NCBI RefSeq assembly: GCF_025244825.1
Contig: NZ_CP104263.1
Span: 1,736,001 to 1,800,000, forward strand
Length of the DNA: 64,000 bases
DNA from: Arthrobacter jinronghuae
Lineage (GTDB): Bacteria; Actinomycetota; Actinomycetes; Actinomycetales; Micrococcaceae
Direction: 5' to 3'
Part shown: positions 1-64,000 of the stretch, in pieces
Layout of the letters: every line of letters starts with the position of its first letter
Numbering within the stretch: position 1 is the first letter of the stretch
The notes under the pieces: model-generated
What the model was told of the DNA's origin: nothing
Seen by the model: only the letters and a program-made list of their open reading frames with translations
Database searches by the model: none
Program-made: the position numbers and the translations under genes

Positions 1-146
1 TGACTTCCATTGTGGACACCCTCCGGGCAATGCTTGCCCAGGAACCCGTCGGCAGCGATTTCTGGGTCGCACTTCTCTGGCTGGTCGGCATTCTGGGCCT
101 CGCCTACGCCGGTGCCACGGCCATTTACCGGCGTCGGGTGAACTAA
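1..146 (+). CDS. ABC-2 type transporter permease, C-terminal end (partial)
   Basis: The 3' end of a gene that begins before the window; the frame starting at base 3 reads 47 residues to a TAA. The visible tail has an amphipathic stretch, then a hydrophobic membrane segment (around LLWLVGILGLAYAGATAIY) and a basic RRRVN end. This is the usual C-terminus of DrrB/ABC-2 type drug-export permeases, so an ABC permease is the best guess. With only one membrane segment visible, other membrane proteins cannot be excluded. Confidence 0.5.
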   Translation, partial: TSIVDTLRAMLAQEPVGSDFWVALLWLVGILGLAYAGATAIYRRRVN

Positions 147-157
147 ACGGGGCTGGG

Positions 158-252
158 GGCGTGCACAGATTCCCACCCCGGCTGGCCGGCATACCGCCTA
201 CCGACGCCCGGAATCCTTGGCCTTTCCCGCTTTCTGGGAATCTGTGCACGCC
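158..252. repeat. Large inverted repeat (18-bp arms) between permease and pyk
   Basis: Bases 158-175 (GGCGTGCACAGATTCCCA) and 235-252 are perfect reverse complements, separated by 59 bases. No gene lies between 147 and 367. The arms can form a long stem after the permease gene. No T-run follows, so it is not a canonical intrinsic terminator. It could be a repetitive intergenic element, an mRNA-stabilising hairpin or a protein-binding site. Confidence 0.8.
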
Positions 253-367
253 ACCCCACTACCCGTAGGGGGCAACAGGTGCATGGCAGTGCCTCCCGGC
301 TCTGGTTCCGGCCGCGCAGACGGCCCCGTCCCATGCGCAAACTGCCGAGGGAGACTAGGCTAGAAGT

Positions 368-1879
368 ATGAGACGCGCAAAGATTGTTGCCACATTTGGA
401 CCAGCGATCGCCAGCTATGAAAATACCGTAGCGGTTCTTCGCGCGGGCGTGAATGTCGCCCGTATGAATATGAGCCACGGCGACCACTCCGTACACAACG
501 CCACGTACGAAAACGTGCGCAAGGCCTCCGCCGAGCTGGGGATGCCCGTGGGCATCTTCGCCGACCTCCAGGGCCCCAAGATCCGGCTCGGCCGGTTCAC
601 CGAGGAACCCCACTTCCTGAACGTGGGCGATACCTTCACCATCACCACTGATGACATTCCCGGCACCAAGGAAATCTGCTCCACCACGTACAAGGGCCTG
701 CCCGGCGACGTGAAGGCGGGCGACTTCCTGCTGATTGACGACGGCAAGGTCAAGCTGCGTGCCGTTGAGGTGACCGCCAACAACGTTGTCACCGAGGTAG
801 TAGTGCCGGGCAAGGTGTCGAACAACAAGGGCATCAACCTCCCCGGCGTAGCCGTCAACGTTCCGGCACTGAGCGAAAAGGATGAGGACGACCTCCGCTG
901 GGCCATGCGCCGCGGCGTCGACATGGTTGCCCTTTCCTTCGTCCGCAACGCCGGCGATATTTCCCGCGTGCACGAGATCATGGACGAGGAAGGCCGCCGC
1001 GTGCCGGTCATCGCCAAGATCGAGAAGCCGCAGGCCGTGGAGAACCTCGAAGAGATCATCGACGCGTTCGACTCCATCATGGTTGCCCGCGGTGACCTCG
1101 GCGTCGAACTGCCGCTCGAAGAGGTTCCGATCGTGCAGAAGAAGGCCATTGAACTGGCCCGCCGCTGGGCCAAGCCCGTCATTGTGGCCACCCAGGTGCT
1201 CGAATCCATGATCGACAACCCCCGCCCGACCCGTGCCGAGGCCTCCGACTGCGCCAACGCCGTACTCGACGGCGCGGACGCCGTCATGCTCTCGGGTGAA
1301 ACCTCGGTGGGTTCCTACGCGATCGAAACCGTCGAAACCATGGCCCGGATCATTGAGTCCACCGAACAGCACGGCCTGAACCGCGTTCCGCCGCTGGGCT
1401 CCAAGCCGCGGACCCGCGGCGGCGCCATCACCCGTGCAGCAGTGGAGATCTCCGACCAGCTGGATGCGAAGTACATCTGTACCTTCACCCAGTCCGGCGA
1501 CTCCGCCCGCCGCCTCTCCCGCCTGCGTCCGTCCAAGCCGGTATTTGCGTTCACCCCCGTGGAGGACACTTACCGCTACATGACGCTGTTCTGGGGCGTG
1601 GCCCCCATGCTCGTGGAGTTCGCCGAGCACACCGACCAGATGACCGCCCAGGTGGACCGCACCCTGCTCGAAGAGGGCCTGGTGGAAGACGATGACCTGG
1701 TGGTTATCGCTGCCGGTTCGCCTCCCGGACAGGCGGGCTCCACCAACAGCATCAAGGTGCACCGCGTGGGCGACATCGCCGACGCAGGCCAGCGCGCTGA
1801 CGGCCAGGAGCGGGTCAAGGAAAAGGTCGGCCCGTGGCCGGTCAAGGAAAGCAAGAAGGGCCAGGCCAAGGCCATCTAG
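368..1879 (+). CDS. pyk: Pyruvate kinase
   Basis: Converts phosphoenolpyruvate and ADP to pyruvate and ATP, the last step of glycolysis, in the cytosol. The 503-residue product has the normal family length. The N-terminus MRRAKIVATFGPA carries substrate- and phosphate-binding residues, followed by ARMNMSHG. The active-site signature IAKIEKPQAVENL lies near residue 215 and MVARGDLGVELP follows. The C-terminal alpha/beta domain is complete. The start is clear by homology. TAGGCT at 356-361 lies only six bases before the ATG and resembles an actinobacterial -10 box, so the mRNA may be leaderless, although the -35 region is weak. The gene ends in a strong terminator shared with the convergent response-regulator gene. 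Confidence 0.97.
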   Translation: MRRAKIVATFGPAIASYENTVAVLRAGVNVARMNMSHGDHSVHNATYENVRKASAELGMPVGIFADLQGPKIRLGRFTEEPHFLNVGDTFTITTDDIPGTKEICSTTYKGLPGDVKAGDFLLIDDGKVKLRAVEVTANNVVTEVVVPGKVSNNKGINLPGVAVNVPALSEKDEDDLRWAMRRGVDMVALSFVRNAGDISRVHEIMDEEGRRVPVIAKIEKPQAVENLEEIIDAFDSIMVARGDLGVELPLEEVPIVQKKAIELARRWAKPVIVATQVLESMIDNPRPTRAEASDCANAVLDGADAVMLSGETSVGSYAIETVETMARIIESTEQHGLNRVPPLGSKPRTRGGAITRAAVEISDQLDAKYICTFTQSGDSARRLSRLRPSKPVFAFTPVEDTYRYMTLFWGVAPMLVEFAEHTDQMTAQVDRTLLEEGLVEDDDLVVIAAGSPPGQAGSTNSIKVHRVGDIADAGQRADGQERVKEKVGPWPVKESKKGQAKAI

Positions 1880-1908
1880 GTTTCCGGCTTCCCTGCACTA
1901 AAAGGAAA

Positions 1909-1941
1909 GGTCCCGTCCGATTGGACGGGACCCTTCTTTTT
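1909..1941. terminator. Intrinsic terminator between pyk and the ANTAR regulator
   Basis: A 10-bp perfect stem (1909-1918 with 1923-1932; arm GGTCCCGTCC) with a four-base loop is followed by TTCTTTTT. It lies between two convergent genes. The opposite strand also has a T-rich stretch (CCTTTCCTTTT), so it probably stops transcription in both directions. Confidence 0.9.
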
Positions 1942-1963
1942 GGTTCCTGCGGGGGAGTAGGTG

Positions 1964-2608
1964 CTAGTTGACCTGGTTGATGATGGTCTCGGCAACTTCG
2001 CGCATGCTCAGCCGGCGGTCCATGGAGGTCTTCTGGATCCAGCGGAAGGCCTCGGGTTCGGTGAGGCCCATCTTGGTGGTCAGCAGCGACTTGGCGCGCT
2101 CGACCAGCTTGCGGGTGGCGAACTGTTCCTTCAGGTCGGTGACCTCGGCTTCGAGGGCCTTGATCTCCTCGTGGCGGGACAGGGCGATCTCGATGGCGGG
2201 AATCAGGTCCGCGGGGGTGAAGGGCTTGACCACGTAGGCCATGGCGCCGGCCTCGCGTGCACGCTCCACCAGTTCCTTCTGGCTGAACGCTGTCAGCAGC
2301 ACCACGGGGGCAATGCGTGCCTTGACGATCTGTTCGGCGGCCGTGATGCCATCCATCAGCGGCATCTTGACGTCCATCAGGACCAGGTCCGGCTTCAACT
2401 CGTTGGCCAGCTGGACGGCCTTCTCACCGTTGTCCGCCTCGCCCACGACGTCGTAACCCTCGCCGGTGAGGATCTCGACAATGTCCAGACGGATCAGGGT
2501 CTCGTCTTCGGCGACGAGTACACGGCGGGCCGGGCTGTTGGACGGCGCGGTGTTGGCAGACGCAGCGTTGGTCGACGCGGCGGGCGCGGACTCGGTGGAC
2601 TCAGACAC
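1964..2608 (-). CDS. pdtaR: ANTAR-domain response regulator (PdtaR-like)
   Basis: A two-component response regulator whose output domain binds RNA and acts by antitermination; in mycobacteria the homologue PdtaR pairs with histidine kinase PdtaS. Residues 1-28 are an Ala/Ser/Thr-rich, probably disordered leader. Residues 29-145 form the receiver domain with acidic pocket E34/D35, phospho-acceptor Asp79 in LVLMDVKMP and Lys128 in VVKPF. Residues 150-214 form a coiled region and the ANTAR domain (LLTTKMGLTEPEAFRWIQ). The start is a GTG with GAGGAG six bases upstream. No kinase gene is adjacent, so the partner must be encoded elsewhere. Confidence 0.93.
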   Translation of the reverse strand: MSESTESAPAASTNAASANTAPSNSPARRVLVAEDETLIRLDIVEILTGEGYDVVGEADNGEKAVQLANELKPDLVLMDVKMPLMDGITAAEQIVKARIAPVVLLTAFSQKELVERAREAGAMAYVVKPFTPADLIPAIEIALSRHEEIKALEAEVTDLKEQFATRKLVERAKSLLTTKMGLTEPEAFRWIQKTSMDRRLSMREVAETIINQVN

Positions 2609-2732
2609 AGATGGCTCCTCAGATACGGTCTCTCCCGCCGGCAGACCGGCGGTTCACACAATCAGCGTATCCGCATGTAGAGTAGTTTTGCGCTCAACAC
2701 GGTAAGTACTAGTGCTTCGTGACGCAGGGCAC

Positions 2733-2817
2733 GCCCGAATGGCGGAATTGGCAGACGCGCTGCACTCAAAATGCAGTATCGAAAGGTGTGTGGGTTCGAG
2801 TCCCACTTCGGGCACCA
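2733..2817 (+). tRNA. tRNA-Leu (anticodon CAA)
   Basis: The acceptor stem GCCCGAA pairs with TTCGGGC at 2807-2813, and CCA is encoded at 2815-2817. The anticodon stem CTGCA/TGCAG holds loop CTCAAAA, giving anticodon CAA, which reads UUG leucine codons. The long variable arm (ATCGAAAGGTGT region) is typical of a class II tRNA. The T arm GTGGG-TTCGAGT-CCCAC is intact. A terminator follows 16 bases after the CCA. Confidence 0.97.
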
Positions 2818-2833
2818 GCTTGTTGCAGACGGA

Positions 2834-2868
2834 AACACCCCGGTCTTCGGACCGGGGTGTTTTCTTTT
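2834..2868 (+). terminator. tRNA-Leu terminator with UUCG loop
   Basis: A 12-bp stem (2834-2845 with 2850-2861) capped by TTCG is followed by a T-rich run (TTTCTTTT). It is the natural end of the tRNA-Leu transcript. A nearly identical hairpin occurs at 6875-6908. Confidence 0.92.
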
Positions 2869-2886
2869 GTCTTTAGCGGCGGCGTT

Positions 2887-3489
2887 TCAGGCGGCGGGGG
2901 TCTGGGGGAAGGCGCGAAGGCTTCGTTCCGCGACGGCCTGAAGTTCTGAACGGGTGGCGCCGCCAGCCGCCTGGACGGCGATGCCGGCCGCCACCGCTGC
3001 GAGATAGCGGGCGAGATCAGCCGGGTCCTCGGCTGCGGAGAGGTTTCCGTCCTCGATGGCCTGCCGGAAACGCTCGCTGAAGCGGGCCTCTCCTGCCCTG
3101 CGGCTGGCTGCGAGGAAGTCGATGATGCGCTGGTCCTCCGGATTGCCGGCGAGCCCGCCCTGGATCGAGAGGCAGCCGGCGGGGCGTTCGGGCCGGGTGA
3201 CGGCCTCCACGTTCGAGCGCAGGTAATGCGCAGCAACCTCGTACGCTGTGGGCTGGCCGAGGGCTTCGTCGACGTAGGCCATATCGACCCGGGCATATCT
3301 CGCGATGGCCTGGCGGAACGTCTCTTCCTTGTTTCCGAATGCGGCATACAGGCTGGGGCGGCTGATCCCCATGGCACGGGTTAGGTCGCTCAAGGTCGTT
3401 CCTTCGTAACCCTGACGCCAAAACACGTCCACGGCGCGTTCAAGTGCTTTGTCGACGTCGAACTCCCGCGGCCTGCCCCGAACTGCCAT
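2887..3489 (-). CDS. TetR/AcrR family transcriptional regulator
   Basis: A 200-residue DNA-binding repressor. The N-terminal helix-turn-helix is clear (FWRQGYEGTTLSDLTRAMGISRPSLYAAFG, residues about 25-53, in two pieces around the recognition helix). The rest is a helical ligand-binding domain. ATG start with AGGCAGGG upstream. The gene points away from the LLM oxidoreductase and SDR genes. Those two share an operator-like sequence (3633-3655 and 4686-4708), so it probably controls them. The ligand is unknown. Confidence 0.9.
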   Translation of the reverse strand: MAVRGRPREFDVDKALERAVDVFWRQGYEGTTLSDLTRAMGISRPSLYAAFGNKEETFRQAIARYARVDMAYVDEALGQPTAYEVAAHYLRSNVEAVTRPERPAGCLSIQGGLAGNPEDQRIIDFLAASRRAGEARFSERFRQAIEDGNLSAAEDPADLARYLAAVAAGIAVQAAGGATRSELQAVAERSLRAFPQTPAA

Positions 3490-3632
3490 TTTGCCCTGCC
3501 TCTTTCCGCTCCGCTCGACACTGCCCCCGGTCCAGCTTAACGGCTAGCCAGTAGGGTTTATGCCCCGATTCCGCGGTCATGCTACCGGTTGGAACAAAAT
3601 TAGGCGGCGGGAATAACCACGAGGGAAACCCG

Positions 3633-3655
3633 TTATCTGTACCGTACGGAATACA
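3633..3655. promoter_or_regulatory. Operator-like sequence before the LLM oxidoreductase gene
   Basis: TTATCTGTACCGTACGGA followed by ATACA lies about 90 bases before the start at 3741 and contains the perfect palindrome CCGTACGG. It matches 4686-4708 before the SDR gene at 15 of the first 15 bases and most of the following eight. A copy before each of two genes next to a divergent TetR gene is the expected pattern for a TetR operator. Confidence 0.65.
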
Positions 3656-3740
3656 AAACAACCTTCACCCCACCGCTACGGACACCGAACGGGCAGACCG
3701 GCCACCACTACCGGCAGCCCCTGGCCAACGGAGAAACACT

Positions 3741-4619
3741 ATGAACAGCACGCCCGTCGATCTTGGCAGCGTAGGAATCTGGAGCATCGAACTCGGCGGG
3801 GCGGAACCGGCCACGGCAGCCGAGGCCGCAGCCGAGCTCCACTCACAGGGCTGGGGCGCCATCTGGCTCGTGGGTGCAGGGGGTCACGGTCTGTGGGATT
3901 CGGCGGAACGGATCCTCCAGGCCGGTACGCAGGCGTCCGTCGCCTTTGGTGTTCTGAGTATCTGGGGCCGGGACGCCGAGATCGCCTCCGGTGAGCATGG
4001 CCGCCTGACCCGTACGTTCGGACCCCGCGTTTTGAGCGGGTTCGGCGTCAGCAATCCCCATGCGGCCGCCGCCGTCGGCAAGGACTTCACCACTCCCGTC
4101 AGGGAAATGAACAGGTTCCTCGACATGCTGGACCGCTCGACGCCGACTATTCCGCAGTCGCAGCGGCTGCTCGGTGCCCTCGGGCCGCGGATGGTCGAAC
4201 TCGCCGGCCGCCGTGCCGCGGGAATCCATCCGTTCCTCGTCACGGCCGAGTCCAATGCACTGAACCGGGAATCCATCGGCGCGGACGCGTTGATCGCACC
4301 CCACCTGGGCGTGGTCCTGGAGGAAGACCCGGCACGAGCACGGCAGATCGCCCGGGCCGGCGTGGGCATGTTCATCGGCTTCCCCGCCTACCAGGCCAAC
4401 CTGCGCCGTCTCGGCTTCACCGACGCTGACCTCGTCCCGGGCGGAAGCGACCGCCTCATCGATGCGACGGTCGCATGGGGAAGCGTCGACCAGATCGCCG
4501 ATCGCATCGCTGAGCACCATGCGGCAGGAGCTGACCACGTGGCCCTTCACGTCATGAGCGGCCAGCGGGGGCTGCCGACGGCTCAGTGGCGCGAACTTGC
4601 ACCCCTGGCCCGCCGCTGA
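3741..4619 (+). CDS. F420-dependent LLM-class oxidoreductase (TIGR03620-like)
   Basis: A luciferase-like monooxygenase-fold protein of 292 residues, probably using reduced deazaflavin F420 or FMN. Recognisable features are VGIWSIELGG at the N-terminus, the (beta/alpha)8 layout, VLSGFGVSNPH around residue 100, and the C-terminal GSVDQIADRIAEHHAAGADHVALHV typical of LLM enzymes, here in two parts. The frame is open from 3579, but the ATG at 3741 has GGAGAA upstream and aligns with the family start. An operator-like site precedes it and an SDR gene with the same site follows. The substrate is unknown. Confidence 0.85.
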   Translation: MNSTPVDLGSVGIWSIELGGAEPATAAEAAAELHSQGWGAIWLVGAGGHGLWDSAERILQAGTQASVAFGVLSIWGRDAEIASGEHGRLTRTFGPRVLSGFGVSNPHAAAAVGKDFTTPVREMNRFLDMLDRSTPTIPQSQRLLGALGPRMVELAGRRAAGIHPFLVTAESNALNRESIGADALIAPHLGVVLEEDPARARQIARAGVGMFIGFPAYQANLRRLGFTDADLVPGGSDRLIDATVAWGSVDQIADRIAEHHAAGADHVALHVMSGQRGLPTAQWRELAPLARR

Positions 4620-4685
4620 CGCGGTGAGCCCCTGGGGTGTGCATCCGTACCCACCCCCGGGGGAATAATGTCGGACGCAGATTTC

Positions 4686-4708
4686 TTATCTGTACCGTAA
4701 GGAACATA
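4686..4708. promoter_or_regulatory. Second copy of the TetR operator-like sequence before the SDR gene
   Basis: TTATCTGTACCGTAAGGAAC followed by ATA repeats the sequence at 3633-3655, including TTATCTGTACCGTA exactly. It overlaps a possible -10 box (CATAAT, 4704-4709) and lies 25 bases before the SDR start, a good position for repression. Confidence 0.65.
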
Positions 4709-4732
4709 ATTACTGCCTAAGGAATCCACTCC

Positions 4733-5482
4733 ATGTCTGTCAATACTTCCCTCGCCGGCAAGACCGCCCTCGTCACCGGTGGTGCCCGCGGTATCGGAGC
4801 CGGCATCGTCCGCGCACTGGCCGCCGAAGGGGCCACCGTGGCCCTCACCTATTCCTCCTCGGAGGACGCAGCCGAGACCCTCGTAACCGAGATCGCCGCC
4901 GCCGGGGGCAAAGCCCTGGCCATCCGCGCCGACAACTCCGATGCCGACACCGCCCGCCAGGGCGTCCGTGATGCCGTGGACGCCCTGGGCTCCCTGGATA
5001 TCCTCGTCAACAACGCCGGTGCCGGCTGGTTCGAACCGTTCACCGACACCACGGACGAGCACATCGAGACCACCATCGACCTCAATATCCGCGGCACCGT
5101 CTACACCACCCAGGAAGCCCTCAAGCACCTTCCCGATAACGGCCGGATCATCACCATCGGTTCCAGCTCCGGGAAGGTCACCCTCTTCGCCGGCGGCACC
5201 ATCTACGGCATGAGCAAGGCCGCCCTGGTCGGCTTCACCAAGGGTTTGGCCCGGGACCTGGGCGCCCGCGGCATCACAGCGAACGTGATCCAGCCCGGCC
5301 CGATCGACACCGACGGAAACCCCGCCGACGGGCCCTTCGGCGGCTACCTCGCCGGGCTGACCGCCCTGAACCGCTTCGGCACCCCCGCCGACGTCGGAGG
5401 CCTCGCGGCCTGGATCGCCAGCGACGCCGCGAACTTCATGACCGGTGAAAGCATCTCCATCGACGCAGGCTGGACCGCATAA
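4733..5482 (+). CDS. SDR-family NAD(P)-dependent oxidoreductase
   Basis: A classical short-chain dehydrogenase of 249 residues with TGGARGIG cofactor motif (residues 15-22), NNAG, a catalytic Ser in GSSSGK, and YGMSK as the YxxxK active site. The C-terminus FMTGESISIDAGWTA is typical of the 3-oxoacyl-ACP reductase-like branch. It follows the LLM gene with its own operator copy. An MFS pump gene follows, separated by a GC-rich hairpin, so the three genes may form one regulon. The substrate cannot be told. Confidence 0.92.
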   Translation: MSVNTSLAGKTALVTGGARGIGAGIVRALAAEGATVALTYSSSEDAAETLVTEIAAAGGKALAIRADNSDADTARQGVRDAVDALGSLDILVNNAGAGWFEPFTDTTDEHIETTIDLNIRGTVYTTQEALKHLPDNGRIITIGSSSGKVTLFAGGTIYGMSKAALVGFTKGLARDLGARGITANVIQPGPIDTDGNPADGPFGGYLAGLTALNRFGTPADVGGLAAWIASDAANFMTGESISIDAGWTA

Positions 5483-5502
5483 ACACACCACACGGAAACC
5501 CG

Positions 5503-5536
5503 GGCCGGGCCGGGACTTACAGGTCCCGGCCCGGCC
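5503..5536 (+). terminator. GC-rich hairpin after the SDR gene
   Basis: A 14-bp perfect stem (GGCCGGGCCGGGAC at 5503-5516 with 5523-5536) and a six-base loop, 20 bases after the SDR stop. There is no T-run, so it is at most a weak or factor-assisted terminator, or a partial attenuator before the MFS gene. Confidence 0.55.
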
Positions 5537-5616
5537 GTTCCCGGCGGACACATCGAGCAGCCCCGGCGCGGCCGCCATCCCCTGAACGAACTGTCACAAC
5601 CCGAGATGAGCCTTTC

Positions 5617-6825
5617 ATGAACTCCAGCTCAGCCGCCCCGCAGGACGCCGCCCCGCCGCACCTGCATCCGCCCCGCACCCGGTCGCCCTGGTGGGGAGTG
5701 GCCTCCCTGTCCGTTGTCCTCTTTGCGATCGTGACCAGCGAATTCCTTCCAGCGAGCCTGCTCTCCCGCATGTCCTCGGACCTTGGCATCTCCGAAGGCC
5801 TCGCTGGCCAGGCCGTGACCGCCACTGCCGTCGCCGCGGCGGTGACCGGTCCGGCCATCGCGCTGGTGCTGCCGCGGCTTGACCGGCGGATCGCGCTGAT
5901 CGGGCTTGTGGTCCTGGCGGCGGTGTCCAACCTCCTGGTCGCCCTAGCCCCGTCCTTCGCGGTGCTGTTGAGCGCGCGGCTCCTGCTCGGGGTGGCGGTC
6001 GGCGGGTTCTGGGCGCTGGCCATCGTCGTCGTCGCCACCCTCGTCAGCCGCGAAAGGATCGGCCGCGGCATGATGGTCGTCAACGTCGGCGTCTCCCTGG
6101 CCACCATCGTCGCCGTTCCCCTGGGGCTGGTGCTGGGGGAGCTGTGGGGCTGGCGCGCGCTGTTCCTGCTGGCGGCCGCCGCGAGCGTTGTGGGCCTCGT
6201 CCTCGCCGCGGCCTGGCTTCCGCCGGTCGCACCCGAGCCCTCGCCGGGCCGGGCCTTCCTGTTAACCCTCCGGTCGCCGTTGGTGATCGTCGGCATGGTC
6301 GGCATGTTCCTGATCGCCGGCGGACACTTCGCCGGTTACACCTACATCCGCCTCGCCGGTGACCTCGTCGCCGGGCTCAATGCGGAGGGATTCGCCCTGG
6401 CGCTGGCCGCCTTCGGCTTCGCCTCGTTCGTCGGAAACCTTGCCAGCGGCCCGGCCGCCGACGGCGCGCTCCACCGCTCCGTCGTCGTCATGGGGGCGGC
6501 GGTGGGTATCGCGACCATCATGTGGGCGACCCTTGGCAGCAGCCTGCCGGTTGCTGTTGCGGCCATCGTGCTTTGGGGGCTCGGGTTCGGCGCCATCCCC
6601 ACCCTCATCCAGTCCTGGATGGCGCGGGCCCACCCCGAGAGCCTGGAATCGGTCTCCGGGGTCACCGTCGCTGCGTTCCAGCTGGCCATCGGCCTCGGCT
6701 CGGCGGTGGGCGGGGTGCTCGTTAACAGTTTTGACGTCCGGGCGGCGCTGGTCGCCGGTGGCGCAGCCGCCCTCCTGGGCGGTGTGCTGCTCGGAGTGGT
6801 CCGCACCCGCAGGCCCGGGGCCTAA
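5617..6825 (+). CDS. MFS transporter, DHA1 (drug:H+ antiporter) type
   Basis: A 402-residue integral membrane protein with about twelve hydrophobic segments. After a soluble N-terminus of about 25 residues, TM1 begins at SPWWGVASLSVVLF. The TM2-3 loop has LVLPRLDRRIAL and TM4-5 the ARLLLGVAVGGFWAL region found in DHA1 proteins such as NepI and AraJ. It is likely a proton-driven efflux pump. ATG start. It lies downstream of the SDR gene and ends just before a strong terminator. Confidence 0.88.
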   Translation: MNSSSAAPQDAAPPHLHPPRTRSPWWGVASLSVVLFAIVTSEFLPASLLSRMSSDLGISEGLAGQAVTATAVAAAVTGPAIALVLPRLDRRIALIGLVVLAAVSNLLVALAPSFAVLLSARLLLGVAVGGFWALAIVVVATLVSRERIGRGMMVVNVGVSLATIVAVPLGLVLGELWGWRALFLLAAAASVVGLVLAAAWLPPVAPEPSPGRAFLLTLRSPLVIVGMVGMFLIAGGHFAGYTYIRLAGDLVAGLNAEGFALALAAFGFASFVGNLASGPAADGALHRSVVVMGAAVGIATIMWATLGSSLPVAVAAIVLWGLGFGAIPTLIQSWMARAHPESLESVSGVTVAAFQLAIGLGSAVGGVLVNSFDVRAALVAGGAAALLGGVLLGVVRTRRPGA

Positions 6826-6874
6826 GCCGCCGGCCCGCGCCCGACGGCTACACCTGAACCAGACTCTGAGTGGA

Positions 6875-6908
6875 ATACCCCGGTCTTCGGACCGGGGTGT
6901 TTTCTTTT
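6875..6908 (+). terminator. Intrinsic terminator after the MFS gene
   Basis: The stem 6876-6886 with 6891-6900 (arm CCCCGGTC, loop TTCG) is followed by TTTTCTTTTG. From CCCCGGTC to the T-run it is identical to the tRNA-Leu terminator at 2834-2868. It sits between the convergent MFS and exonuclease genes. Confidence 0.9.
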
Positions 6909-6918
6909 GCCGCGCTGC

Positions 6919-7857
6919 CTACGCGTAGCGGTCGAAGGCGTCCAGCAGCCGCTTCACGGACCCGCCCAGGTTCCAGTCCTCGGCCAGGCGCTCAAGTTCG
7001 GAACGCTCTTCCCCGGCGATCGCATGCAGCTCCGCACCGGCCTTTTCCGGCGAGGGAAGGTCCAGGTCCCTGACGACTCTCACTACCTTCGGTGCAACCG
7101 CCAGATAGTCCGCCGCCTTGGCGAGCTTGGACCGGACCGGGCCCGCAAGGCCGCTGTCCGGGTCCTGCGCCGCGGCCAGCAGGGAATCCAGGGTGCCGTA
7201 CTCGGCCAGCAGCGACGCCGCGGTTTTCTCACCGATCCCGGACACGCCGGGCAGTCCGTCGGAGGCATCGCCGCGCAGGGTTGCGTAGTCCGCGTACTGC
7301 TCGGGCAGCACCTGGTACTTTGCCACCATTGACGCATCGGTCATCACGTCCAGGTTCTTCATGCCGCGGGCGGTGTAGATCACGCGCACGTCCCTGCGGT
7401 CGTCGATCACCTGGAACAGGTCCCGGTCCCCGGTCACCACGTCCACCGGCATGGACGCGGTGGACGCGTAGGTGCCGATCACGTCGTCGGCCTCGTGTTC
7501 CGCGGCGCCGACGACGGCGATGCCCGCCAGTTCCAGCGTGCGGCGGATCATCGGGATCTGGGCCTCGAGGGGATCGGGAACCGTTTCGACGTCGGGGTTC
7601 CCGCTCACCTCTTCGGCCACCCGGTGCGCCTTGTAGGTAGGGAGCAGGTCCACCCGCCACTGCGGCCGCCAGTCGTCGTCCCAGCAGGCGATCAGGTGCG
7701 TGGCCTCGTAGTCGGTGGTGAGCCTGGCGATCATGTCCAGCAGGCCGCGAACGGCGTTCACCGGCGTACCGTCGGACCGGCGGATGCTGTCGGGGACGCC
7801 GTAGAAGGCGCGGAAGTACAGTGACGCGGTGTCGAGGAGCATCAGGCGCTGGGTCAT
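6919..7857 (-). CDS. 5'-3' exonuclease, DNA polymerase I N-terminal-domain homologue
   Basis: A 312-residue flap endonuclease/5'-3' exonuclease homologous to the N-terminal domain of DNA polymerase I, without the polymerase domain. It probably removes RNA primers or flaps. Motifs in order: MLLDTASLYFRAFYG with the first metal-binding Asp, WRVDLLPTYKAHR, EHEADDVIGTYA, VVTGDRDLFQV, and the helix-hairpin-helix region DGLPGVSGIGEKTAASLL. The ATG at 7857 starts the conserved region directly; open frame upstream is non-homologous. It is convergent with the MFS gene. Confidence 0.92.
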   Translation of the reverse strand: MTQRLMLLDTASLYFRAFYGVPDSIRRSDGTPVNAVRGLLDMIARLTTDYEATHLIACWDDDWRPQWRVDLLPTYKAHRVAEEVSGNPDVETVPDPLEAQIPMIRRTLELAGIAVVGAAEHEADDVIGTYASTASMPVDVVTGDRDLFQVIDDRRDVRVIYTARGMKNLDVMTDASMVAKYQVLPEQYADYATLRGDASDGLPGVSGIGEKTAASLLAEYGTLDSLLAAAQDPDSGLAGPVRSKLAKAADYLAVAPKVVRVVRDLDLPSPEKAGAELHAIAGEERSELERLAEDWNLGGSVKRLLDAFDRYA

Positions 7858-7977
7858 AGGCCGATCCTCGCACGGATCATGCGGTGAGGGGCGCCTTCGT
7901 GGAGACCTGATCCGCCGGGATGCCCGTGCACGCCTGTAGGCTGAGGCACCAGCTTTCCGACCGAGGGGACCTCCGCG

Positions 7978-8442
7978 TTGTTGAACCGATTCCAGGTTGT
8001 GCCGGCCAGCTATCTCATCTTCCAGTGCGGGGACCGGGTGCTGCTGCAGCTTCGGCAGGGCACCGGGTACATGGACGGCTACTGGGCCACGGCAGCTGCC
8101 GGACATGTGGAGGCGGGGGAATCGGCCGTGCAGGCCGCCGTGCGGGAGGCGCGGGAGGAACTCGGGATAGCGGTGGCGCCCGACGACATCGTCCCGCTGA
8201 CGTCCATGCACCGCACGCAGGAGGACACCGGGACTGCCGTGGACGAGCGGGTGGACTTCTTCTTCCTCTGCTCCGGTTGGTCGGGGGAGCCGCGCATCAT
8301 GGAGCCCGGCAAGGCGGCCCGGCTGGAATGGTTTTCCCTCGACGACCTGCCCGGCGCCGTCGTCCCGCATGAAAGGTTTGTTTTCGAGCGGTTGCGCAGC
8401 GGACTGCCGCCCATTGTCACTTTCGGGTTTGCGGACCTCTGA
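7978..8442 (+). CDS. Nudix hydrolase
   Basis: A 154-residue hydrolase of nucleoside diphosphates linked to another moiety. The Nudix box GHVEAGESAVQAAVREAREE followed by LG is complete, with the REAREE metal-binding glutamates. The TTG start has GAGGGG about nine bases upstream and no better start exists before the conserved N-terminus VVPASYLIFQ. It is followed 20 bases later by a second Nudix gene, so the two are probably co-transcribed. The substrate is not predictable. Confidence 0.88.
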   Translation: MLNRFQVVPASYLIFQCGDRVLLQLRQGTGYMDGYWATAAAGHVEAGESAVQAAVREAREELGIAVAPDDIVPLTSMHRTQEDTGTAVDERVDFFFLCSGWSGEPRIMEPGKAARLEWFSLDDLPGAVVPHERFVFERLRSGLPPIVTFGFADL

Positions 8443-8462
8443 GCCTTCGAGGGGAGAGCCAC

Positions 8463-8933
8463 ATGATTTCCAGTGCAGGGATCCTGCTGTATCGGCGCGG
8501 TACCGAGGGCCTGGAAGTGTGGATCGGCCATATGGGCGGCCCGTTCTGGGCGCGGAAGGACGAGCACGCCTGGTCTCTTCCCAAGGGGGAGTACCAGCCG
8601 GAGGAAGAACCGCTGGCGGCCGCGCTGCGGGAGTTCGCCGAGGAGATGGGCGCGCAGGCCCCGGAGGCCGAGTACCTGCTGCTGGGCAGTTTCCGGCAGT
8701 CGGCGCAAAAGACCGTGACGGTTTTCACTGCGGAGGCGGAGTTCGCTCCGGAGCGGATCGAGAGCAACACGTTCGAGTTGGAATGGCCGCGGGGATCGGG
8801 CACCGTTCGCGAGTATCCGGAGATCGACCGGGCCGGCTGGTTTCCGGAGGCTGTGGCACGCACGAAGCTGGTCAAGGGGCAGGCCCAGGTGCTGGACGCA
8901 CTGCTTCGGGTGCTGGCGGAGGAGGGGAGCTAG
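8463..8933 (+). CDS. Nudix hydrolase (diadenosine polyphosphate/NTP type)
   Basis: A 156-residue Nudix protein starting MISSAGILLYRR. Its Nudix box GEYQPEEEPLAAALREFAEE is followed by MG. The WSLPKGEY lead and the C-terminal WFPEAVARTKLVKGQ helix are typical of a predicted NUDIX family with an EGPP-like phosphatase role. ATG start with GAGGGGAG ahead. It sits directly after the other Nudix gene but is not closely related to it, so it is not a simple duplication. Confidence 0.88.
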   Translation: MISSAGILLYRRGTEGLEVWIGHMGGPFWARKDEHAWSLPKGEYQPEEEPLAAALREFAEEMGAQAPEAEYLLLGSFRQSAQKTVTVFTAEAEFAPERIESNTFELEWPRGSGTVREYPEIDRAGWFPEAVARTKLVKGQAQVLDALLRVLAEEGS

Positions 8934-8953
8934 CGGGGCTGCCTGGCGCCCGG

Positions 8954-9002
8954 TGTACAGGTAACGGGGTTATCCGGTGCTCTTAGCCCCGTTACCTGTA
9001 CA
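8954..9002. repeat. Dispersed hairpin repeat, copy 1
   Basis: Perfect 16-bp inverted repeat: TGTACAGGTAACGGGG (8954-8969) with its complement at 8987-9002. The 17-base loop contains TTATCCGGTGCTC. The reverse complement of that core, GAGCACCGGATAA, forms the centre of the hairpin at 21250-21296, which also has GTACAGATAACGG arms. The two are therefore members of one family in opposite orientation. It lies between convergent genes and may also act as a terminator. Confidence 0.85.
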
Positions 9003-9015
9003 TCAGCTGTCCGGA

Positions 9016-9765
9016 CTAGCCCTGCAGACCCCGGGTGTAGGTGACCAACGCGTCGCGGACATACTTCGCACCCGATTCGAATGCACGGGTGTAGTTGGCC
9101 CCGAACCGGTTATCAGCCACATACATTTCCGCGAGGCCGATCAGCATCTCCGGATCGGGCTCCTTCCGGGTACCGGCTGCGATCCATTCAGCATGCCGCC
9201 GTGCGAGTTCCTGCGCTTCGGCGCTCGCAGGCGCCAGCCCCCGCCGCTGGGCCTCGTCCCACGCGTCCTGCAGTGCTGCATGTTCCGCGGAGAAGCCGAG
9301 CTTCCCGGCGTCGTCCAGGGAACGCCACCACTGGTCGGACTCGGCGTACGCCTCCGAGCCCCAGCGTTCTTCCACCTCCTCGCGGTACTGCGTGTGGTCA
9401 AAACCTTCGAACATTTTTTCCGCCATGATTTCCTCATCTCCTTTCAGGGCCTTCAACGTCGAGCGCACTGCACGTATCTGTGTGTGCAGCCGGGCCTGTT
9501 CGTCCTGGAGATACACCAAATGCGCCGCCAAAGCAGCGGCATCATCCTGCTGGCCTTCCAACACCTGCCCGATCTGCGGCAGGCCCATCCCGAGTTGGCG
9601 CAGCAGCAGGATCCGCTGCAACCGGACCAGTGCTGCCCGGTCGTAATACCGGTAGCCGTTGGCGCCGACCCGTGAGGGGGCCAGCAGCCCGATGCTGTCG
9701 TAGTGGCGCAGGGTCCGGGAGGTTGTCCCGGCCAGTTTCGCCACGTCCGCAATGGACCAGTCCAT
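9016..9765 (-). CDS. MerR-family regulator with TipAS-type effector domain
   Basis: A 249-residue transcriptional activator. Residues 1-70 are the MerR winged helix (WSIADVAKLAGTTSRTLRHY, DSIGLLAPSR). A coiled-coil dimer helix follows, then a TipAS domain with hallmarks FDHTQYREEVEERWG and ADNRFGANYTRAFESG. TipAS domains bind thiopeptide antibiotics or other hydrophobic drugs. The start chosen is ATG 9765 with AAGGAG upstream; a longer frame exists but would run through the promoter. It is probably autoregulated from the MerR-type promoter at 9791-9820. Confidence 0.9.
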   Translation of the reverse strand: MDWSIADVAKLAGTTSRTLRHYDSIGLLAPSRVGANGYRYYDRAALVRLQRILLLRQLGMGLPQIGQVLEGQQDDAAALAAHLVYLQDEQARLHTQIRAVRSTLKALKGDEEIMAEKMFEGFDHTQYREEVEERWGSEAYAESDQWWRSLDDAGKLGFSAEHAALQDAWDEAQRRGLAPASAEAQELARRHAEWIAAGTRKEPDPEMLIGLAEMYVADNRFGANYTRAFESGAKYVRDALVTYTRGLQG

Positions 9766-9790
9766 GGTGCTCCTTCTCGACCCCACCAAC

Positions 9791-9820
9791 CCTAGAAGTT
9801 GACGCTGCGGCAAGGTCAAG
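9791..9820 (-). promoter_or_regulatory. MerR-type promoter/operator
   Basis: Read on the minus strand: TTGACC, a 19-base spacer, then TAGGGT. The unusually long spacer holds the inverted repeat TTGAC-N11-GTCAA overlapping the -35 box. A 19-bp spacer with a centred dyad is the signature of MerR-activated promoters. It lies directly before the MerR gene. Confidence 0.7.
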
Positions 9821-9823
9821 GAA

Positions 9824-10195
9824 CTAGTGGGTAACCGTCGTCTGCTGATACAGGGCCAGCCGGATCCGCCCGTCGACGAGACAGTAAACGCTGGACATCA
9901 ACGCCTCGAACGGCTCCTGCCCGGCGCGGTGCGCAGCCGCACGGTAAACCAGCGCTGCTGCGCCGGTGCTTGCCGCCACCACGTGTTCATCCGTGATGCG
10001 GTAGGAAGTCCACGGCGGCGCCGCGTTGAGGGTAGCGGCGATAGTGGAACGGTCCAGCACCATGCCGTTGACCAGGACCATCACGGCATCCGGAGTCATA
10101 AGCCCACCGTAGAAGTCTCCGCCCTGTCCGCGGCACAGCGACTGCCAGCCGAGGTGTTCGCGCTCGAGCAGGTTGGCGAGGGTGAGGTCATTCAT
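9824..10195 (-). CDS. NTF2-like / DUF4440 family protein
   Basis: A 123-residue protein with the cone-fold pattern of NTF2-like proteins: an N-terminal helix (LLEREHLGWQSLCRG), FYGGLMTPDAVMVLVNGMVLD (in two strands), then YRITDEHVVAASTGAAALVYR, ending in LALYQQTTV. The fold is used both by enzymes and by small-molecule-binding proteins, so no function is assigned. It lies upstream of the MerR gene on the same strand, with the MerR promoter in between. Confidence 0.72.
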   Translation of the reverse strand: MNDLTLANLLEREHLGWQSLCRGQGGDFYGGLMTPDAVMVLVNGMVLDRSTIAATLNAAPPWTSYRITDEHVVAASTGAAALVYRAAAHRAGQEPFEALMSSVYCLVDGRIRLALYQQTTVTH

Positions 10196-10396
10196 CTGCC
10201 GAGGCTAGCTTCAGGGGCGATGCCCGGCAACGGGCACGGTGGTCAGGCGCGACACGTGGCGGTCAGGCAGGCGACGGGCACAGGTATCGGCGATCCGGAC
10301 GCAGCCGGGCGCACTGCTATATCCGCAGCCCCGCACGGCGGCTACCCTCAAACGGTAGGGCGAATCCCGACTCAGGCTCAGCTGGGAGGTGTGTCC

Positions 10397-11806
10397 ATGT
10401 CGGCACATGCGATGGAATCCGATTCCCGGCCCCAGAGGCGCGGAGACGGCCGGCACTCGTATTGGTCCCCGCGGTTCTGGCTCCTGCCGCTGCTGGTGCT
10501 TCTGCTGCTGGGCGGTGCCGGCACGGCCCTGTACATCGGCGGTCTCGGCAGTCCGGGGGACCACCTTAAGCACTTTCCGTTGGCCGTGGTCAACCAGGAC
10601 AGGGGTGCGACGCCGGCCGACGGGGGCAGCCCGGAGAACCTCGGGCAGAACATCACGGACCAGATGCAGCAGGGCTTCGCGCAAAACGACGAAATCGATC
10701 TGCGTGTCCTGTCCTGGGACGACGCCCAGGAGCAGCTGCGCAAGGGGCAGATCCACGGCGCCGTCGTTATCCCCGAGTCCTTTTCGGCTGACGCCCTGGG
10801 GCTGGTGAGCGGTGCATTGACGGACACGGAAGTTACGCGGCCGTCCATCACCGTCTACTCGAACCCGTTGGCCGGGCCACTGGCGAGCAGCTTGGCGACG
10901 TCCGCCGTCGACCCGGCGCTCGAACAGGCCAACACCGGCCTGGGGGAGCAGTTGACCTCCGCCGCAGAGGAAGCGCAGACGGAAGCCCGGGCGGAACAAC
11001 AGCGCGAGCTCGGGGAGCTGGGCCTGCCGGCAGAGGTGCAGCAGCAGGTGGCACCAACCGTGGACGGCACATCAACGGACCTGCTCCGGGCTCCGATCTC
11101 TCTCATCACCACCGCCTATGAAACCCCGCCGGAAGGTTCCGCCCTTGGCATGGGTGCGTTCTTCTACTCCGTGCTGCTGATGGTGGTGGGCGTCAGTGGT
11201 TCCGTAGCCATCCACTTCCTGGTGGATTCGCGGCTCGGAGTGGCGCCGGTCGAAATGGGGCCGCGGTTCTCCCTGGGGCCGAGGGTGCAGCCTGCCCGCT
11301 GGAAAACCTATCTGATCAAGTGGGGCATCGTTGTCCTGGGCGCCCTCCCGACGGCGGGCTTCATGATGTGGGTGGCCTCCGCCGTCGGGATGCCGATCCC
11401 GCACGGCGGCTGGTTCTTCCTCACCACCTGGCTGTCCATTGTCACGGTATCGGCCGTCACCACGGCGCTGATCACCCTGTTCGGCAGCATCGGCATGGTG
11501 CTCTCGCTGATCTACGTGGTGTTTATGGGCCTGCCTGCCGCGACCGGAGTGGTGCCGCTGGAGGCCCTGCCGGGGTTCTTCACGTTCATTGCCCGCGGCG
11601 AGCCGCTCTACCACATGACCATGGCCAACCGGGCGGTCCTGTACTTTGACGCCGAAGGTGACGCGGGCCTGCAGAGCGGGATCATCGGCATGCTCATCCT
11701 CATACTCATAGCCGTTGCGGTCGCCATGATCTTCGCGGTGCTTTATGACCGGAAGTTCGGCCGCCGCCAGGCAGAGCTGGCGGGTAGTCCCGGCGGGCAG
11801 CCCTAG
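10397..11806 (+). CDS. ABC-2/DUF3533-like membrane protein (YhgE/Pip-type)
   Basis: A 469-residue membrane protein. A TM helix at about residues 27-50 is followed by a large extracytoplasmic region (about 50-250) with FPLAVVNQDRGA and IHGAVVIPESFSADAL, typical of YhgE/Pip and ABC-2 permease exporters. Five to six further TM segments follow. The ATG at 10397 has GGGAGGT seven bases upstream. A TetR gene runs convergently after it, and a related duplicated protein lies beyond. A role in export of hydrophobic compounds is likely, but no ATPase gene is adjacent. Confidence 0.75.
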   Translation: MSAHAMESDSRPQRRGDGRHSYWSPRFWLLPLLVLLLLGGAGTALYIGGLGSPGDHLKHFPLAVVNQDRGATPADGGSPENLGQNITDQMQQGFAQNDEIDLRVLSWDDAQEQLRKGQIHGAVVIPESFSADALGLVSGALTDTEVTRPSITVYSNPLAGPLASSLATSAVDPALEQANTGLGEQLTSAAEEAQTEARAEQQRELGELGLPAEVQQQVAPTVDGTSTDLLRAPISLITTAYETPPEGSALGMGAFFYSVLLMVVGVSGSVAIHFLVDSRLGVAPVEMGPRFSLGPRVQPARWKTYLIKWGIVVLGALPTAGFMMWVASAVGMPIPHGGWFFLTTWLSIVTVSAVTTALITLFGSIGMVLSLIYVVFMGLPAATGVVPLEALPGFFTFIARGEPLYHMTMANRAVLYFDAEGDAGLQSGIIGMLILILIAVAVAMIFAVLYDRKFGRRQAELAGSPGGQP

Positions 11807-11817
11807 AGCCGGCAGCC

Positions 11818-12480
11818 CTAAAGCAGGTAGACCGGGGACGGCTGCGGAAGGAAGTCGCCGGGGTGGGTTACCGGAGCGGACAGCATTCCGGCGCACGAAT
11901 CGATGAGGAAGTAGCCCACCCCGGTCCAGTTCGGGGTCTCGGCTCCGTCTTGGATGCGTGCCTCGTACTCCGCGCAGACCCCGATGGTCATGGTGCCCAG
12001 GATCCACGAACGGCCGTGCAGGACAGCGGGGGCGAGGTCCCCGACCGCGGCCTGGGTCCTGCGGATCAGGTCCTCGCTGACGGGGTTGGCCACGGCCGAC
12101 CGCTGAAGTACGGATTGCATGGACGGCACCGCACGCATCTGGTGCAGGAAACGCGCCCGCCAGCTCGGCACCGGCAGGGATGCCAGGTGGTCCACCCAGG
12201 GCAGGACCAGGCAGGCCAGGAGGTCGCGGAGCCCGGCGCCGTCGTCCAGCTGTTCCGTGAGCACCGCACGGCGGCGGTGGGTGTCCTCGAGATGGCGGGT
12301 GATCAAGGCTTCCAGCAGTTCATCCCGGCCGCCGAAGTGATAGGCGACGGCGGAATGGTTGGCAGTTCCGGCATGCTCGGCGATGCGGCGGTTGGACACG
12401 GCGTCGATGCCGTAGCGGGCAAACAGCTCTTCGGCGGCATCGAGCAGGGTTTCGCGTGCCTTCGCACCGTGCTGTCCCAT
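11818..12480 (-). CDS. TetR-family transcriptional regulator
   Basis: A 220-residue regulator. The helix-turn-helix (LFARYGIDAVSNRRIAEHAG, then HSAVAYHFGG) occupies about residues 20-55. The C-terminal region resembles the ligand domain of TetR proteins that have a PsrA-like or DUF C-terminal. ATG start with AAGGGA upstream. A palindrome at 12526-12543 lies between this gene and the divergent 717-residue membrane protein, so it probably represses itself and that gene. Confidence 0.9.
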   Translation of the reverse strand: MGQHGAKARETLLDAAEELFARYGIDAVSNRRIAEHAGTANHSAVAYHFGGRDELLEALITRHLEDTHRRRAVLTEQLDDGAGLRDLLACLVLPWVDHLASLPVPSWRARFLHQMRAVPSMQSVLQRSAVANPVSEDLIRRTQAAVGDLAPAVLHGRSWILGTMTIGVCAEYEARIQDGAETPNWTGVGYFLIDSCAGMLSAPVTHPGDFLPQPSPVYLL

Positions 12481-12525
12481 GTGCGTTCCCTTGTGTCGGC
12501 GTTGATGCGGCTTCGATTATCTAAT

Positions 12526-12543
12526 TTACGCCACATGGCGTAA
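12526..12543. promoter_or_regulatory. Palindromic TetR operator
   Basis: TTACGCC-N4-GGCGTAA is a perfect 7-bp dyad in the 157-base gap between divergent TetR and membrane-protein genes. Position and symmetry fit the operator of the adjacent TetR protein. Confidence 0.75.
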
Positions 12544-12637
12544 TTTTGACGAGTTGGTCCCACAGACCCCGCCTTGACGATCGCGTCGACGCGCACTTCG
12601 CACCATCACCCATGAATTCAGCTACAGGAGCACGTCC

Positions 12638-14791
12638 TTGACCAGTACTTCCCCGACATCCCCAGGTTCTCCGCCGGATACGGATCCAGCAGGAGAAACC
12701 CCGGCGCCGTCGTCGGACGCCGAGGGCCTTGCCGCGGCCAAACGCGCAAAGGCCGAGAAGATCGGCCGTTATGTCGCCATGTTCCTGATGCCGTTGCTGA
12801 TGGTTTCCATGCTGGTGGGCGGCTACCTCGCCGCCATGCACGCACCTGTTCCGAACAACATGCCCATTGCCGTCACGGGTTCCGGCCAGCAGGCGGACCG
12901 CTTCGCCGACGCACTGGAATCCGCCGATCCCGACGCCGTCGACGTCCGCGTGGTGGAATCCGACGCCGAAGCGCGCCAGCTGATCCTGGACCGCGAAGTC
13001 TCGGGTGCAGTGTCGCTGAATGAGGGCACTGCCTCGGTTTATACCGCAAGTGCTGCCGGCGCCTCGCAGTCCAGCACCGTCACGGCGCTGCTGGCCCCGC
13101 AGGTCCTGGGACAGGGCCTGGTCCTGCAGTCCGAGGACCTCGCCCCGCTGCCGGACCATGACATGGCCGGACTGGGCGCAATGTTCCTGACCACGGCCCT
13201 GATGCTGGCCGGCTACATGCCGCTGAGCCTGGTCCTTTCCAACTCACCCGAACTGCTTCGCTTCCGCCGCTTCGTTCCCCTGCTTGCCGGCTGGGCAGCA
13301 CTGATCGCCGCTCTCGTCTGGGCCGTCACGGGACCGATGCTCGGCGTCGTCGAGGGACACTCCGCCGCCGTGCTGGGGATCTCGTGGCTGACGGTTTTCG
13401 CCGTCGGCAGCGTCCAGCTGTTCCTCACCCGGATCCTTGGCCCAATGGCCGTCCTTGCCGGCATGCTGTTCCTGATGGTGCTGGGCGTTCCCGCCTCCAA
13501 CATGAGCATGTCGGTCCACACCATGCCGGGTCTCTACCCGTACCTCCACAGCTTCCTGCCTGCGGCCGCCACCGGTGAATCGCTGCGTTCGTTCCTGTAC
13601 TTCGACGGCAACGGCGCCGGTCCCCACCTGCTGGTGCTCGTGATCGGTGCGGTGGCGGCCCTGCTGCTCACCCTCATCCTTGATGCAGTCAAGCGCCGCC
13701 GCAAGCCCAATGCTGCTCCGCCGGCAATCAACGTCGCCTCGCTGCACGGCGGGCCGCGCCCGAAGACCCGCCGCTGGCGCTACGGCACCCTGGCCTTCTT
13801 CCCGCTGGCCATGGTCACGATGATGCTCTCGTTTATGCTGGGCGCGATGTACGAGCCGACGCCGCGGGACATGCCCGTCGCCGTCGTCGGCTCCACCGCG
13901 CAACAGGCGGAGCAGGCGGTGTCCGGCCTGGACGAAAACATGTCCGGGCTCTTTGACCTGCGTGCGATGGATAACGCTGACGACGCCCGCGAGCAGGTAC
14001 GGGACCGGACCGTTGTCGGCGCCTATGTCCTGCCTTCGGCCGAAAACCCCACTGCCACGCTCATCACCAACGAGGCCGGCGGCATGAGCCAGCAGCAGGT
14101 CCTCACCTCGGTGTTCGGCCAGGTCTCCGCGGGACAGCAAATGGAGATGGCACATGACAATGTTGCTCCGCTGAAGGATTCGGACTCCATGGGCATGGCC
14201 ACCATGTACCTGGCGATGGGCTGGATCATGGCCGGGTTCATGATCATTGTGGTCGGCTCGACGGCGGCTCCGGCCAGCCGTCCGCTACGCATGCTGCTCC
14301 CCATCGTCGCGGCCTGGGCCGTCGGTATGTCGGCCTTCCTCTGGGTCATCGCCGACGTCTTCGTCGGGGCGATTGACGGGCACTTCCTTCCGCTTTGGGG
14401 AGCCGGCGCCGTCGCTATTTTCTGCGTCGCCATGTTCACCACGGTCTTCGAACGGTTCATGGGGATGCTCGCGATCCTTCCGGTGATCGGCATCCTGATG
14501 TTCCTCGGCGTACCCGCCTCCGGTGCGGCAATGTCCATCTACATGGAACCGGAGATCTTCCGCTTCCTGCACGAGGTGCTGCCGATGCCGGCCGCTGTGG
14601 AGTCGATCCGCTCGATCCTGTACTTCGGCTCGGATACCGTCTGGTCCCACCTGCTGACCCTCGGTATCTGGGGTGCAGCCTCATTGGCAGCGGTGGCCGT
14701 TATCGACCACTTCAAGCCGCCGCGCACCGAGGGGCACCCGGTCGACGGTGATGCCCCGGTTGAGCAGGAACGGGTTCCCGCAGGCGTCTAG
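12638..14791 (+). CDS. Large membrane protein made of two tandem DUF3533/ABC-2-like modules
   Basis: A 717-residue integral membrane protein with an internal duplication. Residues about 45-355 and 385-690 repeat the same plan: a TM helix, an extracytoplasmic region (NNMPIAVTGS... and RDMPVAVVGS...), then several TM helices containing paired motifs FLMVLGVPASNMSMS / LMFLGVPASGAAMS, and SLRSFLYFDGNG / SIRSILYFGSDT. The N-terminus is Pro/Ser/Thr-rich. TTG start with CAGGAG seven bases upstream. A divergent TetR gene and palindromic operator point to inducible control. Probably an exporter or envelope protein; the fusion may make one chain do the work of a dimer. Confidence 0.78.
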   Translation: MTSTSPTSPGSPPDTDPAGETPAPSSDAEGLAAAKRAKAEKIGRYVAMFLMPLLMVSMLVGGYLAAMHAPVPNNMPIAVTGSGQQADRFADALESADPDAVDVRVVESDAEARQLILDREVSGAVSLNEGTASVYTASAAGASQSSTVTALLAPQVLGQGLVLQSEDLAPLPDHDMAGLGAMFLTTALMLAGYMPLSLVLSNSPELLRFRRFVPLLAGWAALIAALVWAVTGPMLGVVEGHSAAVLGISWLTVFAVGSVQLFLTRILGPMAVLAGMLFLMVLGVPASNMSMSVHTMPGLYPYLHSFLPAAATGESLRSFLYFDGNGAGPHLLVLVIGAVAALLLTLILDAVKRRRKPNAAPPAINVASLHGGPRPKTRRWRYGTLAFFPLAMVTMMLSFMLGAMYEPTPRDMPVAVVGSTAQQAEQAVSGLDENMSGLFDLRAMDNADDAREQVRDRTVVGAYVLPSAENPTATLITNEAGGMSQQQVLTSVFGQVSAGQQMEMAHDNVAPLKDSDSMGMATMYLAMGWIMAGFMIIVVGSTAAPASRPLRMLLPIVAAWAVGMSAFLWVIADVFVGAIDGHFLPLWGAGAVAIFCVAMFTTVFERFMGMLAILPVIGILMFLGVPASGAAMSIYMEPEIFRFLHEVLPMPAAVESIRSILYFGSDTVWSHLLTLGIWGAASLAAVAVIDHFKPPRTEGHPVDGDAPVEQERVPAGV

Positions 14792-14811
14792 CCCGCGTCA
14801 AGGAGAAACCG

Positions 14812-14850
14812 GCCGTGGACCGCTGCACTTGCAGCGGTCCACGGCTGTTT
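14812..14850 (+). terminator. Terminator after the duplicated membrane protein
   Basis: A 15-bp perfect stem (GCCGTGGACCGCTGC at 14812-14826 with 14831-14845) and a four-base loop, followed by TGTTT. It lies 20 bases after the stop, and a convergent MFS gene ends just beyond. Confidence 0.8.
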
Positions 14851-14859
14851 AAGCGCACC

Positions 14860-16095
14860 TCACGGAGCCGTGGACTGCGGGACCTCCACCGGTTCGAAGA
14901 CCCTGCTCGTCCGGGAAAAGCGAATGTAGGCGATGCAGGCGATTTCAAGTGCTCCGCCGATGATGAGCACTGCCTTGGCGGCACTGAGTTGGTCCATTCC
15001 GCCCACCGTTGCCAGTGCATCCACCAGCACGCCGCCCAGCAGGACTGCCACCGGGAAGAGGCCCTGGCCGAGGAGCCGCCGGCAGCCGAAGACGATGCCC
15101 TGGATCTGAACCGGTGTCCGTTCCTGCCACAGCGCCGTCAGCGGGGCATTGGTGGCCTGCACCATCGCATTCCGCAGAAACATCCCCGGGATGACGAGCC
15201 AGAGGGTCGGCGCCACCACCACCAGCGCGCGGCCGAACAGCGACCCCAGGAACGTTGAGCCGCAGACGAGGTTGGTCCGGGAAACGGAGGTGCCGAATCT
15301 GGCGACCAGGGCAGCGCCGGCCATCAGGCCCAGGGCACTGGCGATATTGCTTGCGGAAAGATTCCATTCCGGTGTTCCGGTGCCCGGAAAGGAGAGGATA
15401 AAGACAATTACCACCGGTACGCAGAGGCCGCCGGCAAAATTGTAGACCGCAAAGGCGAGTTGGAGCCGCAGTAAATCACGGCGCTCATTGATGAACCGGA
15501 AACCGGCTTTCACCTTGCCGCCGAAATACTGTACTTTCCGTGCCCGCGGTTCCTCCGCCGGCCAGGGGAGCAGAAGTACCAGCGCGGCCCCCGCAACGCT
15601 CAGTACGGCGTCGGCCAGGAAGACTGCGACGGGTATCCCGAGCGAATACAGGACGGCACCCAACAGCGGACCGAGCAGCACGGGAGCTGAATCAATGAGT
15701 CCGAGCATTCCGTTGACCTTGGTCAGATCCTTTTCGGTTCGCAGCACCCGGACCGATGCCTGCAGGGTAAGGGCCAAGGCGGTGGAACAGATGGCAGTGA
15801 CAAAAACGAAAACGAGCATCAGGGCCGTGCTGTGGATGGCGGTCGCCCAGGCCATGGCAGCCATGGCGGCGGCGTTGGCGGTGTTGACCGTGCAGATGGC
15901 GGTACGGCGGGAAAAGAGGTCGGTCAGCCCGCCGATCAACGGGGCCAGGTAGATGGCGGCTGCCGCTCCCAGGAACGTGGAAACGGCAAGGACCGCGGCG
16001 CTGGCGGAATTTTCAAAAAGGACCAGGGAAACGGCGAGTGAAGAAGCAGAACCGACTATTGCGAGAAGAGCTTGGATTGTCCAAAGCGCGGACAA
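14860..16095 (-). CDS. MFS transporter (macrolide-efflux-like)
   Basis: A membrane protein of about 411 residues with twelve hydrophobic segments. It contains LAPLIGGLTDLFSRRTAI (TM2-3 loop), TMs rich in Ala/Val, and LWQERTPVQIQGIVFGCRRL near the C-terminus, as in MefA-type and related MFS exporters. The start is uncertain. TTG at 16095 is the first standard start in the conserved region, but GAAGGG six bases before ATC 16125 would give MSDTQKNSSTLSALW, a more natural N-terminus. Its base composition looks slightly lower in GC than its neighbours. It diverges from the carboxypeptidase gene. Confidence 0.8.
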   Translation of the reverse strand: MSALWTIQALLAIVGSASSLAVSLVLFENSASAAVLAVSTFLGAAAAIYLAPLIGGLTDLFSRRTAICTVNTANAAAMAAMAWATAIHSTALMLVFVFVTAICSTALALTLQASVRVLRTEKDLTKVNGMLGLIDSAPVLLGPLLGAVLYSLGIPVAVFLADAVLSVAGAALVLLLPWPAEEPRARKVQYFGGKVKAGFRFINERRDLLRLQLAFAVYNFAGGLCVPVVIVFILSFPGTGTPEWNLSASNIASALGLMAGAALVARFGTSVSRTNLVCGSTFLGSLFGRALVVVAPTLWLVIPGMFLRNAMVQATNAPLTALWQERTPVQIQGIVFGCRRLLGQGLFPVAVLLGGVLVDALATVGGMDQLSAAKAVLIIGGALEIACIAYIRFSRTSRVFEPVEVPQSTAP

Positions 16096-16323
16096 TGTGG
16101 AGCTGTTTTTCTGGGTGTCGCTGATGATGGTCCCTTCGGCGCTGCGGTACGGAAAAGGAAGCGGCCGCCTAAATTTACCGTTAGGTTTCAGCGGAAACAA
16201 GGTCGGTCTATGCAGAGTTTTTAGGCATTTATCTGTGCGTGACCGGGGTGAAGCGTCGAACCTACGCGTCGATCCTCCCGGACCGGCCGCAGCTATGGGA
16301 AAGTGGGAGGGGAGGGAAGACCA

Positions 16324-17049
16324 ATGCCGCGCCAGCACATCACCACGCACGTCGCTATCCTCGGTTGCGTGTGCCTCGGGCTGCTGGCCTACCTCTTTTC
16401 CGTGGACCAGCCGGTGTCCGCCTTCACGGCACCGCCGGGGCAGGATTTCGATTCTCCCGGCAGCGTTTCCGTGGTCGTGAACAAGGAGCGGCCGCTCGGT
16501 GACCCCGGCTACGCGCCGCAGGACGTGGTTGACGCCGGTGGCGTTCCGCTGCGCCGCGAAGCAGCGGACGCGTTTGCCCAGCTGAAGAACGAGGCCGCAG
16601 CCGCCGGCGTCGTCATTGACGCCGTGAGCGGTTTCCGGACCGCCGAAGCCCAGTCCCGGCTGCACGATGCCTACACCGGACGCTACGGATCCGCCCTGGC
16701 GGAATCGATTTCGGCGATGCCTGGCCATAGCGAGCACCAGACCGGGCTGGCCGTGGACATCGGTGCCGCCGACGGCGCGTGCTCGCTGCAGGCCTGCTTC
16801 AAGGGGACCGGTGCCGGGGCCTGGGCAGCCGCGAACGCCCATCGGTACGGCTTCATCATCCGCTACCCCGCAGGTGCCGAAGCCATTACCGGCTACGCCT
16901 ACGAGCCGTGGCACCTGCGTTATCTGGGCCCCGACGCGGCCGGGAAGATCCACGAGGCCGGCATCACGCTGGAGGAGTACGCCGGGCTGTACCATCCTCC
17001 GGCCCCGCCCAAGCCGGCCACGAAGCCGGCGCATGAGCCCTTGCCGTAA
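16324..17049 (+). CDS. D-alanyl-D-alanine carboxypeptidase, M15B (VanY-like)
   Basis: A zinc peptidase of 241 residues that trims the terminal D-Ala of peptidoglycan stem peptides outside the membrane. Residues about 8-26 are a signal anchor. The M15 motif SEHQTGLAVDIG supplies zinc ligands His138 and Asp145, and EPWHLR supplies catalytic Glu194 and ligand His197. A Pro/Lys-rich tail ends the protein. The ATG at 16324 is preceded by GGGAGGG. It lies alone between a divergent MFS gene and a downstream promoter. Confidence 0.92.
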   Translation: MPRQHITTHVAILGCVCLGLLAYLFSVDQPVSAFTAPPGQDFDSPGSVSVVVNKERPLGDPGYAPQDVVDAGGVPLRREAADAFAQLKNEAAAAGVVIDAVSGFRTAEAQSRLHDAYTGRYGSALAESISAMPGHSEHQTGLAVDIGAADGACSLQACFKGTGAGAWAAANAHRYGFIIRYPAGAEAITGYAYEPWHLRYLGPDAAGKIHEAGITLEEYAGLYHPPAPPKPATKPAHEPLP

Positions 17050-17078
17050 GCCGTGTCCCGGGCGTTGACTGCTGTCCG

Positions 17079-17107
17079 TTGACTCCGGGGTTGCCGGACA
17101 ATACTCT
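17079..17107 (+). promoter_or_regulatory. Sigma-70 promoter for a probable leaderless transcript
   Basis: TTGACT at 17079-17084, a 17-base spacer and TACTCT at 17102-17107. The ATG at 17115 lies exactly where transcription should begin, and no Shine-Dalgarno sequence is present. Confidence 0.75.
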
Positions 17108-17114
17108 TTCCAAC

Positions 17115-17591
17115 ATGGAAAACAACTTGGGTGCGGCTGAGGATGCTGCCGCCCGGCTCAGGAACCTTGCCGCGGACCGCAACGCCCTGGCAGCAGGTGC
17201 CGCTCCTCCGCGTACGCTGCTGGCCGGACTCGGCGGCGTGGCTGCCTGCTGGGTGGCTGGAGCAGCAGACACCCATCCCGGAGCGGCCTACGAATCGCCG
17301 TCTTGGACGTGGCTGCTCGTGGGGCTGCTGTTCGTCATCCTGCATTTGATCCAGCGCGACACCGGGCTGAAGTTCCGCCGGTTGGGTGCACGGGCCACCG
17401 GAGCCGTCAGCGGGGCTGTTCTGCTCTGCCTCTTTCTTTTCTCAGTGAGCCTGGGGCTGGTGTCGCTGGGGATCACGTGGGCGGTGACGCTCACCGGCCT
17501 TGCGGCTTTCGTGCTTGTCTCATGGCTCGCCGAAGTTGCGTACCGTGCCGCTGTGGACCACCTCCGTACGGTTAGCCTGCCGCGTGCCTGA
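17115..17591 (+). CDS. Hypothetical membrane protein
   Basis: A 158-residue protein. An N-terminal soluble helix of about 30 residues (MENNLGAAEDAAARLRNLAA) precedes two hydrophobic pairs: around WTWLLVGLLFVILHLIQ and around VLLCLFLFSVSLGLVSLGIT with a following segment. I do not recognise the family. The start lies seven bases after a good -10 box, so it should be leaderless. Its end overlaps the start of a winged-helix regulator gene by eight bases. Such membrane-protein/regulator pairs often work together, the membrane protein sensing or relaying a signal. Confidence 0.72.
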   Translation: MENNLGAAEDAAARLRNLAADRNALAAGAAPPRTLLAGLGGVAACWVAGAADTHPGAAYESPSWTWLLVGLLFVILHLIQRDTGLKFRRLGARATGAVSGAVLLCLFLFSVSLGLVSLGITWAVTLTGLAAFVLVSWLAEVAYRAAVDHLRTVSLPRA

Positions 17592-17901
17592 ATCCCGGTT
17601 TGACGATGTTGTGCATCCGCCGACGCGGTTGCGGATCTGCGGGCTGCTGCGCCCCCTGGAGGAGATGGACTTCGCCGTTCTCCGGGACACCCTGGGGATT
17701 TCCGATGCCACGCTCTCGAAGCAACTGAAGATCCTCGCGGAGGCCGGCTATGTGCGCCTGGCCAAGACGACGTCGCCGGCCCGCCGGGACGCCCGCCGGA
17801 TCACTTGGGTGGCGCTTACCCCCGCCGGCAGGAAGAGCTTCGACGCGCATGTGTTGGCCCTGCAGGAAATTGCGGGCACGGTGTCCGTCCGGCCCGAGTA
17901 A
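17584..17901 (+). CDS. Winged-helix transcriptional regulator (MarR/ArsR-like)
   Basis: A 105-residue DNA-binding protein. The winged helix is plain: HPPTRLRICGLLRPL, MDFAVLRDTLGISDATLSKQ, then LKILAEAGYVRLAKT with a basic wing (SPARRDARRITWVALTPAGR). The start is GTG 17584, overlapping the upstream membrane-protein gene by eight bases, which indicates translational coupling. It probably controls its own operon; the signal is unknown. Confidence 0.85.
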   Translation: MPESRFDDVVHPPTRLRICGLLRPLEEMDFAVLRDTLGISDATLSKQLKILAEAGYVRLAKTTSPARRDARRITWVALTPAGRKSFDAHVLALQEIAGTVSVRPE

Positions 17902-17914
17902 TTTCTCCGTAACC

Positions 17915-17941
17915 GGTCACGAAACCACCCCGGGCGGTGTC
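17915..17941 (+). promoter_or_regulatory. Candidate ECF41-type promoter
   Basis: GGTCACG (17915-17921), 16 bases, then TGTC (17938-17941). This resembles the published ECF41 consensus TGTCACA with CGTC at the same spacing (5 of 7 and 3 of 4 matches). It lies 55 bases before the FAD oxidoreductase gene that overlaps an ECF41 sigma gene, where autoregulation is expected. Confidence 0.45.
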
Positions 17942-17995
17942 TCATGTTCAGCCGGCGCGGAAGCCGGATGAGACGCGAAAGCAGGGAGTGCACTC

Positions 17996-19192
17996 ATGGG
18001 CACCACAGCAGTCATTCTGGGCGGGGGATACGCAGGGGTAATGGCAGCGAACCGGCTGGCGGCCAGCGGGAGGCCGGGACTCGACGTCGTCCTGGTGACG
18101 CCTGAGCCCCGGTTCGTGGAGCGGATCCGGTTGCATGAATACGCTGCCGGAGCCCGTGCCGATGCCACTGCCGATTTTGGCTCTCTCCTGCATCCGGGCG
18201 TGCGTCGGATCCCTGACCGGGTGGTGCAGATTCGGGCAAACGAACGGACCGTGCAGCTGGCCGACGGCACGGAGCTGGGCTACGACTATCTGGTGTACGC
18301 CGTGGGCTCGGCAGCGGGCACCGCGCCGGACGGTGCCGTGCGGATCGAACACCTGGAAGGGGCAGCGGCGGCGCGCAGTGACTTGGCTGTCCTGCCCGCC
18401 GGTGCCCGCGTTGCCGTGGTGGGCGGCGGGTTGACCGCGGTTGAGACGGCCGCGGAGACGGCCAGGTCCTTCGGCTCCCTGCGGGTGAGCCTGCACAGCG
18501 CCGGTCCCGTGGTGCCGGGGCTCGGCACGCAGACCCGCCGGTCCGTGGAGAAGAGCCTCCGACGGGCAGGAGTGGAACTGTGCAGCGGGACGCCTGTGCC
18601 TGCCGGCGGAGACGTTCGCGCCGGCCTGGGTGCCGACGTCGTGCTCTGGTGTGCCGGCTTCGGAGTGCCCGATCTGGCCGCGGCGAGCGGACTTCCGGTG
18701 AACGACGACGGCCGGCTGAGCCTGGATCCGACCCTGCGGGTACGCGGCCAGGACCGCATTTACGGAGCCGGCGACGCGGCCGTGATTGATGACCCGTTCT
18801 ACGCCTACCTGCGGATGTGCTGCGCGGCGGCCATGCCGATGGGGGCCGAAGCGGCGGGAAACATCCTCCGGGCCCTGGACGGAAAGGCGGAAGTTCGGCA
18901 CGACAGCGGATTCCGCGGCCTGTGCATTAGTCTGGGCCGCAGTGACGGAGCGGTTCAGTTCCTGTCTGCCGACGATTCTCCGACCCGCTTCCACCTGCAC
19001 GGCAGGACGGCAGCCGTCCAAAAGGAAATAATCTGCCGGATGACACTGCGGTGGATCCGCGGTGAAGCGACACGAAGCGGAGCGCACACATGGCCAACAG
19101 GTCCGCAGGCGGGCAAGGCGACGACGGCGGCTCCCGCGCCGACGACACCTCCCGCGCCGACGGCGGCTCCCGCACCGACGACACGGAGCTGA
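17996..19192 (+). CDS. FAD-dependent pyridine nucleotide-disulfide-type oxidoreductase (NDH-2-like)
   Basis: A 398-residue flavoprotein resembling type II NADH dehydrogenases. FAD motif LGGGYAGVMAANRL at the N-terminus, YDYLVYAVGS in mid-FAD domain, the NAD(P) motif VAVVGGGLTAVETAAE at about residue 140, and the final FAD motif IYGAGDAAVID near residue 258. The last 35 residues are an Ala/Pro/Thr repeat tail encoded in DNA that also codes for the N-terminus of the overlapping sigma factor. ECF41 sigma factors are typically paired with an oxidoreductase-type gene, and this is the likely partner. Electron donor and acceptor are unknown. Confidence 0.85.
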   Translation: MGTTAVILGGGYAGVMAANRLAASGRPGLDVVLVTPEPRFVERIRLHEYAAGARADATADFGSLLHPGVRRIPDRVVQIRANERTVQLADGTELGYDYLVYAVGSAAGTAPDGAVRIEHLEGAAAARSDLAVLPAGARVAVVGGGLTAVETAAETARSFGSLRVSLHSAGPVVPGLGTQTRRSVEKSLRRAGVELCSGTPVPAGGDVRAGLGADVVLWCAGFGVPDLAAASGLPVNDDGRLSLDPTLRVRGQDRIYGAGDAAVIDDPFYAYLRMCCAAAMPMGAEAAGNILRALDGKAEVRHDSGFRGLCISLGRSDGAVQFLSADDSPTRFHLHGRTAAVQKEIICRMTLRWIRGEATRSGAHTWPTGPQAGKATTAAPAPTTPPAPTAAPAPTTRS

Positions 19193-20073
19193 CCGGAGTC
19201 CGGACCCGCCGTGACTCCGAGTTCCTGAAGCACCGCGGGATGCTCTTCACCATTGCCTACGACGTCCTCGGCACCGTATCCGATGCCGAGGACGTTGTGC
19301 AGGAAACCTATCTGCGATGGCGGGAGGTAGCGGAGCGGGTGGAGAACCCGCGGGCCTACCTGGCACGGATTGCCTCGCGACAGGCGCTGAATTCCCTCCG
19401 CTCAGCGTCCCGGCGGCGGGAGGATTATCCGGGTGAGTGGCTGCCCGAACCGCTGCCTACCGGTGCTGCACGGCTGCCGGCGGATCCGGAGGCGGCGGTA
19501 CTCACCGCCAGCGAGGTGTCAACGGCCATGCTGGTACTGCTGCAAACCCTGAGCGGTCCGGAGCGGGCCGCGTTCATCCTGCACGAGGTTTTCGGCTTCG
19601 GGTATCCCGAAATTGCGGCGACCCTCGAGATGGGCGTGCCCGCGGTGCGGCAGACCGTTCACCGGGCACGGACCCGCCTGAGATCCGGCACGTCCCGGAC
19701 TGTGCCGGACACCGCCGAGCACCGTGCCGCCGTCGAACGTTTTCTGGCCGCCACTATGACCGGGCAGGTGCAGTCCCTGCTGGACGTGCTGGCTCCGGAC
19801 GTGGTCCTGGTGTCCGACGGCGGCGGCAAGGTCAGCGCCGCGCTTCGGCCGGTCTACGGTCCGGAGAAGGTGGCACGGTTGATGATCGGTCTGGCGGACA
19901 AGTACGGCGCCGGGGCCGTCCCCGAATTCGTCGAGCTCAACGGGCTGCCCGCGGTGGCGTTCCGGGAAGACGGAGCTGTGACTACCGTGTTTCAGCTGGA
20001 ACTGGTGGATGGTCGGGTGCAGGCGGTGTACGCGATGCGCAATCCGGACAAGCTGGTGCGGCTGCAGGGTTAG
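19090..20073 (+). CDS. ECF41-family RNA polymerase sigma factor (SigJ-like)
   Basis: A 327-residue sigma factor with a C-terminal SnoaL/NTF2-like extension. After an Asp/Ser/Arg repeat leader (to about residue 35) come sigma region 2 (FLKHRGMLFTIAYDVLGTVS, DVVQETYLRW) and region 4 (LSGPERAAFILHEVFGFGYP, AVRQTVHRAR). The ECF41 hallmarks are all present: WLPEP in the linker, DGGGK in the extension, and NPDK at the C-terminus. In this family the extension controls activity without a separate anti-sigma factor. ATG start with GCGGAG eight bases upstream. It overlaps the FAD oxidoreductase gene by 103 bases in another frame. Confidence 0.92.
   Translation: MANRSAGGQGDDGGSRADDTSRADGGSRTDDTELTGVRTRRDSEFLKHRGMLFTIAYDVLGTVSDAEDVVQETYLRWREVAERVENPRAYLARIASRQALNSLRSASRRREDYPGEWLPEPLPTGAARLPADPEAAVLTASEVSTAMLVLLQTLSGPERAAFILHEVFGFGYPEIAATLEMGVPAVRQTVHRARTRLRSGTSRTVPDTAEHRAAVERFLAATMTGQVQSLLDVLAPDVVLVSDGGGKVSAALRPVYGPEKVARLMIGLADKYGAGAVPEFVELNGLPAVAFREDGAVTTVFQLELVDGRVQAVYAMRNPDKLVRLQG
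19123..19194 (+). repeat. 18-bp tandem repeat in a dual-coding overlap
   Basis: Three 18-base units (19123, 19141, 19159) alternate GACGGCGGCTCCCGCGCC with GACGACACCTCCCGCGCC, plus a degenerate fourth. The period is six codons, so both overlapping frames stay open: one reads Ala/Pro/Thr repeats (oxidoreductase tail), the other Ser-Arg-Ala/Thr-Asp repeats (sigma leader). Confidence 0.9.
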
Positions 20074-20113
20074 GGGGTTATCGGGAGCCCGATCGTGTCC
20101 TCGGAATGCGCAG

Positions 20114-20140
20114 CCGCGGGCACGCCTACCGTGTCCGCGG
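20114..20140. terminator. GC-rich hairpin after the sigma-factor gene
   Basis: CCGCGGGCACG (20114-20124) pairs with 20130-20140 with one G-T wobble around a five-base loop, 40 bases after the sigma stop. No T-run follows, so termination is uncertain. Confidence 0.5.
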
Positions 20141-20204
20141 CACGCGCCGCTAAGGTGGACAGGGTGCTGCCGCCACGGCCGCGCTCTGAAGAAAGCAGGC
20201 CTTC

Positions 20205-21032
20205 GTGTCTCCCAAAACCATCGTGATCACCGGCGCCAGTGACGGAATCGGTGCCGCCGCGGCAAGGCAGCTCGCTGAAAACGGGCATCACGTAGTGGTG
20301 GTGGGACGGTCGCCCGAGAAGACCGCCGCCGTCGCAAAGGACACGGGTGGCGAGTATTTCCTGGCCGACTTCGCGGACCTGGGCAGCGTGCGTACCCTGG
20401 CTTCGGAACTGCTCCAGCGTTACCCGCGCATCGACGTCCTGGCCAACAACGCGGGAGCGGTTTTCGGCAATGAGCGGCAGGTCACCTCGGACGGACACGA
20501 GATGACGTTCCAGGTGAACTATCTGGCGCCGTTCCTGCTCACCCAGCTGCTGACCGACCGGCTTCTTGAGTCCAAGGGCACGGTCATCAACACTTCCAGC
20601 CTGGCCAACCGGTTGTTTGGCAACGTGGACCTGGACGATCTCGAGAACGAAAACGGGTACAACCCCAGCAAGGCGTATGGGAATGCCAAGCTGGAGCAGA
20701 TCCTGTTCACGGAGGAGTTCGACCGGCGCTACCGTTCGCATGGTGCAACTTCCACAGCCTTCCACCCGGGCGTTATCGGGTCGAGCTTCTCCAGTGCCGA
20801 AGGTTCGGCAATGCGTGCGGTCTATCAGTCGCCGCTCCTGCGCAGGTTCCTTCCGACGCCGGAAAAGGGTGCCCGGACGCTGGTGTTCCTGGCGGAGGGG
20901 ACACCGGGAAAGGACTATCCCACCGGCAAGTACTTTGTCCGGAGCAAGGTGGCCAAGCCCAACAAGCAGGCCGGGGACGCCGCTCTGGCTTTGGGCCTCT
21001 GGAACCGCTCGGTGGCGATGCTCGCGAAGTGA
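20205..21032 (+). CDS. SDR-family oxidoreductase (retinol-dehydrogenase-like)
   Basis: A 275-residue short-chain dehydrogenase. TGASDGIG cofactor motif (residues 9-16), NNAG, a Ser in INTSSLAN, and YGNAK as the YxxxK active site in the retinol dehydrogenase/WWOX-like branch, with VDLDDLENENGYNPSKAYG in the substrate region. GTG start with a weak GAAAG-type site upstream. It stands alone after the ECF41 sigma gene, which makes it a possible second target of that sigma factor, though I see no clear ECF41 promoter in front of it. Confidence 0.9.
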   Translation: MSPKTIVITGASDGIGAAAARQLAENGHHVVVVGRSPEKTAAVAKDTGGEYFLADFADLGSVRTLASELLQRYPRIDVLANNAGAVFGNERQVTSDGHEMTFQVNYLAPFLLTQLLTDRLLESKGTVINTSSLANRLFGNVDLDDLENENGYNPSKAYGNAKLEQILFTEEFDRRYRSHGATSTAFHPGVIGSSFSSAEGSAMRAVYQSPLLRRFLPTPEKGARTLVFLAEGTPGKDYPTGKYFVRSKVAKPNKQAGDAALALGLWNRSVAMLAK

Positions 21033-21117
21033 CGCGGGGCTGGTCGGAATTAGCTGGCGACTCCGGCCGTGGCGCTGCGGGGTGGTCTGGCCGGAGAACG
21101 GATCGACCGCGGCGCTA

Positions 21118-21164
21118 GTACACATAACGGCCCTCTGAGCAGCGGATAAGCCCGTTATGTGTAC
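21118..21164. repeat. Dispersed hairpin repeat, copy 2
   Basis: GTACACATAACGGCC (21118-21132) pairs with 21150-21164 (GCCCGTTATGTGTAC) around CTCTGAGCAGCGGATAA. It differs from copy 3 by one base in each arm, and the two changes compensate each other, so pairing is conserved. Confidence 0.85.
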
Positions 21165-21460
21165 GACGGGTGGGTGGTCTGACCCAATACGCCCGTTATC
21201 TGTACAACGGGTGTAGGAGCGGCTGGATAGTGGGCCCACCGCATCGCTAGTACAGATAACGGCCCTCTGAGCACCGGATAAGCCCGTTATCTGTACAACC
21301 GGTGCGGAGCATGGCCGAATAAGCCCGTTATGTGTACAACCGATGCGGAGCATGGCCGGATAAGCCCGTTATGTGTACGACCGATGCGGGGTCTGGCCGG
21401 ATACGCCCGTTATCTGTACAACCGGTGCGGAGCATGGCCGAATAAGCCAGGACAACCGAC
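21150..21460 (+). repeat. 41-bp tandem repeat array
   Basis: The unit begins GCCCGTTAT(C/G)TGTAC and continues with about 26 conserved bases (AACCGGTGCGGAGCATGGCC, then GAATAA). Copies start at 21150, 21191, 21282, 21323, 21364 and 21405; within each block the spacing is exactly 41 bases. A decayed copy starts at 21446, lacking most of the core. The array occupies most of the 474-base gene-free gap 21033-21506. All parts of the unit are repeated, so this is not a CRISPR array. Confidence 0.9.
21250..21296. repeat. Dispersed hairpin repeat, copy 3
   Basis: GTACAGATAACGGCC (21250-21264) pairs with GCCCGTTATCTGTAC (21282-21296); the centre is CTCTGAGCACCGGATAA. It shares its flank (CCGC, then CGCTAGTACA) with copy 2, 132 bases earlier, and its core with the inverted copy at 8954-9002. 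Confidence 0.88.
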
Positions 21461-21506
21461 GAGGCCTGTTAGGCTTCCCCCGGATCATCGGGGGAGAGGC
21501 TGGGGT

Positions 21507-21896
21507 ATGAAGAAGATGGCGGTTGCGGGCCTGCTGGTACTGGGCGCCGTGCTATCCGGCTGCGGCAGCAACGGGCCCAGCAGCGCGGAAGACGCAAACG
21601 AAGAGCCCGCTTGCGTGGGCGGCTTCGAGGGTTGGTGGAATTCGACGCCGGTGTCCGGGAATACGACCGATCTGCCGGAGGAAACCGTTACCGTTGACAC
21701 CAACACCGGGAAGACCATCGACGCCTTCAACCGCAGCCGGAACGACGCCGGCAAGCCCACCGCCGTGTCCGATGTCGGCTACCAGCCCGTCCCCGACGAA
21801 ACCTGGCCCAAAGATTCAGCCGTAGTGATCGACACCTCCACCGGCAAGGTCATTGAAACCATCCCGGTCGATCCGGGCACGCAGCTCTGCCAATAG
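21507..21896 (+). CDS. Small secreted lipoprotein
   Basis: A 129-residue protein with a signal peptide MKKMAVAGLLVLGAVLSGCG; the lipobox LSGC puts the lipidated Cys at residue 19. The mature part holds two similar segments, VTVDTNTGKTIDAF and VVIDTSTGKVIETI, an internal repeat. I do not recognise the family. ATG start with GGGGAGAGG upstream. It lies directly after the 41-bp repeat array. Its last codons fall in a 15-bp repeat that copies the stop codon. Confidence 0.82.
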   Translation: MKKMAVAGLLVLGAVLSGCGSNGPSSAEDANEEPACVGGFEGWWNSTPVSGNTTDLPEETVTVDTNTGKTIDAFNRSRNDAGKPTAVSDVGYQPVPDETWPKDSAVVIDTSTGKVIETIPVDPGTQLCQ

Positions 21897-21921
21897 CTGC
21901 TCTGCCAATAGCTGCTCTGCC
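21885..21921 (+). repeat. 15-bp tandem repeat spanning the lipoprotein stop codon
   Basis: CTCTGCCAATAGCTG occurs at 21885-21899 and 21900-21914, and its first seven bases again at 21915-21921. The first copy holds the TAG stop of the lipoprotein gene and the second an in-frame TAG. An imperfect hairpin (CAGCA/TGCTG with CCAC/GTGG) follows at about 21935-21957 and may be a weak terminator. Confidence 0.8.
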
Positions 21922-22036
21922 GGTCCAGCAAGCACAGCATCCCACTAAGTGGTGCTGCTGATGCTGATGAAATAGCTGGAGGTTACTTCTACCCCAAAGG
22001 CCGGGACGCTCTGCGGCAGAGAAACATACCGAACAG

Positions 22037-22579
22037 CTAGTCCCGCTGCAGGGCGAAAAGGAACGGCGCCCCGGGACCACGGAGGTCCATCGCACCCAGC
22101 ACTGTTCCGGCGTCGACCCGGCGGAAAACATCCAGGACCGGCAGGGCGTCATAGATCATGGCCGCGCTCAATACCCCGCGGTACTCGGTCATCCGCAGCC
22201 GGGCGCCGACGCGCCGCGTCCGCGCCAACCGCAGAGCCGGACGGACCTGCGAAAGCAGCCCCGGTTTCCGAAGCGAGGGGCCGAAACGCAGCACGGCCGA
22301 AAGCGGGACCAACCCCGGATTCACGTTGAAGACGCCCCCGCCCGCTCCGGAAAAGACCAGCGGAAACACGTCCTCGGCGCCGTCGAACCGTTTCCCGTAC
22401 CAGCCCAGCGGTTCGAGGAGCCCGTCGAGCCGGTGACCCGAAGGTATTTCGGTGCCCCGCCAAGAGCCGTACAGCTCCGGCACCTGCACCGGCGGCAGGG
22501 AATCAAAGTACGCCAAGGCAGTCCCGGCGTCGGTACCGGCCTGCAGCGACGGCAGCGGGAGGGTGGGTTCGTCATCCAT
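22037..22579 (-). CDS. GXWXG / DUF4334 domain protein
   Basis: A 180-residue protein. The GSWRGTEIPSGHRLDGLL segment (residues about 37-54) is the GXWXG motif, with the DUF4334 domain following (RMTEYRGVLSAAMIYDALPV, then DVFRRVD near the C-terminus). These proteins are calycin-like beta-barrels that may bind small ligands; no biochemical role is established. ATG start with AGGAGG upstream. It is followed by no obvious partner; the SorC gene ends 49 bases upstream on the same strand. Confidence 0.85.
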   Translation of the reverse strand: MDDEPTLPLPSLQAGTDAGTALAYFDSLPPVQVPELYGSWRGTEIPSGHRLDGLLEPLGWYGKRFDGAEDVFPLVFSGAGGGVFNVNPGLVPLSAVLRFGPSLRKPGLLSQVRPALRLARTRRVGARLRMTEYRGVLSAAMIYDALPVLDVFRRVDAGTVLGAMDLRGPGAPFLFALQRD

Positions 22580-22628
22580 GCGGAGGCCTCCTGATCGGGC
22601 TTTACCTAGCCCTTGCAGGATACAAGGG

Positions 22629-23639
22629 CTAGGACGAGGCCAGCCGCCGGGCCGAATTTTCGTCCAGAATCAGGTCCGTGACCAGGCCGGCACGCAGGGC
22701 GCCGAGCAGGCTGGTGGTCTTGGTTTCGCCGGCCACCACGCAGATCCGGCGCGGGACCTGCCGCAGCGTGGACAGGTCGGGGCCGGTGCTGCGGTAGTTC
22801 AGCTTGATCCCGTCCCAGGTGCCGTCCGCCCGGTAGAACATGGTGGCGACGTCGCCCACCACCCCCTCGGCCATGAGCTCATGCAGGTCGTCCTCGTCGA
22901 GGTAGGCGCCGTTGTAGACATGGCTGGGTACCCCCGCCTCCATGGAACCGACGCCGAAAATCGCCGTGTTCATCCGCGCCTGCAGATCGAGCACCCGGCG
23001 GACCGGACGTTCCCGCCACATCGCTTCCTTGGTTTCGGCGTGGTCGAAGAACGCCGGAACCGGGAACTGGACCACCCGCGCACCGTAGGCGTGGCCGAAA
23101 CGCTGCAGGATTTCGCTGGCGTAGGTGATGCCCGACGTGCGGAAGTTGCCTGCCCCGTTCATCTGCACGATTGTGCTGTCATGGGTGTTCTTGATCGGCA
23201 GGTGCTGGCTCACGGCCGTCAGGGTTGAACCCCACGCGACGCCGATAATCGCATCCGAATCGATGAGCGGACCGATCAGGTGTGCCGCCTGCACGGCGAC
23301 CCGCTGCAGTGCCTGGGCGGGGGAGACGGTTTCGGCGACCGGAACCACGTGGGCCTGGATCCGGAAGCGGGAGGCAATCTCCTGTTCCAGTGCCGGAGCA
23401 CGGTCCGACGGGTTGCGGATTTCGATCCGGACCAGCCCGGTGCTGCGCGCGTAGGAGAGCAGACGGGAAACGGTGGAACGCGAAATCCGGAGCTCCCGGG
23501 CGATGGCCTCCATGGTCAGGCTCTGCAGGTAGTACATCTGCGCGGCCCGGAGGGCATCCCGGTCTCGGCTTTCCTTTTCGTTCGCCGCAGGTCCGGCCCC
23601 GGAGGCGTCCGGGAAGCGGCCACTGACACCAATGTTCAT
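22629..23639 (-). CDS. SorC/DeoR-type sugar-binding transcriptional regulator
   Basis: A 336-residue regulator. Residues about 30-80 form the helix-turn-helix (LQSLTMEAIARELRISRSTV, SRLLSYARSTG). Residues 90-336 form the SorC effector domain, with IGVAWGSTLTAV and VVAGETKTTSLLGALRAGLV as the phosphosugar-binding loops. It diverges from glpD across a short gap holding the palindrome TGCAC-N4-GTGCA, so glycerol-3-phosphate or a related metabolite is a reasonable but unproven effector. Confidence 0.9.
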   Translation of the reverse strand: MNIGVSGRFPDASGAGPAANEKESRDRDALRAAQMYYLQSLTMEAIARELRISRSTVSRLLSYARSTGLVRIEIRNPSDRAPALEQEIASRFRIQAHVVPVAETVSPAQALQRVAVQAAHLIGPLIDSDAIIGVAWGSTLTAVSQHLPIKNTHDSTIVQMNGAGNFRTSGITYASEILQRFGHAYGARVVQFPVPAFFDHAETKEAMWRERPVRRVLDLQARMNTAIFGVGSMEAGVPSHVYNGAYLDEDDLHELMAEGVVGDVATMFYRADGTWDGIKLNYRSTGPDLSTLRQVPRRICVVAGETKTTSLLGALRAGLVTDLILDENSARRLASS

Positions 23640-23689
23640 TTGCCGTCCATCGACACGGTTGCGTACTCCATGAATCCATTATCGCAGGG

Positions 23690-23703
23690 TGCACGTATGT
23701 GCA
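23690..23703. promoter_or_regulatory. Palindrome between the SorC regulator and glpD
   Basis: TGCAC-GTAT-GTGCA, a perfect 5-bp dyad in the 144-base intergenic region between divergent regulator and glpD genes. It is a candidate operator for the SorC protein. Confidence 0.55.
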
Positions 23704-23783
23704 TTGGTTGGGTCCCGGGAGCCGCGGGCTTCGACCATTGAGTAGATATGGCAATGCAGCCACAGAAGCGTTTGGAGATATAC

Positions 23784-25529
23784 GTGGACAATTCCGTGAA
23801 CCCCAGCAAGGCAAAGACCGCCGCCCGGACCCGTCCGGTGGTACAGCAGCTGAAGGACCGGCCCAAGGCCTCGGTGCTGATCATCGGCGGCGGCATCAAC
23901 GGCGTCGGCACCTTCCGTGACCTGTCGCTGCAGGGCGTGGACGTAGCCCTCGTGGAGCGCGGTGATTACTGCCAGGGCGCTTCGGGTGCGTCTTCCCACA
24001 TGATCCACGGCGGCATCCGCTACCTGGAGAACGGCGAGTTCCGCCTCGTGCACGAGTCCGTCGTCGAGCGCAACGCCCTGCTCCGGCTGGCCCCGCACTA
24101 CGTCAAGCCGCTGCAGACCACCATCCCCATCACCACCACCTTCTCGGGCATCACTGCTGCACCGCTGCGTTTCCTGACGCACAAGCAGGGCAAGCACACC
24201 GAGCGCGGCGCCGTGCTGATCAAGGCCGGCCTGCTGATGTATGACTTCTTCTCCCGCGGCGGCCGCGTGGCCCCCAAGCACAACTTCGTCGGCAAGAAGA
24301 AGTCCCTGCAGGAACTGCCGAAGCTGCGCCCGGACGTAAAGTACACGGCTACGTACTTTGACGCCTCGGTACACAACCCCGAGCGCCTCACCCTCGACGT
24401 GCTGCGCGACGGCCTCGAGGCGAACCCGCAGTCCCGCGCCAGCAACTACGTCAGCGCCGTCGGCACCACCGACGCCGGCACCGTGCTGCGCGACGAGGTC
24501 ACCGGCGAAGAGTTCGTCTTCGACGCCGACGTCGTCATCAACGCCACCGGCGCCTGGGTTGACGAGACCAACGATTCGTTCGGCAAGCGCACCAGCTTCA
24601 TGGGCGGCACCAAGGGCTCGCACATCGTCCTGGACCACCCGGAACTGCTGGAAGCCTGCGCCGGCCGTGAAATGTTCTTCGAGCACACCGACGGCCGCAT
24701 CGTCCTGATCTACCCGATGGGCGACCGCGTTCTGGTGGGCACCACGGACATCGACGCGGACATCAACGAGGCATCGGTCTGCACCGACGAAGAGATCGAG
24801 TACTTCTTCGAACTGATCGCCCACGTCTTCCCCACGGTTGACGTGCGCCGCGACCACATTGTCTACACCTTCTCCGGTGTGCGCCCGTTGCCGAAGCACG
24901 ACGACACGCAGCCCGGCTTCGTGTCCCGCGACTACCGCGTGGAAAAGCGCACGGACAACCGCGCCGGCAAGAACGTCACGAGCCTGTCCCTGGTCGGCGG
25001 CAAGTGGACGACCTTCCGCGCCCTGTCCGAGACGCTGGCCACCGAGGCGATGACCGCTCTGGGCATGCCGCGGAAGACGACGACGGCGGAACTGCAGATC
25101 GGCGGCGGCAAGGACTTCCCGCGCACCGAGGCCGAGGAACGCCTGTGGGTCAACCGCATGGCCTCCGACGTGGCCGACCGTGACCGCGTCCGCGTCCTGC
25201 TGACCCGCTACGGCACGCGCGCCGTCGACGTCCTGGAGTTCCTGTCCCAGGGCGGCGACCAGCTGCTGGCCTCCACCAACGAGCTCAGCACCCGCGAGCT
25301 GACCTACATGGTGGAAAACGAGCAGATCACGCAGCTCGCCGACATCCTGATCCGCCGCACCTCGCTGGCCTTCCGCGGCCTGGTGTCCGAAGCCATGCTG
25401 ACCGAGCTGGCGGACCTGCTGGCCCCGCAGCTGGGCTGGGACGACGCCGAAAAGCGCCGCCAGGCTGAGTTCGCCCGCGAGCTGCTGGTCACCATGCACG
25501 GCATGAAGATCCCGGCGCTGGCTTCCTAA
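23784..25529 (+). CDS. glpD: Glycerol-3-phosphate dehydrogenase, FAD-dependent
   Basis: Oxidises sn-glycerol 3-phosphate to dihydroxyacetone phosphate at the membrane, feeding electrons to quinones. The chosen GTG start gives 581 residues; the upstream ATG at 23748 would give 593 but has no ribosome-binding site, while GGAGAT lies well placed before the GTG. Motifs: FAD-binding VLIIGGGINGVGTFRDLSLQ, GASGASSHMIHGGIRYLENG substrate/FAD region, LVGGKWTTFR near residue 410, and the C-terminal DAO_C domain. A SorC regulator is divergent, and no glpF or glpK is adjacent. Confidence 0.95.
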   Translation: MDNSVNPSKAKTAARTRPVVQQLKDRPKASVLIIGGGINGVGTFRDLSLQGVDVALVERGDYCQGASGASSHMIHGGIRYLENGEFRLVHESVVERNALLRLAPHYVKPLQTTIPITTTFSGITAAPLRFLTHKQGKHTERGAVLIKAGLLMYDFFSRGGRVAPKHNFVGKKKSLQELPKLRPDVKYTATYFDASVHNPERLTLDVLRDGLEANPQSRASNYVSAVGTTDAGTVLRDEVTGEEFVFDADVVINATGAWVDETNDSFGKRTSFMGGTKGSHIVLDHPELLEACAGREMFFEHTDGRIVLIYPMGDRVLVGTTDIDADINEASVCTDEEIEYFFELIAHVFPTVDVRRDHIVYTFSGVRPLPKHDDTQPGFVSRDYRVEKRTDNRAGKNVTSLSLVGGKWTTFRALSETLATEAMTALGMPRKTTTAELQIGGGKDFPRTEAEERLWVNRMASDVADRDRVRVLLTRYGTRAVDVLEFLSQGGDQLLASTNELSTRELTYMVENEQITQLADILIRRTSLAFRGLVSEAMLTELADLLAPQLGWDDAEKRRQAEFARELLVTMHGMKIPALAS

Positions 25530-25560
25530 CCCGGAGTAAAGCAAAGAGACAAAGCAACAA

Positions 25561-25606
25561 CAGCAGAGGGTGGACACCGATACGGTGTCCGCCCTCTGCT
25601 GTTTTT
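25561..25606. terminator. Strong intrinsic terminator after glpD
   Basis: A 19-bp stem with one mismatch position (25561-25579 with 25583-25601, arm start CAGCAGAGGG) and a three-base loop is followed by TTTTT. It lies between convergent glpD and the CocE-type hydrolase gene and can serve both. Confidence 0.93.
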
Positions 25607-25615
25607 CGTATCCGT

Positions 25616-27340
25616 TTACCCTGCCGACCGCCGGGTGAACGGCAGCACCAGCCGCGAGGGGTGCGCTGCGTCGCGGTAGATCTTGTGCGTGACCGGACGG
25701 CCGACCGGCAGGTGGAACGAATCCGGCGGTAGCAGCGCATTGTGCTCATCCGCCAGCGGTTCGTCGTTGGACAGTTCCACGGTCAGCCGGTGGCCCGGGA
25801 GGAACGTCGTGGCAAACGGGTAGAGCCGCACCACGTACTCCTCAATCCTGCCCGGCTCCACGGGAACGGCCCGCGTGTGCGGGTGGTGCGGGTTGCCCTC
25901 GGTGGTCCGGTCATCGAGTTCGCGGTGGGAGGCCTTCAGGTACCCGGTGGTGACGAGCTGGCGTTTCCCGTTGGGGGCGTTGTCCCAGAGCCGGAGGATG
26001 AAGTTGGTGTCCTCCTGGTCGATCTCGGCGAAAATGTGCGCGGCGCCGGTGCCGATCAGCTCGGTGGGTTCGGTGAAGGCATCCGTGCTCCAGTCCAGGA
26101 TCTCCACCTTGTCCGTCACGGTCAGCGGCGCCTGGTAGAAGCCGTCAGGTGCAGCGTACTCAGCACCCATCGGTTCCGCGTCGGGAGACAGCTTGCGCCG
26201 GGGGCGCAGGTACAGCGGCCGGTACTCAACGTCCTTCGGCGGCCAGGCGCTGCCGGTAACGTGCTCGCGGGAACCTTCCACGAAAACGCTGACTTCGGGC
26301 TCGTCCATGATGCCGTTGTCGATGCCCTTGATCCAGTAGTCGTACCACCGGAACATCTTGTCGTGTTCCTCGATGAAGGGGCGGGACTGCATCGGCGGGT
26401 AGGGACCGATGTCCAGCTTTTTCGGGCCCTTCAGGGCGTCGAACAGCTCGATGGTCCCGTCCATGGTCCAGCCGCGGCCCTGGTCGATCTGCAGGTAGAC
26501 CGGGATGTCGATGTTCGGGGCCAGTGTGATGGGATTGCGTTCCTCGTACCAGTCGCCGTCGAGCTCGTTCATCACAATGTCGAACCAGGCCTCGTGGTGC
26601 TTGGGGTAGTTCAGCACGTGCACGAGGTTGGGCCATGCTGCGACGTCCGGGTCCGCCAGGCGTGCTGCCACCAGCTTCTGCAGCTTGTCCGGGGGATAGG
26701 TCTCCAGCATGCGGGACTTGGTCTGGTCGGTGAACGCCCAGCCGGAATCCCCGCCGCGGCCCTCGCGGGCGGCACGCGGCATGAACCACATGACTCCGCC
26801 GTGGTAGGTGGTCTCGTAGAAGTCGTAGTGCCCGCCGGAAACGAAGATCGCCTTCAAATGCGGGGGCCGTTCGGCGGCGGCCAGGACCTGCATGGAACCG
26901 AAGTAGGAGATGCCGACCATGCCCACGTTGCCGTCGCACCAGGGCTGTTCGGCAACCCATTCGATGAAGTCGTAGGCGTCCTGGCCCAGGGAAACCCCGC
27001 CGGCGTTGTAGTTGCCGATGTGTTCGCCGCCGGAGGCGCCGGAACCACGCAGGTCGCCGATGACGTGTGCGTAGTCCTCCTTCACGATCCGGGCAATATC
27101 GCCCGCTTCGATGCAGCCGTCCCACATCGGGCTGGGCCGGCGCTGCGGGGGCATGGTCAGGGCCAGGGCCTGCAGCTCCTTGCCGTAGGGGCTCAGCGCG
27201 ACCAGTGCGGGCCGGGGCCGGTCTTCGGTGCCGGAATAGACGTCCGCGGCGAGCTCGACGCCGTCGCGCATCGGCACGCGGAGGTCCTTGGCGACCCGAA
27301 TCGCCTGTCCGCCCGCGTCGATATGGTGGGTAGTAGCCAT
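25616..27340 (-). CDS. CocE/NonD-family serine hydrolase (X-Pro dipeptidyl-peptidase-like)
   Basis: A 574-residue alpha/beta hydrolase of the cocaine-esterase type, which splits esters or amides. VPMRDGVELAADVYSG opens the domain; the nucleophile Ser145 is in GISYFG; the oxyanion and DLRGSGASGGE regions precede it. The C-terminal jelly-roll (from about residue 380) contains FLPGHRLTVELSNDEPL, typical of CocE. ATG 27340 has AAGGAG ten bases upstream. It is the last gene of a six-gene leftward operon, 19 bases after the MBL-fold gene. The substrate is unknown. Confidence 0.9.
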   Translation of the reverse strand: MATTHHIDAGGQAIRVAKDLRVPMRDGVELAADVYSGTEDRPRPALVALSPYGKELQALALTMPPQRRPSPMWDGCIEAGDIARIVKEDYAHVIGDLRGSGASGGEHIGNYNAGGVSLGQDAYDFIEWVAEQPWCDGNVGMVGISYFGSMQVLAAAERPPHLKAIFVSGGHYDFYETTYHGGVMWFMPRAAREGRGGDSGWAFTDQTKSRMLETYPPDKLQKLVAARLADPDVAAWPNLVHVLNYPKHHEAWFDIVMNELDGDWYEERNPITLAPNIDIPVYLQIDQGRGWTMDGTIELFDALKGPKKLDIGPYPPMQSRPFIEEHDKMFRWYDYWIKGIDNGIMDEPEVSVFVEGSREHVTGSAWPPKDVEYRPLYLRPRRKLSPDAEPMGAEYAAPDGFYQAPLTVTDKVEILDWSTDAFTEPTELIGTGAAHIFAEIDQEDTNFILRLWDNAPNGKRQLVTTGYLKASHRELDDRTTEGNPHHPHTRAVPVEPGRIEEYVVRLYPFATTFLPGHRLTVELSNDEPLADEHNALLPPDSFHLPVGRPVTHKIYRDAAHPSRLVLPFTRRSAG

Positions 27341-27359
27341 TAGTGCGTAGCTCCTTGCG

Positions 27360-28289
27360 TTAGGCATTGCCGAAGCGGGTGCGGTACCCGTGCAGCGTGG
27401 TGAAGAAGGGGGACGGGTCCAGCGTGGGATCGCCCTGGTAGGCGAGCTCTTCGGCCACCCGTTCGAACGGGGAGTACACCGAATCGGTTTCCCGGAGGCC
27501 GTCCCGCAGATAGCCGGCGACGGCGGCACGGACCCGGCCTTCGATGTCCAGGCTCTCCTGGAGCGCCTCGCGTGCCTGCCGGTGATCGAGTTCGACGCCG
27601 TACTCCCGGCCGTCGGTCCGACGGTACGGGTGGCCAAGGTAGAGCCGCTCCGGACGGAGGACATCCCGCAGATACTCCAGGCTGGAGCGGTAGGCATCCG
27701 GATCCTCGTAGCCGGGGAACCGGTTGGCCGCCCCGTGGATCTGCACGGCGTCGCCCACGAAGGCGGCCCCGTCCAGTTCGTAGGCAACGGACCCGGCCGT
27801 GTGGCCCGGAACGTGGTGTACGGAGACCGTGACGTCCCCGCCCAGCGACAGTTTTTCGCCTCCCCGCACCAGCACGGACGGTTCCATTTCGCCTGAAATA
27901 ACCGCCTGCGTGGTCCGGGTCTGCGCTGCTGCGCCGTCCGGCGCGTTCAGGTACCTGCTGCGCCCGTTCACGTACTCTTCGACGTGCGCTTCACGGGACC
28001 GCAGCAGGTGGGCGTCGGCTTCGTGGATTACCACCTTCGCTTTGCCGCCGGTCAGTTCCGCCAGGGCCTTCGCTCCGCCCAGGTGATCGATGTGGCCGTG
28101 GGTCAGCAGGATCCAGCGGACCTCGTCGATGCTCCGGCCCAGCTTCTCCAGTGCGGGGATCATGCCCTCCGCCGGCGAGGAGCCTATGCCGGTGTCCACG
28201 ATCGCCGGCTCCGGTGCATCGATGAAGTAGCTGTAGAGGCCAAACCGTCCCCAGGGGGACACCAGCGGGTGAACCGTACCTTTGCTCAT
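27360..28289 (-). CDS. Metallo-beta-lactamase-fold hydrolase
   Basis: A 309-residue zinc hydrolase. The metal motif THGHIDH gives His64, His66, Asp68 and His69; a second-sphere His lies in VPGHTAGSVAYEL and an Asp in FVGDAVQIHG, with a C-terminal His in LGHPYRRTDG. The family includes lactonases, glyoxalase II-like thioesterases and arylsulfatases. Located in an operon with esterase and phosphotriesterase-like genes, a lactonase or thioesterase role is plausible but not shown. ATG start with GAGAGG upstream. Confidence 0.88.
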   Translation of the reverse strand: MSKGTVHPLVSPWGRFGLYSYFIDAPEPAIVDTGIGSSPAEGMIPALEKLGRSIDEVRWILLTHGHIDHLGGAKALAELTGGKAKVVIHEADAHLLRSREAHVEEYVNGRSRYLNAPDGAAAQTRTTQAVISGEMEPSVLVRGGEKLSLGGDVTVSVHHVPGHTAGSVAYELDGAAFVGDAVQIHGAANRFPGYEDPDAYRSSLEYLRDVLRPERLYLGHPYRRTDGREYGVELDHRQAREALQESLDIEGRVRAAVAGYLRDGLRETDSVYSPFERVAEELAYQGDPTLDPSPFFTTLHGYRTRFGNA

Positions 28290-28300
28290 GGGTGCCTCTC

Positions 28301-29242
28301 TCAGGCGGGACGGTCGGAGGGGGTGCCGTTCAGGAAATCCCCGGCTTCCCGGAAGGCCCGGTAGAACTCCGGAAGCCAGGAGAAATTGGCAACAAAGCCG
28401 TGGTTCGCCCCTGCGTAGCGGTGGACGGTTGCGTCAACGCCGGCTTCTTTGAGCCGCTGCCCGTACAGTTCGCCCTCATCACGCAGGGGATCGTGTTCCG
28501 CTGTGAGGATGAGTGCCTGCGGCAGGCCGCTGAGGTCAACACGCTTGATGGGGGAGACGAGCGGGTCCGCCGGGTCAGCACCGTTCTCGAGGTAAAACGC
28601 GTTGAAGGGCTTCAGCCCTGCGGTCTCCAAGCCGTAACCCTCGGCGTTCTCCCGCATTGAGGCATAACGGTCGACGTCGAAGTCCAGGTCCAGCGACGGG
28701 TAGAACAGGATCTGGTGCGTGATTCCGCTGAAGCCGTCCTCGCGGGCCATGGCGGTCACAGCCGCGGCGAAGTTCCCGCCCGAACTGTCACCGGCGACGG
28801 CAAGGGTTCTGCCGTTCCACTTCAGGGCCTGGCCCTGCTCGGCGGCCCAGCGGACCACACCGTAGCTGTCCGCCAGGCCCGCGGGGAACGCGGCTTCCGG
28901 TGCCAGCCGGTAGCCGACGGAGATGACCTTGTGGCCCGTTTCCTTCGCCAGCGAGCGTGCCACGTGGTCGTGGGTGTCCAGGCTGCCCAGGAAGAAGGCA
29001 CCGCCGTGGAGGTACACGATCAGCCCGTAGGAGTCGGCGTCGACGGGTGTGTAAATGCGTACCGGGACCTCCCCGGCGTCGGTGGAGGCGATGGTGTCCT
29101 CAACCGCGTGCAGCGGAATCCGGTCCTCGAGCGGCGGAACCTGCGCGGCCTCGCCGGCCCGCATCGCCACTGGATCCAGCGGTGAACCGTCAGGGGCCGG
29201 GATGCTGCGCAGTACCTTGGCGATTTCGGGATGAATGGTCAT
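28301..29242 (-). CDS. Alpha/beta hydrolase (hormone-sensitive-lipase family)
   Basis: A 313-residue esterase. The oxyanion motif HGGAF (residues 80-84) and nucleophile Ser153 in GDSSGG are the HSL hallmarks; HDPLRDEGE carries the acid and ANHGF the catalytic His. Such enzymes cleave short- to medium-chain esters. ATG start with AAGGAC upstream. It stands in the middle of the leftward operon, eleven bases before the MBL-fold gene; it may release an ester made by, or needed by, the oxygenases nearby. Confidence 0.92.
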   Translation of the reverse strand: MTIHPEIAKVLRSIPAPDGSPLDPVAMRAGEAAQVPPLEDRIPLHAVEDTIASTDAGEVPVRIYTPVDADSYGLIVYLHGGAFFLGSLDTHDHVARSLAKETGHKVISVGYRLAPEAAFPAGLADSYGVVRWAAEQGQALKWNGRTLAVAGDSSGGNFAAAVTAMAREDGFSGITHQILFYPSLDLDFDVDRYASMRENAEGYGLETAGLKPFNAFYLENGADPADPLVSPIKRVDLSGLPQALILTAEHDPLRDEGELYGQRLKEAGVDATVHRYAGANHGFVANFSWLPEFYRAFREAGDFLNGTPSDRPA

Positions 29243-29289
29243 TGCTTGTCCTTGCTGTATTGCGGGGTGGGGGAAGCGGAGGTTCCTGG

Positions 29290-30411
29290 CTACTTCGCCG
29301 GGGTCTGCTCGGGGAAGGCGGTTTCCACCGATCCGGGGTTCCAGCCAAGGCGTGACAGGCGCTGCAGTTCGTCCGTGACCGGTTTCCGGATGGCCTGGTA
29401 CTGGGTGAGGGCTTCCTTCACGGAATCCGCCTGCAGCAGGGCGTCCGCGAGCCCGGCGGCGTCCTGGATGGCTGAGTTCGCACCCTGGCCCTGGTGGTGC
29501 AGCATGGCGTGTGCCGAGTCGCCGAGCAGGGCGACGCTGTCGGTGTGCCAGTTATCCACCGGATCGATGTCGAACACGGAGCGGCTGGTGACCTGGCTGA
29601 TGTCCAGGTTCCGGGCAATGTCCACGATGCGTTCGTCAAAGCCGTCGAGCAGGGAGACGAGGTAGTCATTGGTGATGACCGGCGCCCAGGAGCCGTCCTC
29701 GGAGCGGGTGGTGATGTCGTAGGAAAGCTGGTTGCGGTGGCGCAGCGGAAGGTTGTAGGCGATGGTGCCGTTGTCACCCATGTAGAAGCGGGGGTTGTCG
29801 TCCTCGACTCCCAGTCCGAAGGCATTGTCTGCGGAGATGACCGCCCGGTAGGCGTGTTCCCCCGCGAAGATCGGTTCATTGTCGGAGAACAGTTCCTTGC
29901 GGATCAGGGAACGGATGCCGTCTGCGCCGATCACCAGATCGGCCGTGACAGTGTTTCCGTTTTCGAAGGTGAGGGTCGCCGCATCGCCGTCGTCCTTGAT
30001 GCCGGTGAGCTTGTGGCCCATGTGCACCATCTCGGCCGGCAGGACGCCCAGGAGCGCGTCAATGAAATCGCCCCGGTGGATGATGCGGGTGTGGTTCGGC
30101 TGGTCGAAGTCGTTGAGCTGGGGCCAGACTTCCTGCGCATAGACCTGCTGTCCGTCGGCGCTAAGGATTTCCAGGTAGTCGCTCGGCGAGCTCACGGCAG
30201 CGATTTCCTCGAAGATGCCCCACCGGCGGAAGAGTTCAACCGTGATCGGGCGCAGGCCGATGCCGGCGCCCACTTGGCCCAGTGCGGGAGCCTGCTCGTA
30301 TACGTGGACGTTGCCGGCACCGATGTTCCGCAGGGCAATGGCTGCTGCCGCGCCGCCGTAGCCGCCGCCGACAATGGCGATCTTCAGGTCTTTGAGTTCG
30401 GAAGTCTTCAT
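29290..30411 (-). CDS. FAD-dependent monooxygenase (salicylate-hydroxylase-like)
   Basis: A 373-residue group A flavoprotein monooxygenase that would use NAD(P)H and O2 to hydroxylate a ring or activated carbon. GxGxxG in IAIVGGGYGGAAAAIALR, the DG motif in VIGADGIRSLIRKE, and the GD motif LLGDSAHAMLHHQGQGANSA are all present. The length and the HHQGQGANSAIQDAAG region match salicylate/6-hydroxynicotinate-type hydroxylases. The actual substrate is not deducible. It sits 53 bases after the phosphotriesterase-like gene in the operon. Confidence 0.88.
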   Translation of the reverse strand: MKTSELKDLKIAIVGGGYGGAAAAIALRNIGAGNVHVYEQAPALGQVGAGIGLRPITVELFRRWGIFEEIAAVSSPSDYLEILSADGQQVYAQEVWPQLNDFDQPNHTRIIHRGDFIDALLGVLPAEMVHMGHKLTGIKDDGDAATLTFENGNTVTADLVIGADGIRSLIRKELFSDNEPIFAGEHAYRAVISADNAFGLGVEDDNPRFYMGDNGTIAYNLPLRHRNQLSYDITTRSEDGSWAPVITNDYLVSLLDGFDERIVDIARNLDISQVTSRSVFDIDPVDNWHTDSVALLGDSAHAMLHHQGQGANSAIQDAAGLADALLQADSVKEALTQYQAIRKPVTDELQRLSRLGWNPGSVETAFPEQTPAK

Positions 30412-30464
30412 GGTTGCTTCGCTTTCTCGTGTCCGGCGCGCCCATGCGCCGGGATATGGCTGGG

Positions 30465-31418
30465 TCAGGAGGAGATGGAAAGGAATCCGGCGGGGTTGTC
30501 GATGAAGAGGGTTTTGATGGCTGCTTCATCGAGACCGGCACCGCGCAGGTCGGGGATCAGGTCCTCGAAGATGTAGTTCACGGTGTGGCCCTTCACTCCG
30601 GGCCAGCCAAGCGGGCTGCAGTTGGCGTCAGCGGAAACCAGGAGCTGGTTCAGGTGCCCCTTCTCCACCAGGGACATAAAGTGGTCCAGCCGCTCCTTGC
30701 GGGGGCGGGCCCAGAAGGGCGGGTCCGGGAGTTCGGTCTCGTAGCCGAAGGTGTCGAAGCCGATGCGCCCGCCCTGCCCCATGATCCATTCGCTGGGGGT
30801 GTTCTCGGCGTTGAGGCCGTCGTCGGCGTGCCCGAAGAGGACACGGTCCAGCGGCAGGGACTCTTCGGCGAAGATGTCGATGGCCGGCTGCGGGTCGATG
30901 GCCAGGTGGGTGAGGATCGGTACACCGGTGGCCACTGAGGCGCGGGCGGCGGCGCGGTAGATGCGCTTGTCCAGTTCGGTCATCCGCCCGCCGCGGCTGA
31001 CGCCCACTTTGATCACACCGGCCTTGCTGCCGGTGGTGCCGATGCCGACGGTGATTTCAGAGATGAACACCTCAGCCAGGTATTCCACGCTGGCCCGGGC
31101 GAAGTGCGGCAGCGCGGTGTCCCCGCCGACGAAGCCGGTGCAGGCCACGATGTGAACACCCGTCTTGGCGGAGAGGGACTTGTAATAGTCGACGTCGCGG
31201 CCGTTGCAGATGCCGGTCGCATCCACGAATGTGCCGCCGCCGTATTCATGGAACTGCCGCAGCTTCGGCACGGTTTCCGCGTACCGCTGCTCCGGCGTCT
31301 TCCACCAGGTGGAGTCCAGTTCGCTGCCGGGCATGCCGTAGCCGATGTGCTCGTGGACTGCCACTATGCCCAGCTCTTCGGCCGGGATGGTGCCTAGGAC
31401 CGTGTTTACCTTTGCCAA
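30465..31418 (-). CDS. Phosphotriesterase-like amidohydrolase (all metal ligands present)
   Basis: A 317-residue TIM-barrel hydrolase of the phosphotriesterase/lactonase superfamily. HxH at His22-Glu-His24 (AVHEHIG), the carboxylated-lysine site GVIKVG, metal His in ILTHLAI and VLFGHADD, and catalytic Asp in LLVSADAN are all in place. Natural substrates of this family include lactones and phosphoesters. TTG start with GAGGTG upstream. Directly upstream lies a paralogue that lacks the ligands. Confidence 0.9.
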   Translation of the reverse strand: MAKVNTVLGTIPAEELGIVAVHEHIGYGMPGSELDSTWWKTPEQRYAETVPKLRQFHEYGGGTFVDATGICNGRDVDYYKSLSAKTGVHIVACTGFVGGDTALPHFARASVEYLAEVFISEITVGIGTTGSKAGVIKVGVSRGGRMTELDKRIYRAAARASVATGVPILTHLAIDPQPAIDIFAEESLPLDRVLFGHADDGLNAENTPSEWIMGQGGRIGFDTFGYETELPDPPFWARPRKERLDHFMSLVEKGHLNQLLVSADANCSPLGWPGVKGHTVNYIFEDLIPDLRGAGLDEAAIKTLFIDNPAGFLSISS

Positions 31419-31474
31419 TGCCTACACCTCAAAGAAAATAGAAAGCTTTTATGGTCATCGCTGCCGCACGGCTT

Positions 31475-32509
31475 TTAGCGCACCGTTAGCAGGGCCTGCG
31501 GATTATCAGTGAGAATGCGCCGGGCATCTTCATCGCTGAGGCCCCTGGACGAGAGGAGCGGCATAAACGTGGACAGGACATAGCTGTACGGCACGTCGTA
31601 GTCCGGCTGGCCCTTGGCGACGCCGACGGCGTTGGCGGAGAGAATGATCCGGTCCGCATGGCCCGCCTGCACCAGTTCGAGGACCAGGGCGGCCCGTGCC
31701 TCGTCGTCGATGACGTCCCCGCCGGTGGAACCCACATGGTCGATGCCGACGAAGGCGCCGCGGCGCGCCACCTCGAGGGCGGCACCGGCGGCGTCCTTGC
31801 GGTCCAGACCGCCGACCAGCACGCGGTCCGCCGGAAGGTTCTCCACCAGGACCAGGTCCAGTTCGCGAACCGCGTCGGTGCCGAAGCGGATCGACACCGG
31901 AACACCGGTGGCCAGAGAAGTATTGGCGGCGCCGCGGAACAGGCTTTCCTCGGTGGGGGTGATGCCGGAACGGGCCGCGGCCGTGGCTACGAGACCGGCG
32001 GCGCCCCGGCGCTCAACCCGGGGGACCACCATGCCCTCGGTGACCTCCTTGGAGAAGAGATCCGCGAACTTGTCCGCCGGCCACGGCGTGGGCGGGTTGG
32101 TCTGCGGGGTCAGGAAGTAGCCGCCGAGCATTTCCTCCGGCCCCATGCCGGTGGAAGCGATGATATGCACGCCGGTTGCCCGGGACAGGGCCTCATGCAG
32201 CGGAAGATCCCGGCCGTGGAACATGCCGGTGCTGTCGACGACGGCGCCTCCGCCGTGTTTCCGGAAGTCCGTCAGCTTCCCGGCAAGGGTTTCGAAGATT
32301 TCGGCCCGGTCCATGCTGATATCCGGCGCGTGCTCCGCTCCCGGGACCACCGAGAGGAGTGCTTCGTGAACGGCGACAACGCCCAGGTCTGCGGCGGGTA
32401 CGGGACCCAGGACGGTGTTGGCCAGAGCCCCGGGAATATTGTCTGGGCCGTTGACGCCCACGGTACCGGTGGATGTGGACGCGGCGTCGGCGCCTGCGAA
32501 GTGGCTCAC
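31475..32509 (-). CDS. Phosphotriesterase-family paralogue lacking metal ligands (pseudoenzyme)
   Basis: A 344-residue protein homologous along its length to the neighbouring phosphotriesterase-like enzyme, with an extra N-terminus of about 25 residues. The metal-site positions are all changed: HxH became His48-Glu-Ala50; the lysine site GVIKVG became GLVATA; THLA became SIRF; FGHADD became VGGLDR; and SADAN became SANAV. It should not bind the dinuclear metal centre. The reading frame is intact, so it is probably a scaffold, partner or regulator. GTG start with AAAGGAGAGG upstream. It is the first gene of the leftward operon. Confidence 0.85.
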   Translation of the reverse strand: MSHFAGADAASTSTGTVGVNGPDNIPGALANTVLGPVPAADLGVVAVHEALLSVVPGAEHAPDISMDRAEIFETLAGKLTDFRKHGGGAVVDSTGMFHGRDLPLHEALSRATGVHIIASTGMGPEEMLGGYFLTPQTNPPTPWPADKFADLFSKEVTEGMVVPRVERRGAAGLVATAAARSGITPTEESLFRGAANTSLATGVPVSIRFGTDAVRELDLVLVENLPADRVLVGGLDRKDAAGAALEVARRGAFVGIDHVGSTGGDVIDDEARAALVLELVQAGHADRIILSANAVGVAKGQPDYDVPYSYVLSTFMPLLSSRGLSDEDARRILTDNPQALLTVR

Positions 32510-32589
32510 TTGCCTCTCCTTTGAAGCTAGGGGGATCTGCGTGACTGACGTCACTGCGGATGATGCGGAGTGGCCAGCTTTCCACTTTT

Positions 32590-32606
32590 CTTTACACACT
32601 GTCAAG
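32590..32606 (-). promoter_or_regulatory. Leftward operator/promoter of the catabolic island
   Basis: CTTTACA-CAC-TGTCAAG is an imperfect palindrome (CTTKACA-N3-TGTMAAG). Read leftward it holds TTGACA as -35 box for the hydrolase operon. A mirror copy lies at 32653-32669. Confidence 0.7.
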
Positions 32607-32652
32607 TAATTTGTCTCGGTGATCGAATGTGCCGCGGAGTCCAAGTGTGATC

Positions 32653-32669
32653 CTTGACACATTGTAAAG
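32653..32669 (+). promoter_or_regulatory. Rightward operator/promoter of the catabolic island
   Basis: CTTGACA-CAT-TGTAAAG, the mirror image of 32590-32606, 13 of 17 bases identical to its reverse complement. It holds TTGACA as -35 box for the DHA2 pump/P450 operon. One TetR-type regulator at both sites would coordinate both arms. Confidence 0.7.
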
Positions 32670-32761
32670 CTTCCAGTCACACTGTCTTGGAAACGCCGGT
32701 TGGACGGCGACCCCACGCCGCCGTCGCCCACGCGTCGACTGGAAACAAAGGAGTTTCACGG

Positions 32762-34480
32762 ATGAGTTCACCCGGCATCACAGTGAGCACAGGTTCTACC
32801 CGAGCGACCTTCCTGGCCGCCTACAGCGCGGTCACCCTGGCACAGATGACCAACGCGCTGCCCGGCGCCCTCAACGGGACCTTCGCAGCCGAGTTCCATA
32901 CCTCCGGTGCCGGTCTCACCTGGATCGCGGGCATCTTCATGACCGGCGTCGTTGTGTTCGAGCTCAGCTGGGGGCTGCTGGGTGATCTGTTCGGGCGGCG
33001 CAGGCTGCTGTACGCGGGTGCCGGACTGACCGCCGTCGGTTCCGTCCTCGCTGCCCTGGCACCCACCACCGGTGCAATGATTGCCGCCCAGGCAGTGGGC
33101 GGCATCGGAGCAGGCATCCTCTTCCCGATCTCGTTGTCGATGATTGCGGCGCTCACGCCGGACCCTCGGGCACGGGCACGGGTAATCGCGACATGGGCCG
33201 GCTTCCTCTCGCTGGGCGCGGTGATTTCCCCCGTCCTTTCCGGCCTCACCTCCTCCGTCTTCACCGTGCCGGGCAGCGAACCCGGGGATCCGAATGTTTT
33301 CAGCGGCTGGCGCGTGGCGTACTACATCGCCGCCGGTGTGGGCGTCCTTGTGCTCATTGCGGCCACCCGGGCCAAGGACTCTGCAGCGCCCGTTGAGCGC
33401 CGGCTTGATCTTCCCGGCCAGGCCACCCTGGCGCTGGGACTGATCGCCGTCCTCTACGCGACGGTCCAAGCCGTCGACGCCGGCTTCGGCGCCGCCGAAG
33501 TCATTGCCGCGTACATTGCCGGCGGCATCCTGCTCGTGTTGTTCGTGATCATCGAACAGCGGAGCGCCCAGCCCCTGATCCACCTCTCGCTGTTTCGGAA
33601 CCGTGCCTACTCCATTACCGGCATTGTGGCCGTCACCGGGATGTTTGCCTTCCTGGCCATCTGCTACAGCACCAGCGTGGCGGTCGGAGGGCTGGCGTTG
33701 GCTGAAACCTGGAAGGTGGGCGTCCTCTTCGTCTTCATCCAAGGACCGGCTTTCCTCTTCATTCCGGTAGTGGGCTGGCTGATCCACCACGTGGCTCCCC
33801 GCTGGGTACTGACCGGCGGCTTCGCACTGATGGCGGTCTCCGGCTATTGGCTCTCCACGTTCTCCCTCGGCACTCCCGAGGAATTCGGAGGCACATCGTG
33901 GACGGCGTTTATTCCGCCTCTGCTGCTCCTCGGGATCGGATTCGCGTTGACGGTCGGCTCGGTAACGGCCGTGGCCATCAACACGGTGGAAGCCCACAAC
34001 ATCGGCATGGCCTCGGCAACCACTAATCTCCTGCGGGACCTCGGGTTCGCCCTCGGACCGGTACTCGGTTCTGTCATTGCCTTCGGCATCGGAGCCACGG
34101 CCTTTGCCGTACCGCTGGCCGGGATCCTCGGCGGGGCCGGGCTGCCGGAAGACGCCGTAGCCGGATTGTCGCAGGTCCCGCCGCTCGGGTTCCTCTCGGG
34201 CTGGCCGGACGTTATCAGCCAGTTCTCCGGTTCGGCCCTGGCCGGGGGAGCCCCGCAGCCGGCCGTCGACGGCATGGTCCAGTCGCTCACCACCCTCCAG
34301 CCGCAGATTCAAGGTGCAGCGGGGACGTCGCTGGGGCAGGGGTTCCAGGCCGTTTACCTGACGGCCGGCATCGCCGCGACAGTCTCTGCCTTCCTGACCC
34401 TGTTCATCTCCGGCCGTTCCTCATCCGAACCGTCCGCCGCCTCCGAGTCCAAAAGCACGGAAGCAGACGCCGCCGTCTGA
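32762..34480 (+). CDS. MFS transporter, DHA2 (EmrB/QacA) family
   Basis: A 572-residue, probably 14-TM pump or importer. TM1 region FLAAYSAVTLAQMTNALPGA and the conserved LLGDLFGRRRLLYAGAGL loop are family marks. A long periplasmic loop (GLPEDAVAGLSQVPPLGFL) precedes the last TM, and the C-tail is Ser/Glu-rich. ATG start with AAAGGAG upstream. It is the first gene of the rightward operon and is followed by a P450 system, so it probably exports the compound or a toxic product, or imports the substrate. Confidence 0.9.
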   Translation: MSSPGITVSTGSTRATFLAAYSAVTLAQMTNALPGALNGTFAAEFHTSGAGLTWIAGIFMTGVVVFELSWGLLGDLFGRRRLLYAGAGLTAVGSVLAALAPTTGAMIAAQAVGGIGAGILFPISLSMIAALTPDPRARARVIATWAGFLSLGAVISPVLSGLTSSVFTVPGSEPGDPNVFSGWRVAYYIAAGVGVLVLIAATRAKDSAAPVERRLDLPGQATLALGLIAVLYATVQAVDAGFGAAEVIAAYIAGGILLVLFVIIEQRSAQPLIHLSLFRNRAYSITGIVAVTGMFAFLAICYSTSVAVGGLALAETWKVGVLFVFIQGPAFLFIPVVGWLIHHVAPRWVLTGGFALMAVSGYWLSTFSLGTPEEFGGTSWTAFIPPLLLLGIGFALTVGSVTAVAINTVEAHNIGMASATTNLLRDLGFALGPVLGSVIAFGIGATAFAVPLAGILGGAGLPEDAVAGLSQVPPLGFLSGWPDVISQFSGSALAGGAPQPAVDGMVQSLTTLQPQIQGAAGTSLGQGFQAVYLTAGIAATVSAFLTLFISGRSSSEPSAASESKSTEADAAV

Positions 34481-34527
34481 ATCCGGACACACACCAGCCA
34501 CCAGCTACCTACCGACAGGAGAGTGTT

Positions 34528-35700
34528 ATGACGACACCCGCCGAATCAGACATCGACCTCTGGGACGATGCCGTCCTTGCCGATCCCTATCCCACCTACT
34601 CCGCACTGCGCGAACAGGCAGGGGTGGTTTATCTGCCCAGGAACGACGTCTACGCCCTGACCAGGTATGACCTGATCCGTGACGCGCTCGGAGATCCGGA
34701 GGCCTTTTCCTCCACCTCGATCGGCTTCAACCCCATGGTCAACGAGGCGCTGCAGGGCACGTCCCTGGCGTCCGACCCTCCGCTGCACACGCAGCTCAGG
34801 GCAACCCTCTCGGAGAACCTCACGCCCCGCGCGCTGCGCGGCCTCAAAGTGGTTATTGATGAAAAGGCGGACAAGCTGGTGGCCGACCTGGCCGCCGCCG
34901 GAAGCTTTGAGGCCGTGGATTCCCTGGCCCGGGCGTTCCCGCTGGAGATCGTTGCGGACCTGATCGGTTTCAACGGACAGGTAAAGGACAACATGCTTCG
35001 CTGGGGACAAGCCGCGATGCAGGTGCTGGGACCGTTGAACCAGCGTACGCAGGAGAGCTTTCCCATTGCCGGTGAGCTTTACGGCTGGTGCTCTTCGGTG
35101 ACAGCGGAAGACCTGACGCCCGGTTCGATAGGCCGCGGTATCTTCGATGCGGAAACCCGCGGGGATATTCCCGAGGGGTACGCCGGAAACATCATCCACC
35201 AGTACCTTGGCGCCGGCGTGGATACGACCATCGCATCCATCGGCAACATCGTGGCCCTGTTCGGACGGCATCCGGAACAGTTCGCCCTCGTGCGTGAGAA
35301 CCCGGAACTGGTACCGTCTGCCTTTGCCGAAGTGCTTCGGTACTGGGTTCCCATCCACGTCTGGGGGCGCCGGGCAACGCGGGACGTGCAAGTTGACGGC
35401 GTCACTATTCCCGAAGGTGCCCAGGTCGGCATTTTGTTCGGCGCCGGCAACCGCGATCCGCGGCATTATGAAAACCCGGACTCCTTTGATGTGACCCGTA
35501 ATCCGGTGGACCACCTGTCCTTCGGGTACGGCCCCCACGGCTGCGCTGGACAAGGCCTGGCCCGCCTCGAAGGACACGCCATTGTTGCGGCCCTGGCCCG
35601 CAGGGCGGAGGTCCTGACCGTGAACGGCGAGGCCCGGATACCAAGCAACATGACGCGCAGCCTGGAAAAGCTGCAGGTGACGATTGTGGAGGCAGCATGA
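34528..35700 (+). CDS. Cytochrome P450
   Basis: A 390-residue soluble bacterial P450 that activates O2 to hydroxylate a substrate. The heme motif FGYGPHGCAG puts the thiolate Cys at residue 339. The I-helix YLGAGVDTT has the acid-alcohol pair, and the K-helix ExxR is AEVLR. Length and order fit class I bacterial P450s served by ferredoxin and reductase, both encoded next. The first codons MTTPAESDIDLWDD need no alternative start. The substrate is unknown. Confidence 0.95.
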   Translation: MTTPAESDIDLWDDAVLADPYPTYSALREQAGVVYLPRNDVYALTRYDLIRDALGDPEAFSSTSIGFNPMVNEALQGTSLASDPPLHTQLRATLSENLTPRALRGLKVVIDEKADKLVADLAAAGSFEAVDSLARAFPLEIVADLIGFNGQVKDNMLRWGQAAMQVLGPLNQRTQESFPIAGELYGWCSSVTAEDLTPGSIGRGIFDAETRGDIPEGYAGNIIHQYLGAGVDTTIASIGNIVALFGRHPEQFALVRENPELVPSAFAEVLRYWVPIHVWGRRATRDVQVDGVTIPEGAQVGILFGAGNRDPRHYENPDSFDVTRNPVDHLSFGYGPHGCAGQGLARLEGHAIVAALARRAEVLTVNGEARIPSNMTRSLEKLQVTIVEAA

Positions 35701-35888
35701 AGATCGAACTGGACCGGCCACGCTGTGAAGGCCATGGACTGTGCGAAGAGGTTGCCCCCGACCTGATGCATCTCGACGACGACGGCGAGCTCATTATCGA
35801 TGTCCCCGAGGTGGACGAGGGGGACATGGGAGCCGCGCAGGCGGCCGTTCGGATCTGCCCGGTTGCCGCCCTGAAGCTGGCTTCGTGA
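35697..35888 (+). CDS. [3Fe-4S] ferredoxin, P450 redox partner
   Basis: A 63-residue ferredoxin that carries single electrons from the reductase to the P450. Cys10 and Cys16 in CEGHGLC and Cys54 in RICPVAAL are the three cluster ligands; His13 sits where a [4Fe-4S] protein would have the fourth Cys, so a 3Fe-4S cluster is expected. Its ATG overlaps the P450 stop (ATGA) and its stop overlaps the reductase start, indicating translational coupling. Confidence 0.93.
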   Translation: MKIELDRPRCEGHGLCEEVAPDLMHLDDDGELIIDVPEVDEGDMGAAQAAVRICPVAALKLAS

Positions 35889-37069
35889 GCATGCGCCGCG
35901 TCGTCGTCGTGGGCAACGGGATAGCCGGGCTGACTGCCTGTGATTCCCTGCGTTCGGCGGGATTCGACGGCGAGTTGACGGTGGTGGGCTCCGAGGTGCA
36001 CCGTCCCTACAGCCGCCCCGCGCTGTCTAAGGCCCTGCTGCACGGTGAGGGTGGAAGCACTGCCCACGAGCTGCCGCACCCTACGCATGGGGCCACCGAA
36101 CTGAGAGGGGTCAGCGCGGCGGGACTGGATCCGGAGGCGCAGGTCGTCCGGCTGGCCGGGGGAGAAACACTGCCTTACGACGGGCTGGTGATTGCGTCCG
36201 GCTCCCGGGCAAGGCGGCTTTCTCCGGAGGCCGAGGCGGGTATGCCCGCGCAGGAGCTGACCCTGCGCACCTTGGAAGACGCCGTTGCCTTGAAACAGCG
36301 CGTGGCAGCGCGTCCGTCGGTCATCGTCATCGGCGGCGGTGCGCTCGGGATGGAAGTGGCCTCGGGCTGCGTTCAGGCCGGCTGTGAGGTCACCCTGGTT
36401 TCGGACGGCCCGCCCCTTATCCGGCAACTCGGCGGGTATCTGTCCGAGCTCTTTGTATCCGCCGCCGTTGGCCGCGGACTGCGGATAGTGGCGGGCGGCA
36501 GGGCATCTTTGCTGTCGGCCGGCGAGGGGACGCGGGTAGTCCTGGCCGACGGCACGGTCCTGGAAGCCGAACTGGTGGTTACGGCCATCGGAGATGAGCC
36601 GAACACCGGCTGGCTCACCGGATCCGGACTCCTGGCGAACGGCGTGCTGCACACGGATTCACGGGGACGGGTGGGGCCGTCCGTTGTGGCTGCCGGGGAC
36701 GTGGCCGCCTTCCCGACCCGTCGGGGCACAGAGAGGGTTCCTCTCTGGACCAGCGCTATCGACCAGGCGAAAACCGCGGCGTTGGGATTGCTCCGCGGAG
36801 ACGAGGCTCCCGAACATGACTTCCAGCCCTACTTCTGGACGGAAGGGTTCGGCCTGGCACTGAAATCAGTCGGCTTTACACCCCTGACCGGCCCGCCCGA
36901 ATTCCGTGAAGCAGGCGGAGCGGAAAACTCAATGCTCCTGCGGTGGGCTCACCCGGGCGGCTCGGGGACGTCCGTTGCGGTCAATTACCGCATCCCGATT
37001 CCGAAGCTTCGGCGCCTGGCCAATATCGGCCCGGGTGCGCTTCGGTCCCCGGTGCCGGCGGGGCGATAA
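35885..37069 (+). CDS. Ferredoxin reductase (FAD-dependent)
   Basis: A protein of about 394 residues of the pyridine-nucleotide-disulfide family that passes electrons from NAD(P)H to ferredoxin. FAD motif VVVVGNGIAGLTACDSL, NAD(P) motif VIVIGGGALGMEVASG at about residue 140, and VVAAGDVAAFP are all present; the C-terminus resembles reductases of class I P450 systems. GTG 35885 overlaps the ferredoxin stop (GTGA); ATG 35891 is an alternative. It completes the P450-ferredoxin-reductase set. Confidence 0.9.
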   Translation: MSMRRVVVVGNGIAGLTACDSLRSAGFDGELTVVGSEVHRPYSRPALSKALLHGEGGSTAHELPHPTHGATELRGVSAAGLDPEAQVVRLAGGETLPYDGLVIASGSRARRLSPEAEAGMPAQELTLRTLEDAVALKQRVAARPSVIVIGGGALGMEVASGCVQAGCEVTLVSDGPPLIRQLGGYLSELFVSAAVGRGLRIVAGGRASLLSAGEGTRVVLADGTVLEAELVVTAIGDEPNTGWLTGSGLLANGVLHTDSRGRVGPSVVAAGDVAAFPTRRGTERVPLWTSAIDQAKTAALGLLRGDEAPEHDFQPYFWTEGFGLALKSVGFTPLTGPPEFREAGGAENSMLLRWAHPGGSGTSVAVNYRIPIPKLRRLANIGPGALRSPVPAGR

Positions 37070-37089
37070 CCGCTGTTAGGGTGGGATTC

Positions 37090-37704
37090 ATGTCGTCGCT
37101 CCGTGAAGCCCAGAAACAATTGACGCGGGACCGGATTGTCGACTGCGCCCTGGAGCTTTTCACAGCCAAGGGGTACGCGGCGACGACGATTGACGAGATT
37201 GCCTCAGCTGCCGGGACCACGCGTGTGACTTTCTACGCGTATTACCCTTCGCGCACTGACCTCATGAAGGATTTCATGAGCCGCGTGAACTCCGTCCTGG
37301 AGCGTGCCGCGGGGCCGGGCAGCACCTCCACCGCCGTGGACCTGGTCGCCGTCGTCCGGGTCGGGGAGCTGCCCGGCATCCTCGCCTGGCTCGAATCGCG
37401 GGCAGCCCTGTGGCCGGTGTTCCGGCCATACCTCGATGTGCTGGATGAGGCGGCAGCCTCAGATCCGGAAATCCGGAAAATCATGGACGCGTGGCATGAG
37501 GAAGTCATCTCCGACATAGTCACCGGACTGCAGCTGGCCGGACGCTACACAGAAGAGACCCGTCACATCCGCGGAACCCTTGCCTTTACGCAGCTGGACT
37601 ATGTGGCAACGCTCTGGACGCGCCGGAAGTTCGAACCGAACCGTGAGCACGCCCTGGAGGTGCTTGCCGACAGCTGGCACCACCTGCTCTGCGGCGAGGC
37701 TTAA
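37090..37704 (+). CDS. TetR-family regulator, probable regulator of the catabolic island
   Basis: A 204-residue TetR protein. The helix-turn-helix is LFTAKGYAATTIDEIASAAG with TTRVTFYAYYP as the recognition part (residues about 21-52). It lies 20 bases after the reductase gene on the same strand, so it is probably co-transcribed with the P450 arm. It is the natural candidate to bind the two mirrored operators at 32590-32669; the effector would be the pathway substrate or an intermediate. ATG start. Confidence 0.9.
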   Translation: MSSLREAQKQLTRDRIVDCALELFTAKGYAATTIDEIASAAGTTRVTFYAYYPSRTDLMKDFMSRVNSVLERAAGPGSTSTAVDLVAVVRVGELPGILAWLESRAALWPVFRPYLDVLDEAAASDPEIRKIMDAWHEEVISDIVTGLQLAGRYTEETRHIRGTLAFTQLDYVATLWTRRKFEPNREHALEVLADSWHHLLCGEA

Positions 37705-37754
37705 CCAGCGACCGCCGCCACTGGTGGCCAGGGCGGCGGTCTACTGTCTGCGGC

Positions 37755-38369
37755 CTAGAGTTCGGTGGTCGCCGTCGCGTAATCCAGTCGAGGCAGCCGC
37801 GGGTGGCGTGGCTCGCCGGCAGGCACACCGATGTTGACGACGAGGAAGGACTGCAGGTTCAGGCCTGCGTGCAGGTCGGCATCCAGCCCGGCGGCGTCGA
37901 AACCGCCCATCGGCCCCGCGGCCAGGCCCAGTGCGCGGACTGCCAGGAGGAAGTAGCCGGCCTGCAGATGCGCATTGTCATTGCCCATCACGGCACTCAG
38001 TTCCGGGTTGGCGGCAAAGACTGCGCCCTGCTGCGGAGCCGGCGGGAAAACGGTGGGGAAGTGCTCAGGCCAAGTGCGGTCAAAGCTCAGCACGGCAACC
38101 ATGGGAGCCGCGGCTGTCTTGGCCTTGTTGCCTTCCGCCATGTGCTGCACCAGCCGCTGCCGAGCCGCGGCGGAACGCACCCAGGTGATCCGCAGCGGCT
38201 GGATGTTCATCGCCGTCGGACCCATCTTGGTCAAGTCGTAGATGGCTTGAAGCTGCTCGTCTGTGACAGCGGCCGTAGTGAATTCCGAGACCGTGCGCGC
38301 GTCACGGAAGAGGAGGCCGAGGGCTGCGGCATCGATGGCGGGGATGGACTCCAGAGTGCCGTCGTTCAT
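37755..38369 (-). CDS. Nitroreductase-family protein (malonic semialdehyde reductase RutE-like)
   Basis: A 204-residue flavoprotein reductase. FRDARTVSEFTTAAVTDEQL at the N-terminus, MGPTAMNIQPLRITWV (FMN phosphate region), and GPMGGFDAAGLDADL with LVVNIGVPA near the C-terminus match the RutE/HadB branch of nitroreductases. ATG 38369 has AAGGAGGT nine bases upstream; a GTG three codons earlier is directly against that site and unlikely. A palindrome lies upstream at 38412-38427. It is convergent with the island TetR gene, so it may not belong to the island. Confidence 0.88.
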   Translation of the reverse strand: MNDGTLESIPAIDAAALGLLFRDARTVSEFTTAAVTDEQLQAIYDLTKMGPTAMNIQPLRITWVRSAAARQRLVQHMAEGNKAKTAAAPMVAVLSFDRTWPEHFPTVFPPAPQQGAVFAANPELSAVMGNDNAHLQAGYFLLAVRALGLAAGPMGGFDAAGLDADLHAGLNLQSFLVVNIGVPAGEPRHPRLPRLDYATATTEL

Positions 38370-38411
38370 ACGCAGCACACCTCCTTGGGGTAACGGTTCG
38401 TGTCTCCAGAC

Positions 38412-38427
38412 ACTTGACGCTTCAAGT
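38412..38427. promoter_or_regulatory. Palindromic operator before the nitroreductase gene
   Basis: ACTTGA-CGCT-TCAAGT, a perfect 6-bp dyad. It lies 43 bases before the nitroreductase start. ACTTGA/TCAAGT dyads are common in MarR- and HxlR-type operators; no such gene is adjacent. Confidence 0.6.
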
Positions 38428-38550
38428 AAACCCCGGAGGAGTGCAGAACGAGGGCTGCGCCATGGTGATGTCCATCACACCCATGGTTGTGCGGAGGCAG
38501 CAGAAACGGCACGCCCGCAGGGCATGCCGTTCGGTAACGGACCTGTACGC

Positions 38551-39042
38551 CTAGGCGACGGCGGTGGACGGACGCCACACAGCGTCCAGTTTCTCCCCGG
38601 CTTCTCCTTCAGAGAGCCCGAGCGAGAGGGAAATCTCCGTCAGCAGCGGCCGCCGGGCATGCCGGAGCATTTCCCGTTCGGCCTGCGAGAGGCCGCGGTC
38701 CGCCTCGCGCAGCATGAGGTTGCGGACCACGGCGGCAATCACCATCGGATCACCGGTGGCAATCTTCTCCGTGTTGTCCTTGTACCGGCGCGACCACTGG
38801 GGGTCTTCGTTATCGGCGGGGGCGCGAAGGACGCCAAACAGTGCGTCGAGTCCAGCCCGGTCCAGGACCGGACGGAGGCCGACGTGGTCCACTTGGTCAA
38901 CGGGCACCCAGACCATCAGGTGGGAGGACTGGACCTCCAGGACAATGCAGTCCTTCTGCATGCGCGGATGCGTTTGGAAGGAGCTGACAACGGCGGGGCC
39001 GTGATGGGGATGGACCAGGATCTGGCCTTTGGAAAATGGCAA
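38551..39042 (-). CDS. carD: CarD-family transcriptional regulator
   Basis: A 163-residue RNA-polymerase-binding protein that stabilises open promoter complexes, mainly at rRNA promoters. The N-terminal Tudor-like CarD_CdnL_TRCF domain is MPFSKGQILVHPHHGPAVVS onward; the C-terminal helical domain contains RRYKDNTEKIATGDPMVIA and the LSQAEREMLRHAR helix. TTG start with GGAGG six bases upstream. It diverges from the hrpB gene. Mycobacterial CarD is essential; several actinobacteria carry additional paralogues, and this may be one of those. Confidence 0.93.
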   Translation of the reverse strand: MPFSKGQILVHPHHGPAVVSSFQTHPRMQKDCIVLEVQSSHLMVWVPVDQVDHVGLRPVLDRAGLDALFGVLRAPADNEDPQWSRRYKDNTEKIATGDPMVIAAVVRNLMLREADRGLSQAEREMLRHARRPLLTEISLSLGLSEGEAGEKLDAVWRPSTAVA

Positions 39043-39129
39043 CTGCTACCTCCAAGGAAGAGGAAGGGCAGGGGCGAGTGATGAGACTCTTTACATTTTA
39101 CCGCTTCCCGAACGAGGCAGAATGTAGGA

Positions 39130-41784
39130 GTGACTTCTCCGGCCTCCCCGCGTCCAACCGACCCGCCCTTCAACATTGCGGCCATCGGCGGGGGATTGGT
39201 TTTTGCCGAGTCGGTCCCGCAGCTCGCGGCGGTGCTCGGCGGCGGTTCCGGTGAAATCCACGGAGCCGGCACCGCCGTCGTCCAGGCACCCCCGGGAACC
39301 GGCAAGACAACCCTGGTGCCGCCGCTCGTCGCGAACGTTCTGGCTCGCGGCGGGACCCAGCCCCGGGTTGTGGTCACCCAGCCCCGCCGCGTGGCCGTCC
39401 GCTCGGCAGCCCGTCGGCTGGCAGCGCTGGACGGCACCGCCCTCGGCGGTCGGGTTGGCTACACGGTCCGGGGCGAGAGCCGCACGGGCCCGTCCACGCT
39501 GGTGGAATTCGTGACGCCGGGCATCCTGCTGCGCCGCCTGCTGGCCGACCCCGGCATGGAAGGAACAGCCGCGGTCATCCTGGATGAGGTCCACGAACGC
39601 GGGCTGGAAACGGACCTGCTGCTCGGCATGCTCACCGAGGTCCGCCAGCTGCGCGAGGACCTGACCCTCGTGGCTATGTCCGCAACCCTGGACGCGCCGC
39701 GGTTCGCTGCGCTGATCGGTTCGCCCGACGGCGCCGGGCCGGCACCCGTGGTCGGCTGCCCGGCAGCGCTGCACCCGCTCCGGACGGTCTGGGCTCCCGC
39801 GCCGGTTCCCCGCTTCGATGAACGCGGCGTGACACGCGGATTCCTGGACCATGTGGCCGACACCGCACTGCAGGCCCACTCCCGTGCCGTGGCCCTGGAC
39901 CCGGACATCGATGCCTTGGTGTTTGTGCCCGGCGCACGCGAGGTGTCCACGGTGGCCAGCCGGCTGCGGTCGCGGGTCCCGGCGGGAACAGAGGTCTTGG
40001 AACTGCATGGGCAGATCAGTCCGGCGGAGCAGGACCGGGCCGTTTCCGGCCGCGCCCCGGGCGAGCCGGCCCGGATCATTGTGTCCACGTCGCTGGCTGA
40101 ATCCTCGCTGACCGTTCCCGGCGTCCGGCTGGTGGTTGACTCGGGGCTCGCCCGCGAACCGCGCCGGGATGCGATGCGCGGGATGTCCGGCCTCGTCACC
40201 GTCTCCTGTTCCCGTGCCTCCGCGGAGCAGCGGGCCGGCCGCGCCGCCCGGCTGGGGCCGGGTACAGTGGTGCGCTGCTATGACGACAAGGCTTACGGAG
40301 CCGCGCCCGCACACCAGACCCCGGAAATCGCCGTCGCGGACCTCACGTCCGCGGCCCTGGTGCTGGCGTGCTGGGGTGCTCCCGGAGGCGAGGCCCTGTC
40401 CCTTCCCGACGCACCGCCGCCGGCCGCCATGCGCGACGCCGTCCAGGTGCTCCGCGGGATCGGTGCCGTGGACGCCGAGGGGCTGGCCACGGCCCGGGGC
40501 AAAACACTCGCGCGCGTGCCCGCCGATCCCCGGCTCGCACGGGCGCTGCTCGACGGCGCCGGTGCGGTGGGTGCCCGGACCGCGGCCGAGGTTGTTGCCC
40601 TGCTTTCGGGGGACAACCGTGCACCCGGAGCGGACCTTCCCCGCTTGCTGGCCGGCATGCGGGCCGGACGCGAGCCCGGTGACCGCCGGTGGTCCGAAGA
40701 CGTAAGGCGGCTGGACCAGCTGGCCCGCCGGGAAAAGTCTGCCGGCCCTGCCGAAAGGGGAGCCCCGGGCGCACGGGAGATCGCGGGCGTCGAAGCGCCG
40801 GGCTACGTGATTGCCCTGGCCTTCCCGGACCGGATTGCGCGGCGCGTTCCCGGCGCGGGCTCGGAGCGTTACCTGCTCGCCTCCGGAACCCGTGCCGGGT
40901 TGCCTGCGGGCAGCTCCCTCACGGGACAGGACTGGCTGGCCGTCGCCGATGTTGCCCGGGCCGAGGGGCGCGACGCCGCGGGCACCGGTGCGGTGATCCG
41001 GTCCGCAGCACCGCTGACCCTGGACACCGCCGAAGCAGCCGCCGAACACCTCGTCACGGACACCGTGGAAGCGGAGTTCGCCGGTGGCCGGGTCACCGCG
41101 CGCCGGGAACGCAGGCTCGGCGCGATCCTGCTGGGCTCCACCCCGGTACGCCCGTCCGCCGAAGAGGGACGCGCCGCCGTCGCCCGCGCCCTGACGGTAC
41201 AGGGGCTGGACCTGATAGGTTTCTCCGCGGCAGCCGACGCACTGCGCCGGCGCCTGGCCCTGCTCCACCGTGAGCTGGGGGAGCCGTGGCCGGACGTCAG
41301 CGAGCCGGCGCTGCTGGACCGGCTCCAGGACTGGCTCGGCCCCGAACTGGACGCACTGGCCCGCGGGGCATCCGCCAACAGCATCGACCTCACCGATGCG
41401 CTCCGGCGGCTGCTGCCCTGGCCGGACGCTTCCCGGCTGGGCGACCTCGTACCGGAACGGCTCCAGGTGCCCAGCGGTTCACGGGTCCGGATCGACTACC
41501 CGGATCCGGAGCACGACGACGGCCGGCCCGTGGTGGCGGTCAAGCTCCAGGAGTGCTTCGGATGGTCCGAAACCCCGCGGCTTGTGGAGGGACGCGTCCC
41601 GGTGCTCTTCCACCTGCTGTCCCCGGCGGGCAGGCCTCTTGCCGTCACCGACGACCTCGCGTCCTTCTGGTCCGGCCCCTATGCACAGGTCCGGTCCGAG
41701 ATGCGCGGCCGGTACCCCAGGCACCCGTGGCCTGAGGACCCCTGGTCTGCCAAGGCCACTGCAAGGACAAAAGCCCGGATGTAA
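39130..41784 (+). CDS. hrpB: ATP-dependent helicase HrpB
   Basis: An 884-residue DEAH-box-type RNA helicase homologue. Walker A APPGTGKTT with Lys59, motif II DEVH in ILDEVHERGLE, motif III SATLDAPR, helicase C-domain motif RAGRAARLGPGTVVRCY (VI). The C-terminal HrpB domain spans about residues 680-884. Its cellular role is not well defined; it is not essential in E. coli. The start GTG has little room for a Shine-Dalgarno site (TAGGA touches it), so the mRNA may be leaderless or the start slightly different. It diverges from carD. Confidence 0.92.
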   Translation: MTSPASPRPTDPPFNIAAIGGGLVFAESVPQLAAVLGGGSGEIHGAGTAVVQAPPGTGKTTLVPPLVANVLARGGTQPRVVVTQPRRVAVRSAARRLAALDGTALGGRVGYTVRGESRTGPSTLVEFVTPGILLRRLLADPGMEGTAAVILDEVHERGLETDLLLGMLTEVRQLREDLTLVAMSATLDAPRFAALIGSPDGAGPAPVVGCPAALHPLRTVWAPAPVPRFDERGVTRGFLDHVADTALQAHSRAVALDPDIDALVFVPGAREVSTVASRLRSRVPAGTEVLELHGQISPAEQDRAVSGRAPGEPARIIVSTSLAESSLTVPGVRLVVDSGLAREPRRDAMRGMSGLVTVSCSRASAEQRAGRAARLGPGTVVRCYDDKAYGAAPAHQTPEIAVADLTSAALVLACWGAPGGEALSLPDAPPPAAMRDAVQVLRGIGAVDAEGLATARGKTLARVPADPRLARALLDGAGAVGARTAAEVVALLSGDNRAPGADLPRLLAGMRAGREPGDRRWSEDVRRLDQLARREKSAGPAERGAPGAREIAGVEAPGYVIALAFPDRIARRVPGAGSERYLLASGTRAGLPAGSSLTGQDWLAVADVARAEGRDAAGTGAVIRSAAPLTLDTAEAAAEHLVTDTVEAEFAGGRVTARRERRLGAILLGSTPVRPSAEEGRAAVARALTVQGLDLIGFSAAADALRRRLALLHRELGEPWPDVSEPALLDRLQDWLGPELDALARGASANSIDLTDALRRLLPWPDASRLGDLVPERLQVPSGSRVRIDYPDPEHDDGRPVVAVKLQECFGWSETPRLVEGRVPVLFHLLSPAGRPLAVTDDLASFWSGPYAQVRSEMRGRYPRHPWPEDPWSAKATARTKARM

Positions 41785-41862
41785 CAGCGGGTGCGAGGAC
41801 CGTCACACGGGAAGCTGCCGGGCGCCGTCGTCCCAGGGTTTTAGGCTTGAACTGCGGCTCAT

Positions 41863-42933
41863 GTGCCTCCGGCCGCAGTGAAAGGTTCTTTGTTCCCCGT
41901 GCAGTTCCCCGTGCAGCAGCATCTCAGCAGCTTCCTCACCGTGCCTCCGGGGCGCGGGCACCGGGTGCCTGCCGTCCGCGTGGCGCTCGGGGTGTTCCTG
42001 CCGCTGCTGGTCCTGATCCTGCTGGGACGGACCGATCTCACGATGTGCGCCATCTTCGGTTCGCTGACCGGTATTTTCGGCCGTGCGGAACTGCACTGGC
42101 GGCGCCTGCAGCACCAGTCCCTGTCGGGCCTGCTGATGGTCCTGACCGTGGTGGCCGGCGTGTTCCTGTCCCTTTCCGGCGCGGATTCCTGGACTGTCGT
42201 GGGCGCAGGAACCCTAATTGCCGGCCTCATTGCGGTGGCGGCCAGTTATCTCAGGGTCCGGCCCGCTGGTCCGTTTACCTACATCTTCGCGTTCACCGCC
42301 ACGTCCGCGGCGCCGTTCCCGGGCCGGTTGTGGGAAGCGGCGCTGACCGTGACGGGCAGCGTACTGCTCGCCGTAGTGCTGGGTTTTGCCGGCCGGCTGC
42401 ACGCGCGCCGGCATACTCCGCGCCCGCTGCCGCCGTACCGGCCGCCGTCGTGGGGGCGGATCCTGCGTCACTCGGGCCGCTACGCCGTTGCCGTGGCCGC
42501 CGCCGGATCGGTCTCGGCCGGGCTTGGACTGGGGCACGGATACTGGGCGATGCTCGCCGCCTGTGCTCCGATCGCGGCGGTGGATGCAGCCGGGGGAGCG
42601 ATCCGCGCCGTGCACTTCATCCTGGGCACCTACGCCGGTGTGCTGGTCTCTGCAGTGCTGCTCCAGGTCCAGTGGTCGCCGGTCGAGCTGGCGGTGCTGT
42701 TGGCCATGCTGCAGTTATGCGGGGAAATCTACGTGGTGCGGCACTACGGCCTGGCCATGGTGTTCCTGACGCCGGTGGCCCTGCTGATGACGGGGTTTGT
42801 CACTAGCCAGCCGGTGCTGGCGGTGACCTTGGACCGGGCCGTCCAAACGACCATCGGGGCGCTCGTGGCCGTGGCGGTCATTGCCGCCACCACCCGCAGG
42901 GGCTCGACGGCTGCTACTCCCTCGACGCGCTGA
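41863..42933 (+). CDS. FUSC-family membrane protein
   Basis: A protein of up to 356 residues with about ten hydrophobic segments. RVALGVFLPLLVLILLGRTD and the second half (HSGRYAVAVAAAGSVSAGLG) repeat a membrane plan, as in fusaric-acid-resistance-like transporters (FUSC/aromatic acid exporters). Three in-frame starts are possible: GTG 41863, GTG 41878, and TTG 41890, which has GAAAGG five bases upstream. The substrate is unknown. It is convergent with the ManA-like gene and ends 20 bases short of overlapping it. Confidence 0.85.
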   Translation: MPPAAVKGSLFPVQFPVQQHLSSFLTVPPGRGHRVPAVRVALGVFLPLLVLILLGRTDLTMCAIFGSLTGIFGRAELHWRRLQHQSLSGLLMVLTVVAGVFLSLSGADSWTVVGAGTLIAGLIAVAASYLRVRPAGPFTYIFAFTATSAAPFPGRLWEAALTVTGSVLLAVVLGFAGRLHARRHTPRPLPPYRPPSWGRILRHSGRYAVAVAAAGSVSAGLGLGHGYWAMLAACAPIAAVDAAGGAIRAVHFILGTYAGVLVSAVLLQVQWSPVELAVLLAMLQLCGEIYVVRHYGLAMVFLTPVALLMTGFVTSQPVLAVTLDRAVQTTIGALVAVAVIAATTRRGSTAATPSTR

Positions 42934-44074
42934 AGAGCTGTGCCGAGCCCTCGACGTCGGCCGTCGTCGGGTCACCCAGATAGAGCATGCTGGCACCCTG
43001 TTCCAAGTAGGTGCTCACGTCGCCCACCGAAACCATCGCTTCTCCCAGTGCGGCGAGCACAACGGTGAACCGTTCCAGCGGGATGGATGCGGTGCCGCCG
43101 TGGATCACGGTCCGGCGCAGGTCGAGATCTTCGCTCCAGAGCGGAATATGTTCCTGGCACTCATCAATACGCTCCACCTCAAGAGGTGCCGGGCCGGGCT
43201 GGCCGTTGTCCAGGACCTGCTGCAGCTCGGCAACGTCCACGTAGTCCGTGGTTAACCCGGCCTTCAGGGCATTGTCGGACAGGCCCATAACCACCAGCGC
43301 CTGCCCGGAAAGATAAGAGTGGAGGCAACCCGCGGGCGTAACCATGGCCTGTCCGGGCTCCAGCTTGAGGAGGTTCATGCAGATGGCTATGAGAATCCCG
43401 CGGTCGCCCGGGAAAAGCGGCTCAAGCCGGCGGAAAACGGCAGCAGCGTCTGCGGCGGGACCGTCCGTTTCCGCCACTCCGGCCATGGCGGCCCTGGTTT
43501 CCCTGAGTGCACGCGCAGTCTCGGAAGGCTCCATGCGGAGGAGGGCGTGCACCGGCATCTCATGCCGGAACGTCAATAAGGCGCGAAGCCATGGAAGGTC
43601 CACTCCGTCGGCAATGGCACGCAGTTCTTCCCTGCTGCGCTCTCCTGACAGCACGCGAAGGGGAGTGAGCGCTACCGCTACTTCAAACTTGGCGTACCTG
43701 TCCTTATAGTTCCGGTTTCCGGCGTTCAAGGGGACCCCGCGGGTCTGTTCACGGACATAACCGGCCAACGCCTGGTCCGGCCGCGGGTGCAGCTGGATCG
43801 GCTTGGGCACATCCGCGTCCAGGAGGTGCATCCGGAAAGGGATAGGGCGAGCCGGTACTTCCTCCGGATTGGAGAAATGGCGGGGGTGGGCCGTAAGAAG
43901 CCGATTGAGGGCACCGGGGAGGTCATCGGGATCCCAGGTAATGACGGCACCTGTGGCGGAAGGAGAATTTTCCCGGCTGCCCTGGCCGGGCTGCCCGGCG
44001 GCCTTGTCCCTCAGTGCATTCATTGCAGCTGCGGGGTTGCGGGTTTCCCTTACCAGACCGTAGACGGCAGTCAC
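42914..44074 (-). CDS. ManA-like mannose-6-phosphate isomerase (divergent)
   Basis: A 386-residue cupin-type protein resembling class I mannose-6-phosphate isomerases, which interconvert fructose and mannose 6-phosphates. PIQLHPRPDQA holds two of the zinc ligands, and AGCLHSYLSGQALVVMGLSDNA matches the C-terminal cupin signature. The canonical NHKPE motif is altered to DRYAKFE, so one ligand (Glu) is kept while the Asn-His-Lys part is lost. Activity is plausible but not certain. GTG start with AAGGAGG upstream. It overlaps the FUSC gene end by 20 bases in convergent orientation. Confidence 0.72.
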   Translation of the reverse strand: MTAVYGLVRETRNPAAAMNALRDKAAGQPGQGSRENSPSATGAVITWDPDDLPGALNRLLTAHPRHFSNPEEVPARPIPFRMHLLDADVPKPIQLHPRPDQALAGYVREQTRGVPLNAGNRNYKDRYAKFEVAVALTPLRVLSGERSREELRAIADGVDLPWLRALLTFRHEMPVHALLRMEPSETARALRETRAAMAGVAETDGPAADAAAVFRRLEPLFPGDRGILIAICMNLLKLEPGQAMVTPAGCLHSYLSGQALVVMGLSDNALKAGLTTDYVDVAELQQVLDNGQPGPAPLEVERIDECQEHIPLWSEDLDLRRTVIHGGTASIPLERFTVVLAALGEAMVSVGDVSTYLEQGASMLYLGDPTTADVEGSAQLFSASRE

Positions 44075-44482
44075 GAGTGCAACGCCTCCTTACGGATGGC
44101 AGGCGGGGTCAATACAACAAGGCGGGAGCAGGCTACCTTCAACTCAATTCACCGGGACCTTGCCCGATGTCGCTCATGGACACCAGGACGGCTTCCTTGG
44201 ACACACGGAAAGATTTCCGTTCAAGTTTACCGGGTTTCCGACGCCGTGCGGAGGTTCCCGGGCTCCCGGTTTTCCGTGATCTCAGTTACCGGCCCGTATG
44301 ACCTACTACTCCACCCACCCTCCTGCGCCATGCCGCCGGACACACAGTGGAAACCTCTCCGTGGTTAGATGCACTCGATGCAATAATTAACGAAATACTT
44401 ACAAATCCGAAAGAAGCAGGTGCGGGGATGGAATACGCGGCGCGGTCGGTCCGAGGCACCTTCCGAGTGGACGGCTGAGCCG
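44075..44482. other. Gene-free divergent intergenic region
   Basis: About 400 bases between the divergent ManA-like and antiporter genes. It contains short dyads (CGGAAAGATTTCCG around 44205-44218) and an AT-rich patch at 44372-44412 (CAATAATTAACGAAATAC), a likely promoter zone for the antiporter. I find no convincing small gene in it. Confidence 0.6.
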
Positions 44483-46063
44483 GTGGATTTCCTGATACTC
44501 CTGGTCGGGCTGCTTTTCGGAACCGTGCTGGCCGCAGGGATCGGTGAACGCATCCGGCTGCCGTACCCCGTACTGATGCTGATCTCATCGGCCCTGATCG
44601 CGTTCCTGCCGATCATCCCCGAAGTGCACATCAACCCTGAACTGATCCTCCCGCTGTTCCTTCCGCCGCTGCTCTTTGCGGCCGCGCAGCGCAGCTCCTG
44701 GTCCGTTTTCCGGCTGCGGTGGCGCTCCCTGGTGCTGCTGGCGGTGGCATTGGTGGCAGTCACTGTGGCCGTGGTGGCCGGTGTGTCCTGGATTATGGTG
44801 CCGGCGCTCGGGCTGCCGGCCGCGATTGCACTCGGAGCCATCGTTGCTCCGCCCGATCCGGTGGCCGTGGAAGCGGTTGCCGGTAAGGTCCGGATGCCGC
44901 GGCGGCTCATCACGGTGCTGCAGACCGAGGGCCTCTTCAACGACGCCATCGCCATTGTCATCTTCCAGGCAGCCGTCGCGGCGAGCACCAGCGGCGGGCA
45001 CGTGGGCTGGGAGGTTGTGCCGGAATTCCTTATTGCCGCAGCCGGCGCCGTGGTGCTGGGCCTGGCGATGGCGTGGATCGTCGGCAGCCTGAACCGGTTC
45101 GTACCGAACCTGGTGGCACGTTCGGCATCCACCCTGGTTGCGCCCTTCGCCGTTTACCTGCTCGCCGAAGAAGTGCACTTCTCCGGAGTGGTCGCCGTCG
45201 TCGTCACCGCATTGGAACTCGGCCGGCGCGCCCGCCCCCAGGACTCGGAGGAGCGGCTGACCCGCACCGCTTTCTGGGATGTGGTGGAACTGCTGACCAC
45301 CGGTGCGGCGTTTGGCCTGGTGGGAATCGAGATGCGGTACATCATCGAGGACGAGGGAGCCCAGCTGCTGAGTTTCATCCCCGGGATCGTGGCAGTGTGC
45401 GCAGCCGTGCTCATTGTCCGGTTCCTGTGGATGATGGCGATCTACCGGATGGGCGGGACCGAAAAGAACCATGTCCCGGGTTCGCTGAAAGAGGTCCTGG
45501 TCCTTTCCTGGTGCGGGATGCGCGGTCTGGCAACCCTGGCTCTTGCCCTCGCCCTGCCGGGCACCACGCTTGCCGGCGACCCGCTGCCCGGACGCAACTT
45601 CGTTGTGGCCTGCGCGTGCGCCGTCCTGGTGGTGACCCTGGTGCTGCCGGGATTGACCCTGCCTTGGCTGATGCGTGCCCTGAAGCTGCCTAACGACCAC
45701 AAGGAGGCGGACCGGATGGAACGCGAGCTCGCGCTCCGGGCCGAACGGGTCGCCGTCGAGACCATGAAGCGCTCTGCGGCGATCCAGCAGCTGCCGCCGG
45801 ACCGCCGCGCCGCACTGGCCAAGCGGATGGCCTCGCTGCATTCCATGCTGGAGAGCGACGAAGAGGATGAATCGCAGAAGATGCTGGACCGAAAGGCCAC
45901 CCTGGAGATCATGGACGTGGTCCAGCGTGAAGCCATGGACGCCGCACGCCGGGAAGTACTCGAGGCCCGCCGGCAGCGCGGCATGGATCCGGAGGCCGTG
46001 GACCGTGTACTGCGCCGCCTGGATCTGCGCACCGTCACCATGGACCGTCCGGAACGCCACTAG
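44483..46063 (+). CDS. Na+/H+ (cation/proton) antiporter, CPA1 family
   Basis: A membrane protein of 526 residues from GTG 44483, where TM1 begins (MDFLILLVGLLFG); an upstream GTG at 44420 would add 21 basic residues. About twelve TM segments carry CPA1 marks: the APPDPVAVEAVAG region and FNDAIAIVIF with the transport Asp of the ND motif, both in the core. A charged C-terminal cytoplasmic tail of about 130 residues follows, with coiled Glu/Arg-rich helices, typical of NhaP-type regulatory tails. It balances pH and sodium. A small membrane protein gene follows eleven bases later. Confidence 0.9.
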   Translation: MDFLILLVGLLFGTVLAAGIGERIRLPYPVLMLISSALIAFLPIIPEVHINPELILPLFLPPLLFAAAQRSSWSVFRLRWRSLVLLAVALVAVTVAVVAGVSWIMVPALGLPAAIALGAIVAPPDPVAVEAVAGKVRMPRRLITVLQTEGLFNDAIAIVIFQAAVAASTSGGHVGWEVVPEFLIAAAGAVVLGLAMAWIVGSLNRFVPNLVARSASTLVAPFAVYLLAEEVHFSGVVAVVVTALELGRRARPQDSEERLTRTAFWDVVELLTTGAAFGLVGIEMRYIIEDEGAQLLSFIPGIVAVCAAVLIVRFLWMMAIYRMGGTEKNHVPGSLKEVLVLSWCGMRGLATLALALALPGTTLAGDPLPGRNFVVACACAVLVVTLVLPGLTLPWLMRALKLPNDHKEADRMERELALRAERVAVETMKRSAAIQQLPPDRRAALAKRMASLHSMLESDEEDESQKMLDRKATLEIMDVVQREAMDAARREVLEARRQRGMDPEAVDRVLRRLDLRTVTMDRPERH

Positions 46064-46074
46064 ACTTCCCGTAC

Positions 46075-46401
46075 ATGAGCAAGAACGTGGAATCGTGGCC
46101 GCATCTCGGCGTTGCCTGGCTGGTGCAGTCGGCTGCGGCCGCGGTGCTGGCCGTCACCGTCGTCGTGCTGCAGCTCTGGGTCTTTCCCGAAACCGTCCAG
46201 GCGATAGTGCTGCTGGCCCTGATCCTGGCCTCGGCGGTAATGCTGCTGCTCTCCGCGCCGTTGGTCTTCGAGTGGATCCGCAACCGGTTCCAGCGCAGCT
46301 GGGTGGTGCTGGTACTCACGGCAGCAGCCGCGATAGTGGGCGGGTGCTGGATGGTGGTGCTGTTTGTGCTCGGCTTCGGACTGCTGGTCACCGGGTTCTA
46401 G
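46075..46401 (+). CDS. Small hypothetical membrane protein
   Basis: A 108-residue protein with three hydrophobic segments (about residues 18-36, 44-64, 78-104). WPHLGVAWLVQSAAAAVLAV opens the first. No family is recognised. ATG start. It follows the antiporter gene by eleven bases, so the two are probably co-transcribed and it may be an antiporter accessory or independent. Confidence 0.68.
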   Translation: MSKNVESWPHLGVAWLVQSAAAAVLAVTVVVLQLWVFPETVQAIVLLALILASAVMLLLSAPLVFEWIRNRFQRSWVVLVLTAAAAIVGGCWMVVLFVLGFGLLVTGF

Positions 46402-46600
46402 CCGCTTCCGGCCTCCGGCCCGGGTGCCCGGTTCAGCGCTGGGCGAATATCCGGCGGAACACGCCGGGCGGACGGGTACCGGCGTCGGGACAGGCAGCTG
46501 CCGCCGCATAGGATGGCAGGCCGGGCCCGCTGACGTGCCGTCCGTTTCCGCGCGCCGAACGCATGCGGCGCATCCGCATCATGAATAGGACCCTCCCTCT

Positions 46601-48103
46601 TTGAGTATCGATCCCTCCGCAAAACCCGTGCCTCCTGCCGGAACCTCCGGGCACGCGGCAACGACGCGGGCTCCGTCCACCCTGGATCCCCGCACCAAGA
46701 CCGTGATCGGCCTGCTGCTGGTCTCCTCGTTCGTGGTCATCCTGAACGAAACAATCATGAGCGTGGCCCTGCCCCGGCTCATGGCTGACCTGGACATCAC
46801 TGCCGGAACCGCCCAGTGGCTGACCACGGGCTTTATGCTGACGATGGCCGTGGTCATTCCGGCCACCGGCTTCCTGCTGCAGCGTTTTTCCATGCGCGGC
46901 CTGTTCCTGACCGCCATGTCCCTCTTCAGCGCCGGGACGCTGCTGGCAGCCCTGGCCCCCGGGTTCGGCACCCTGCTGGGCGGCCGGATCATCCAGGCCG
47001 GCGGCACCGCCATCATGCTGCCGCTGCTGATGACCACCGTCCTGAACGCTGTTCCGGCCCATAAGCGCGGACAGATGATGGGCACCATTTCCATCGTCAT
47101 CGCAGTTGCACCCGCCATCGGCCCGACGGTCTCCGGCATCATCCTCAACGCGCTCGACTGGCGCTGGATGTTCTGGCTGGTCCTGCCCATTGCCCTGCTG
47201 TCGCTGGGCCTTGGCGCGTTGAAGATCCAGAATCTTACTGAAACCAAGCGCCTGCCGTTCGACGTGCTGTCGATCGTGTTGTCCACCTTCGCGTTCGGCG
47301 GGCTCATCTTCGGCCTCAGCAGCATCGGCGAGGCCGCTCAGGGCAAGGAACTGATGCCGCTGTGGATCCCGCTGACCGTCGGCGTCCTGGCCATGGCCGG
47401 CTTTGTGCTGCGCCAGCTGGTCCTCCAGCGTACCGACCGCGCCCTGATGGACCTGCGCACCTTCACCAGCAAGCCCTTCGTGGTGGCGATCATCATGGTC
47501 CTCGTGTCCATGATGGCGCTGTTCGGCTGCCTGATCGTGCTGCCCCTGTACCTGCAGAACGTCCTGGGCCTGGACACGCTTCGCACCGGCCTGCTGCTGC
47601 TCCCCGGCGGCGCCGTGATGGCCGTTCTCTCGCCGATTGTCGGCAACCTGTTTGACCGTTTCGGTCCGCGACCGCTGGTGGTTCCGGGCGCCCTGGTGCT
47701 CAGCGGTGCCCTGTGGGGGATGACCCTGCTGACGGAAGAAACCCCCGTGGGCCTCGTGATCCTGCTGCACTGCTTCCTGAACGCCGGGCTGGGGTTCATC
47801 TTCACTCCGCTGTTCACCTCGGCCCTGGGTTCGCTGGACAAGTCCCTGTACTCCCACGGCAGCGCCATCATCAACACGCTGCAGCAGCTTGCCGGTGCAG
47901 CGGGAACGGCCGTCTTCATCACCCTGATGACCACGGGCACGACGGCGGCCCTGGCCGACGGCGCGTCACCGGTCTCCGCTGCGGCCTCGGGCGTGCACAC
48001 GGCGTTCTTCTGGGGAGCCGTTGTTTCGTTGGTGGCCGTCGCGGCGTCGTTCCTGGTCCGCCGGCCCACCAACGAACTGCCCGAGGGTGTGGCTATCCAC
48101 TAA
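46601..48103 (+). CDS. MFS transporter, DHA2 family multidrug efflux
   Basis: A 500-residue, 14-TM pump. VVILNETIMSVALPRLMADL in TM1 is the DHA2 motif D2/signature of EmrB/QacA-like efflux proteins; RIIQAGGTAIMLPLLMTTVL and the motif C region IAVAPAIGPTVSGIIL mark antiporters. The TTG start has AGGA eleven bases upstream. It converges on the mycofactocin glycosyltransferase gene: the two stop codons overlap by bases 48100-48103 with no terminator between them. Confidence 0.9.
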   Translation: MSIDPSAKPVPPAGTSGHAATTRAPSTLDPRTKTVIGLLLVSSFVVILNETIMSVALPRLMADLDITAGTAQWLTTGFMLTMAVVIPATGFLLQRFSMRGLFLTAMSLFSAGTLLAALAPGFGTLLGGRIIQAGGTAIMLPLLMTTVLNAVPAHKRGQMMGTISIVIAVAPAIGPTVSGIILNALDWRWMFWLVLPIALLSLGLGALKIQNLTETKRLPFDVLSIVLSTFAFGGLIFGLSSIGEAAQGKELMPLWIPLTVGVLAMAGFVLRQLVLQRTDRALMDLRTFTSKPFVVAIIMVLVSMMALFGCLIVLPLYLQNVLGLDTLRTGLLLLPGGAVMAVLSPIVGNLFDRFGPRPLVVPGALVLSGALWGMTLLTEETPVGLVILLHCFLNAGLGFIFTPLFTSALGSLDKSLYSHGSAIINTLQQLAGAAGTAVFITLMTTGTTAALADGASPVSAAASGVHTAFFWGAVVSLVAVAASFLVRRPTNELPEGVAIH

Positions 48104-49521
48104 GGCCGTCGGCGCCGTCGGGTAGTACGGAGGCCGGTGATTTCCGGCAGCAGCGCTCCCGCCGAGTGTCCCCGGACCGCCCCCAACCACACTCCGGCGC
48201 CGTAGGCCAGATCATCCAGGCGGCGGGCCACAGCGAACCGGACGGGATCCAGCTCGGCCCCGGTGCGCCGGTACTCCACGGCAGCGTCCACCATTCCGGC
48301 GAGAAGCGCTGCCCGGCGCAGGCGACCGGAAAACAGGCAGCCCACGGCCGTCAGCGGCCACCAGTGCCGCAGCAGCAGCGCTGATCCCTGCCCCAGTGCA
48401 GCCAGGACGCCCTGTCCCACGAGGACTGATGCCAGCCGCAGGGGCTTTGGACTGCGCCGGAGGCGTCGGGCCAGTCGCAGGGCGGTGGCCGCCGCCAGAG
48501 CGGCGGCCACCGGCAGTGACCAGCGGCGCTGGGCCAAAAGGGCGAGAAGGAACGCGACGCTCCACGGTGCCAGCACCGCAGGGGCCACGTTGCTGCCGTG
48601 CCGCCGGGAAAGCTCGTGCGCCCCGGTCCCGTAGAACATCTTGCGTGCAAGCCACGGTACAAGCTCCCGCCGGTGCTCGTGCCGGGCAGCCACCGACGCG
48701 TCGTAACGCACGCGCTTGCCCTCACGGACCAGGTTCCAGACCAGATCCACGTCTTCCGCGACCCGCAGTTCGGCGCTGAATCCGCCTCCAAGCGCCTCCA
48801 CGCGTCCCACCAGACACGCCGCGGGGAGCCATGACACCGTCCCGCGTGGATGCACCAGTGCCGGGCGCCTGCCCAGATCGAGGGAGGACCGGGAATCCTC
48901 ATAACGGCAGATCCACCCGGCGTCATTGCCCGGATTCCAGCCCAGGATCCGCGGCGCAACAAGCGCTACGCCGGGATCGGCGAAATGCCGCAGCAGTGCA
49001 GGAACGGTCCCGGGATCCAGCACCATGTCGGAATCCACAAACGCCACGTAGGGTGTCCGGACCCGTGCCAGCCCGGCATTGCGGGCAGCCGCGGGCCCCG
49101 CGTTCACCGCCAGGGGAACATACTCGGCAGCGTAGGCGGACGCGGCGTCGGCGATCGGCTGCGGGGACAGGGAAGCGTCATCCACCACCACCACGCGCTG
49201 TCCCGGACCGATACTCTGCAGCAGCCGGCGCAGGTGGTCCGGGCGGTCCCGCACGGGCACCACGAACGTCACTGCCTTGTCGGCCGGTGCCGCAAGGCTG
49301 GCGGCCGCGGGGTCGGCCATCCCGAAGGCAAGCAGTTTCTCCGCCAGCTCTGCGGAAGGGCCGTCGCTGACCGAGAAGCCGCCTGTTGCGAGCAGATCCC
49401 GTGCCGCCGCGCCTGGGAACAGTACGCGCAGGGGAGAACCGCCGGTGAGCACCTGCGCCCTGCCGCCCACCCGGACGCTGTCGGAGAGCCGGATGCCGAA
49501 GCCGATGGGAAGGCCGGTCAC
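48100..49521 (-). CDS. mftF: Mycofactocin glycosyltransferase MftF
   Basis: A 473-residue family 2 glycosyltransferase. In mycobacteria MftF adds an oligosaccharide to the mycofactocin core. The GT-A domain holds VVVVDDAS and VAFVDSDM (DxD-type metal site) within residues about 85-190, then DVDLVWNLVREGKRVRYD. The C-terminal part is hydrophobic, with several membrane-associated helices. GTG start overlapping the mftE stop (GTGA at 49518-49521). The last gene of the leftward mft operon. Confidence 0.92.
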   Translation of the reverse strand: MTGLPIGFGIRLSDSVRVGGRAQVLTGGSPLRVLFPGAAARDLLATGGFSVSDGPSAELAEKLLAFGMADPAAASLAAPADKAVTFVVPVRDRPDHLRRLLQSIGPGQRVVVVDDASLSPQPIADAASAYAAEYVPLAVNAGPAAARNAGLARVRTPYVAFVDSDMVLDPGTVPALLRHFADPGVALVAPRILGWNPGNDAGWICRYEDSRSSLDLGRRPALVHPRGTVSWLPAACLVGRVEALGGGFSAELRVAEDVDLVWNLVREGKRVRYDASVAARHEHRRELVPWLARKMFYGTGAHELSRRHGSNVAPAVLAPWSVAFLLALLAQRRWSLPVAAALAAATALRLARRLRRSPKPLRLASVLVGQGVLAALGQGSALLLRHWWPLTAVGCLFSGRLRRAALLAGMVDAAVEYRRTGAELDPVRFAVARRLDDLAYGAGVWLGAVRGHSAGALLPEITGLRTTRRRRRP

Positions 49522-50264
49522 GGAACTGCCGCCGGCAGAGGCTGGAGACACCCGTAGCGATCCGGAGCGCCGGACAGGCGGGCGGCCACGGCCCCGGCGG
49601 CGCCCGCGAGGAGCTCCTGCCCTTCCGCCGCGGAGGCCCCGGCCGGGTCGCCCAGGACGCCGAGCGGGGAGACAGCCTTCACGCCGCGGGACCGCAGCAC
49701 CGGCATCAGCTCGGGAAGCGGGCGTATGTTGCCGCAGACTGCCCGGTCCAGGCGGACGTTCCCGGGCGATAAATACAGCATCAGCGACGTTTCCGTCCGG
49801 CCCGCATGGGCATCCCCGGGTCCGAAGGTACAGGGCACCCATCCGACCGAGTGGTTCTCGGCAAGCAGCTGCCCCACCGCCCGGACCAGTCCCGCAGCGT
49901 TTCCTCCGTGTGCGTTGACGAAGACAATCCGGCGCGCCCAGGTCGAAAGCGAGCGGACCAGCTCCACCAGCATCAGGTTCAGTGCCTCATGTCCCAGCGA
50001 CACCGTGCCGGGAAAGTCCTGATGCTCCCCGCTGGCACCATAGGCCAGCGCCGGGGCGACGACGACGTCGGCCCGCCGGGTCATCGCGGCAGCCTCCGCC
50101 GCGACCGCCGCCGCAATCACGGTATCCGTGTCCAGCGGCAGGTGCGGGCCGTGCTGTTCGGTGGAGCCGGTGGGCACCAGGACCGTGGCCCCCTTGCGGA
50201 CCTCCGGCCAGGTCCGTGCAGCCAGGCTCCACGACGTCGGCGGCAAGGGCGTGGACGGTGCCAC
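49518..50264 (-). CDS. mftE: Mycofactocin peptidase MftE (creatininase family)
   Basis: A 248-residue metal-dependent amidohydrolase that releases the C-terminal Val-Tyr-derived dipeptide from the modified MftA. GSTEQHGPHLPLDTDTVIA (metal-binding His, Glu and Asp), VNAHGGNAAGL and TFGPGDAHAGRTETSLML carry the creatininase ligands. GTG start adjoining the mftD stop with no gap, an AGGG-type site lying inside mftD. Position between mftD and mftF is the canonical order. Confidence 0.93.
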   Translation of the reverse strand: MAPSTPLPPTSWSLAARTWPEVRKGATVLVPTGSTEQHGPHLPLDTDTVIAAAVAAEAAAMTRRADVVVAPALAYGASGEHQDFPGTVSLGHEALNLMLVELVRSLSTWARRIVFVNAHGGNAAGLVRAVGQLLAENHSVGWVPCTFGPGDAHAGRTETSLMLYLSPGNVRLDRAVCGNIRPLPELMPVLRSRGVKAVSPLGVLGDPAGASAAEGQELLAGAAGAVAARLSGAPDRYGCLQPLPAAVP

Positions 50265-51461
50265 TCAGCTTTCCCTGTCCTTGGGCGGGTCTCCCACTGA
50301 CCTGGTGAACCCGGGCGGAATGACCAGGTCCTCGGGACGCAGTTCATGGATGGAGGTCTTCCCCAGCCCCCGCAGGGCGGAGTCCAAGCCGCCCTGGAGA
50401 ATGTCCAGGACGTTCTCCACCCCTGCCTGGCCGTTCGCGGCCAGGCCCCAGAGGTAGGCCCGGCCGATCATCACGGCCCGGGCACCCAGGGCCAACGCCT
50501 TGGCCACGTCGCTGCCGCGCCGGATACCCCCGTCGAGCAGCACCTCAACCTGGCCGCCGACGGCCTGGGCGACGGCGGGGAGGAGCCGGATGGTGGCCGG
50601 GGTGCCGTCGAGGTTGTTGCCGCCGTGGTTGGAGACAGACAGTGCGGTGACGCCGGCGTCGACCGCCCGGCGGGCATCATCCACGCGTGTGACGCCCTTG
50701 AGCATAAACGGCCCTCCCCACGTCTCGCGCAGCCAGGCCACGTCCTCCCAGGTAGGCGGCGGGGTCTGCATCCACTCGCCGTACGCCCCGAAGAAGGTGG
50801 GGGCTTCACCTCCCGGCGGGACCAGGTTCGGCACCGTCAGGTCCGGTACCCGGCCGGACCGGGCAAAAGCCAGCAGCCAGCGGGGATGCGGAATGACTTC
50901 CGGAGCCAGTCGGGTCATGGCCTTCAGCGTCATCTTTTCCGGGATCACCGGGCTGCCCCAGTCCCGGCCGTTGGAGAAGGACCAGTCCAGAGTGGAGATC
51001 AGTCCCGTGGCACCGGCGGCCCGGGCACGCTCCATCCGCTGGACCATCGCCTCCCGCGTTCCGCTCCAGTACATCTGGAAGAACAGCTGGGGAGCAGCCG
51101 CTCCTACCTGTTCCACGGGTTTACTGGCGAACGAACTCAGGCTCATCACGGTGCCGCGGTTTGCTGCCGCACGTGCCACTGCTACCTCGCCCTCGGGGTG
51201 CACGGCCTGCACTCCGGTGGGGGAGATGATCACCGGCAGCGCGATTTGCTGCCCCATGACCGTGGTGGTCAGGTCGCGCTTTGCGGACTGTCCGACCACG
51301 TGCGGGGCGAAGCCCAGCTCCGAAAACGCGGCAATGTTGTCCTCCACGGTGACGCCGCGCTCCGACCCGGCGACCAGGGCTCCGTAGACGGACTTCGGCA
51401 GGTTTCTCTTAGCACGGCGCTGGGCCTCGGCAACGGTTTCGAACCAGGGATTGGTGAACAT
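50265..51461 (-). CDS. mftD: Mycofactocin dehydrogenase MftD (FMN-dependent)
   Basis: A 398-residue TIM-barrel flavoprotein of the alpha-hydroxyacid dehydrogenase family. In mycofactocin maturation MftD turns the released 3-amino-5-(p-hydroxybenzyl)-4,4-dimethyl-2-pyrrolidinone core into its alpha-keto amide (pre-mycofactocin). LPVIISPTGVQAVHPEGE, SLSSFASKPVEQV, SVSNHGGNNLDGTPA (active-site His region) and LLDGGIRRGSDVAKALALGA (FMN phosphate site) are clear. ATG 51461 has AAAGG seven bases upstream. Confidence 0.94.
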   Translation of the reverse strand: MFTNPWFETVAEAQRRAKRNLPKSVYGALVAGSERGVTVEDNIAAFSELGFAPHVVGQSAKRDLTTTVMGQQIALPVIISPTGVQAVHPEGEVAVARAAANRGTVMSLSSFASKPVEQVGAAAPQLFFQMYWSGTREAMVQRMERARAAGATGLISTLDWSFSNGRDWGSPVIPEKMTLKAMTRLAPEVIPHPRWLLAFARSGRVPDLTVPNLVPPGGEAPTFFGAYGEWMQTPPPTWEDVAWLRETWGGPFMLKGVTRVDDARRAVDAGVTALSVSNHGGNNLDGTPATIRLLPAVAQAVGGQVEVLLDGGIRRGSDVAKALALGARAVMIGRAYLWGLAANGQAGVENVLDILQGGLDSALRGLGKTSIHELRPEDLVIPPGFTRSVGDPPKDRES

Positions 51462-51492
51462 GGCACTGCCTTTCATGGTTGAGACTGGATCT

Positions 51493-52458
51493 TCAGGTCG
51501 CGAACACTGCGCTTACGGCAGGTGCAACGTCCCGGTAGGTATGGATGGTTCGGGCGGTACCGCGTCCTTCCCGGGCGAGCTCACGGCCCAGTTCGACGTC
51601 GGTTTCGGCACTGGTGTCGATCAGGACGTCCAGCCGAGGCAGGCGTGCAGCGGCAATCCGGGGATCCGGGCCGGCGTTGTGGACGCAGTCCGAGAGCAGC
51701 AGCACCCTCGCGTCCCTGACCGGGATCCGCAGCAGTTCACGATGGGCGAGCTCCAGCGGAAAGCTGATGTTGGTGAGCCCCCGGGCCGGGATGCGCAGCA
51801 GCGTGTCCAACAGCTCCATCGGCTTCAGCTCGGAGCCCAGCGGCAGCAGCAGGGCGGCATCGGACCAGAAGGCAATAACTGCCAGCGCGTCGCGGTGCAG
51901 TTCGGCGGCCAACGCCCCCACAGTGGCGGCGGCCGTCTGCAGGCGTTCGCCCTTCATCGACCCCGAAACGTCCACCGCGAGCACCACGGACCGGCGGGTG
52001 CGCACCCGGTCCCGGACCACGATGTCTTCATCTTCGGGGACCGGCCGTTCGGCCAGCACTTCCAGTGTCCGGTCCAGATCGATGTCATCGCTGCCGCCCC
52101 GGTAGGGCAGACTGGCGAGCGATCCGCTGCCGCGGCGCGGCACCGCGTCCGCCCGCGGTCGGGGCACGGACAGCAGGGCGGCGATATGCCGCACCCGTGC
52201 GCGGACCGCCGGGTCCACAGGCACCGGGGTTACCTCGGCAGCGGCCGATGCAGCGGCATCATCGGTGAATCCCGGGCGGGATACCCCGGGAGGGGCCGCG
52301 CCGCCCGGACTGCGGCGGCGTGCTCCGGCAGGCTGGATCACCGCGCCCGGCCCACCGCCGGGCACCGGCTCAAACACGGAGGGATCCTCGGTCAGCTGTT
52401 TCGGGGCGCGGCGCAGCGGCGGGCGCCGGTCCGGCCTGCGCCCGGTGCGTCGCGACAC
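51493..52458 (-). CDS. VWA-domain protein, CoxE-like, in the mycofactocin cluster
   Basis: A 321-residue soluble protein. Residues 1-150 are Pro/Arg/Gly-rich and largely disordered. The von Willebrand A domain (about 155-300) has the metal site DVSGSMKG (DxSxS at 163-167), LTNISFPLELAH with the Thr, and LLLSDCVHN with the Asp. The VWA partner of a MoxR ATPase usually inserts metal centres or remodels an enzyme. The gene lies 24 bases after the MoxR gene and 31 before mftD, so it is part of the mft operon here. It is not a canonical mft gene. Confidence 0.85.
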   Translation of the reverse strand: MSRRTGRRPDRRPPLRRAPKQLTEDPSVFEPVPGGGPGAVIQPAGARRRSPGGAAPPGVSRPGFTDDAAASAAAEVTPVPVDPAVRARVRHIAALLSVPRPRADAVPRRGSGSLASLPYRGGSDDIDLDRTLEVLAERPVPEDEDIVVRDRVRTRRSVVLAVDVSGSMKGERLQTAAATVGALAAELHRDALAVIAFWSDAALLLPLGSELKPMELLDTLLRIPARGLTNISFPLELAHRELLRIPVRDARVLLLSDCVHNAGPDPRIAAARLPRLDVLIDTSAETDVELGRELAREGRGTARTIHTYRDVAPAVSAVFAT

Positions 52459-52482
52459 CGGCGAATCGGCGGAAACCTCTCT

Positions 52483-53394
52483 TCAACCCGGTGCCGCCGC
52501 GGCAGGATTAAGGATGAAGTGGTCTTCCCAGATCTCCCGCAGCACCCGTTCAGGAGTCGTCTCGGCCGCTTCGTCCAGGTGGATCCGTCCCGAGAGGGAA
52601 ACCGCCATCGCGTCATAGACCAACTCGCGGTAGCCGGCGCCACCCGGATCGGAGATCCTGCGGAGTCCGGCGAGCTGGCCGGACACCAGGACGCAGTCAA
52701 TGGCGCCGCGGACGCTGGAGCCCTGGCGGATATCCGGATGGTTCCGGGTGGCGCGCGTCAGTGCCACGGCGTCGGCGATGAGGGCTTCTCCGAGTACCCC
52801 CGGCGCGCTGGTGCGCAGTGCCACGATGCCGCGCTCGGCGTCGTCGTCCTGATAGCCGACGGCGAGCCGGTTCAAACGGTCATGCACGGAAGTGGAAAGC
52901 CGGGTGGTGCCCTGGTTGTCGTAGGGATTCATGGACGCGATCACCCGGAATGTGTCCTGGGCCGGGATGTTGCCGACACGCGGGACCGCGATGGAACGGT
53001 CCGCCATGGCAGCCAGCAGCGTGTTGAGCGTGTCCTCCGGAGCCCGGTTGAATTCTTCGATGTAAAGGAATCCGCCGGTCTGCATTGCTTCCACCAGGGG
53101 ACCGGCAACGAAGTTGTCCGCACTGTAGTCCTCGCGCAGTACCCGTGCCGGGTTGTGGTGTCCTACGAGTTTGGACGGGGTCAGATCCGCGTTCCCCTCG
53201 ACGAAGAGCAGCGGAATGCCCCATTCGGCAGTGATGGCCTTGAGCATGGTGGTTTTGCTGGTGCCCGGAGGGCCCTCCAGGACAATGTCGCGGCCGGCGG
53301 CGACGGCCGCGAGCGTAAGTTCCAGCTCACGCTCGCGGCCGACGAGGTGCGCGGCGATGCGGTCCCGGGTGGCCCCGATATCCGTGGTCTGCAC
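52483..53394 (-). CDS. MoxR-type AAA+ ATPase in the mycofactocin cluster
   Basis: A 303-residue AAA+ protein. Walker A GPPGTSKTT (residues 41-49), Walker B FLYIEEFNRA (about 109-117), sensor FRVIASMNPYDNQG, and an arginine-finger region LSTSVHDRLNRLAVGY. It resembles MoxR/CoxD ATPases that act with VWA proteins in enzyme maturation. GTG 53394 has AAAGGAAC five bases upstream. It sits between SDR1 and the VWA gene, co-directional with the whole mft operon. Confidence 0.88.
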   Translation of the reverse strand: MQTTDIGATRDRIAAHLVGRERELELTLAAVAAGRDIVLEGPPGTSKTTMLKAITAEWGIPLLFVEGNADLTPSKLVGHHNPARVLREDYSADNFVAGPLVEAMQTGGFLYIEEFNRAPEDTLNTLLAAMADRSIAVPRVGNIPAQDTFRVIASMNPYDNQGTTRLSTSVHDRLNRLAVGYQDDDAERGIVALRTSAPGVLGEALIADAVALTRATRNHPDIRQGSSVRGAIDCVLVSGQLAGLRRISDPGGAGYRELVYDAMAVSLSGRIHLDEAAETTPERVLREIWEDHFILNPAAAAPG

Positions 53395-53414
53395 AGGGTT
53401 CCTTTCCCGGCCGG

Positions 53415-54254
53415 TCAGTGAACGGCGCCGCCGGCGTCGACCGGGATCTGGCCGCCGGAAACGTAGTAGGACTGGTCGGAGGCCAGCCATGCCACGGCGT
53501 TGGACACATGCTCGGGCTCGATCCACGCCTTGCCCATGGGATTGGTGCCCGCGAACGCCGCTTCGGCGTCCTCGGCCTGCGGATCGTCCAGTTCGGGCCG
53601 GAACAACTGATAGGTCTTCCGGTTCTTCACCATCGGGGTGTCCACGGAGTTCGGATGGATGGTGTTGACCCGGATCCCGAACGGGCCGAGCTCGTTGGCA
53701 AGCACCTTCATCAGGCCCACAACTGCATGCTTGGTGGTGGTGTACGCCGCGACGTTTGCCAGCCCCTTGAACCCGGCCAGCGAGGAAATGATGACCACTG
53801 AGCCGCCGGGGCCGGACGCGATCAGGTGCTCGGCGGCCGCCTTATAGGTATGCCAGACACCGGTGACGTTGATGTCCATCAGGTCCTGCCAGGACTGCTC
53901 GTCAACCTTGTGCGTGGCAGAACCGAAGGTGAAGATCCCGGCGTTGGCCACCACGATGTCCAGCCTGCCCAGCTGCGCCACCCCCTCGTTCACGGCCGCA
54001 GTGAGCGCCTCAATGTCGCGGACGTCGGCCTCCACCGCAACAATGCGTCGGTCCAGGGCTTCGACCTGCTGCGTTGTTTCCTTGAGATCCTCCGGGGTTG
54101 CCGGGGGATAGAAGTCCGTCACGGTGTCCACCGGTCCGCAGAGATCGACGGCGATGATGTCCGCCCCCTCCCGGGCCAGACGCAGCGCGTGTGCCCGTCC
54201 CTGGCCGCGGGCCGCACCGGTGATAAACGCTACTTTTCCTTCTAGGTTTCCCAT
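53415..54254 (-). CDS. Mycofactocin-coupled SDR oxidoreductase (SDR1)
   Basis: A 279-residue short-chain dehydrogenase of the mycofactocin-coupled family (TIGR03971 type). GNLEGKVAFITGAARGQGRA has the cofactor motif, ADIIAVDLCGPV the family's extended DLC signature, NAG and a Ser in IISSLAG, and YTTTKHAVV as the YxxxK site. Members hold NAD(H) tightly and hand electrons to mycofactocin instead of exchanging NADH. ATG with GAAAAGGAAAG upstream. It is the most divergent of the four copies here. Confidence 0.92.
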   Translation of the reverse strand: MGNLEGKVAFITGAARGQGRAHALRLAREGADIIAVDLCGPVDTVTDFYPPATPEDLKETTQQVEALDRRIVAVEADVRDIEALTAAVNEGVAQLGRLDIVVANAGIFTFGSATHKVDEQSWQDLMDINVTGVWHTYKAAAEHLIASGPGGSVVIISSLAGFKGLANVAAYTTTKHAVVGLMKVLANELGPFGIRVNTIHPNSVDTPMVKNRKTYQLFRPELDDPQAEDAEAAFAGTNPMGKAWIEPEHVSNAVAWLASDQSYYVSGGQIPVDAGGAVH

Positions 54255-54291
54255 GGTGCTTTCCTTTTCTGGGAGTGTGTTGCCGGTCGGT

Positions 54292-55104
54292 TTAGTACTG
54301 GGTAACCCCTGCATCCACGGTCATGGCCAGGGATGTCACGTAGCGGGCCTCGTCGGAGGCGAGGAACAGCACCGCATTGGAAATATCCGCCGGCTGTACG
54401 GCCTGGACGTCCAGCAGGTTGGTTGACATGGCGGCCAGCCGGGCGTGCTCCTCCAGCCAGACGGGAAAGGACTGCATGTCCTCGCCGCTGATCATGGTGG
54501 TCATCACCCCAGTGGGATGGATGGAATTGACCCGGATATGGTGTTCGGCCAGCTCCGTGGCAAAGGCCCGCATCAGTCCCACCACGCCGTGCTTGGCGGC
54601 CACATAGGGGGTCAGGAAGGGCAGTCCCTTCAGCCCTGCGGCGGAGCTGGTGAGAATGATGGAGCCGCCGCCCGCTTCCACCAGATGCGGGGCCGCCAGC
54701 TGTACCGTGTTCCACACCCCGGTGAGATTGATGCCGACGGTTTCCTCCCACATGTCCGGGGTGGTTTCATCCCAGGGCTTCATGATCATGATTCCGGCGT
54801 TCGCGACAACGATGTCCAGTCTGCCCAGCTCGGCCACGCCGGCGTCGAGCACCCGCTGCATGGCGGCCCGGTCCCGGACGTCGGCTTTCGCGGCCACGAT
54901 CCGCCGGTCCAGGGCCTCCACCTCCTTGACCGTCTGCGCCAGGTCCTCTTCCGTGGCGGCCGGGTACTTCACACCCGGGACGGAGTCGCAGAGATCGACC
55001 GCGATGATGTCCGCGCCCTCCTGTGCCAGCCGGATGGCGTGGCTCCGGCCCTGACCGCGGGCGGCACCGGTGATGAACGCTACTTTTCCTTCGACACGCC
55101 CCAT
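54292..55104 (-). CDS. Mycofactocin-coupled SDR oxidoreductase (SDR2)
   Basis: A 270-residue paralogue. It has GRVEGKVAFITGAARGQGRS, VDLCDSVPGVKY, NAGIMIMKPWDETTPDMW in the substrate region and PYVAAKHGVVG as active site. It matches SDR3 along its whole length, including a stretch of about 70 identical bases (54655-54722 with 55493-55560), evidence of recent duplication or gene conversion. ATG with a GGGAG site upstream. Confidence 0.93.
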   Translation of the reverse strand: MGRVEGKVAFITGAARGQGRSHAIRLAQEGADIIAVDLCDSVPGVKYPAATEEDLAQTVKEVEALDRRIVAAKADVRDRAAMQRVLDAGVAELGRLDIVVANAGIMIMKPWDETTPDMWEETVGINLTGVWNTVQLAAPHLVEAGGGSIILTSSAAGLKGLPFLTPYVAAKHGVVGLMRAFATELAEHHIRVNSIHPTGVMTTMISGEDMQSFPVWLEEHARLAAMSTNLLDVQAVQPADISNAVLFLASDEARYVTSLAMTVDAGVTQY

Positions 55105-55126
55105 TGCGTGCTCCCTTCGATTGGTT

Positions 55127-55939
55127 TTAGTACTGGGTGTTGCCGGCGTCGACGGCCATCGCGAGCGAGGTCACGTAACGGGCCTCATCCGAGGCAAGGA
55201 AAAGCACGGCGTTGGATATGTCCACCGGCTGCGTAATGTCCACCGGCAGCAGGTTGGTCATCATGCCGCCGACCCGGGGGTGGGCTTCCAGCATTGAGCC
55301 CATGGCCGCCATCCCGTCGCCGGAAGCCATCGCCGTGTCGACACCGGTGGGATGCACCGTGTTGACCCGGATGTTGTGCTCGGCCAGTTCCGTGGCGAAA
55401 GCACGCATAATTCCCACCACGCCGTGCTTGGCTGCGACATAGGGGGTCAGGACCGGCAGTCCCTTCAGCCCCGCGGCGGAGCTGGTAAGAATGATGGAGC
55501 CGCCGCCCGCTTCCACCAGATGCGGGGCCGCCAGCTGTACCGTGTTCCACACCCCGGTCAGGTTGGTGCCCACGGTGTCGTTCCAGATCTCCGGGGTGAC
55601 CTCGTTCCACGGCTTCATGATGCAGATGCCGGCGTTGGCCACCACGATGTCCAGCCGGCCGAGCTCCGCGACGCCGGTGTCGATGGCTTTCTGCAGGGCG
55701 GCCCGGTCCCGGACGTCGGCTTTGGTGGCGATGATGCGCCGGTCGAGTGCCTCAACTTCCTTGACGGTCTGGGCCAGATCTTCCTCCGTGGCCGACGGGT
55801 AGCCGACCCCCGGCAGGGTGTCGCAGAGGTCCACGGCGATGATGTCCGCGCCCTCCTGTGCCAGCCGGACTGCATGGCTGCGGCCCTGCCCCCGGGCAGC
55901 TCCGGTAATAAAAGCGACTTTTCCTTCTACACGCCCCAT
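55127..55939 (-). CDS. Mycofactocin-coupled SDR oxidoreductase (SDR3)
   Basis: A 270-residue paralogue and near twin of SDR2: identical length, VDLCDTLPGVGY, NAGICIMKPWNEVTPEIW, PYVAAKHGVVGIM. Differences from SDR2 concentrate in the C-terminal lid region (residues about 205-240), which usually shapes substrate specificity. ATG with an AGGAGG-type site upstream. Confidence 0.93.
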   Translation of the reverse strand: MGRVEGKVAFITGAARGQGRSHAVRLAQEGADIIAVDLCDTLPGVGYPSATEEDLAQTVKEVEALDRRIIATKADVRDRAALQKAIDTGVAELGRLDIVVANAGICIMKPWNEVTPEIWNDTVGTNLTGVWNTVQLAAPHLVEAGGGSIILTSSAAGLKGLPVLTPYVAAKHGVVGIMRAFATELAEHNIRVNTVHPTGVDTAMASGDGMAAMGSMLEAHPRVGGMMTNLLPVDITQPVDISNAVLFLASDEARYVTSLAMAVDAGNTQY

Positions 55940-55965
55940 GGCATGCCTCCTGATTTTCGAAAGGG

Positions 55966-56796
55966 TTATTTCGCGGTTGATCCGGCGTCGATGGGAAGGG
56001 TCACGCCCGTGATGTACCGGGCCTCATCGGAAGCGAGGAACAGGACCGCGTTGGAAATGTCCACCGCGTCCACCCACTTGATGGGCAGCACATTCAAGGC
56101 TTGGAACCGTTCCCCGATCTGCTCGCGCGTCGGATTGTCCAGATCGGGTGCGAAGAGGTTGTAGGTGGCACTGTTGTGGATCATGTCCGTATCCACACTT
56201 GTGGGGTGCACGGAATTGACCCGGATCATGTCCGGCGCGAGCTCGAGCGCCAGGGCGCGCATCAACCCGACGACACCGTGCTTCGCAGACACGTAGTGCG
56301 CCAGGTTTGCGATGCCCATCAGTCCGGCGGTGGAGCTGGTCAGGATGATGGATCCGCCGTTCCCGCCGGCGCGCAGATGGGGGATGGCGGCCTTCGCCGT
56401 GTGCCAGACACCGGTCAGGTTGATGTCCAGCATGTCCCCCCATTCCTCATCAGTCAGCTCATCGACGGCGCCGAATCCCGCAATCCCTGCGTTGGCACTG
56501 ACGATGTCCAGCCGCCCCAACTGGGCCACGCCGTCGTCGACCGCGGCCTTGAGCGCGCCGTAATCCCTGACGTCGGCTTCGAGAGCCACGATGCGGCGGT
56601 CCAGCGCCTCCACATCCTTGACGGTCTGCGCCAGGTCCTCAGGAGTAGCCATGGGATAGTGGACGGTGCCCACCTGGTCGCAGAGGTCGACGGCGATGAT
56701 GTCCGCCCCTTCCTGCGCCAGCCGCAGCGCGTGGCTGCGTCCTTGCCCGCGGGCGGCTCCGGTAATGAATGCGACTTTGCCTTCAACACGCCCCAT
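55966..56796 (-). CDS. Mycofactocin-coupled SDR oxidoreductase (SDR4)
   Basis: A 276-residue member lying just downstream of mftC. It has VDLCDQVGTVHY, NAGIAGFGAVDELTDEEW, and HYVSAKHGVVG as active site; the C-terminal region (ATYNLFAPDLDNPTREQIGE) is longer than in SDR2/3 and resembles SDR1. ATG 56796 with AAAGAAGG upstream; an open frame further upstream is non-homologous. Fifty bases separate it from mftC. Confidence 0.93.
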   Translation of the reverse strand: MGRVEGKVAFITGAARGQGRSHALRLAQEGADIIAVDLCDQVGTVHYPMATPEDLAQTVKDVEALDRRIVALEADVRDYGALKAAVDDGVAQLGRLDIVSANAGIAGFGAVDELTDEEWGDMLDINLTGVWHTAKAAIPHLRAGGNGGSIILTSSTAGLMGIANLAHYVSAKHGVVGLMRALALELAPDMIRVNSVHPTSVDTDMIHNSATYNLFAPDLDNPTREQIGERFQALNVLPIKWVDAVDISNAVLFLASDEARYITGVTLPIDAGSTAK

Positions 56797-56845
56797 TGCG
56801 TGTACCTTCTTTCTTTTTTGCGAGCCGCCGGCTGCGGCCCGGATC

Positions 56846-58111
56846 TTAGGTGCCGCAGCTCCCGCCGCAGCCGGATGGAACAGGTGCAGGGTTGAAGCCC
56901 GCGAGCGGATCTTCAGCACAGGCACTGACCGGCGCGGTATCGGGCCGGCGCCGGGAGATGGTGACCGGCACGGGCCCGGTCCGAGGACGCGGGGGAGAGG
57001 TGCGGTGGGAATGGTCTCCGTCGGGGCGGGGCAGGGCTTCCCCGGCCCGCGCCTCGAGGGCTGCCTCGCCCAGTCCCCGGACGCACTCCGGGTCCGGTCC
57101 GTCCAGCGGCAGCCCCGTGAAGAACTTGGCCGCCATGCACCCGCCGCGGCACGTGTCGAAAAACGGGCAGCCGGAGCAGGCCCCGCCGGTCTGCGGGGAA
57201 CGCAGCCGGGTAAAAAGCTCCGAGTGCCGCCATACCTCGGAGAACCCGCCGGGATTGCGGATGCTGCCGGCCAGGAACTCGTCGTGGATGGCAAAGGGAC
57301 AGGCGTAAACGTCGCCCACCGGATCGATCAGGCAGACCACCCGGCCGGCACCGCACATATTCAGCCCCGGCAGGGATCCGCCGTACGCGGACAGGTGGAA
57401 GAAGGAATCGCCGGTGAGCACGTCCTCGCCGTGTTCCACCAGCCAGTCGTAGAGCTCCCGCTGCTGCGCGGCTGTAGGGTGCAGGTCGTCCCAAACATCG
57501 GCGCCGCGGCCGGACGGCCGCAGCCGGGTCAGGCGTAGCTGGGCCTGGTACTTGTCCGCAATGGCCTTGAACGGGTCCAGCTGGGGAATGTTCTGCCGGG
57601 TACAGACCACGGAGATCTTGAAACCGGTGAACCCTGCGTCGGCCATGTTCTGCATGGCGCGCAGCGCGGTGTCGAACGAACCGGGACCGCGGACGGCGTC
57701 ATTGACGTCCGCGGTGGCCCCGTCAAGGGAAATCTGCACGTCGACGTAATCGCTCGCCGCGAGCCGGGCTGCCACGTCGGGAGTGATCTTCACGCCGTTG
57801 GTCGAGAACTTCACCCCCACGTGGTGGGCGGTGGCGTAGTCGACGAGCTCCCAGAAGTCCGGGCGGACCGTGGGCTCCCCGCCGCCGATGTTCACATAGA
57901 ACACCTGCATTCTTTCGAGTTCGTCGATCACCGCCTTGCACTCCAGCGTGGTCAGTTCCCGGGGATCCCGCCGGCCGGAGCTGGAGAGACAGTGGACGCA
58001 GGAGAGGTTGCAGGCGTAGGTCAGTTCCCAGGTGAGGCAGATCGGAGCGTCGAGGCCGGTCTCGAACAGATCGACCAGGGTCCCCGGCCGGGGAGTGGAG
58101 AGCACCGTCAT
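56846..58111 (-). CDS. mftC: Mycofactocin radical SAM maturase MftC
   Basis: A 421-residue radical S-adenosylmethionine SPASM enzyme that decarboxylates the C-terminal Tyr of MftA and then cross-links it to the preceding Val. The radical SAM Cys34, Cys38 and Cys41 are in CNLSCVHC; IGGGEPTVRPDF follows. The SPASM region carries CGAGRVVC, YACPF, and GACSGCPFFDTCRGGCMAAK. The protein has an extra C-terminal tail of Arg/Pro-rich sequence (from about residue 365) ending in GCGGSCGT. ATG overlaps the mftB stop. Confidence 0.95.
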   Translation of the reverse strand: MTVLSTPRPGTLVDLFETGLDAPICLTWELTYACNLSCVHCLSSSGRRDPRELTTLECKAVIDELERMQVFYVNIGGGEPTVRPDFWELVDYATAHHVGVKFSTNGVKITPDVAARLAASDYVDVQISLDGATADVNDAVRGPGSFDTALRAMQNMADAGFTGFKISVVCTRQNIPQLDPFKAIADKYQAQLRLTRLRPSGRGADVWDDLHPTAAQQRELYDWLVEHGEDVLTGDSFFHLSAYGGSLPGLNMCGAGRVVCLIDPVGDVYACPFAIHDEFLAGSIRNPGGFSEVWRHSELFTRLRSPQTGGACSGCPFFDTCRGGCMAAKFFTGLPLDGPDPECVRGLGEAALEARAGEALPRPDGDHSHRTSPPRPRTGPVPVTISRRRPDTAPVSACAEDPLAGFNPAPVPSGCGGSCGT

Positions 58112-58383
58112 GGCGTCCTCTCGATCACCATATTTGAGGAGGCCAGTGCGCCCAGGGCCCGCTGGTAGCGGGGCAGGTCCGCGAGGTCGACGCCGGCGGA
58201 CGCACAGGCCGCGCCGGCACTCGGCTCCGTACGCAGCTGCTGCACGATCGCCAGGAGGGTCGTGTCCTTGAGAAAGGACAGCCGGCGGGTGCCGAAGTGG
58301 TACAGCAGCGCGCCGAAAGGTTCCGGACGGACCGAGACCTGGGGGTGCAGCCGCCAGGGGAGGTTGAGATCAAACGTCTGCAT
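58108..58383 (-). CDS. mftB: Mycofactocin RiPP recognition protein MftB
   Basis: A 91-residue peptide chaperone. It is the RiPP precursor recognition element that presents MftA to MftC. The N-terminal LPWRLHPQVSVRPEPFGALL and HFGTRRLSFLKDTTLLAIVQ are MftB hallmarks. ATG at 58383, 12 bases after the mftA stop; its stop overlaps the mftC start by four bases (ATGA). Confidence 0.93.
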   Translation of the reverse strand: MQTFDLNLPWRLHPQVSVRPEPFGALLYHFGTRRLSFLKDTTLLAIVQQLRTEPSAGAACASAGVDLADLPRYQRALGALASSNMVIERTP

Positions 58384-58395
58384 TCCGCGCCGGTC

Positions 58396-58539
58396 CTAGT
58401 AAACGCCGCACATACCGTCGATGGAGACTTCCTCCACCAGCAGGTCCTCCGTGGCTTCCGGTTCCGCGCCGGTGCGTACGGGTCCTTCGGGGACGGAACC
58501 GGTGAGCGGGGTTGCAATCGGGTCTTGTGCAGCTCGCAT
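58396..58539 (-). CDS. mftA: Mycofactocin precursor peptide MftA
   Basis: A 47-residue RiPP precursor. The C-terminus VEEVSIDGMCGVY is the invariant MftA core; the last Val-Tyr becomes mycofactocin. The leader holds DLLVEEVSID, the MftB-binding part, and a longer N-terminus than the roughly 30 residues of mycobacterial MftA. ATG at 58539 with AAGGAG six bases upstream. First gene of the leftward mft operon, divergent from mftR. It is too short for routine gene finders and may be missed. Confidence 0.96.
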   Translation of the reverse strand: MRAAQDPIATPLTGSVPEGPVRTGAEPEATEDLLVEEVSIDGMCGVY

Positions 58540-58633
58540 TGGTGCTCCTTCTGGCAGAATCCGGCTTCGGCGGCGATACTCTGTGTGCCGGCGAGAGTAA
58601 CGGCACCGAGTGCCATTGGGAAGAGGTAATTTC

Positions 58634-59251
58634 GTGGCAACTGCAGCGGCGTTGGGGAAATCGGAACGAGCCGGCAGGAAACCGGTCACTTCCAAGGCAG
58701 AGCTCAGCCATACGGCGCTGGTCCTCTTTGACCGGAAGGGTTTTGACCAGGTCACCGTGGATGAGATCGCTGCCGCAGCGGGGATAGGCAGGCGGACCTT
58801 TTTCCGGTACTTTCCGTCGAAGAACGATTTGCCGTGGGGAGACTTCGAGGAGCTCCTGGCCCGGATGGACGGGTACCTGGATTCGCTGCCGGAAACCGTG
58901 CCGCTGGCCAGCGCACTCTGCAATGCGGTCATTGAGTTCAACCGGCTGCCGCCCGAGGAGGTTCCGTATCACCGGCAGCGGATGGAACTCCTGCTGGGCG
59001 TTCCTACGCTGCTGGCACACTCCACATTGAGGTACGCTGCCTGGCGGCAGGTGGTGGCCAGGTTTGCCGGCAAGCGGCTGGATCTGCCGGAGAGCAGCCT
59101 CAAGCCCCAGGCGATCGCCTGGGCGCTCCTGGGCTTGTGCCTGGCGGCGTACGAGCAGTGGCTGGAAACAACGGACACGGAACTTACCGGGATCCTGCAG
59201 GAGTCTTTGAAGCTGTTTCCGGATGTTCTGGAGGGGCAGACCGAAGAATAA
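58634..59251 (+). CDS. mftR: Mycofactocin system regulator MftR (TetR family)
   Basis: A 205-residue TetR regulator. LFDRKGFDQVTVDEIAAAAG and GRRTFFRYFPSKNDLPWGDF make up the DNA-binding domain with the MftR signature FRYFPSKNDLPWGDFEELL. It diverges from mftA and should repress the mft operon; mycobacterial MftR responds to long-chain acyl-CoAs. GTG 58634 with AAGAGG eight bases upstream. Confidence 0.92.
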   Translation: MATAAALGKSERAGRKPVTSKAELSHTALVLFDRKGFDQVTVDEIAAAAGIGRRTFFRYFPSKNDLPWGDFEELLARMDGYLDSLPETVPLASALCNAVIEFNRLPPEEVPYHRQRMELLLGVPTLLAHSTLRYAAWRQVVARFAGKRLDLPESSLKPQAIAWALLGLCLAAYEQWLETTDTELTGILQESLKLFPDVLEGQTEE

Positions 59252-59272
59252 CCGGTGCGGATGGGGGTGGAC

Positions 59273-60883
59273 ATGCCGGAGCACTACGACGTGGTTGTGG
59301 TGGGTGGCGGAGGTAGCGGAGTACCCCTCGCTGCCCGTGTGGCTGAGGATCCGGACCGCCGGGTGGCGCTGATTGAGGCAGGTCCGGCTCCGGGCGACCG
59401 GGCCGGGTACCCTTCAGAGCTTCTGGACGCGGGCACTGTGCAAGGCGCAATGCCCGGGCATCCCAACAACTGGTCCTTCCTGGCTGAACTCACTCCAGGC
59501 AGGCCGTATTCAATTGCCCGGGGCAGGATCCTCGGAGGATCGACGGCACTTAACGGGGGCTATTTTGTCCGTGCACCCAAGGAGGATTTTGACCAGTGGG
59601 CCCGAGTGGGAGGGCCGGCGTGGTCCTTTGCCGAGGCGACGAGGCTGTATTCGGCACTCGAAGCGGACCAGGACTTCGGGGCCGTGCCGGGGCACGGATC
59701 GGCGGGCCCGGTGCCGGTGCAGCGGCCGCCGCAGTCCCACAGCATCACCCGTGCCTTCCATCAGGCCGCCCGGGAACTAGGGTTCCCCGAGGAACCGGAT
59801 AAGAACGCCGACGGTGAGCCCGGCGTCGGGCCGGTACCCATGAACGTGGCAGGAGGCCTCCGATGGAATACGGCGCTCACCTATCTGGTGTCCAGGGGTG
59901 TCCCCGCGAACCTGACCATTCTGGGGCAGACCAGAGTCCGCCGGGTCCTCTTCGAGGGCGCCCGTGCAGTGGGCGTCGAGGTGCATTCAGACGGGAAAGT
60001 ATCGGTAATCCAGGGCAACGAGATAGTGCTCTGCGCCGGTGCCATCCAGTCGGCGCACCTGCTGCTGCTCTCAGGCATCGGGCCGGCAGCGGCCCTGCGG
60101 GCGCAAGGCATCCCTGTCACAGCCGACAGACCCGGCGTGGGAGCCGGTTTCACCGACCATCCGGAAGTCGCGGTCCGGTGGACCCCTCGGCGGGGCGTGG
60201 TGGACACCACGGTTCCACGCATCATGGAAAGCTCCCTGAATTTCAATGCCGGCGGGCAGCAGGCGAGCGGTGCGGGTGACCTGGAAATTCTGCCCATGTT
60301 GAAGCCGATGAGTTATCTGCTGTCAGCCGGCACCTCGCGGGTGGGCCGGGCGGGTCACCGCGAGGACCTGGAGTTCCTGGTTGCCCTCCAGGAGGAACAT
60401 GCCAGAGGCCGGCTCACAATTTTGTCCGCCAATCCGGACGTCCAGCCGCGGCTCGAGTACAACTACCTGGCCGTGGAATCCGACCGGCAGCGGATGCGTT
60501 ACGCGGTACGGACAGCCGTAGCCCTCCTTTCGACCCGCGCGTTCCGGCCACTGGTCGCCCGGATCACGGAACCATTGCCGGCCGTCTTGGCTCATGACCA
60601 CCTCCTTGATGAGTGGATGCAGTCAAACCTGGGTACGGCCCTGCACATGAGCGGAACGGCCAGAATGGGACCGCGGCACGATCCGGATTCCGTTGTTGAC
60701 TCTTTCGGCCGCGTCCACGGTATCCACGGACTCCGGGTGGCGGATACCTCGATCCTGCCTACGGCACCGCGGCGCGGACCGGCTGCCACAGCTGTCCTGA
60801 TCGGCGAACTGGTAGCCGGCCATCTGCGCACCGGCGCATCCGGCCGCCCGGACCGCGCACCGGGCCAACCCACCACCCGGTAA
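59273..60883 (+). CDS. mftG: Mycofactocin-associated GMC oxidoreductase MftG
   Basis: A 536-residue FAD-dependent glucose-methanol-choline oxidoreductase. DVVVVGGGGSGVPLAARVAE binds FAD, GRILGGSTALNGGYFVRAP is GMC signature 1, GAIQSAHLLLLSGIGP signature 2, and TALHMSGTARMG with active-site His near the C-terminus. MftG is thought to pass electrons from reduced mycofactocin to the respiratory chain. Starts at 59255, 59261, 59267 and 59273 are in frame; the ATG 59273 has GGGGG upstream. It follows mftR by 21 bases. Confidence 0.92.
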   Translation: MPEHYDVVVVGGGGSGVPLAARVAEDPDRRVALIEAGPAPGDRAGYPSELLDAGTVQGAMPGHPNNWSFLAELTPGRPYSIARGRILGGSTALNGGYFVRAPKEDFDQWARVGGPAWSFAEATRLYSALEADQDFGAVPGHGSAGPVPVQRPPQSHSITRAFHQAARELGFPEEPDKNADGEPGVGPVPMNVAGGLRWNTALTYLVSRGVPANLTILGQTRVRRVLFEGARAVGVEVHSDGKVSVIQGNEIVLCAGAIQSAHLLLLSGIGPAAALRAQGIPVTADRPGVGAGFTDHPEVAVRWTPRRGVVDTTVPRIMESSLNFNAGGQQASGAGDLEILPMLKPMSYLLSAGTSRVGRAGHREDLEFLVALQEEHARGRLTILSANPDVQPRLEYNYLAVESDRQRMRYAVRTAVALLSTRAFRPLVARITEPLPAVLAHDHLLDEWMQSNLGTALHMSGTARMGPRHDPDSVVDSFGRVHGIHGLRVADTSILPTAPRRGPAATAVLIGELVAGHLRTGASGRPDRAPGQPTTR

Positions 60884-60918
60884 AAACCGTCATTGACCGC
60901 TAATGTGATCCGCGCCAT

Positions 60919-60936
60919 ACTAAATGAACGATTAGT
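60919..60936. promoter_or_regulatory. Inverted repeat before the acyl-CoA dehydrogenase gene
   Basis: ACTAA-N8-TTAGT, 23 bases before the start of the acyl-CoA dehydrogenase gene at 60960. It overlaps the likely promoter. A TetR gene (63100-63690) two genes away is a plausible binder. Confidence 0.6.
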
Positions 60937-60959
60937 TAGCCCTTCCGTCAGGAGCCCCC

Positions 60960-62189
60960 ATGACCGTCACGCAGACCGCGCGCCCAGCCTTCGACCCCAC
61001 CGCAGTGGGCGACGTCGACGCTGACCTTTACCTTCTCGACGAACTGCTGGACGACGAGGCCCGCGACGTGCGGGACCGGGTCCGGGCGTTCGTTGACAAC
61101 GATCTGCTGCCGGTCATCAACGACTACTGGGAGCGGGCAGAGGTCCCGTACGAGCTGGTGCCCAAGCTGGCCGCATTGAACATCGCCGGCGGCACCATCA
61201 AGGGGCACGGCTGCCCGGGGATGAGCCGGCTGGCCGCCTCTACCGCCGCGGCCGAGCTTGCCCGCGGCGACGGCTCCATCAACACGTTCTTCGGCGTGCA
61301 CTCCGGCCTGGCGATGGGCAGCATCGACATGCTTGGCAGCGAGGAGCAGAAGCAGCGCTGGCTGCCCGCCATGGCCAGGTTCGAGAAGATCGGCGCGTTT
61401 GCCCTGACCGAGCCCACCCACGGGTCCGATTCGGTGTCGCTGGAAACCACCGCCCGCCGGGAGGGCGATTCCTACATTCTGAACGGCAACAAGCGGTGGA
61501 TCGGCAACGCCAGCTTTGCCGACATCGTGATCATTTATGCCCGCGACGAAGCTGACGGTGCAGTCAAGGCGTTCGTGATGGAAAAGGATGCCGACGGCAA
61601 CCACCCCGCCGGCTACCAGGCGACCGTAATCACCGGCAAGATCGGCAAGCGGGCCGTGCTGCAGCCGGACATCGTCATTGAGGACCTCCGCATTCCCGCG
61701 GAAAACCGCCTGGTAAACTGCAACTCGTTCAAGGACGTCAACAAGGTGCTGGCGGCCACCCGCGGGGGAGTCGCGTGGGAAGCGCTGGGGCATGCCGTGG
61801 CCGCCTACGAGATTGCCGTGGCGTATGCCAAGGACCGGGTGCAGTTTGGTCAGCCCCTTGCCGGGTTCCAGCTGGTGCAGAACAAGCTTGCGAACATGCT
61901 TGCCCAGGTCACCGCGATCAAGCTGACCTGTTTCCGTCTCAACGAGCTTGGCGACCAGGGAAAGATGACCGGCCCCATGGCGTCGATGGCCAAGATGTTC
62001 GCCGCCCGGCAGGGCCGCTGGGTCTGCTCGGAGGCCCGCGACATCATGGGCGGCAACGGCCTGCTCCTGGAAAACCACGTGGCCCGGCACCTGACCGACA
62101 TGGAGGTGGTGTTCACCTATGAGGGCACCGATTCCATGCAGTCACTGATCCTGGGCCGGCACATCACCGGGCTGTCCGCGTTCGCTTAA
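60960..62189 (+). CDS. Acyl-CoA dehydrogenase (glutaryl-CoA-dehydrogenase-like)
   Basis: A 409-residue FAD flavoprotein that desaturates a CoA thioester. GVHSGLAMGSIDMLGSEEQK, ALTEPTHGSDSVSLETTARR (FAD/substrate loop), NGNKRWIGNASFADIVIIYA, and the catalytic Glu388 in TYEGTDSMQSLILGR are clear; the last motif is of the glutaryl/acyl-CoA type. ATG with AGGAG upstream. It lies after mftG on the same strand but 76 bases away with its own operator-like dyad, so it is probably not part of the mft system. Confidence 0.92.
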   Translation: MTVTQTARPAFDPTAVGDVDADLYLLDELLDDEARDVRDRVRAFVDNDLLPVINDYWERAEVPYELVPKLAALNIAGGTIKGHGCPGMSRLAASTAAAELARGDGSINTFFGVHSGLAMGSIDMLGSEEQKQRWLPAMARFEKIGAFALTEPTHGSDSVSLETTARREGDSYILNGNKRWIGNASFADIVIIYARDEADGAVKAFVMEKDADGNHPAGYQATVITGKIGKRAVLQPDIVIEDLRIPAENRLVNCNSFKDVNKVLAATRGGVAWEALGHAVAAYEIAVAYAKDRVQFGQPLAGFQLVQNKLANMLAQVTAIKLTCFRLNELGDQGKMTGPMASMAKMFAARQGRWVCSEARDIMGGNGLLLENHVARHLTDMEVVFTYEGTDSMQSLILGRHITGLSAFA

Positions 62190-62212
62190 GGCGGCTCGGC
62201 GGGTCAGCGGCG

Positions 62213-63034
62213 TCAGCGGACCCGCAGGCCCAGGACCTGCCCGGTGCCGGGGGTGGCCGGATCCATCACCTCCGGCCACTGGGCGGTCAGCATAAACAGC
62301 AGGCCGCCGTCGTTGCCTCCGATGGCGCAGGAGAAGCAGCCCTGGTCCAGCTGCACCGTTTCCACCACGCTCCCGCCCTCCCGGACCCGGACGCAGCGTT
62401 CGCCGGGCACCTCGGCAAACCAGATGCCCCCGGTGCCGTCCCAGCAGATGCCGTCGGGTGCGCTGCCCGAGACCGCTGCCCATTCCCCGGCAGGCGTGAG
62501 GGCGCCGTCGTCGGCAATAGCGAAGGACGTCAGGCGGCCGGCGTGGGACTCGGCGACCACGAGGCTGGCGCCGTCGTCGGAGACCAGCATGCCGTTGGGG
62601 AATGCCAGGCCGTCAGCCACCTGCACCACTGAGCCGTCCGGCCGGATGAGCGCGACGATCCCGCTGCTCTGCGGGTCGGCCGAATAGTCGTAGCCCAAGC
62701 CGTTCACATAGATGTTGCCGGAAGGGTGCACGGCAATCTCGTTCCAGGGGTGGTCCGACAGGCCGCTCAAATCCGCGTGCGGGACCAGCCCCGCATTGGG
62801 GATTTCCAGGAAGACGGTTCGGTCCGTCCCGGAGACCACGGCCATCCGCCCGTCCGGCAGCCAGTCAAAGCTGATGGGGAAGGACGGCACCGCCGTCACC
62901 CGCCGCACGTCCCCGTCCGGGCTCAGTGCGGAGATGGTCCCCGCCGTCCAGTCCGCGAACCAAAGTTCGTCGGCGTGCCAGCGGGCGGATTCACCCATGC
63001 CGATCCCGGAGACCAGCGTTGTCGGTTCAGCCAT
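62213..63034 (-). CDS. SMP-30/gluconolactonase-family protein
   Basis: A 273-residue six-bladed beta-propeller. GESARWHADELWFADWTAG has the first metal Glu, HPWNEIAVHPSGNIYVNGLG (Asn ligand), FPNGMLVSDDGASLVVAESH (Asn/Asp ligands) and APDGICWDGTGGIWFAEVPG (Asp ligand). Such proteins hydrolyse lactones with a divalent metal. ATG 63034 with GAGGTG upstream; upstream open frame is not homologous. Convergent with the acyl-CoA dehydrogenase gene. Confidence 0.92.
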   Translation of the reverse strand: MAEPTTLVSGIGMGESARWHADELWFADWTAGTISALSPDGDVRRVTAVPSFPISFDWLPDGRMAVVSGTDRTVFLEIPNAGLVPHADLSGLSDHPWNEIAVHPSGNIYVNGLGYDYSADPQSSGIVALIRPDGSVVQVADGLAFPNGMLVSDDGASLVVAESHAGRLTSFAIADDGALTPAGEWAAVSGSAPDGICWDGTGGIWFAEVPGERCVRVREGGSVVETVQLDQGCFSCAIGGNDGGLLFMLTAQWPEVMDPATPGTGQVLGLRVR

Positions 63035-63099
63035 GCTGCACCTCGCTTGTTGAGGTTCGGGCTTCCAGTATGCCGGGCAGCCCGAAGCGGTCAACAGGG

Positions 63100-63690
63100 C
63101 TAGGGCTCCGCGGGTACGGCGGCGCCCAGCATCCGCAGCGCCAACCGGCTGTGGTGTTCCCCGATGCCGGCCGCGGTCTGCCGTCCGTCGCTGCGGTACC
63201 AACGCGCCACGTCCACGCAGAGGGAGAGCAGGGCCAGGACGGCAAGGCCGGTGTCCTCGATATCGAACAGGCCTTCCTGCCGTCCGCGGTCGACGACGGT
63301 CCGGAACTCCGCGTCCACGGACCGGCGGATCTTCAGCACCTCGGCCCGGTGGTCCTCCGTGAGGGCGGCAAGCTCGAAGTTCACCACGCTGGACTTGGTG
63401 CGGTTGGCTGCCTGCCACTGGACGAAGTCGCGCACCATGGTCGAGATCTGCTGCACCGGATCGCTGCTTGAGGCGGCACCGGAACGGACCAGTTCCAGGG
63501 TGCGCTCGTGCCCGAGGCGGGAAATGCTGTAGAGCAGCTCTTCCTTGGAACGGTGGTGGACATAGACGGCGCCGGGAGTGACCCCGGCGGCCGTGGCGAT
63601 GTCGCGGGTGGTGGTGCCGTGGAATCCCTTCGCCGCGAAGGCCTCCGTGGCGGAATCCAGCAGGCGCTGGCCCGTACCTGTTGCGGGCAC
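63100..63690 (-). CDS. TetR-family regulator
   Basis: A 196-residue TetR regulator. HTH: FAAKGFHGTTTRDIATAAGV and TPGAVYVHHRSKEEL. The C-terminal domain (LAVLALLSLCVDVARWYR) is of the TetR_C_17/KstR2-like type that often binds acyl-CoA compounds. GTG 63690 is chosen because GGAGG lies five to six bases upstream; an upstream TTG would add 13 residues. It probably controls the acyl-CoA dehydrogenase/SMP-30 region through the dyad at 60919-60936. Confidence 0.88.
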   Translation of the reverse strand: MPATGTGQRLLDSATEAFAAKGFHGTTTRDIATAAGVTPGAVYVHHRSKEELLYSISRLGHERTLELVRSGAASSSDPVQQISTMVRDFVQWQAANRTKSSVVNFELAALTEDHRAEVLKIRRSVDAEFRTVVDRGRQEGLFDIEDTGLAVLALLSLCVDVARWYRSDGRQTAAGIGEHHSRLALRMLGAAVPAEP

Positions 63691-63756
63691 CTGTACCTCC
63701 GGATGATCAGCGGAATGAGCGTTCAGCAACCAGAGTAGCAGTGGGACCGGCTGCCG

Positions 63757-64000
63757 CTAGGCGAGTCGGGAACGGACGATCTCGCTCACGGTCTTGCCGT
63801 CAAACCGTCCGGCCACCTTCGCGGTGACGGGCTTCATGACCTGTCCCATCTGCCGCATCGACGGCTCTTCCCCGCCGGCACGCAGATCCGCGATTGCTTC
63901 ATCCACAATGGCTTCCACGTCGGCCCGGGTCAGGGGAGCGGGCAGGTAGGCTTCGATGATTTCTGCCTCGGCCGCCTCCGCGGCAGCACGCTCGGTCTCA
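63757..64000 (-). CDS. GatB/YqeY domain protein, C-terminal part (partial)
   Basis: Runs off the end of the window; about 80 C-terminal residues are seen. EIIEAYLPAPLTRADVEAIV, SMRQMGQVMKPVTAKVAGRF, DGKTVSEIVRSRL are the YqeY/GatB tail-domain signature, associated with tRNA-dependent amidotransferase fidelity. The gene begins outside the window. Confidence 0.9.
   Translation of the reverse strand, partial: ETERAAAEAAEAEIIEAYLPAPLTRADVEAIVDEAIADLRAGGEEPSMRQMGQVMKPVTAKVAGRFDGKTVSEIVRSRLA

Follow-up and report, generated by a model that had tools for sequence, protein, structure and literature searches.

Gene content of the locus

The window analysed here, a stretch of 64,000 nt of Arthrobacter jinronghuae contig NZ_CP104263.1, contains a mycofactocin locus with client enzymes encoded between mftC and mftD. 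Genes were called using NCBIfam models with curated cut-offs, and Pfam for MoxR, VWA and the MftR C-terminal domain. The locus comprises an mftA precursor with the conserved IDGMCGVY end, identical in many related loci, together with mftB and mftC as well as mftD, mftE and mftF; from this gene content, production of mycofactocin is predicted.

58396..58539, minus strand: mftA, 47-aa precursor peptide ending in IDGMCGVY (open frame and motif)
58108..58383, minus strand: mftB, peptide chaperone (TIGR03967, 108.6 bits, cut-off 33)
56846..58111, minus strand: mftC, radical SAM maturase (TIGR03962, 652.8 bits, cut-off 265)
55966..56796, minus strand: SDR1, mycofactocin-coupled SDR (TIGR03971, 417.6 bits, cut-off 300; start picked by homology)
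55127..55939, minus strand: SDR2, mycofactocin-coupled SDR (TIGR03971, 381.0 bits)
54292..55104, minus strand: SDR3, mycofactocin-coupled SDR (TIGR03971, 385.8 bits)
53415..54254, minus strand: SDR4, mycofactocin-coupled SDR (TIGR03971, 385.5 bits)
52483..53394, minus strand: MoxR-family AAA+ ATPase of clade A, 303 aa, GTG start (AAA_5, 80.5 bits; AAA_3, 57.3 bits)
51493..52458, minus strand: VWA-domain partner, 321 aa, MIDAS-type residues (VWA_2, 45.8 bits; VWA_CoxE, 29.1 bits)
50265..51476, minus strand: mftD, pre-mycofactocin synthase (TIGR03966, 705.5 bits, cut-off 470.85)
49518..50264, minus strand: mftE, peptidase (TIGR03964, 310.3 bits, cut-off 172)
48100..49521, minus strand: mftF, glycosyltransferase (TIGR03965, 397.9 bits, cut-off 280; GTG start, 4-nt overlap with mftE)
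58602..58614, no strand assigned: MftR-operator-like core GGCA-N5-TGCC (pattern match, between mftR and mftA)
58610..59251, plus strand: mftR, TetR-type regulator (PF17754 MftR C-terminal domain, 127.2 bits)
59255..60883, plus strand: mftG, mycofactocin dehydrogenase (TIGR03970, 448.7 bits, cut-off 387.45)

For mftF, a longer open reading frame extending to 49842 is not needed, while the true start of mftR may be 58634.

The preliminary description had placed four SDRs, a MoxR and a VWA gene between mftC and mftD on a single strand with short gaps, and NCBIfam and Pfam matches together with the coordinates confirm this arrangement. The interval holds four TIGR03971 SDRs, a MoxR AAA+ ATPase and a VWA protein, which share the minus strand with the flanking mft genes at intergenic gaps of -4 to 49 nt. 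In total, twelve open frames run from mftA to mftF on this strand, separated by successive gaps of 12, -4, 49, 26, 22, 37, 20, 24, 16, 0 and -4 nt, while mftR and mftG form a divergent pair on the plus strand. All genes of the mycofactocin cluster as outlined by Haft 2011 (PMC3023750) and in PMC11778925, i.e. mftABCDEF plus mftR and mftG, are thus present in the window; those with an NCBIfam model score above cut-off, and an operator-like site precedes mftA. The window differs from the known cluster in the SDRs and the MoxR-VWA pair located between mftC and mftD, and in the divergent plus-strand mftR/mftG pair. Oxidoreductases in other mft cluster regions are indicated in the legend of Figure 2 of Haft (PMC3023750). 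A recent foreign origin of the client block was rejected, since the inserted genes (GC 0.64-0.72, GC3 0.80-0.84) are similar in composition to the mft genes (GC 0.64-0.72, GC3 0.69-0.85).

The encoded SDRs

All four SDRs exceed the TIGR03971 cut-off of 300 bits (381-418 bits), and SDR2 and SDR3 are 82% identical. The nearest solved structures to SDR1 are 3uve, 5ej2 and 3t7c, named carveol dehydrogenases. In crystallised mycobacterial SDRs of the TIGR03971 type, NAD is described as buried and non-exchangeable (PMC5264612). By analogy to these mycobacterial relatives, the SDRs of the window would carry non-exchangeable NAD and turn over with an external acceptor. What sets them apart from members of this subfamily elsewhere is that they are encoded together with MoxR-VWA; no MoxR was found nearby in any of 15 stand-alone SDR loci fetched from clade A genomes (L181-L195).

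MoxR-linked SDRs do not form one clade in a tree of 126 rows (11 changes), and hence no simple docking signature is evident. A sequence signature of linked SDRs was consequently dropped as a candidate, linked and unlinked SDRs being intermixed. Position D66 of SDR1 is fixed in 100% of 95 linked SDRs compared to 55% of 31 unlinked ones, a contrast that may be caused by relatedness alone.

The MoxR-VWA pair

The Walker A/B residues of the window MoxR are intact and invariant across aligned relatives, and residues D163, S165, S167, T229 and D257 of the VWA protein are invariant in an alignment of 56 rows. The two genes therefore encode an AAA+ MoxR with intact Walker A/B next to a VWA protein with MIDAS residues, likewise the arrangement of NorQ-NorD, CbbQ-CbbO, CoxD-CoxE and RavA-ViaA, from which the window pair differs in its proposed clients: mycofactocin nicotinoproteins of two folds. 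By inference, the two proteins would form a physical complex and activate their clients in an ATP-dependent manner.

PDB sequence matches of the window MoxR include 2r44, CbbQ and NorQ, with midasin scoring highest. It exceeds the cut-off of no curated NCBIfam MoxR family, the best being GvpN (67.5 bits, cut-off 266.8) and MadB (54.9 bits, cut-off 475). Assignment to the MadB-type AAA ATPases (NF047784) was rejected on this score; four clade B members (see below) reach 49.8-71.8 bits against the same model. A literature search returned no paper treating three of the terms MadB, MadC, VWA and AAA together, and none linking MoxR to mycofactocin. In three genomes (G409, G387, G442), tblastn indicated an internal TGA in MoxR; as the open frame stops 18-24 nt short of where the match ends, this was read as an alignment that continues beyond the true stop codon.

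Recurrence of the insert and distribution of MoxR

The mftA-F genes had been described as following one another in known loci, which applies to most but not all: mftC adjoins mftD in 47 of 60 scorable loci, while a MoxR-VWA pair lies between them in the other 13, accompanied by zero to six SDRs. A long mftC-mftD gap lacking MoxR-VWA was not found among these 60 loci. Hence, the pair is the constant part of the insert, and the SDRs are the variable one. The insert type recurs in Micrococcaceae, Microbacteriaceae, some Streptomyces and several other genomes, and is thus a recurrent arrangement, not one peculiar to the window genome. Other layouts comprise SDRs between mftD and mftE (Rhodococcus) and SDR-like genes between mftE and mftF.

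MoxR occurrence tracks mycofactocin. In the class sample, all 19 MoxR-positive genomes (E<=1e-60) carry MftC, compared to 113 of 394 genomes overall (hypergeometric P 1.5e-11); counted by genus, all ten MoxR genera fall within the 41 of 138 genera with MftC (P 2e-6). In the order sample, MftC is present in 11 of 12 MoxR-positive genomes (E<=1e-30) versus 16 of 347 overall; the exception is G196, an 88% complete genome in which MoxR shares a short contig with an mftF-like gene. A TIGR03971 SDR occurs in 24/24 clade A genomes checked, but in only 22/41 MftC genomes without clade A (Fisher 3e-5). Conversely, at E<=1e-60 such a MoxR is missing from 94 of the 113 MftC genomes of the class sample. 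Some MoxR-free MftC genomes are rich in TIGR03971 SDRs (G378, G405 and G515 with 12, 16 and 13, respectively), so the machine is not universally required. MoxR is also absent from all six Mycobacterium/Mycolicibacterium genomes checked and, since crystallised mycobacterial SDRs hold buried NAD (PMC5264612), it is not generally needed for NAD insertion either. Zn-ADHs are similarly common without clade B (25/40).

Two MoxR clades and their dehydrogenase neighbours

In a MoxR tree of 64 rows, 32 rows have an SDR, 20 a Zn-ADH and 12 neither. The partners separate by a single change with support 100, in a quick tree with long-branch warnings: a TIGR03971 SDR is directly upstream in 32/43 clade A rows, while 20/21 clade B rows have a TIGR03989 zinc alcohol dehydrogenase in this position. 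Counted by locus, a TIGR03971-type SDR is directly upstream (<=200 nt, same strand) in 29/38 clade A loci, and a Zn-ADH in 14/15 distinct clade B loci. These NDMA-dependent Zn-ADHs, directly followed by the sister MoxR-VWA, represent another dehydrogenase fold paired with another MoxR clade, and none was found among the window genes scanned. All 17 neighbouring dehydrogenases run through NCBIfam (7 + 10) exceed their cut-offs. The match between clade and client is a single evolutionary split, and many of the loci are close relatives.

Ten further loci were held out and their neighbours predicted in writing beforehand. A Zn-ADH was found at 5/5 predicted clade B loci. Of the five predicted clade A loci, two have a full SDR directly upstream and one a partial SDR match 278 nt upstream; another lies in an mft cluster without an SDR, and the last turned out to be clade B with a Zn-ADH.

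Nine of the 38 clade A loci have no full SDR directly upstream. MoxR follows straight after mftC in L005 and L121, only SDR fragments are directly upstream in L120 and L123, the SDR is convergent and placed after VWA in L164 and L165 and 4 kb away in L166, while no SDR was found near the pair in L167 and L168. The clade B exception, L170, is preceded by a linalool dehydratase/isomerase-like gene. In 13 clade A loci, no mft biosynthetic gene is present in the stretch examined; an SDR is nevertheless directly upstream in seven of them (one partial) and beside the pair in another orientation in three more. Among 72,556 plasmid records, two match, both clade A pairs on Rhodococcus megaplasmids with an annotated mycofactocin-coupled SDR adjoining; one of these is plasmid RQCS_2 of Rhodococcus qingshengii CS98.

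Transcription of the locus

The region 48000-59400 was scanned for an internal promoter or terminator, which the preliminary description had named as evidence against a joint transcript. It contains no match to the sigma-70 consensus (1.1 expected), and its terminator-like sites are at chance level (5 versus 6.0 expected), both scans being weak in a high-GC genome. The MftR operator pattern GGCA-N5-TGCC, as given in PMC8728441, has eight core matches in the 64-kb window. One of these is inside the operon (51868, within VWA); nothing equivalent exists in the 9 kb that follow mftB in L002. Co-transcription of cofactor genes and user enzymes would fit this layout. The earlier proposal that supply is thereby tied to demand agrees with a single-strand layout that has short gaps, one operator-like site in front and no internal consensus signal, but leaves MoxR-VWA unexplained.

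Proposed function of the MoxR-VWA pair

The genes are identified and adjacent, the pair is confined to mycofactocin genomes within the samples, its clades match the client folds and the catalytic motifs are intact. Comparison with relatives suggests that MoxR-VWA would serve the dehydrogenases rather than cofactor synthesis. The reading we regard as probable, though by no means certain, is a dedicated AAA+ machine for remodelling and reactivation of mycofactocin nicotinoproteins: one operon would provide mycofactocin, four mycofactocin-dependent SDRs and their own MoxR-VWA. Here, MoxR and VWA would probably act as a chaperone-like complex on SDRs with a presumably buried, non-exchanging NAD(H). 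They might, for example, load or reset the nicotinamide cofactor trapped in these enzymes, or clear dead-end complexes, and so keep the SDRs active and open to re-oxidation by mycofactocin. The sister pair of clade B would do the same for zinc-dependent NDMA-type alcohol dehydrogenases. Non-exchangeable NAD is reported for both client families (PMC3023750; for SDRs also PMC5264612), and NorQD is described as a MoxR-VWA pair remodelling an enzyme (PMC9976466). We give an even chance to the broader proposal of a hitherto undescribed, mycofactocin-restricted family of 'nicotinoprotein activases', in which two sister pairs, one per unrelated fold, would load, guard or reset trapped NAD(H); the mycofactocin redox pool would thus possess a cofactor quality control of its own, mobile on plasmids along with its clients.

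Alternatively, MoxR-VWA could dock or deliver (oligoglycosylated) mycofactocin to the buried nicotinamide instead of repairing the enzyme. Restriction to MftC genomes and the two client folds fit this equally well, but MftC genomes also have SDRs and Zn-ADHs without the machine, and we consider delivery rather unlikely. Chances are slimmer still for a role in mycofactocin biosynthesis, where the target could be a metal or FeS centre in need of maturation in MftC or MftE, or else MftD. The pair does sit between mftC and mftD in 13 inserts, adjoins mftD in the window and directly follows mftC without a full SDR between in L005 and L121, and NorQD is described as inserting iron (PMC9976466). However, the 47 of 60 loci without a MoxR between mftC and mftD, the 94 of 113 MftC genomes without such a MoxR, and the many pairs that adjoin SDRs or Zn-ADHs in examined stretches free of mft biosynthetic genes, including both plasmid loci, argue against it.

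Plain operon economy, i.e. co-expression of supply and users under MftR with MoxR-VWA as an unrelated passenger, would account for the single strand, the short gaps, the one operator-like site in front and the lack of internal consensus signals. Yet MoxR-VWA stays beside a dehydrogenase even outside the operon, and its two clades match the two client folds, neither of which is expected of a passenger; regarding the pair as such, as implied earlier, fits poorly with its constancy in inserts and its occurrence next to dehydrogenases outside mft clusters, and this reading is very improbable. A CoxDE-like metal-centre assembly pair with another metalloenzyme as true target has the faintest prospects: the VWA protein weakly matches the CoxE-like model (29.1 bits, cut-off 26.4), but in 52/64 rows an SDR or Zn-ADH lies directly upstream, and SDRs are not known to have a catalytic metal. 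The window genes scanned on either side of the block include no CO dehydrogenase or molybdenum hydroxylase.

As a remodelling machine, MoxR-VWA would represent a type of partner new to the enzymes that use mycofactocin. If the proposal is true, an AAA+ machine tracking two unrelated mycofactocin-dependent folds would make it testable how enzymes with buried, non-exchangeable NAD acquire it and escape dead-end states, and add a new client class to the MoxR-VWA chaperones. Some such dehydrogenases may then be inactive in heterologous hosts unless MoxR-VWA is supplied.

Organization of the mft block

The mft block of the window belongs to a complete genome of 3.64 Mb, its MftD being 100% identical to that of Arthrobacter sp. 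zg-Y238, and comprises the following features together with its surroundings:

58.5 to 48.1 kb, minus strand: mftA, mftB, mftC (radical SAM maturase), four mycofactocin-coupled SDRs (SDR1-SDR4, TIGR03971), MoxR (AAA+ ATPase), VWA (its partner protein), mftD (pre-mycofactocin synthase), mftE, mftF
58602-58614: operator-like core GGCACTCGGTGCC in front of mftA
60960-62189, plus strand: acyl-CoA dehydrogenase gene, starting 76 nt past mftG on the same strand
46601-48103, plus strand: DHA2-family efflux MFS transporter gene (TIGR00711, 305 bits, cut-off 230.2), convergent with mftF and overlapping its end by 4 nt

Gaps between the genes from mftA to mftF range from -4 to 49 nt, and internal stops are absent. 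The gene calls of the preliminary description proved correct. Curated family models back the four SDRs as well as mftB to mftG, MoxR, VWA and mftR were assigned via Pfam, and mftA is recognised by its IDGMCGVY end. Likely starts of mftF, MoxR, SDR1 and SDR4 lie further in than those of the longest ORFs.

A scan of the sequence inside the block yielded no consensus promoter and no excess of terminators; transcription of the block as one unit is plausible. The MftR operator core described for mycobacteria reads T-N2-GGCA-N5-TGCC-N2-A (PMC8728441), from which the core in front of mftA differs in its outer bases. Since the whole 64-kb window holds eight operator-core matches, the chance of finding one in the mftR-mftA gap of about 100 bases is near 1%. 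Such a core lies at most 450 nt upstream of mftB in 12/27 loci with mftB that belong to clade A, the MoxR-VWA clade of the window, and in 21/85 of all loci with mftB.

The acyl-CoA dehydrogenase gene after mftG is conserved at the edge of two compared loci (L001, L002). Its pairing with mftG may be meaningful, because MftR of M. smegmatis is described to respond to long-chain acyl-CoA (PMC8728441).

Gene order across mft loci

For gene order, the loci of the best 80 among 588 confirmed MftD relatives were compared, 60 of which were scorable, with mftC upstream of mftD on the same strand; in the other 20, a contig end intervened, mftD lay apart from mftC or mftC was missing. The earlier statement that mftA to mftF are contiguous in known loci stands for the mftC-mftD junction in 47 of the 60 scorable loci of these best 80, but not in the other 13, where MoxR-VWA is inserted along with 0-6 SDRs. 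None of the 60 has a long mftC-mftD gap without MoxR-VWA. These inserts occur in Arthrobacter, Compostimonas, Cryobacterium, Subtercola, Herbiconiux, Microbacterium, Agromyces and two Streptomyces. Among the layouts compared, SDRs also lie between mftD and mftE in some Rhodococcus clusters, and SDR-like genes between mftE and mftF in other clusters; dehydrogenases within mft regions were already pointed to by Haft 2011 (PMC3023750). Hence, there is precedent for user enzymes inside the cluster, and its new element is MoxR-VWA.

Several loci show further peculiarities. Five Rhodococcus/Rhodococcoides clusters (L043, L051, L052, L056, L066) carry a second MftD-like gene directly 3' of mftD. L120 and L123 have fragmented SDR matches between mftC and a MoxR that, like VWA, is at full length; these SDRs may be decayed genes or assembly errors. 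The locus of Homoserinimonas sp. OAct 916 (L009, 1-21170) has kept mftR, mftG, SDRs, MoxR, VWA, mftD and mftF, while mftA, mftB, mftC and mftE were not found there, nor was an MftC match in the genome. Loss of the peptide-stage genes from this locus with retention of the small-molecule-stage genes suggests that mycofactocin precursor is salvaged from neighbours, and resembles the pattern described for Herbiconiux sp. L3-i23, which lost mftB, C and E and kept a potential mftA (PMC11778925).

Co-occurrence of MoxR with mycofactocin

MftC is present in 113/394 genomes of the class and MoxR (E<=1e-60) in 19/394, all 19 with MftC (P 1.5e-11); by genus, MoxR falls inside MftC genera in 10/10 cases (41 of 138 genera; P 2e-6). 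At the level of the order, MftC was found in 16/347 genomes and MoxR (E<=1e-30) in 12/347, 11 of them with MftC. The single exception is G196, an assembly of about 570 contigs with 88% completeness, in which the contig with MoxR also carries an mftF-like gene. This is the same kind of 'only-if' relation as is described by Haft 2011 for recognising mycofactocin-dependent enzymes (PMC3023750).

Among open-licence papers, no report joins mycofactocin with MoxR or von Willebrand proteins, or nicotinoprotein with MoxR. Likewise, among the matches listed, no paper combined NDMA-dependent with MoxR, and none combined mycofactocin with MoxR or VWA; the lone mycofactocin/MoxR match was an unrelated expression table.

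Proposed client enzymes of clades A and B

MoxR-VWA pairs fall into clade A, linked with SDRs, and its sister clade B, linked with TIGR03989 zinc alcohol dehydrogenases. The clade A set comprises 38 loci scoring at least 380 bits, with many close relatives among them; L011, truncated at a contig end, fell short of this limit. In 29 of the 38, MoxR has a TIGR03971-type SDR directly upstream.

Other arrangements in clade A loci
L120, L123: SDR fragments directly upstream of MoxR
L164, L165: SDR convergent after VWA
L166: SDR 4 kb off
L005, L121: MoxR directly after mftC
L167, L168: no SDR found; in L168 a pirin gene precedes MoxR

Clade B comprises 15 distinct loci (L174 and L180 being one), 14 with a zinc alcohol dehydrogenase directly upstream of MoxR; all seven enzymes tested scored above the TIGR03989 cut-off. 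In the exception, L170 (6159-8744), the dehydrogenase's place ahead of a divergent clade B MoxR-VWA is taken by a linalool dehydratase/isomerase-like gene (PF18566, 91.9 bits).

As a hold-out, 50 further genomes with an MftD locus were searched, giving 11 MoxR matches in 10 genomes; L070, already known, was left out, and the client prediction for the other 10 loci was written before fetching. The zinc enzyme was present in 5/5 predicted clade B loci. For clade A, five loci had been predicted: the SDR is there in L200 and L201; L202 shows a partial SDR match, located 278 nt upstream; L209, inside an mft cluster, has no SDR; and L203 was wrongly assigned, matching clade B better and carrying a zinc enzyme. 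Scores above the family cut-offs were obtained for the zinc enzymes (L203-L208) and for the SDRs of L200 and L201.

A quick MoxR tree of 64 proteins, flagged by the program for long branches in clade B, separates 32 proteins with SDR from 20 with zinc enzyme by one change, i.e., a single evolutionary split. The weight of the match between clade and client lies in the pairing having persisted as loci moved. Both pairs are present in eight genomes. In G084, G127, G442 and G740, each lies behind its own client (the G740 SDR being a partial match only); G426 and G457 have the clade A SDR in convergent orientation (G457 also carrying L170); and beside clade A no SDR turned up in G387 or G409.

Clients versus cofactor biosynthesis

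Thirteen clade A loci lack an mft biosynthetic gene in the stretch examined (L111, L112, L163-L169, L201 and L202 by search; plasmid loci L210 and L211 by annotation). An SDR lies directly upstream in seven (L202 partial) and beside the pair in another orientation in three more. MoxR (E<=1e-30) occurred on 2/72,556 plasmid records, both Rhodococcus megaplasmids (L210, plasmid RQCS_2; L211, plasmid pmega_1), beside annotated mycofactocin-coupled SDRs. In both, SDR and MoxR-VWA lie in or near catabolic gene sets, and the stretch examined has no annotated mft gene; one neighbourhood includes acyl-CoA dehydrogenase, flavin reductase and ring-cleavage dioxygenases. Among the genomes checked, TIGR03971 SDRs occur in 24/24 with clade A vs 22/41 other MftC genomes (Fisher 3e-5) and TIGR03989 in 9/9 with clade B vs 25/40 others (Fisher 0.04). 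The class genomes in these comparisons were the 18 MoxR-positive ones besides G000 and 31/94 MftC genomes without MoxR, hand-picked to span genera. MoxR-VWA is thus read as tied to client enzymes rather than to biosynthesis.

Proposed role of MoxR-VWA

Of known MoxR-VWA-type pairs, NorQD is described to remodel an enzyme, inserting iron in a step that involves ATP hydrolysis and requires the VWA domain to be intact (PMC9976466), and CbbQO to act on rubisco. The MoxR Walker A and B residues (alignment A2) and the VWA MIDAS residues D163, S165, S167, T229 and D257 (alignment A1) are invariant, each alignment including one clade B row, and the clade B consensus retains both motifs. SDRs have no catalytic metal, and the two client folds share no metal requirement. 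Common to both is a non-exchangeable NAD (Haft 2011, PMC3023750; PMC5264612), described as buried by an insertion in mycobacterial TIGR03971 SDRs (PMC5264612). Therefore, we favour a role at the NAD over metal insertion: MoxR-VWA would load, guard or reset the trapped nicotinamide.

A general need for the pair is countered by MftC genomes with 12-16 TIGR03971 SDRs yet without MoxR-VWA, by its absence from all six Mycobacterium/Mycolicibacterium genomes among those searched, and by 15 stand-alone SDR loci retrieved from genomes with clade A, none of them with a MoxR nearby; MoxR-linked SDRs are scattered over several branches of the SDR tree. As mycobacterial SDRs contain NAD in the absence of the pair, the best fit is a repair role of MoxR-VWA or a requirement limited to certain SDRs.
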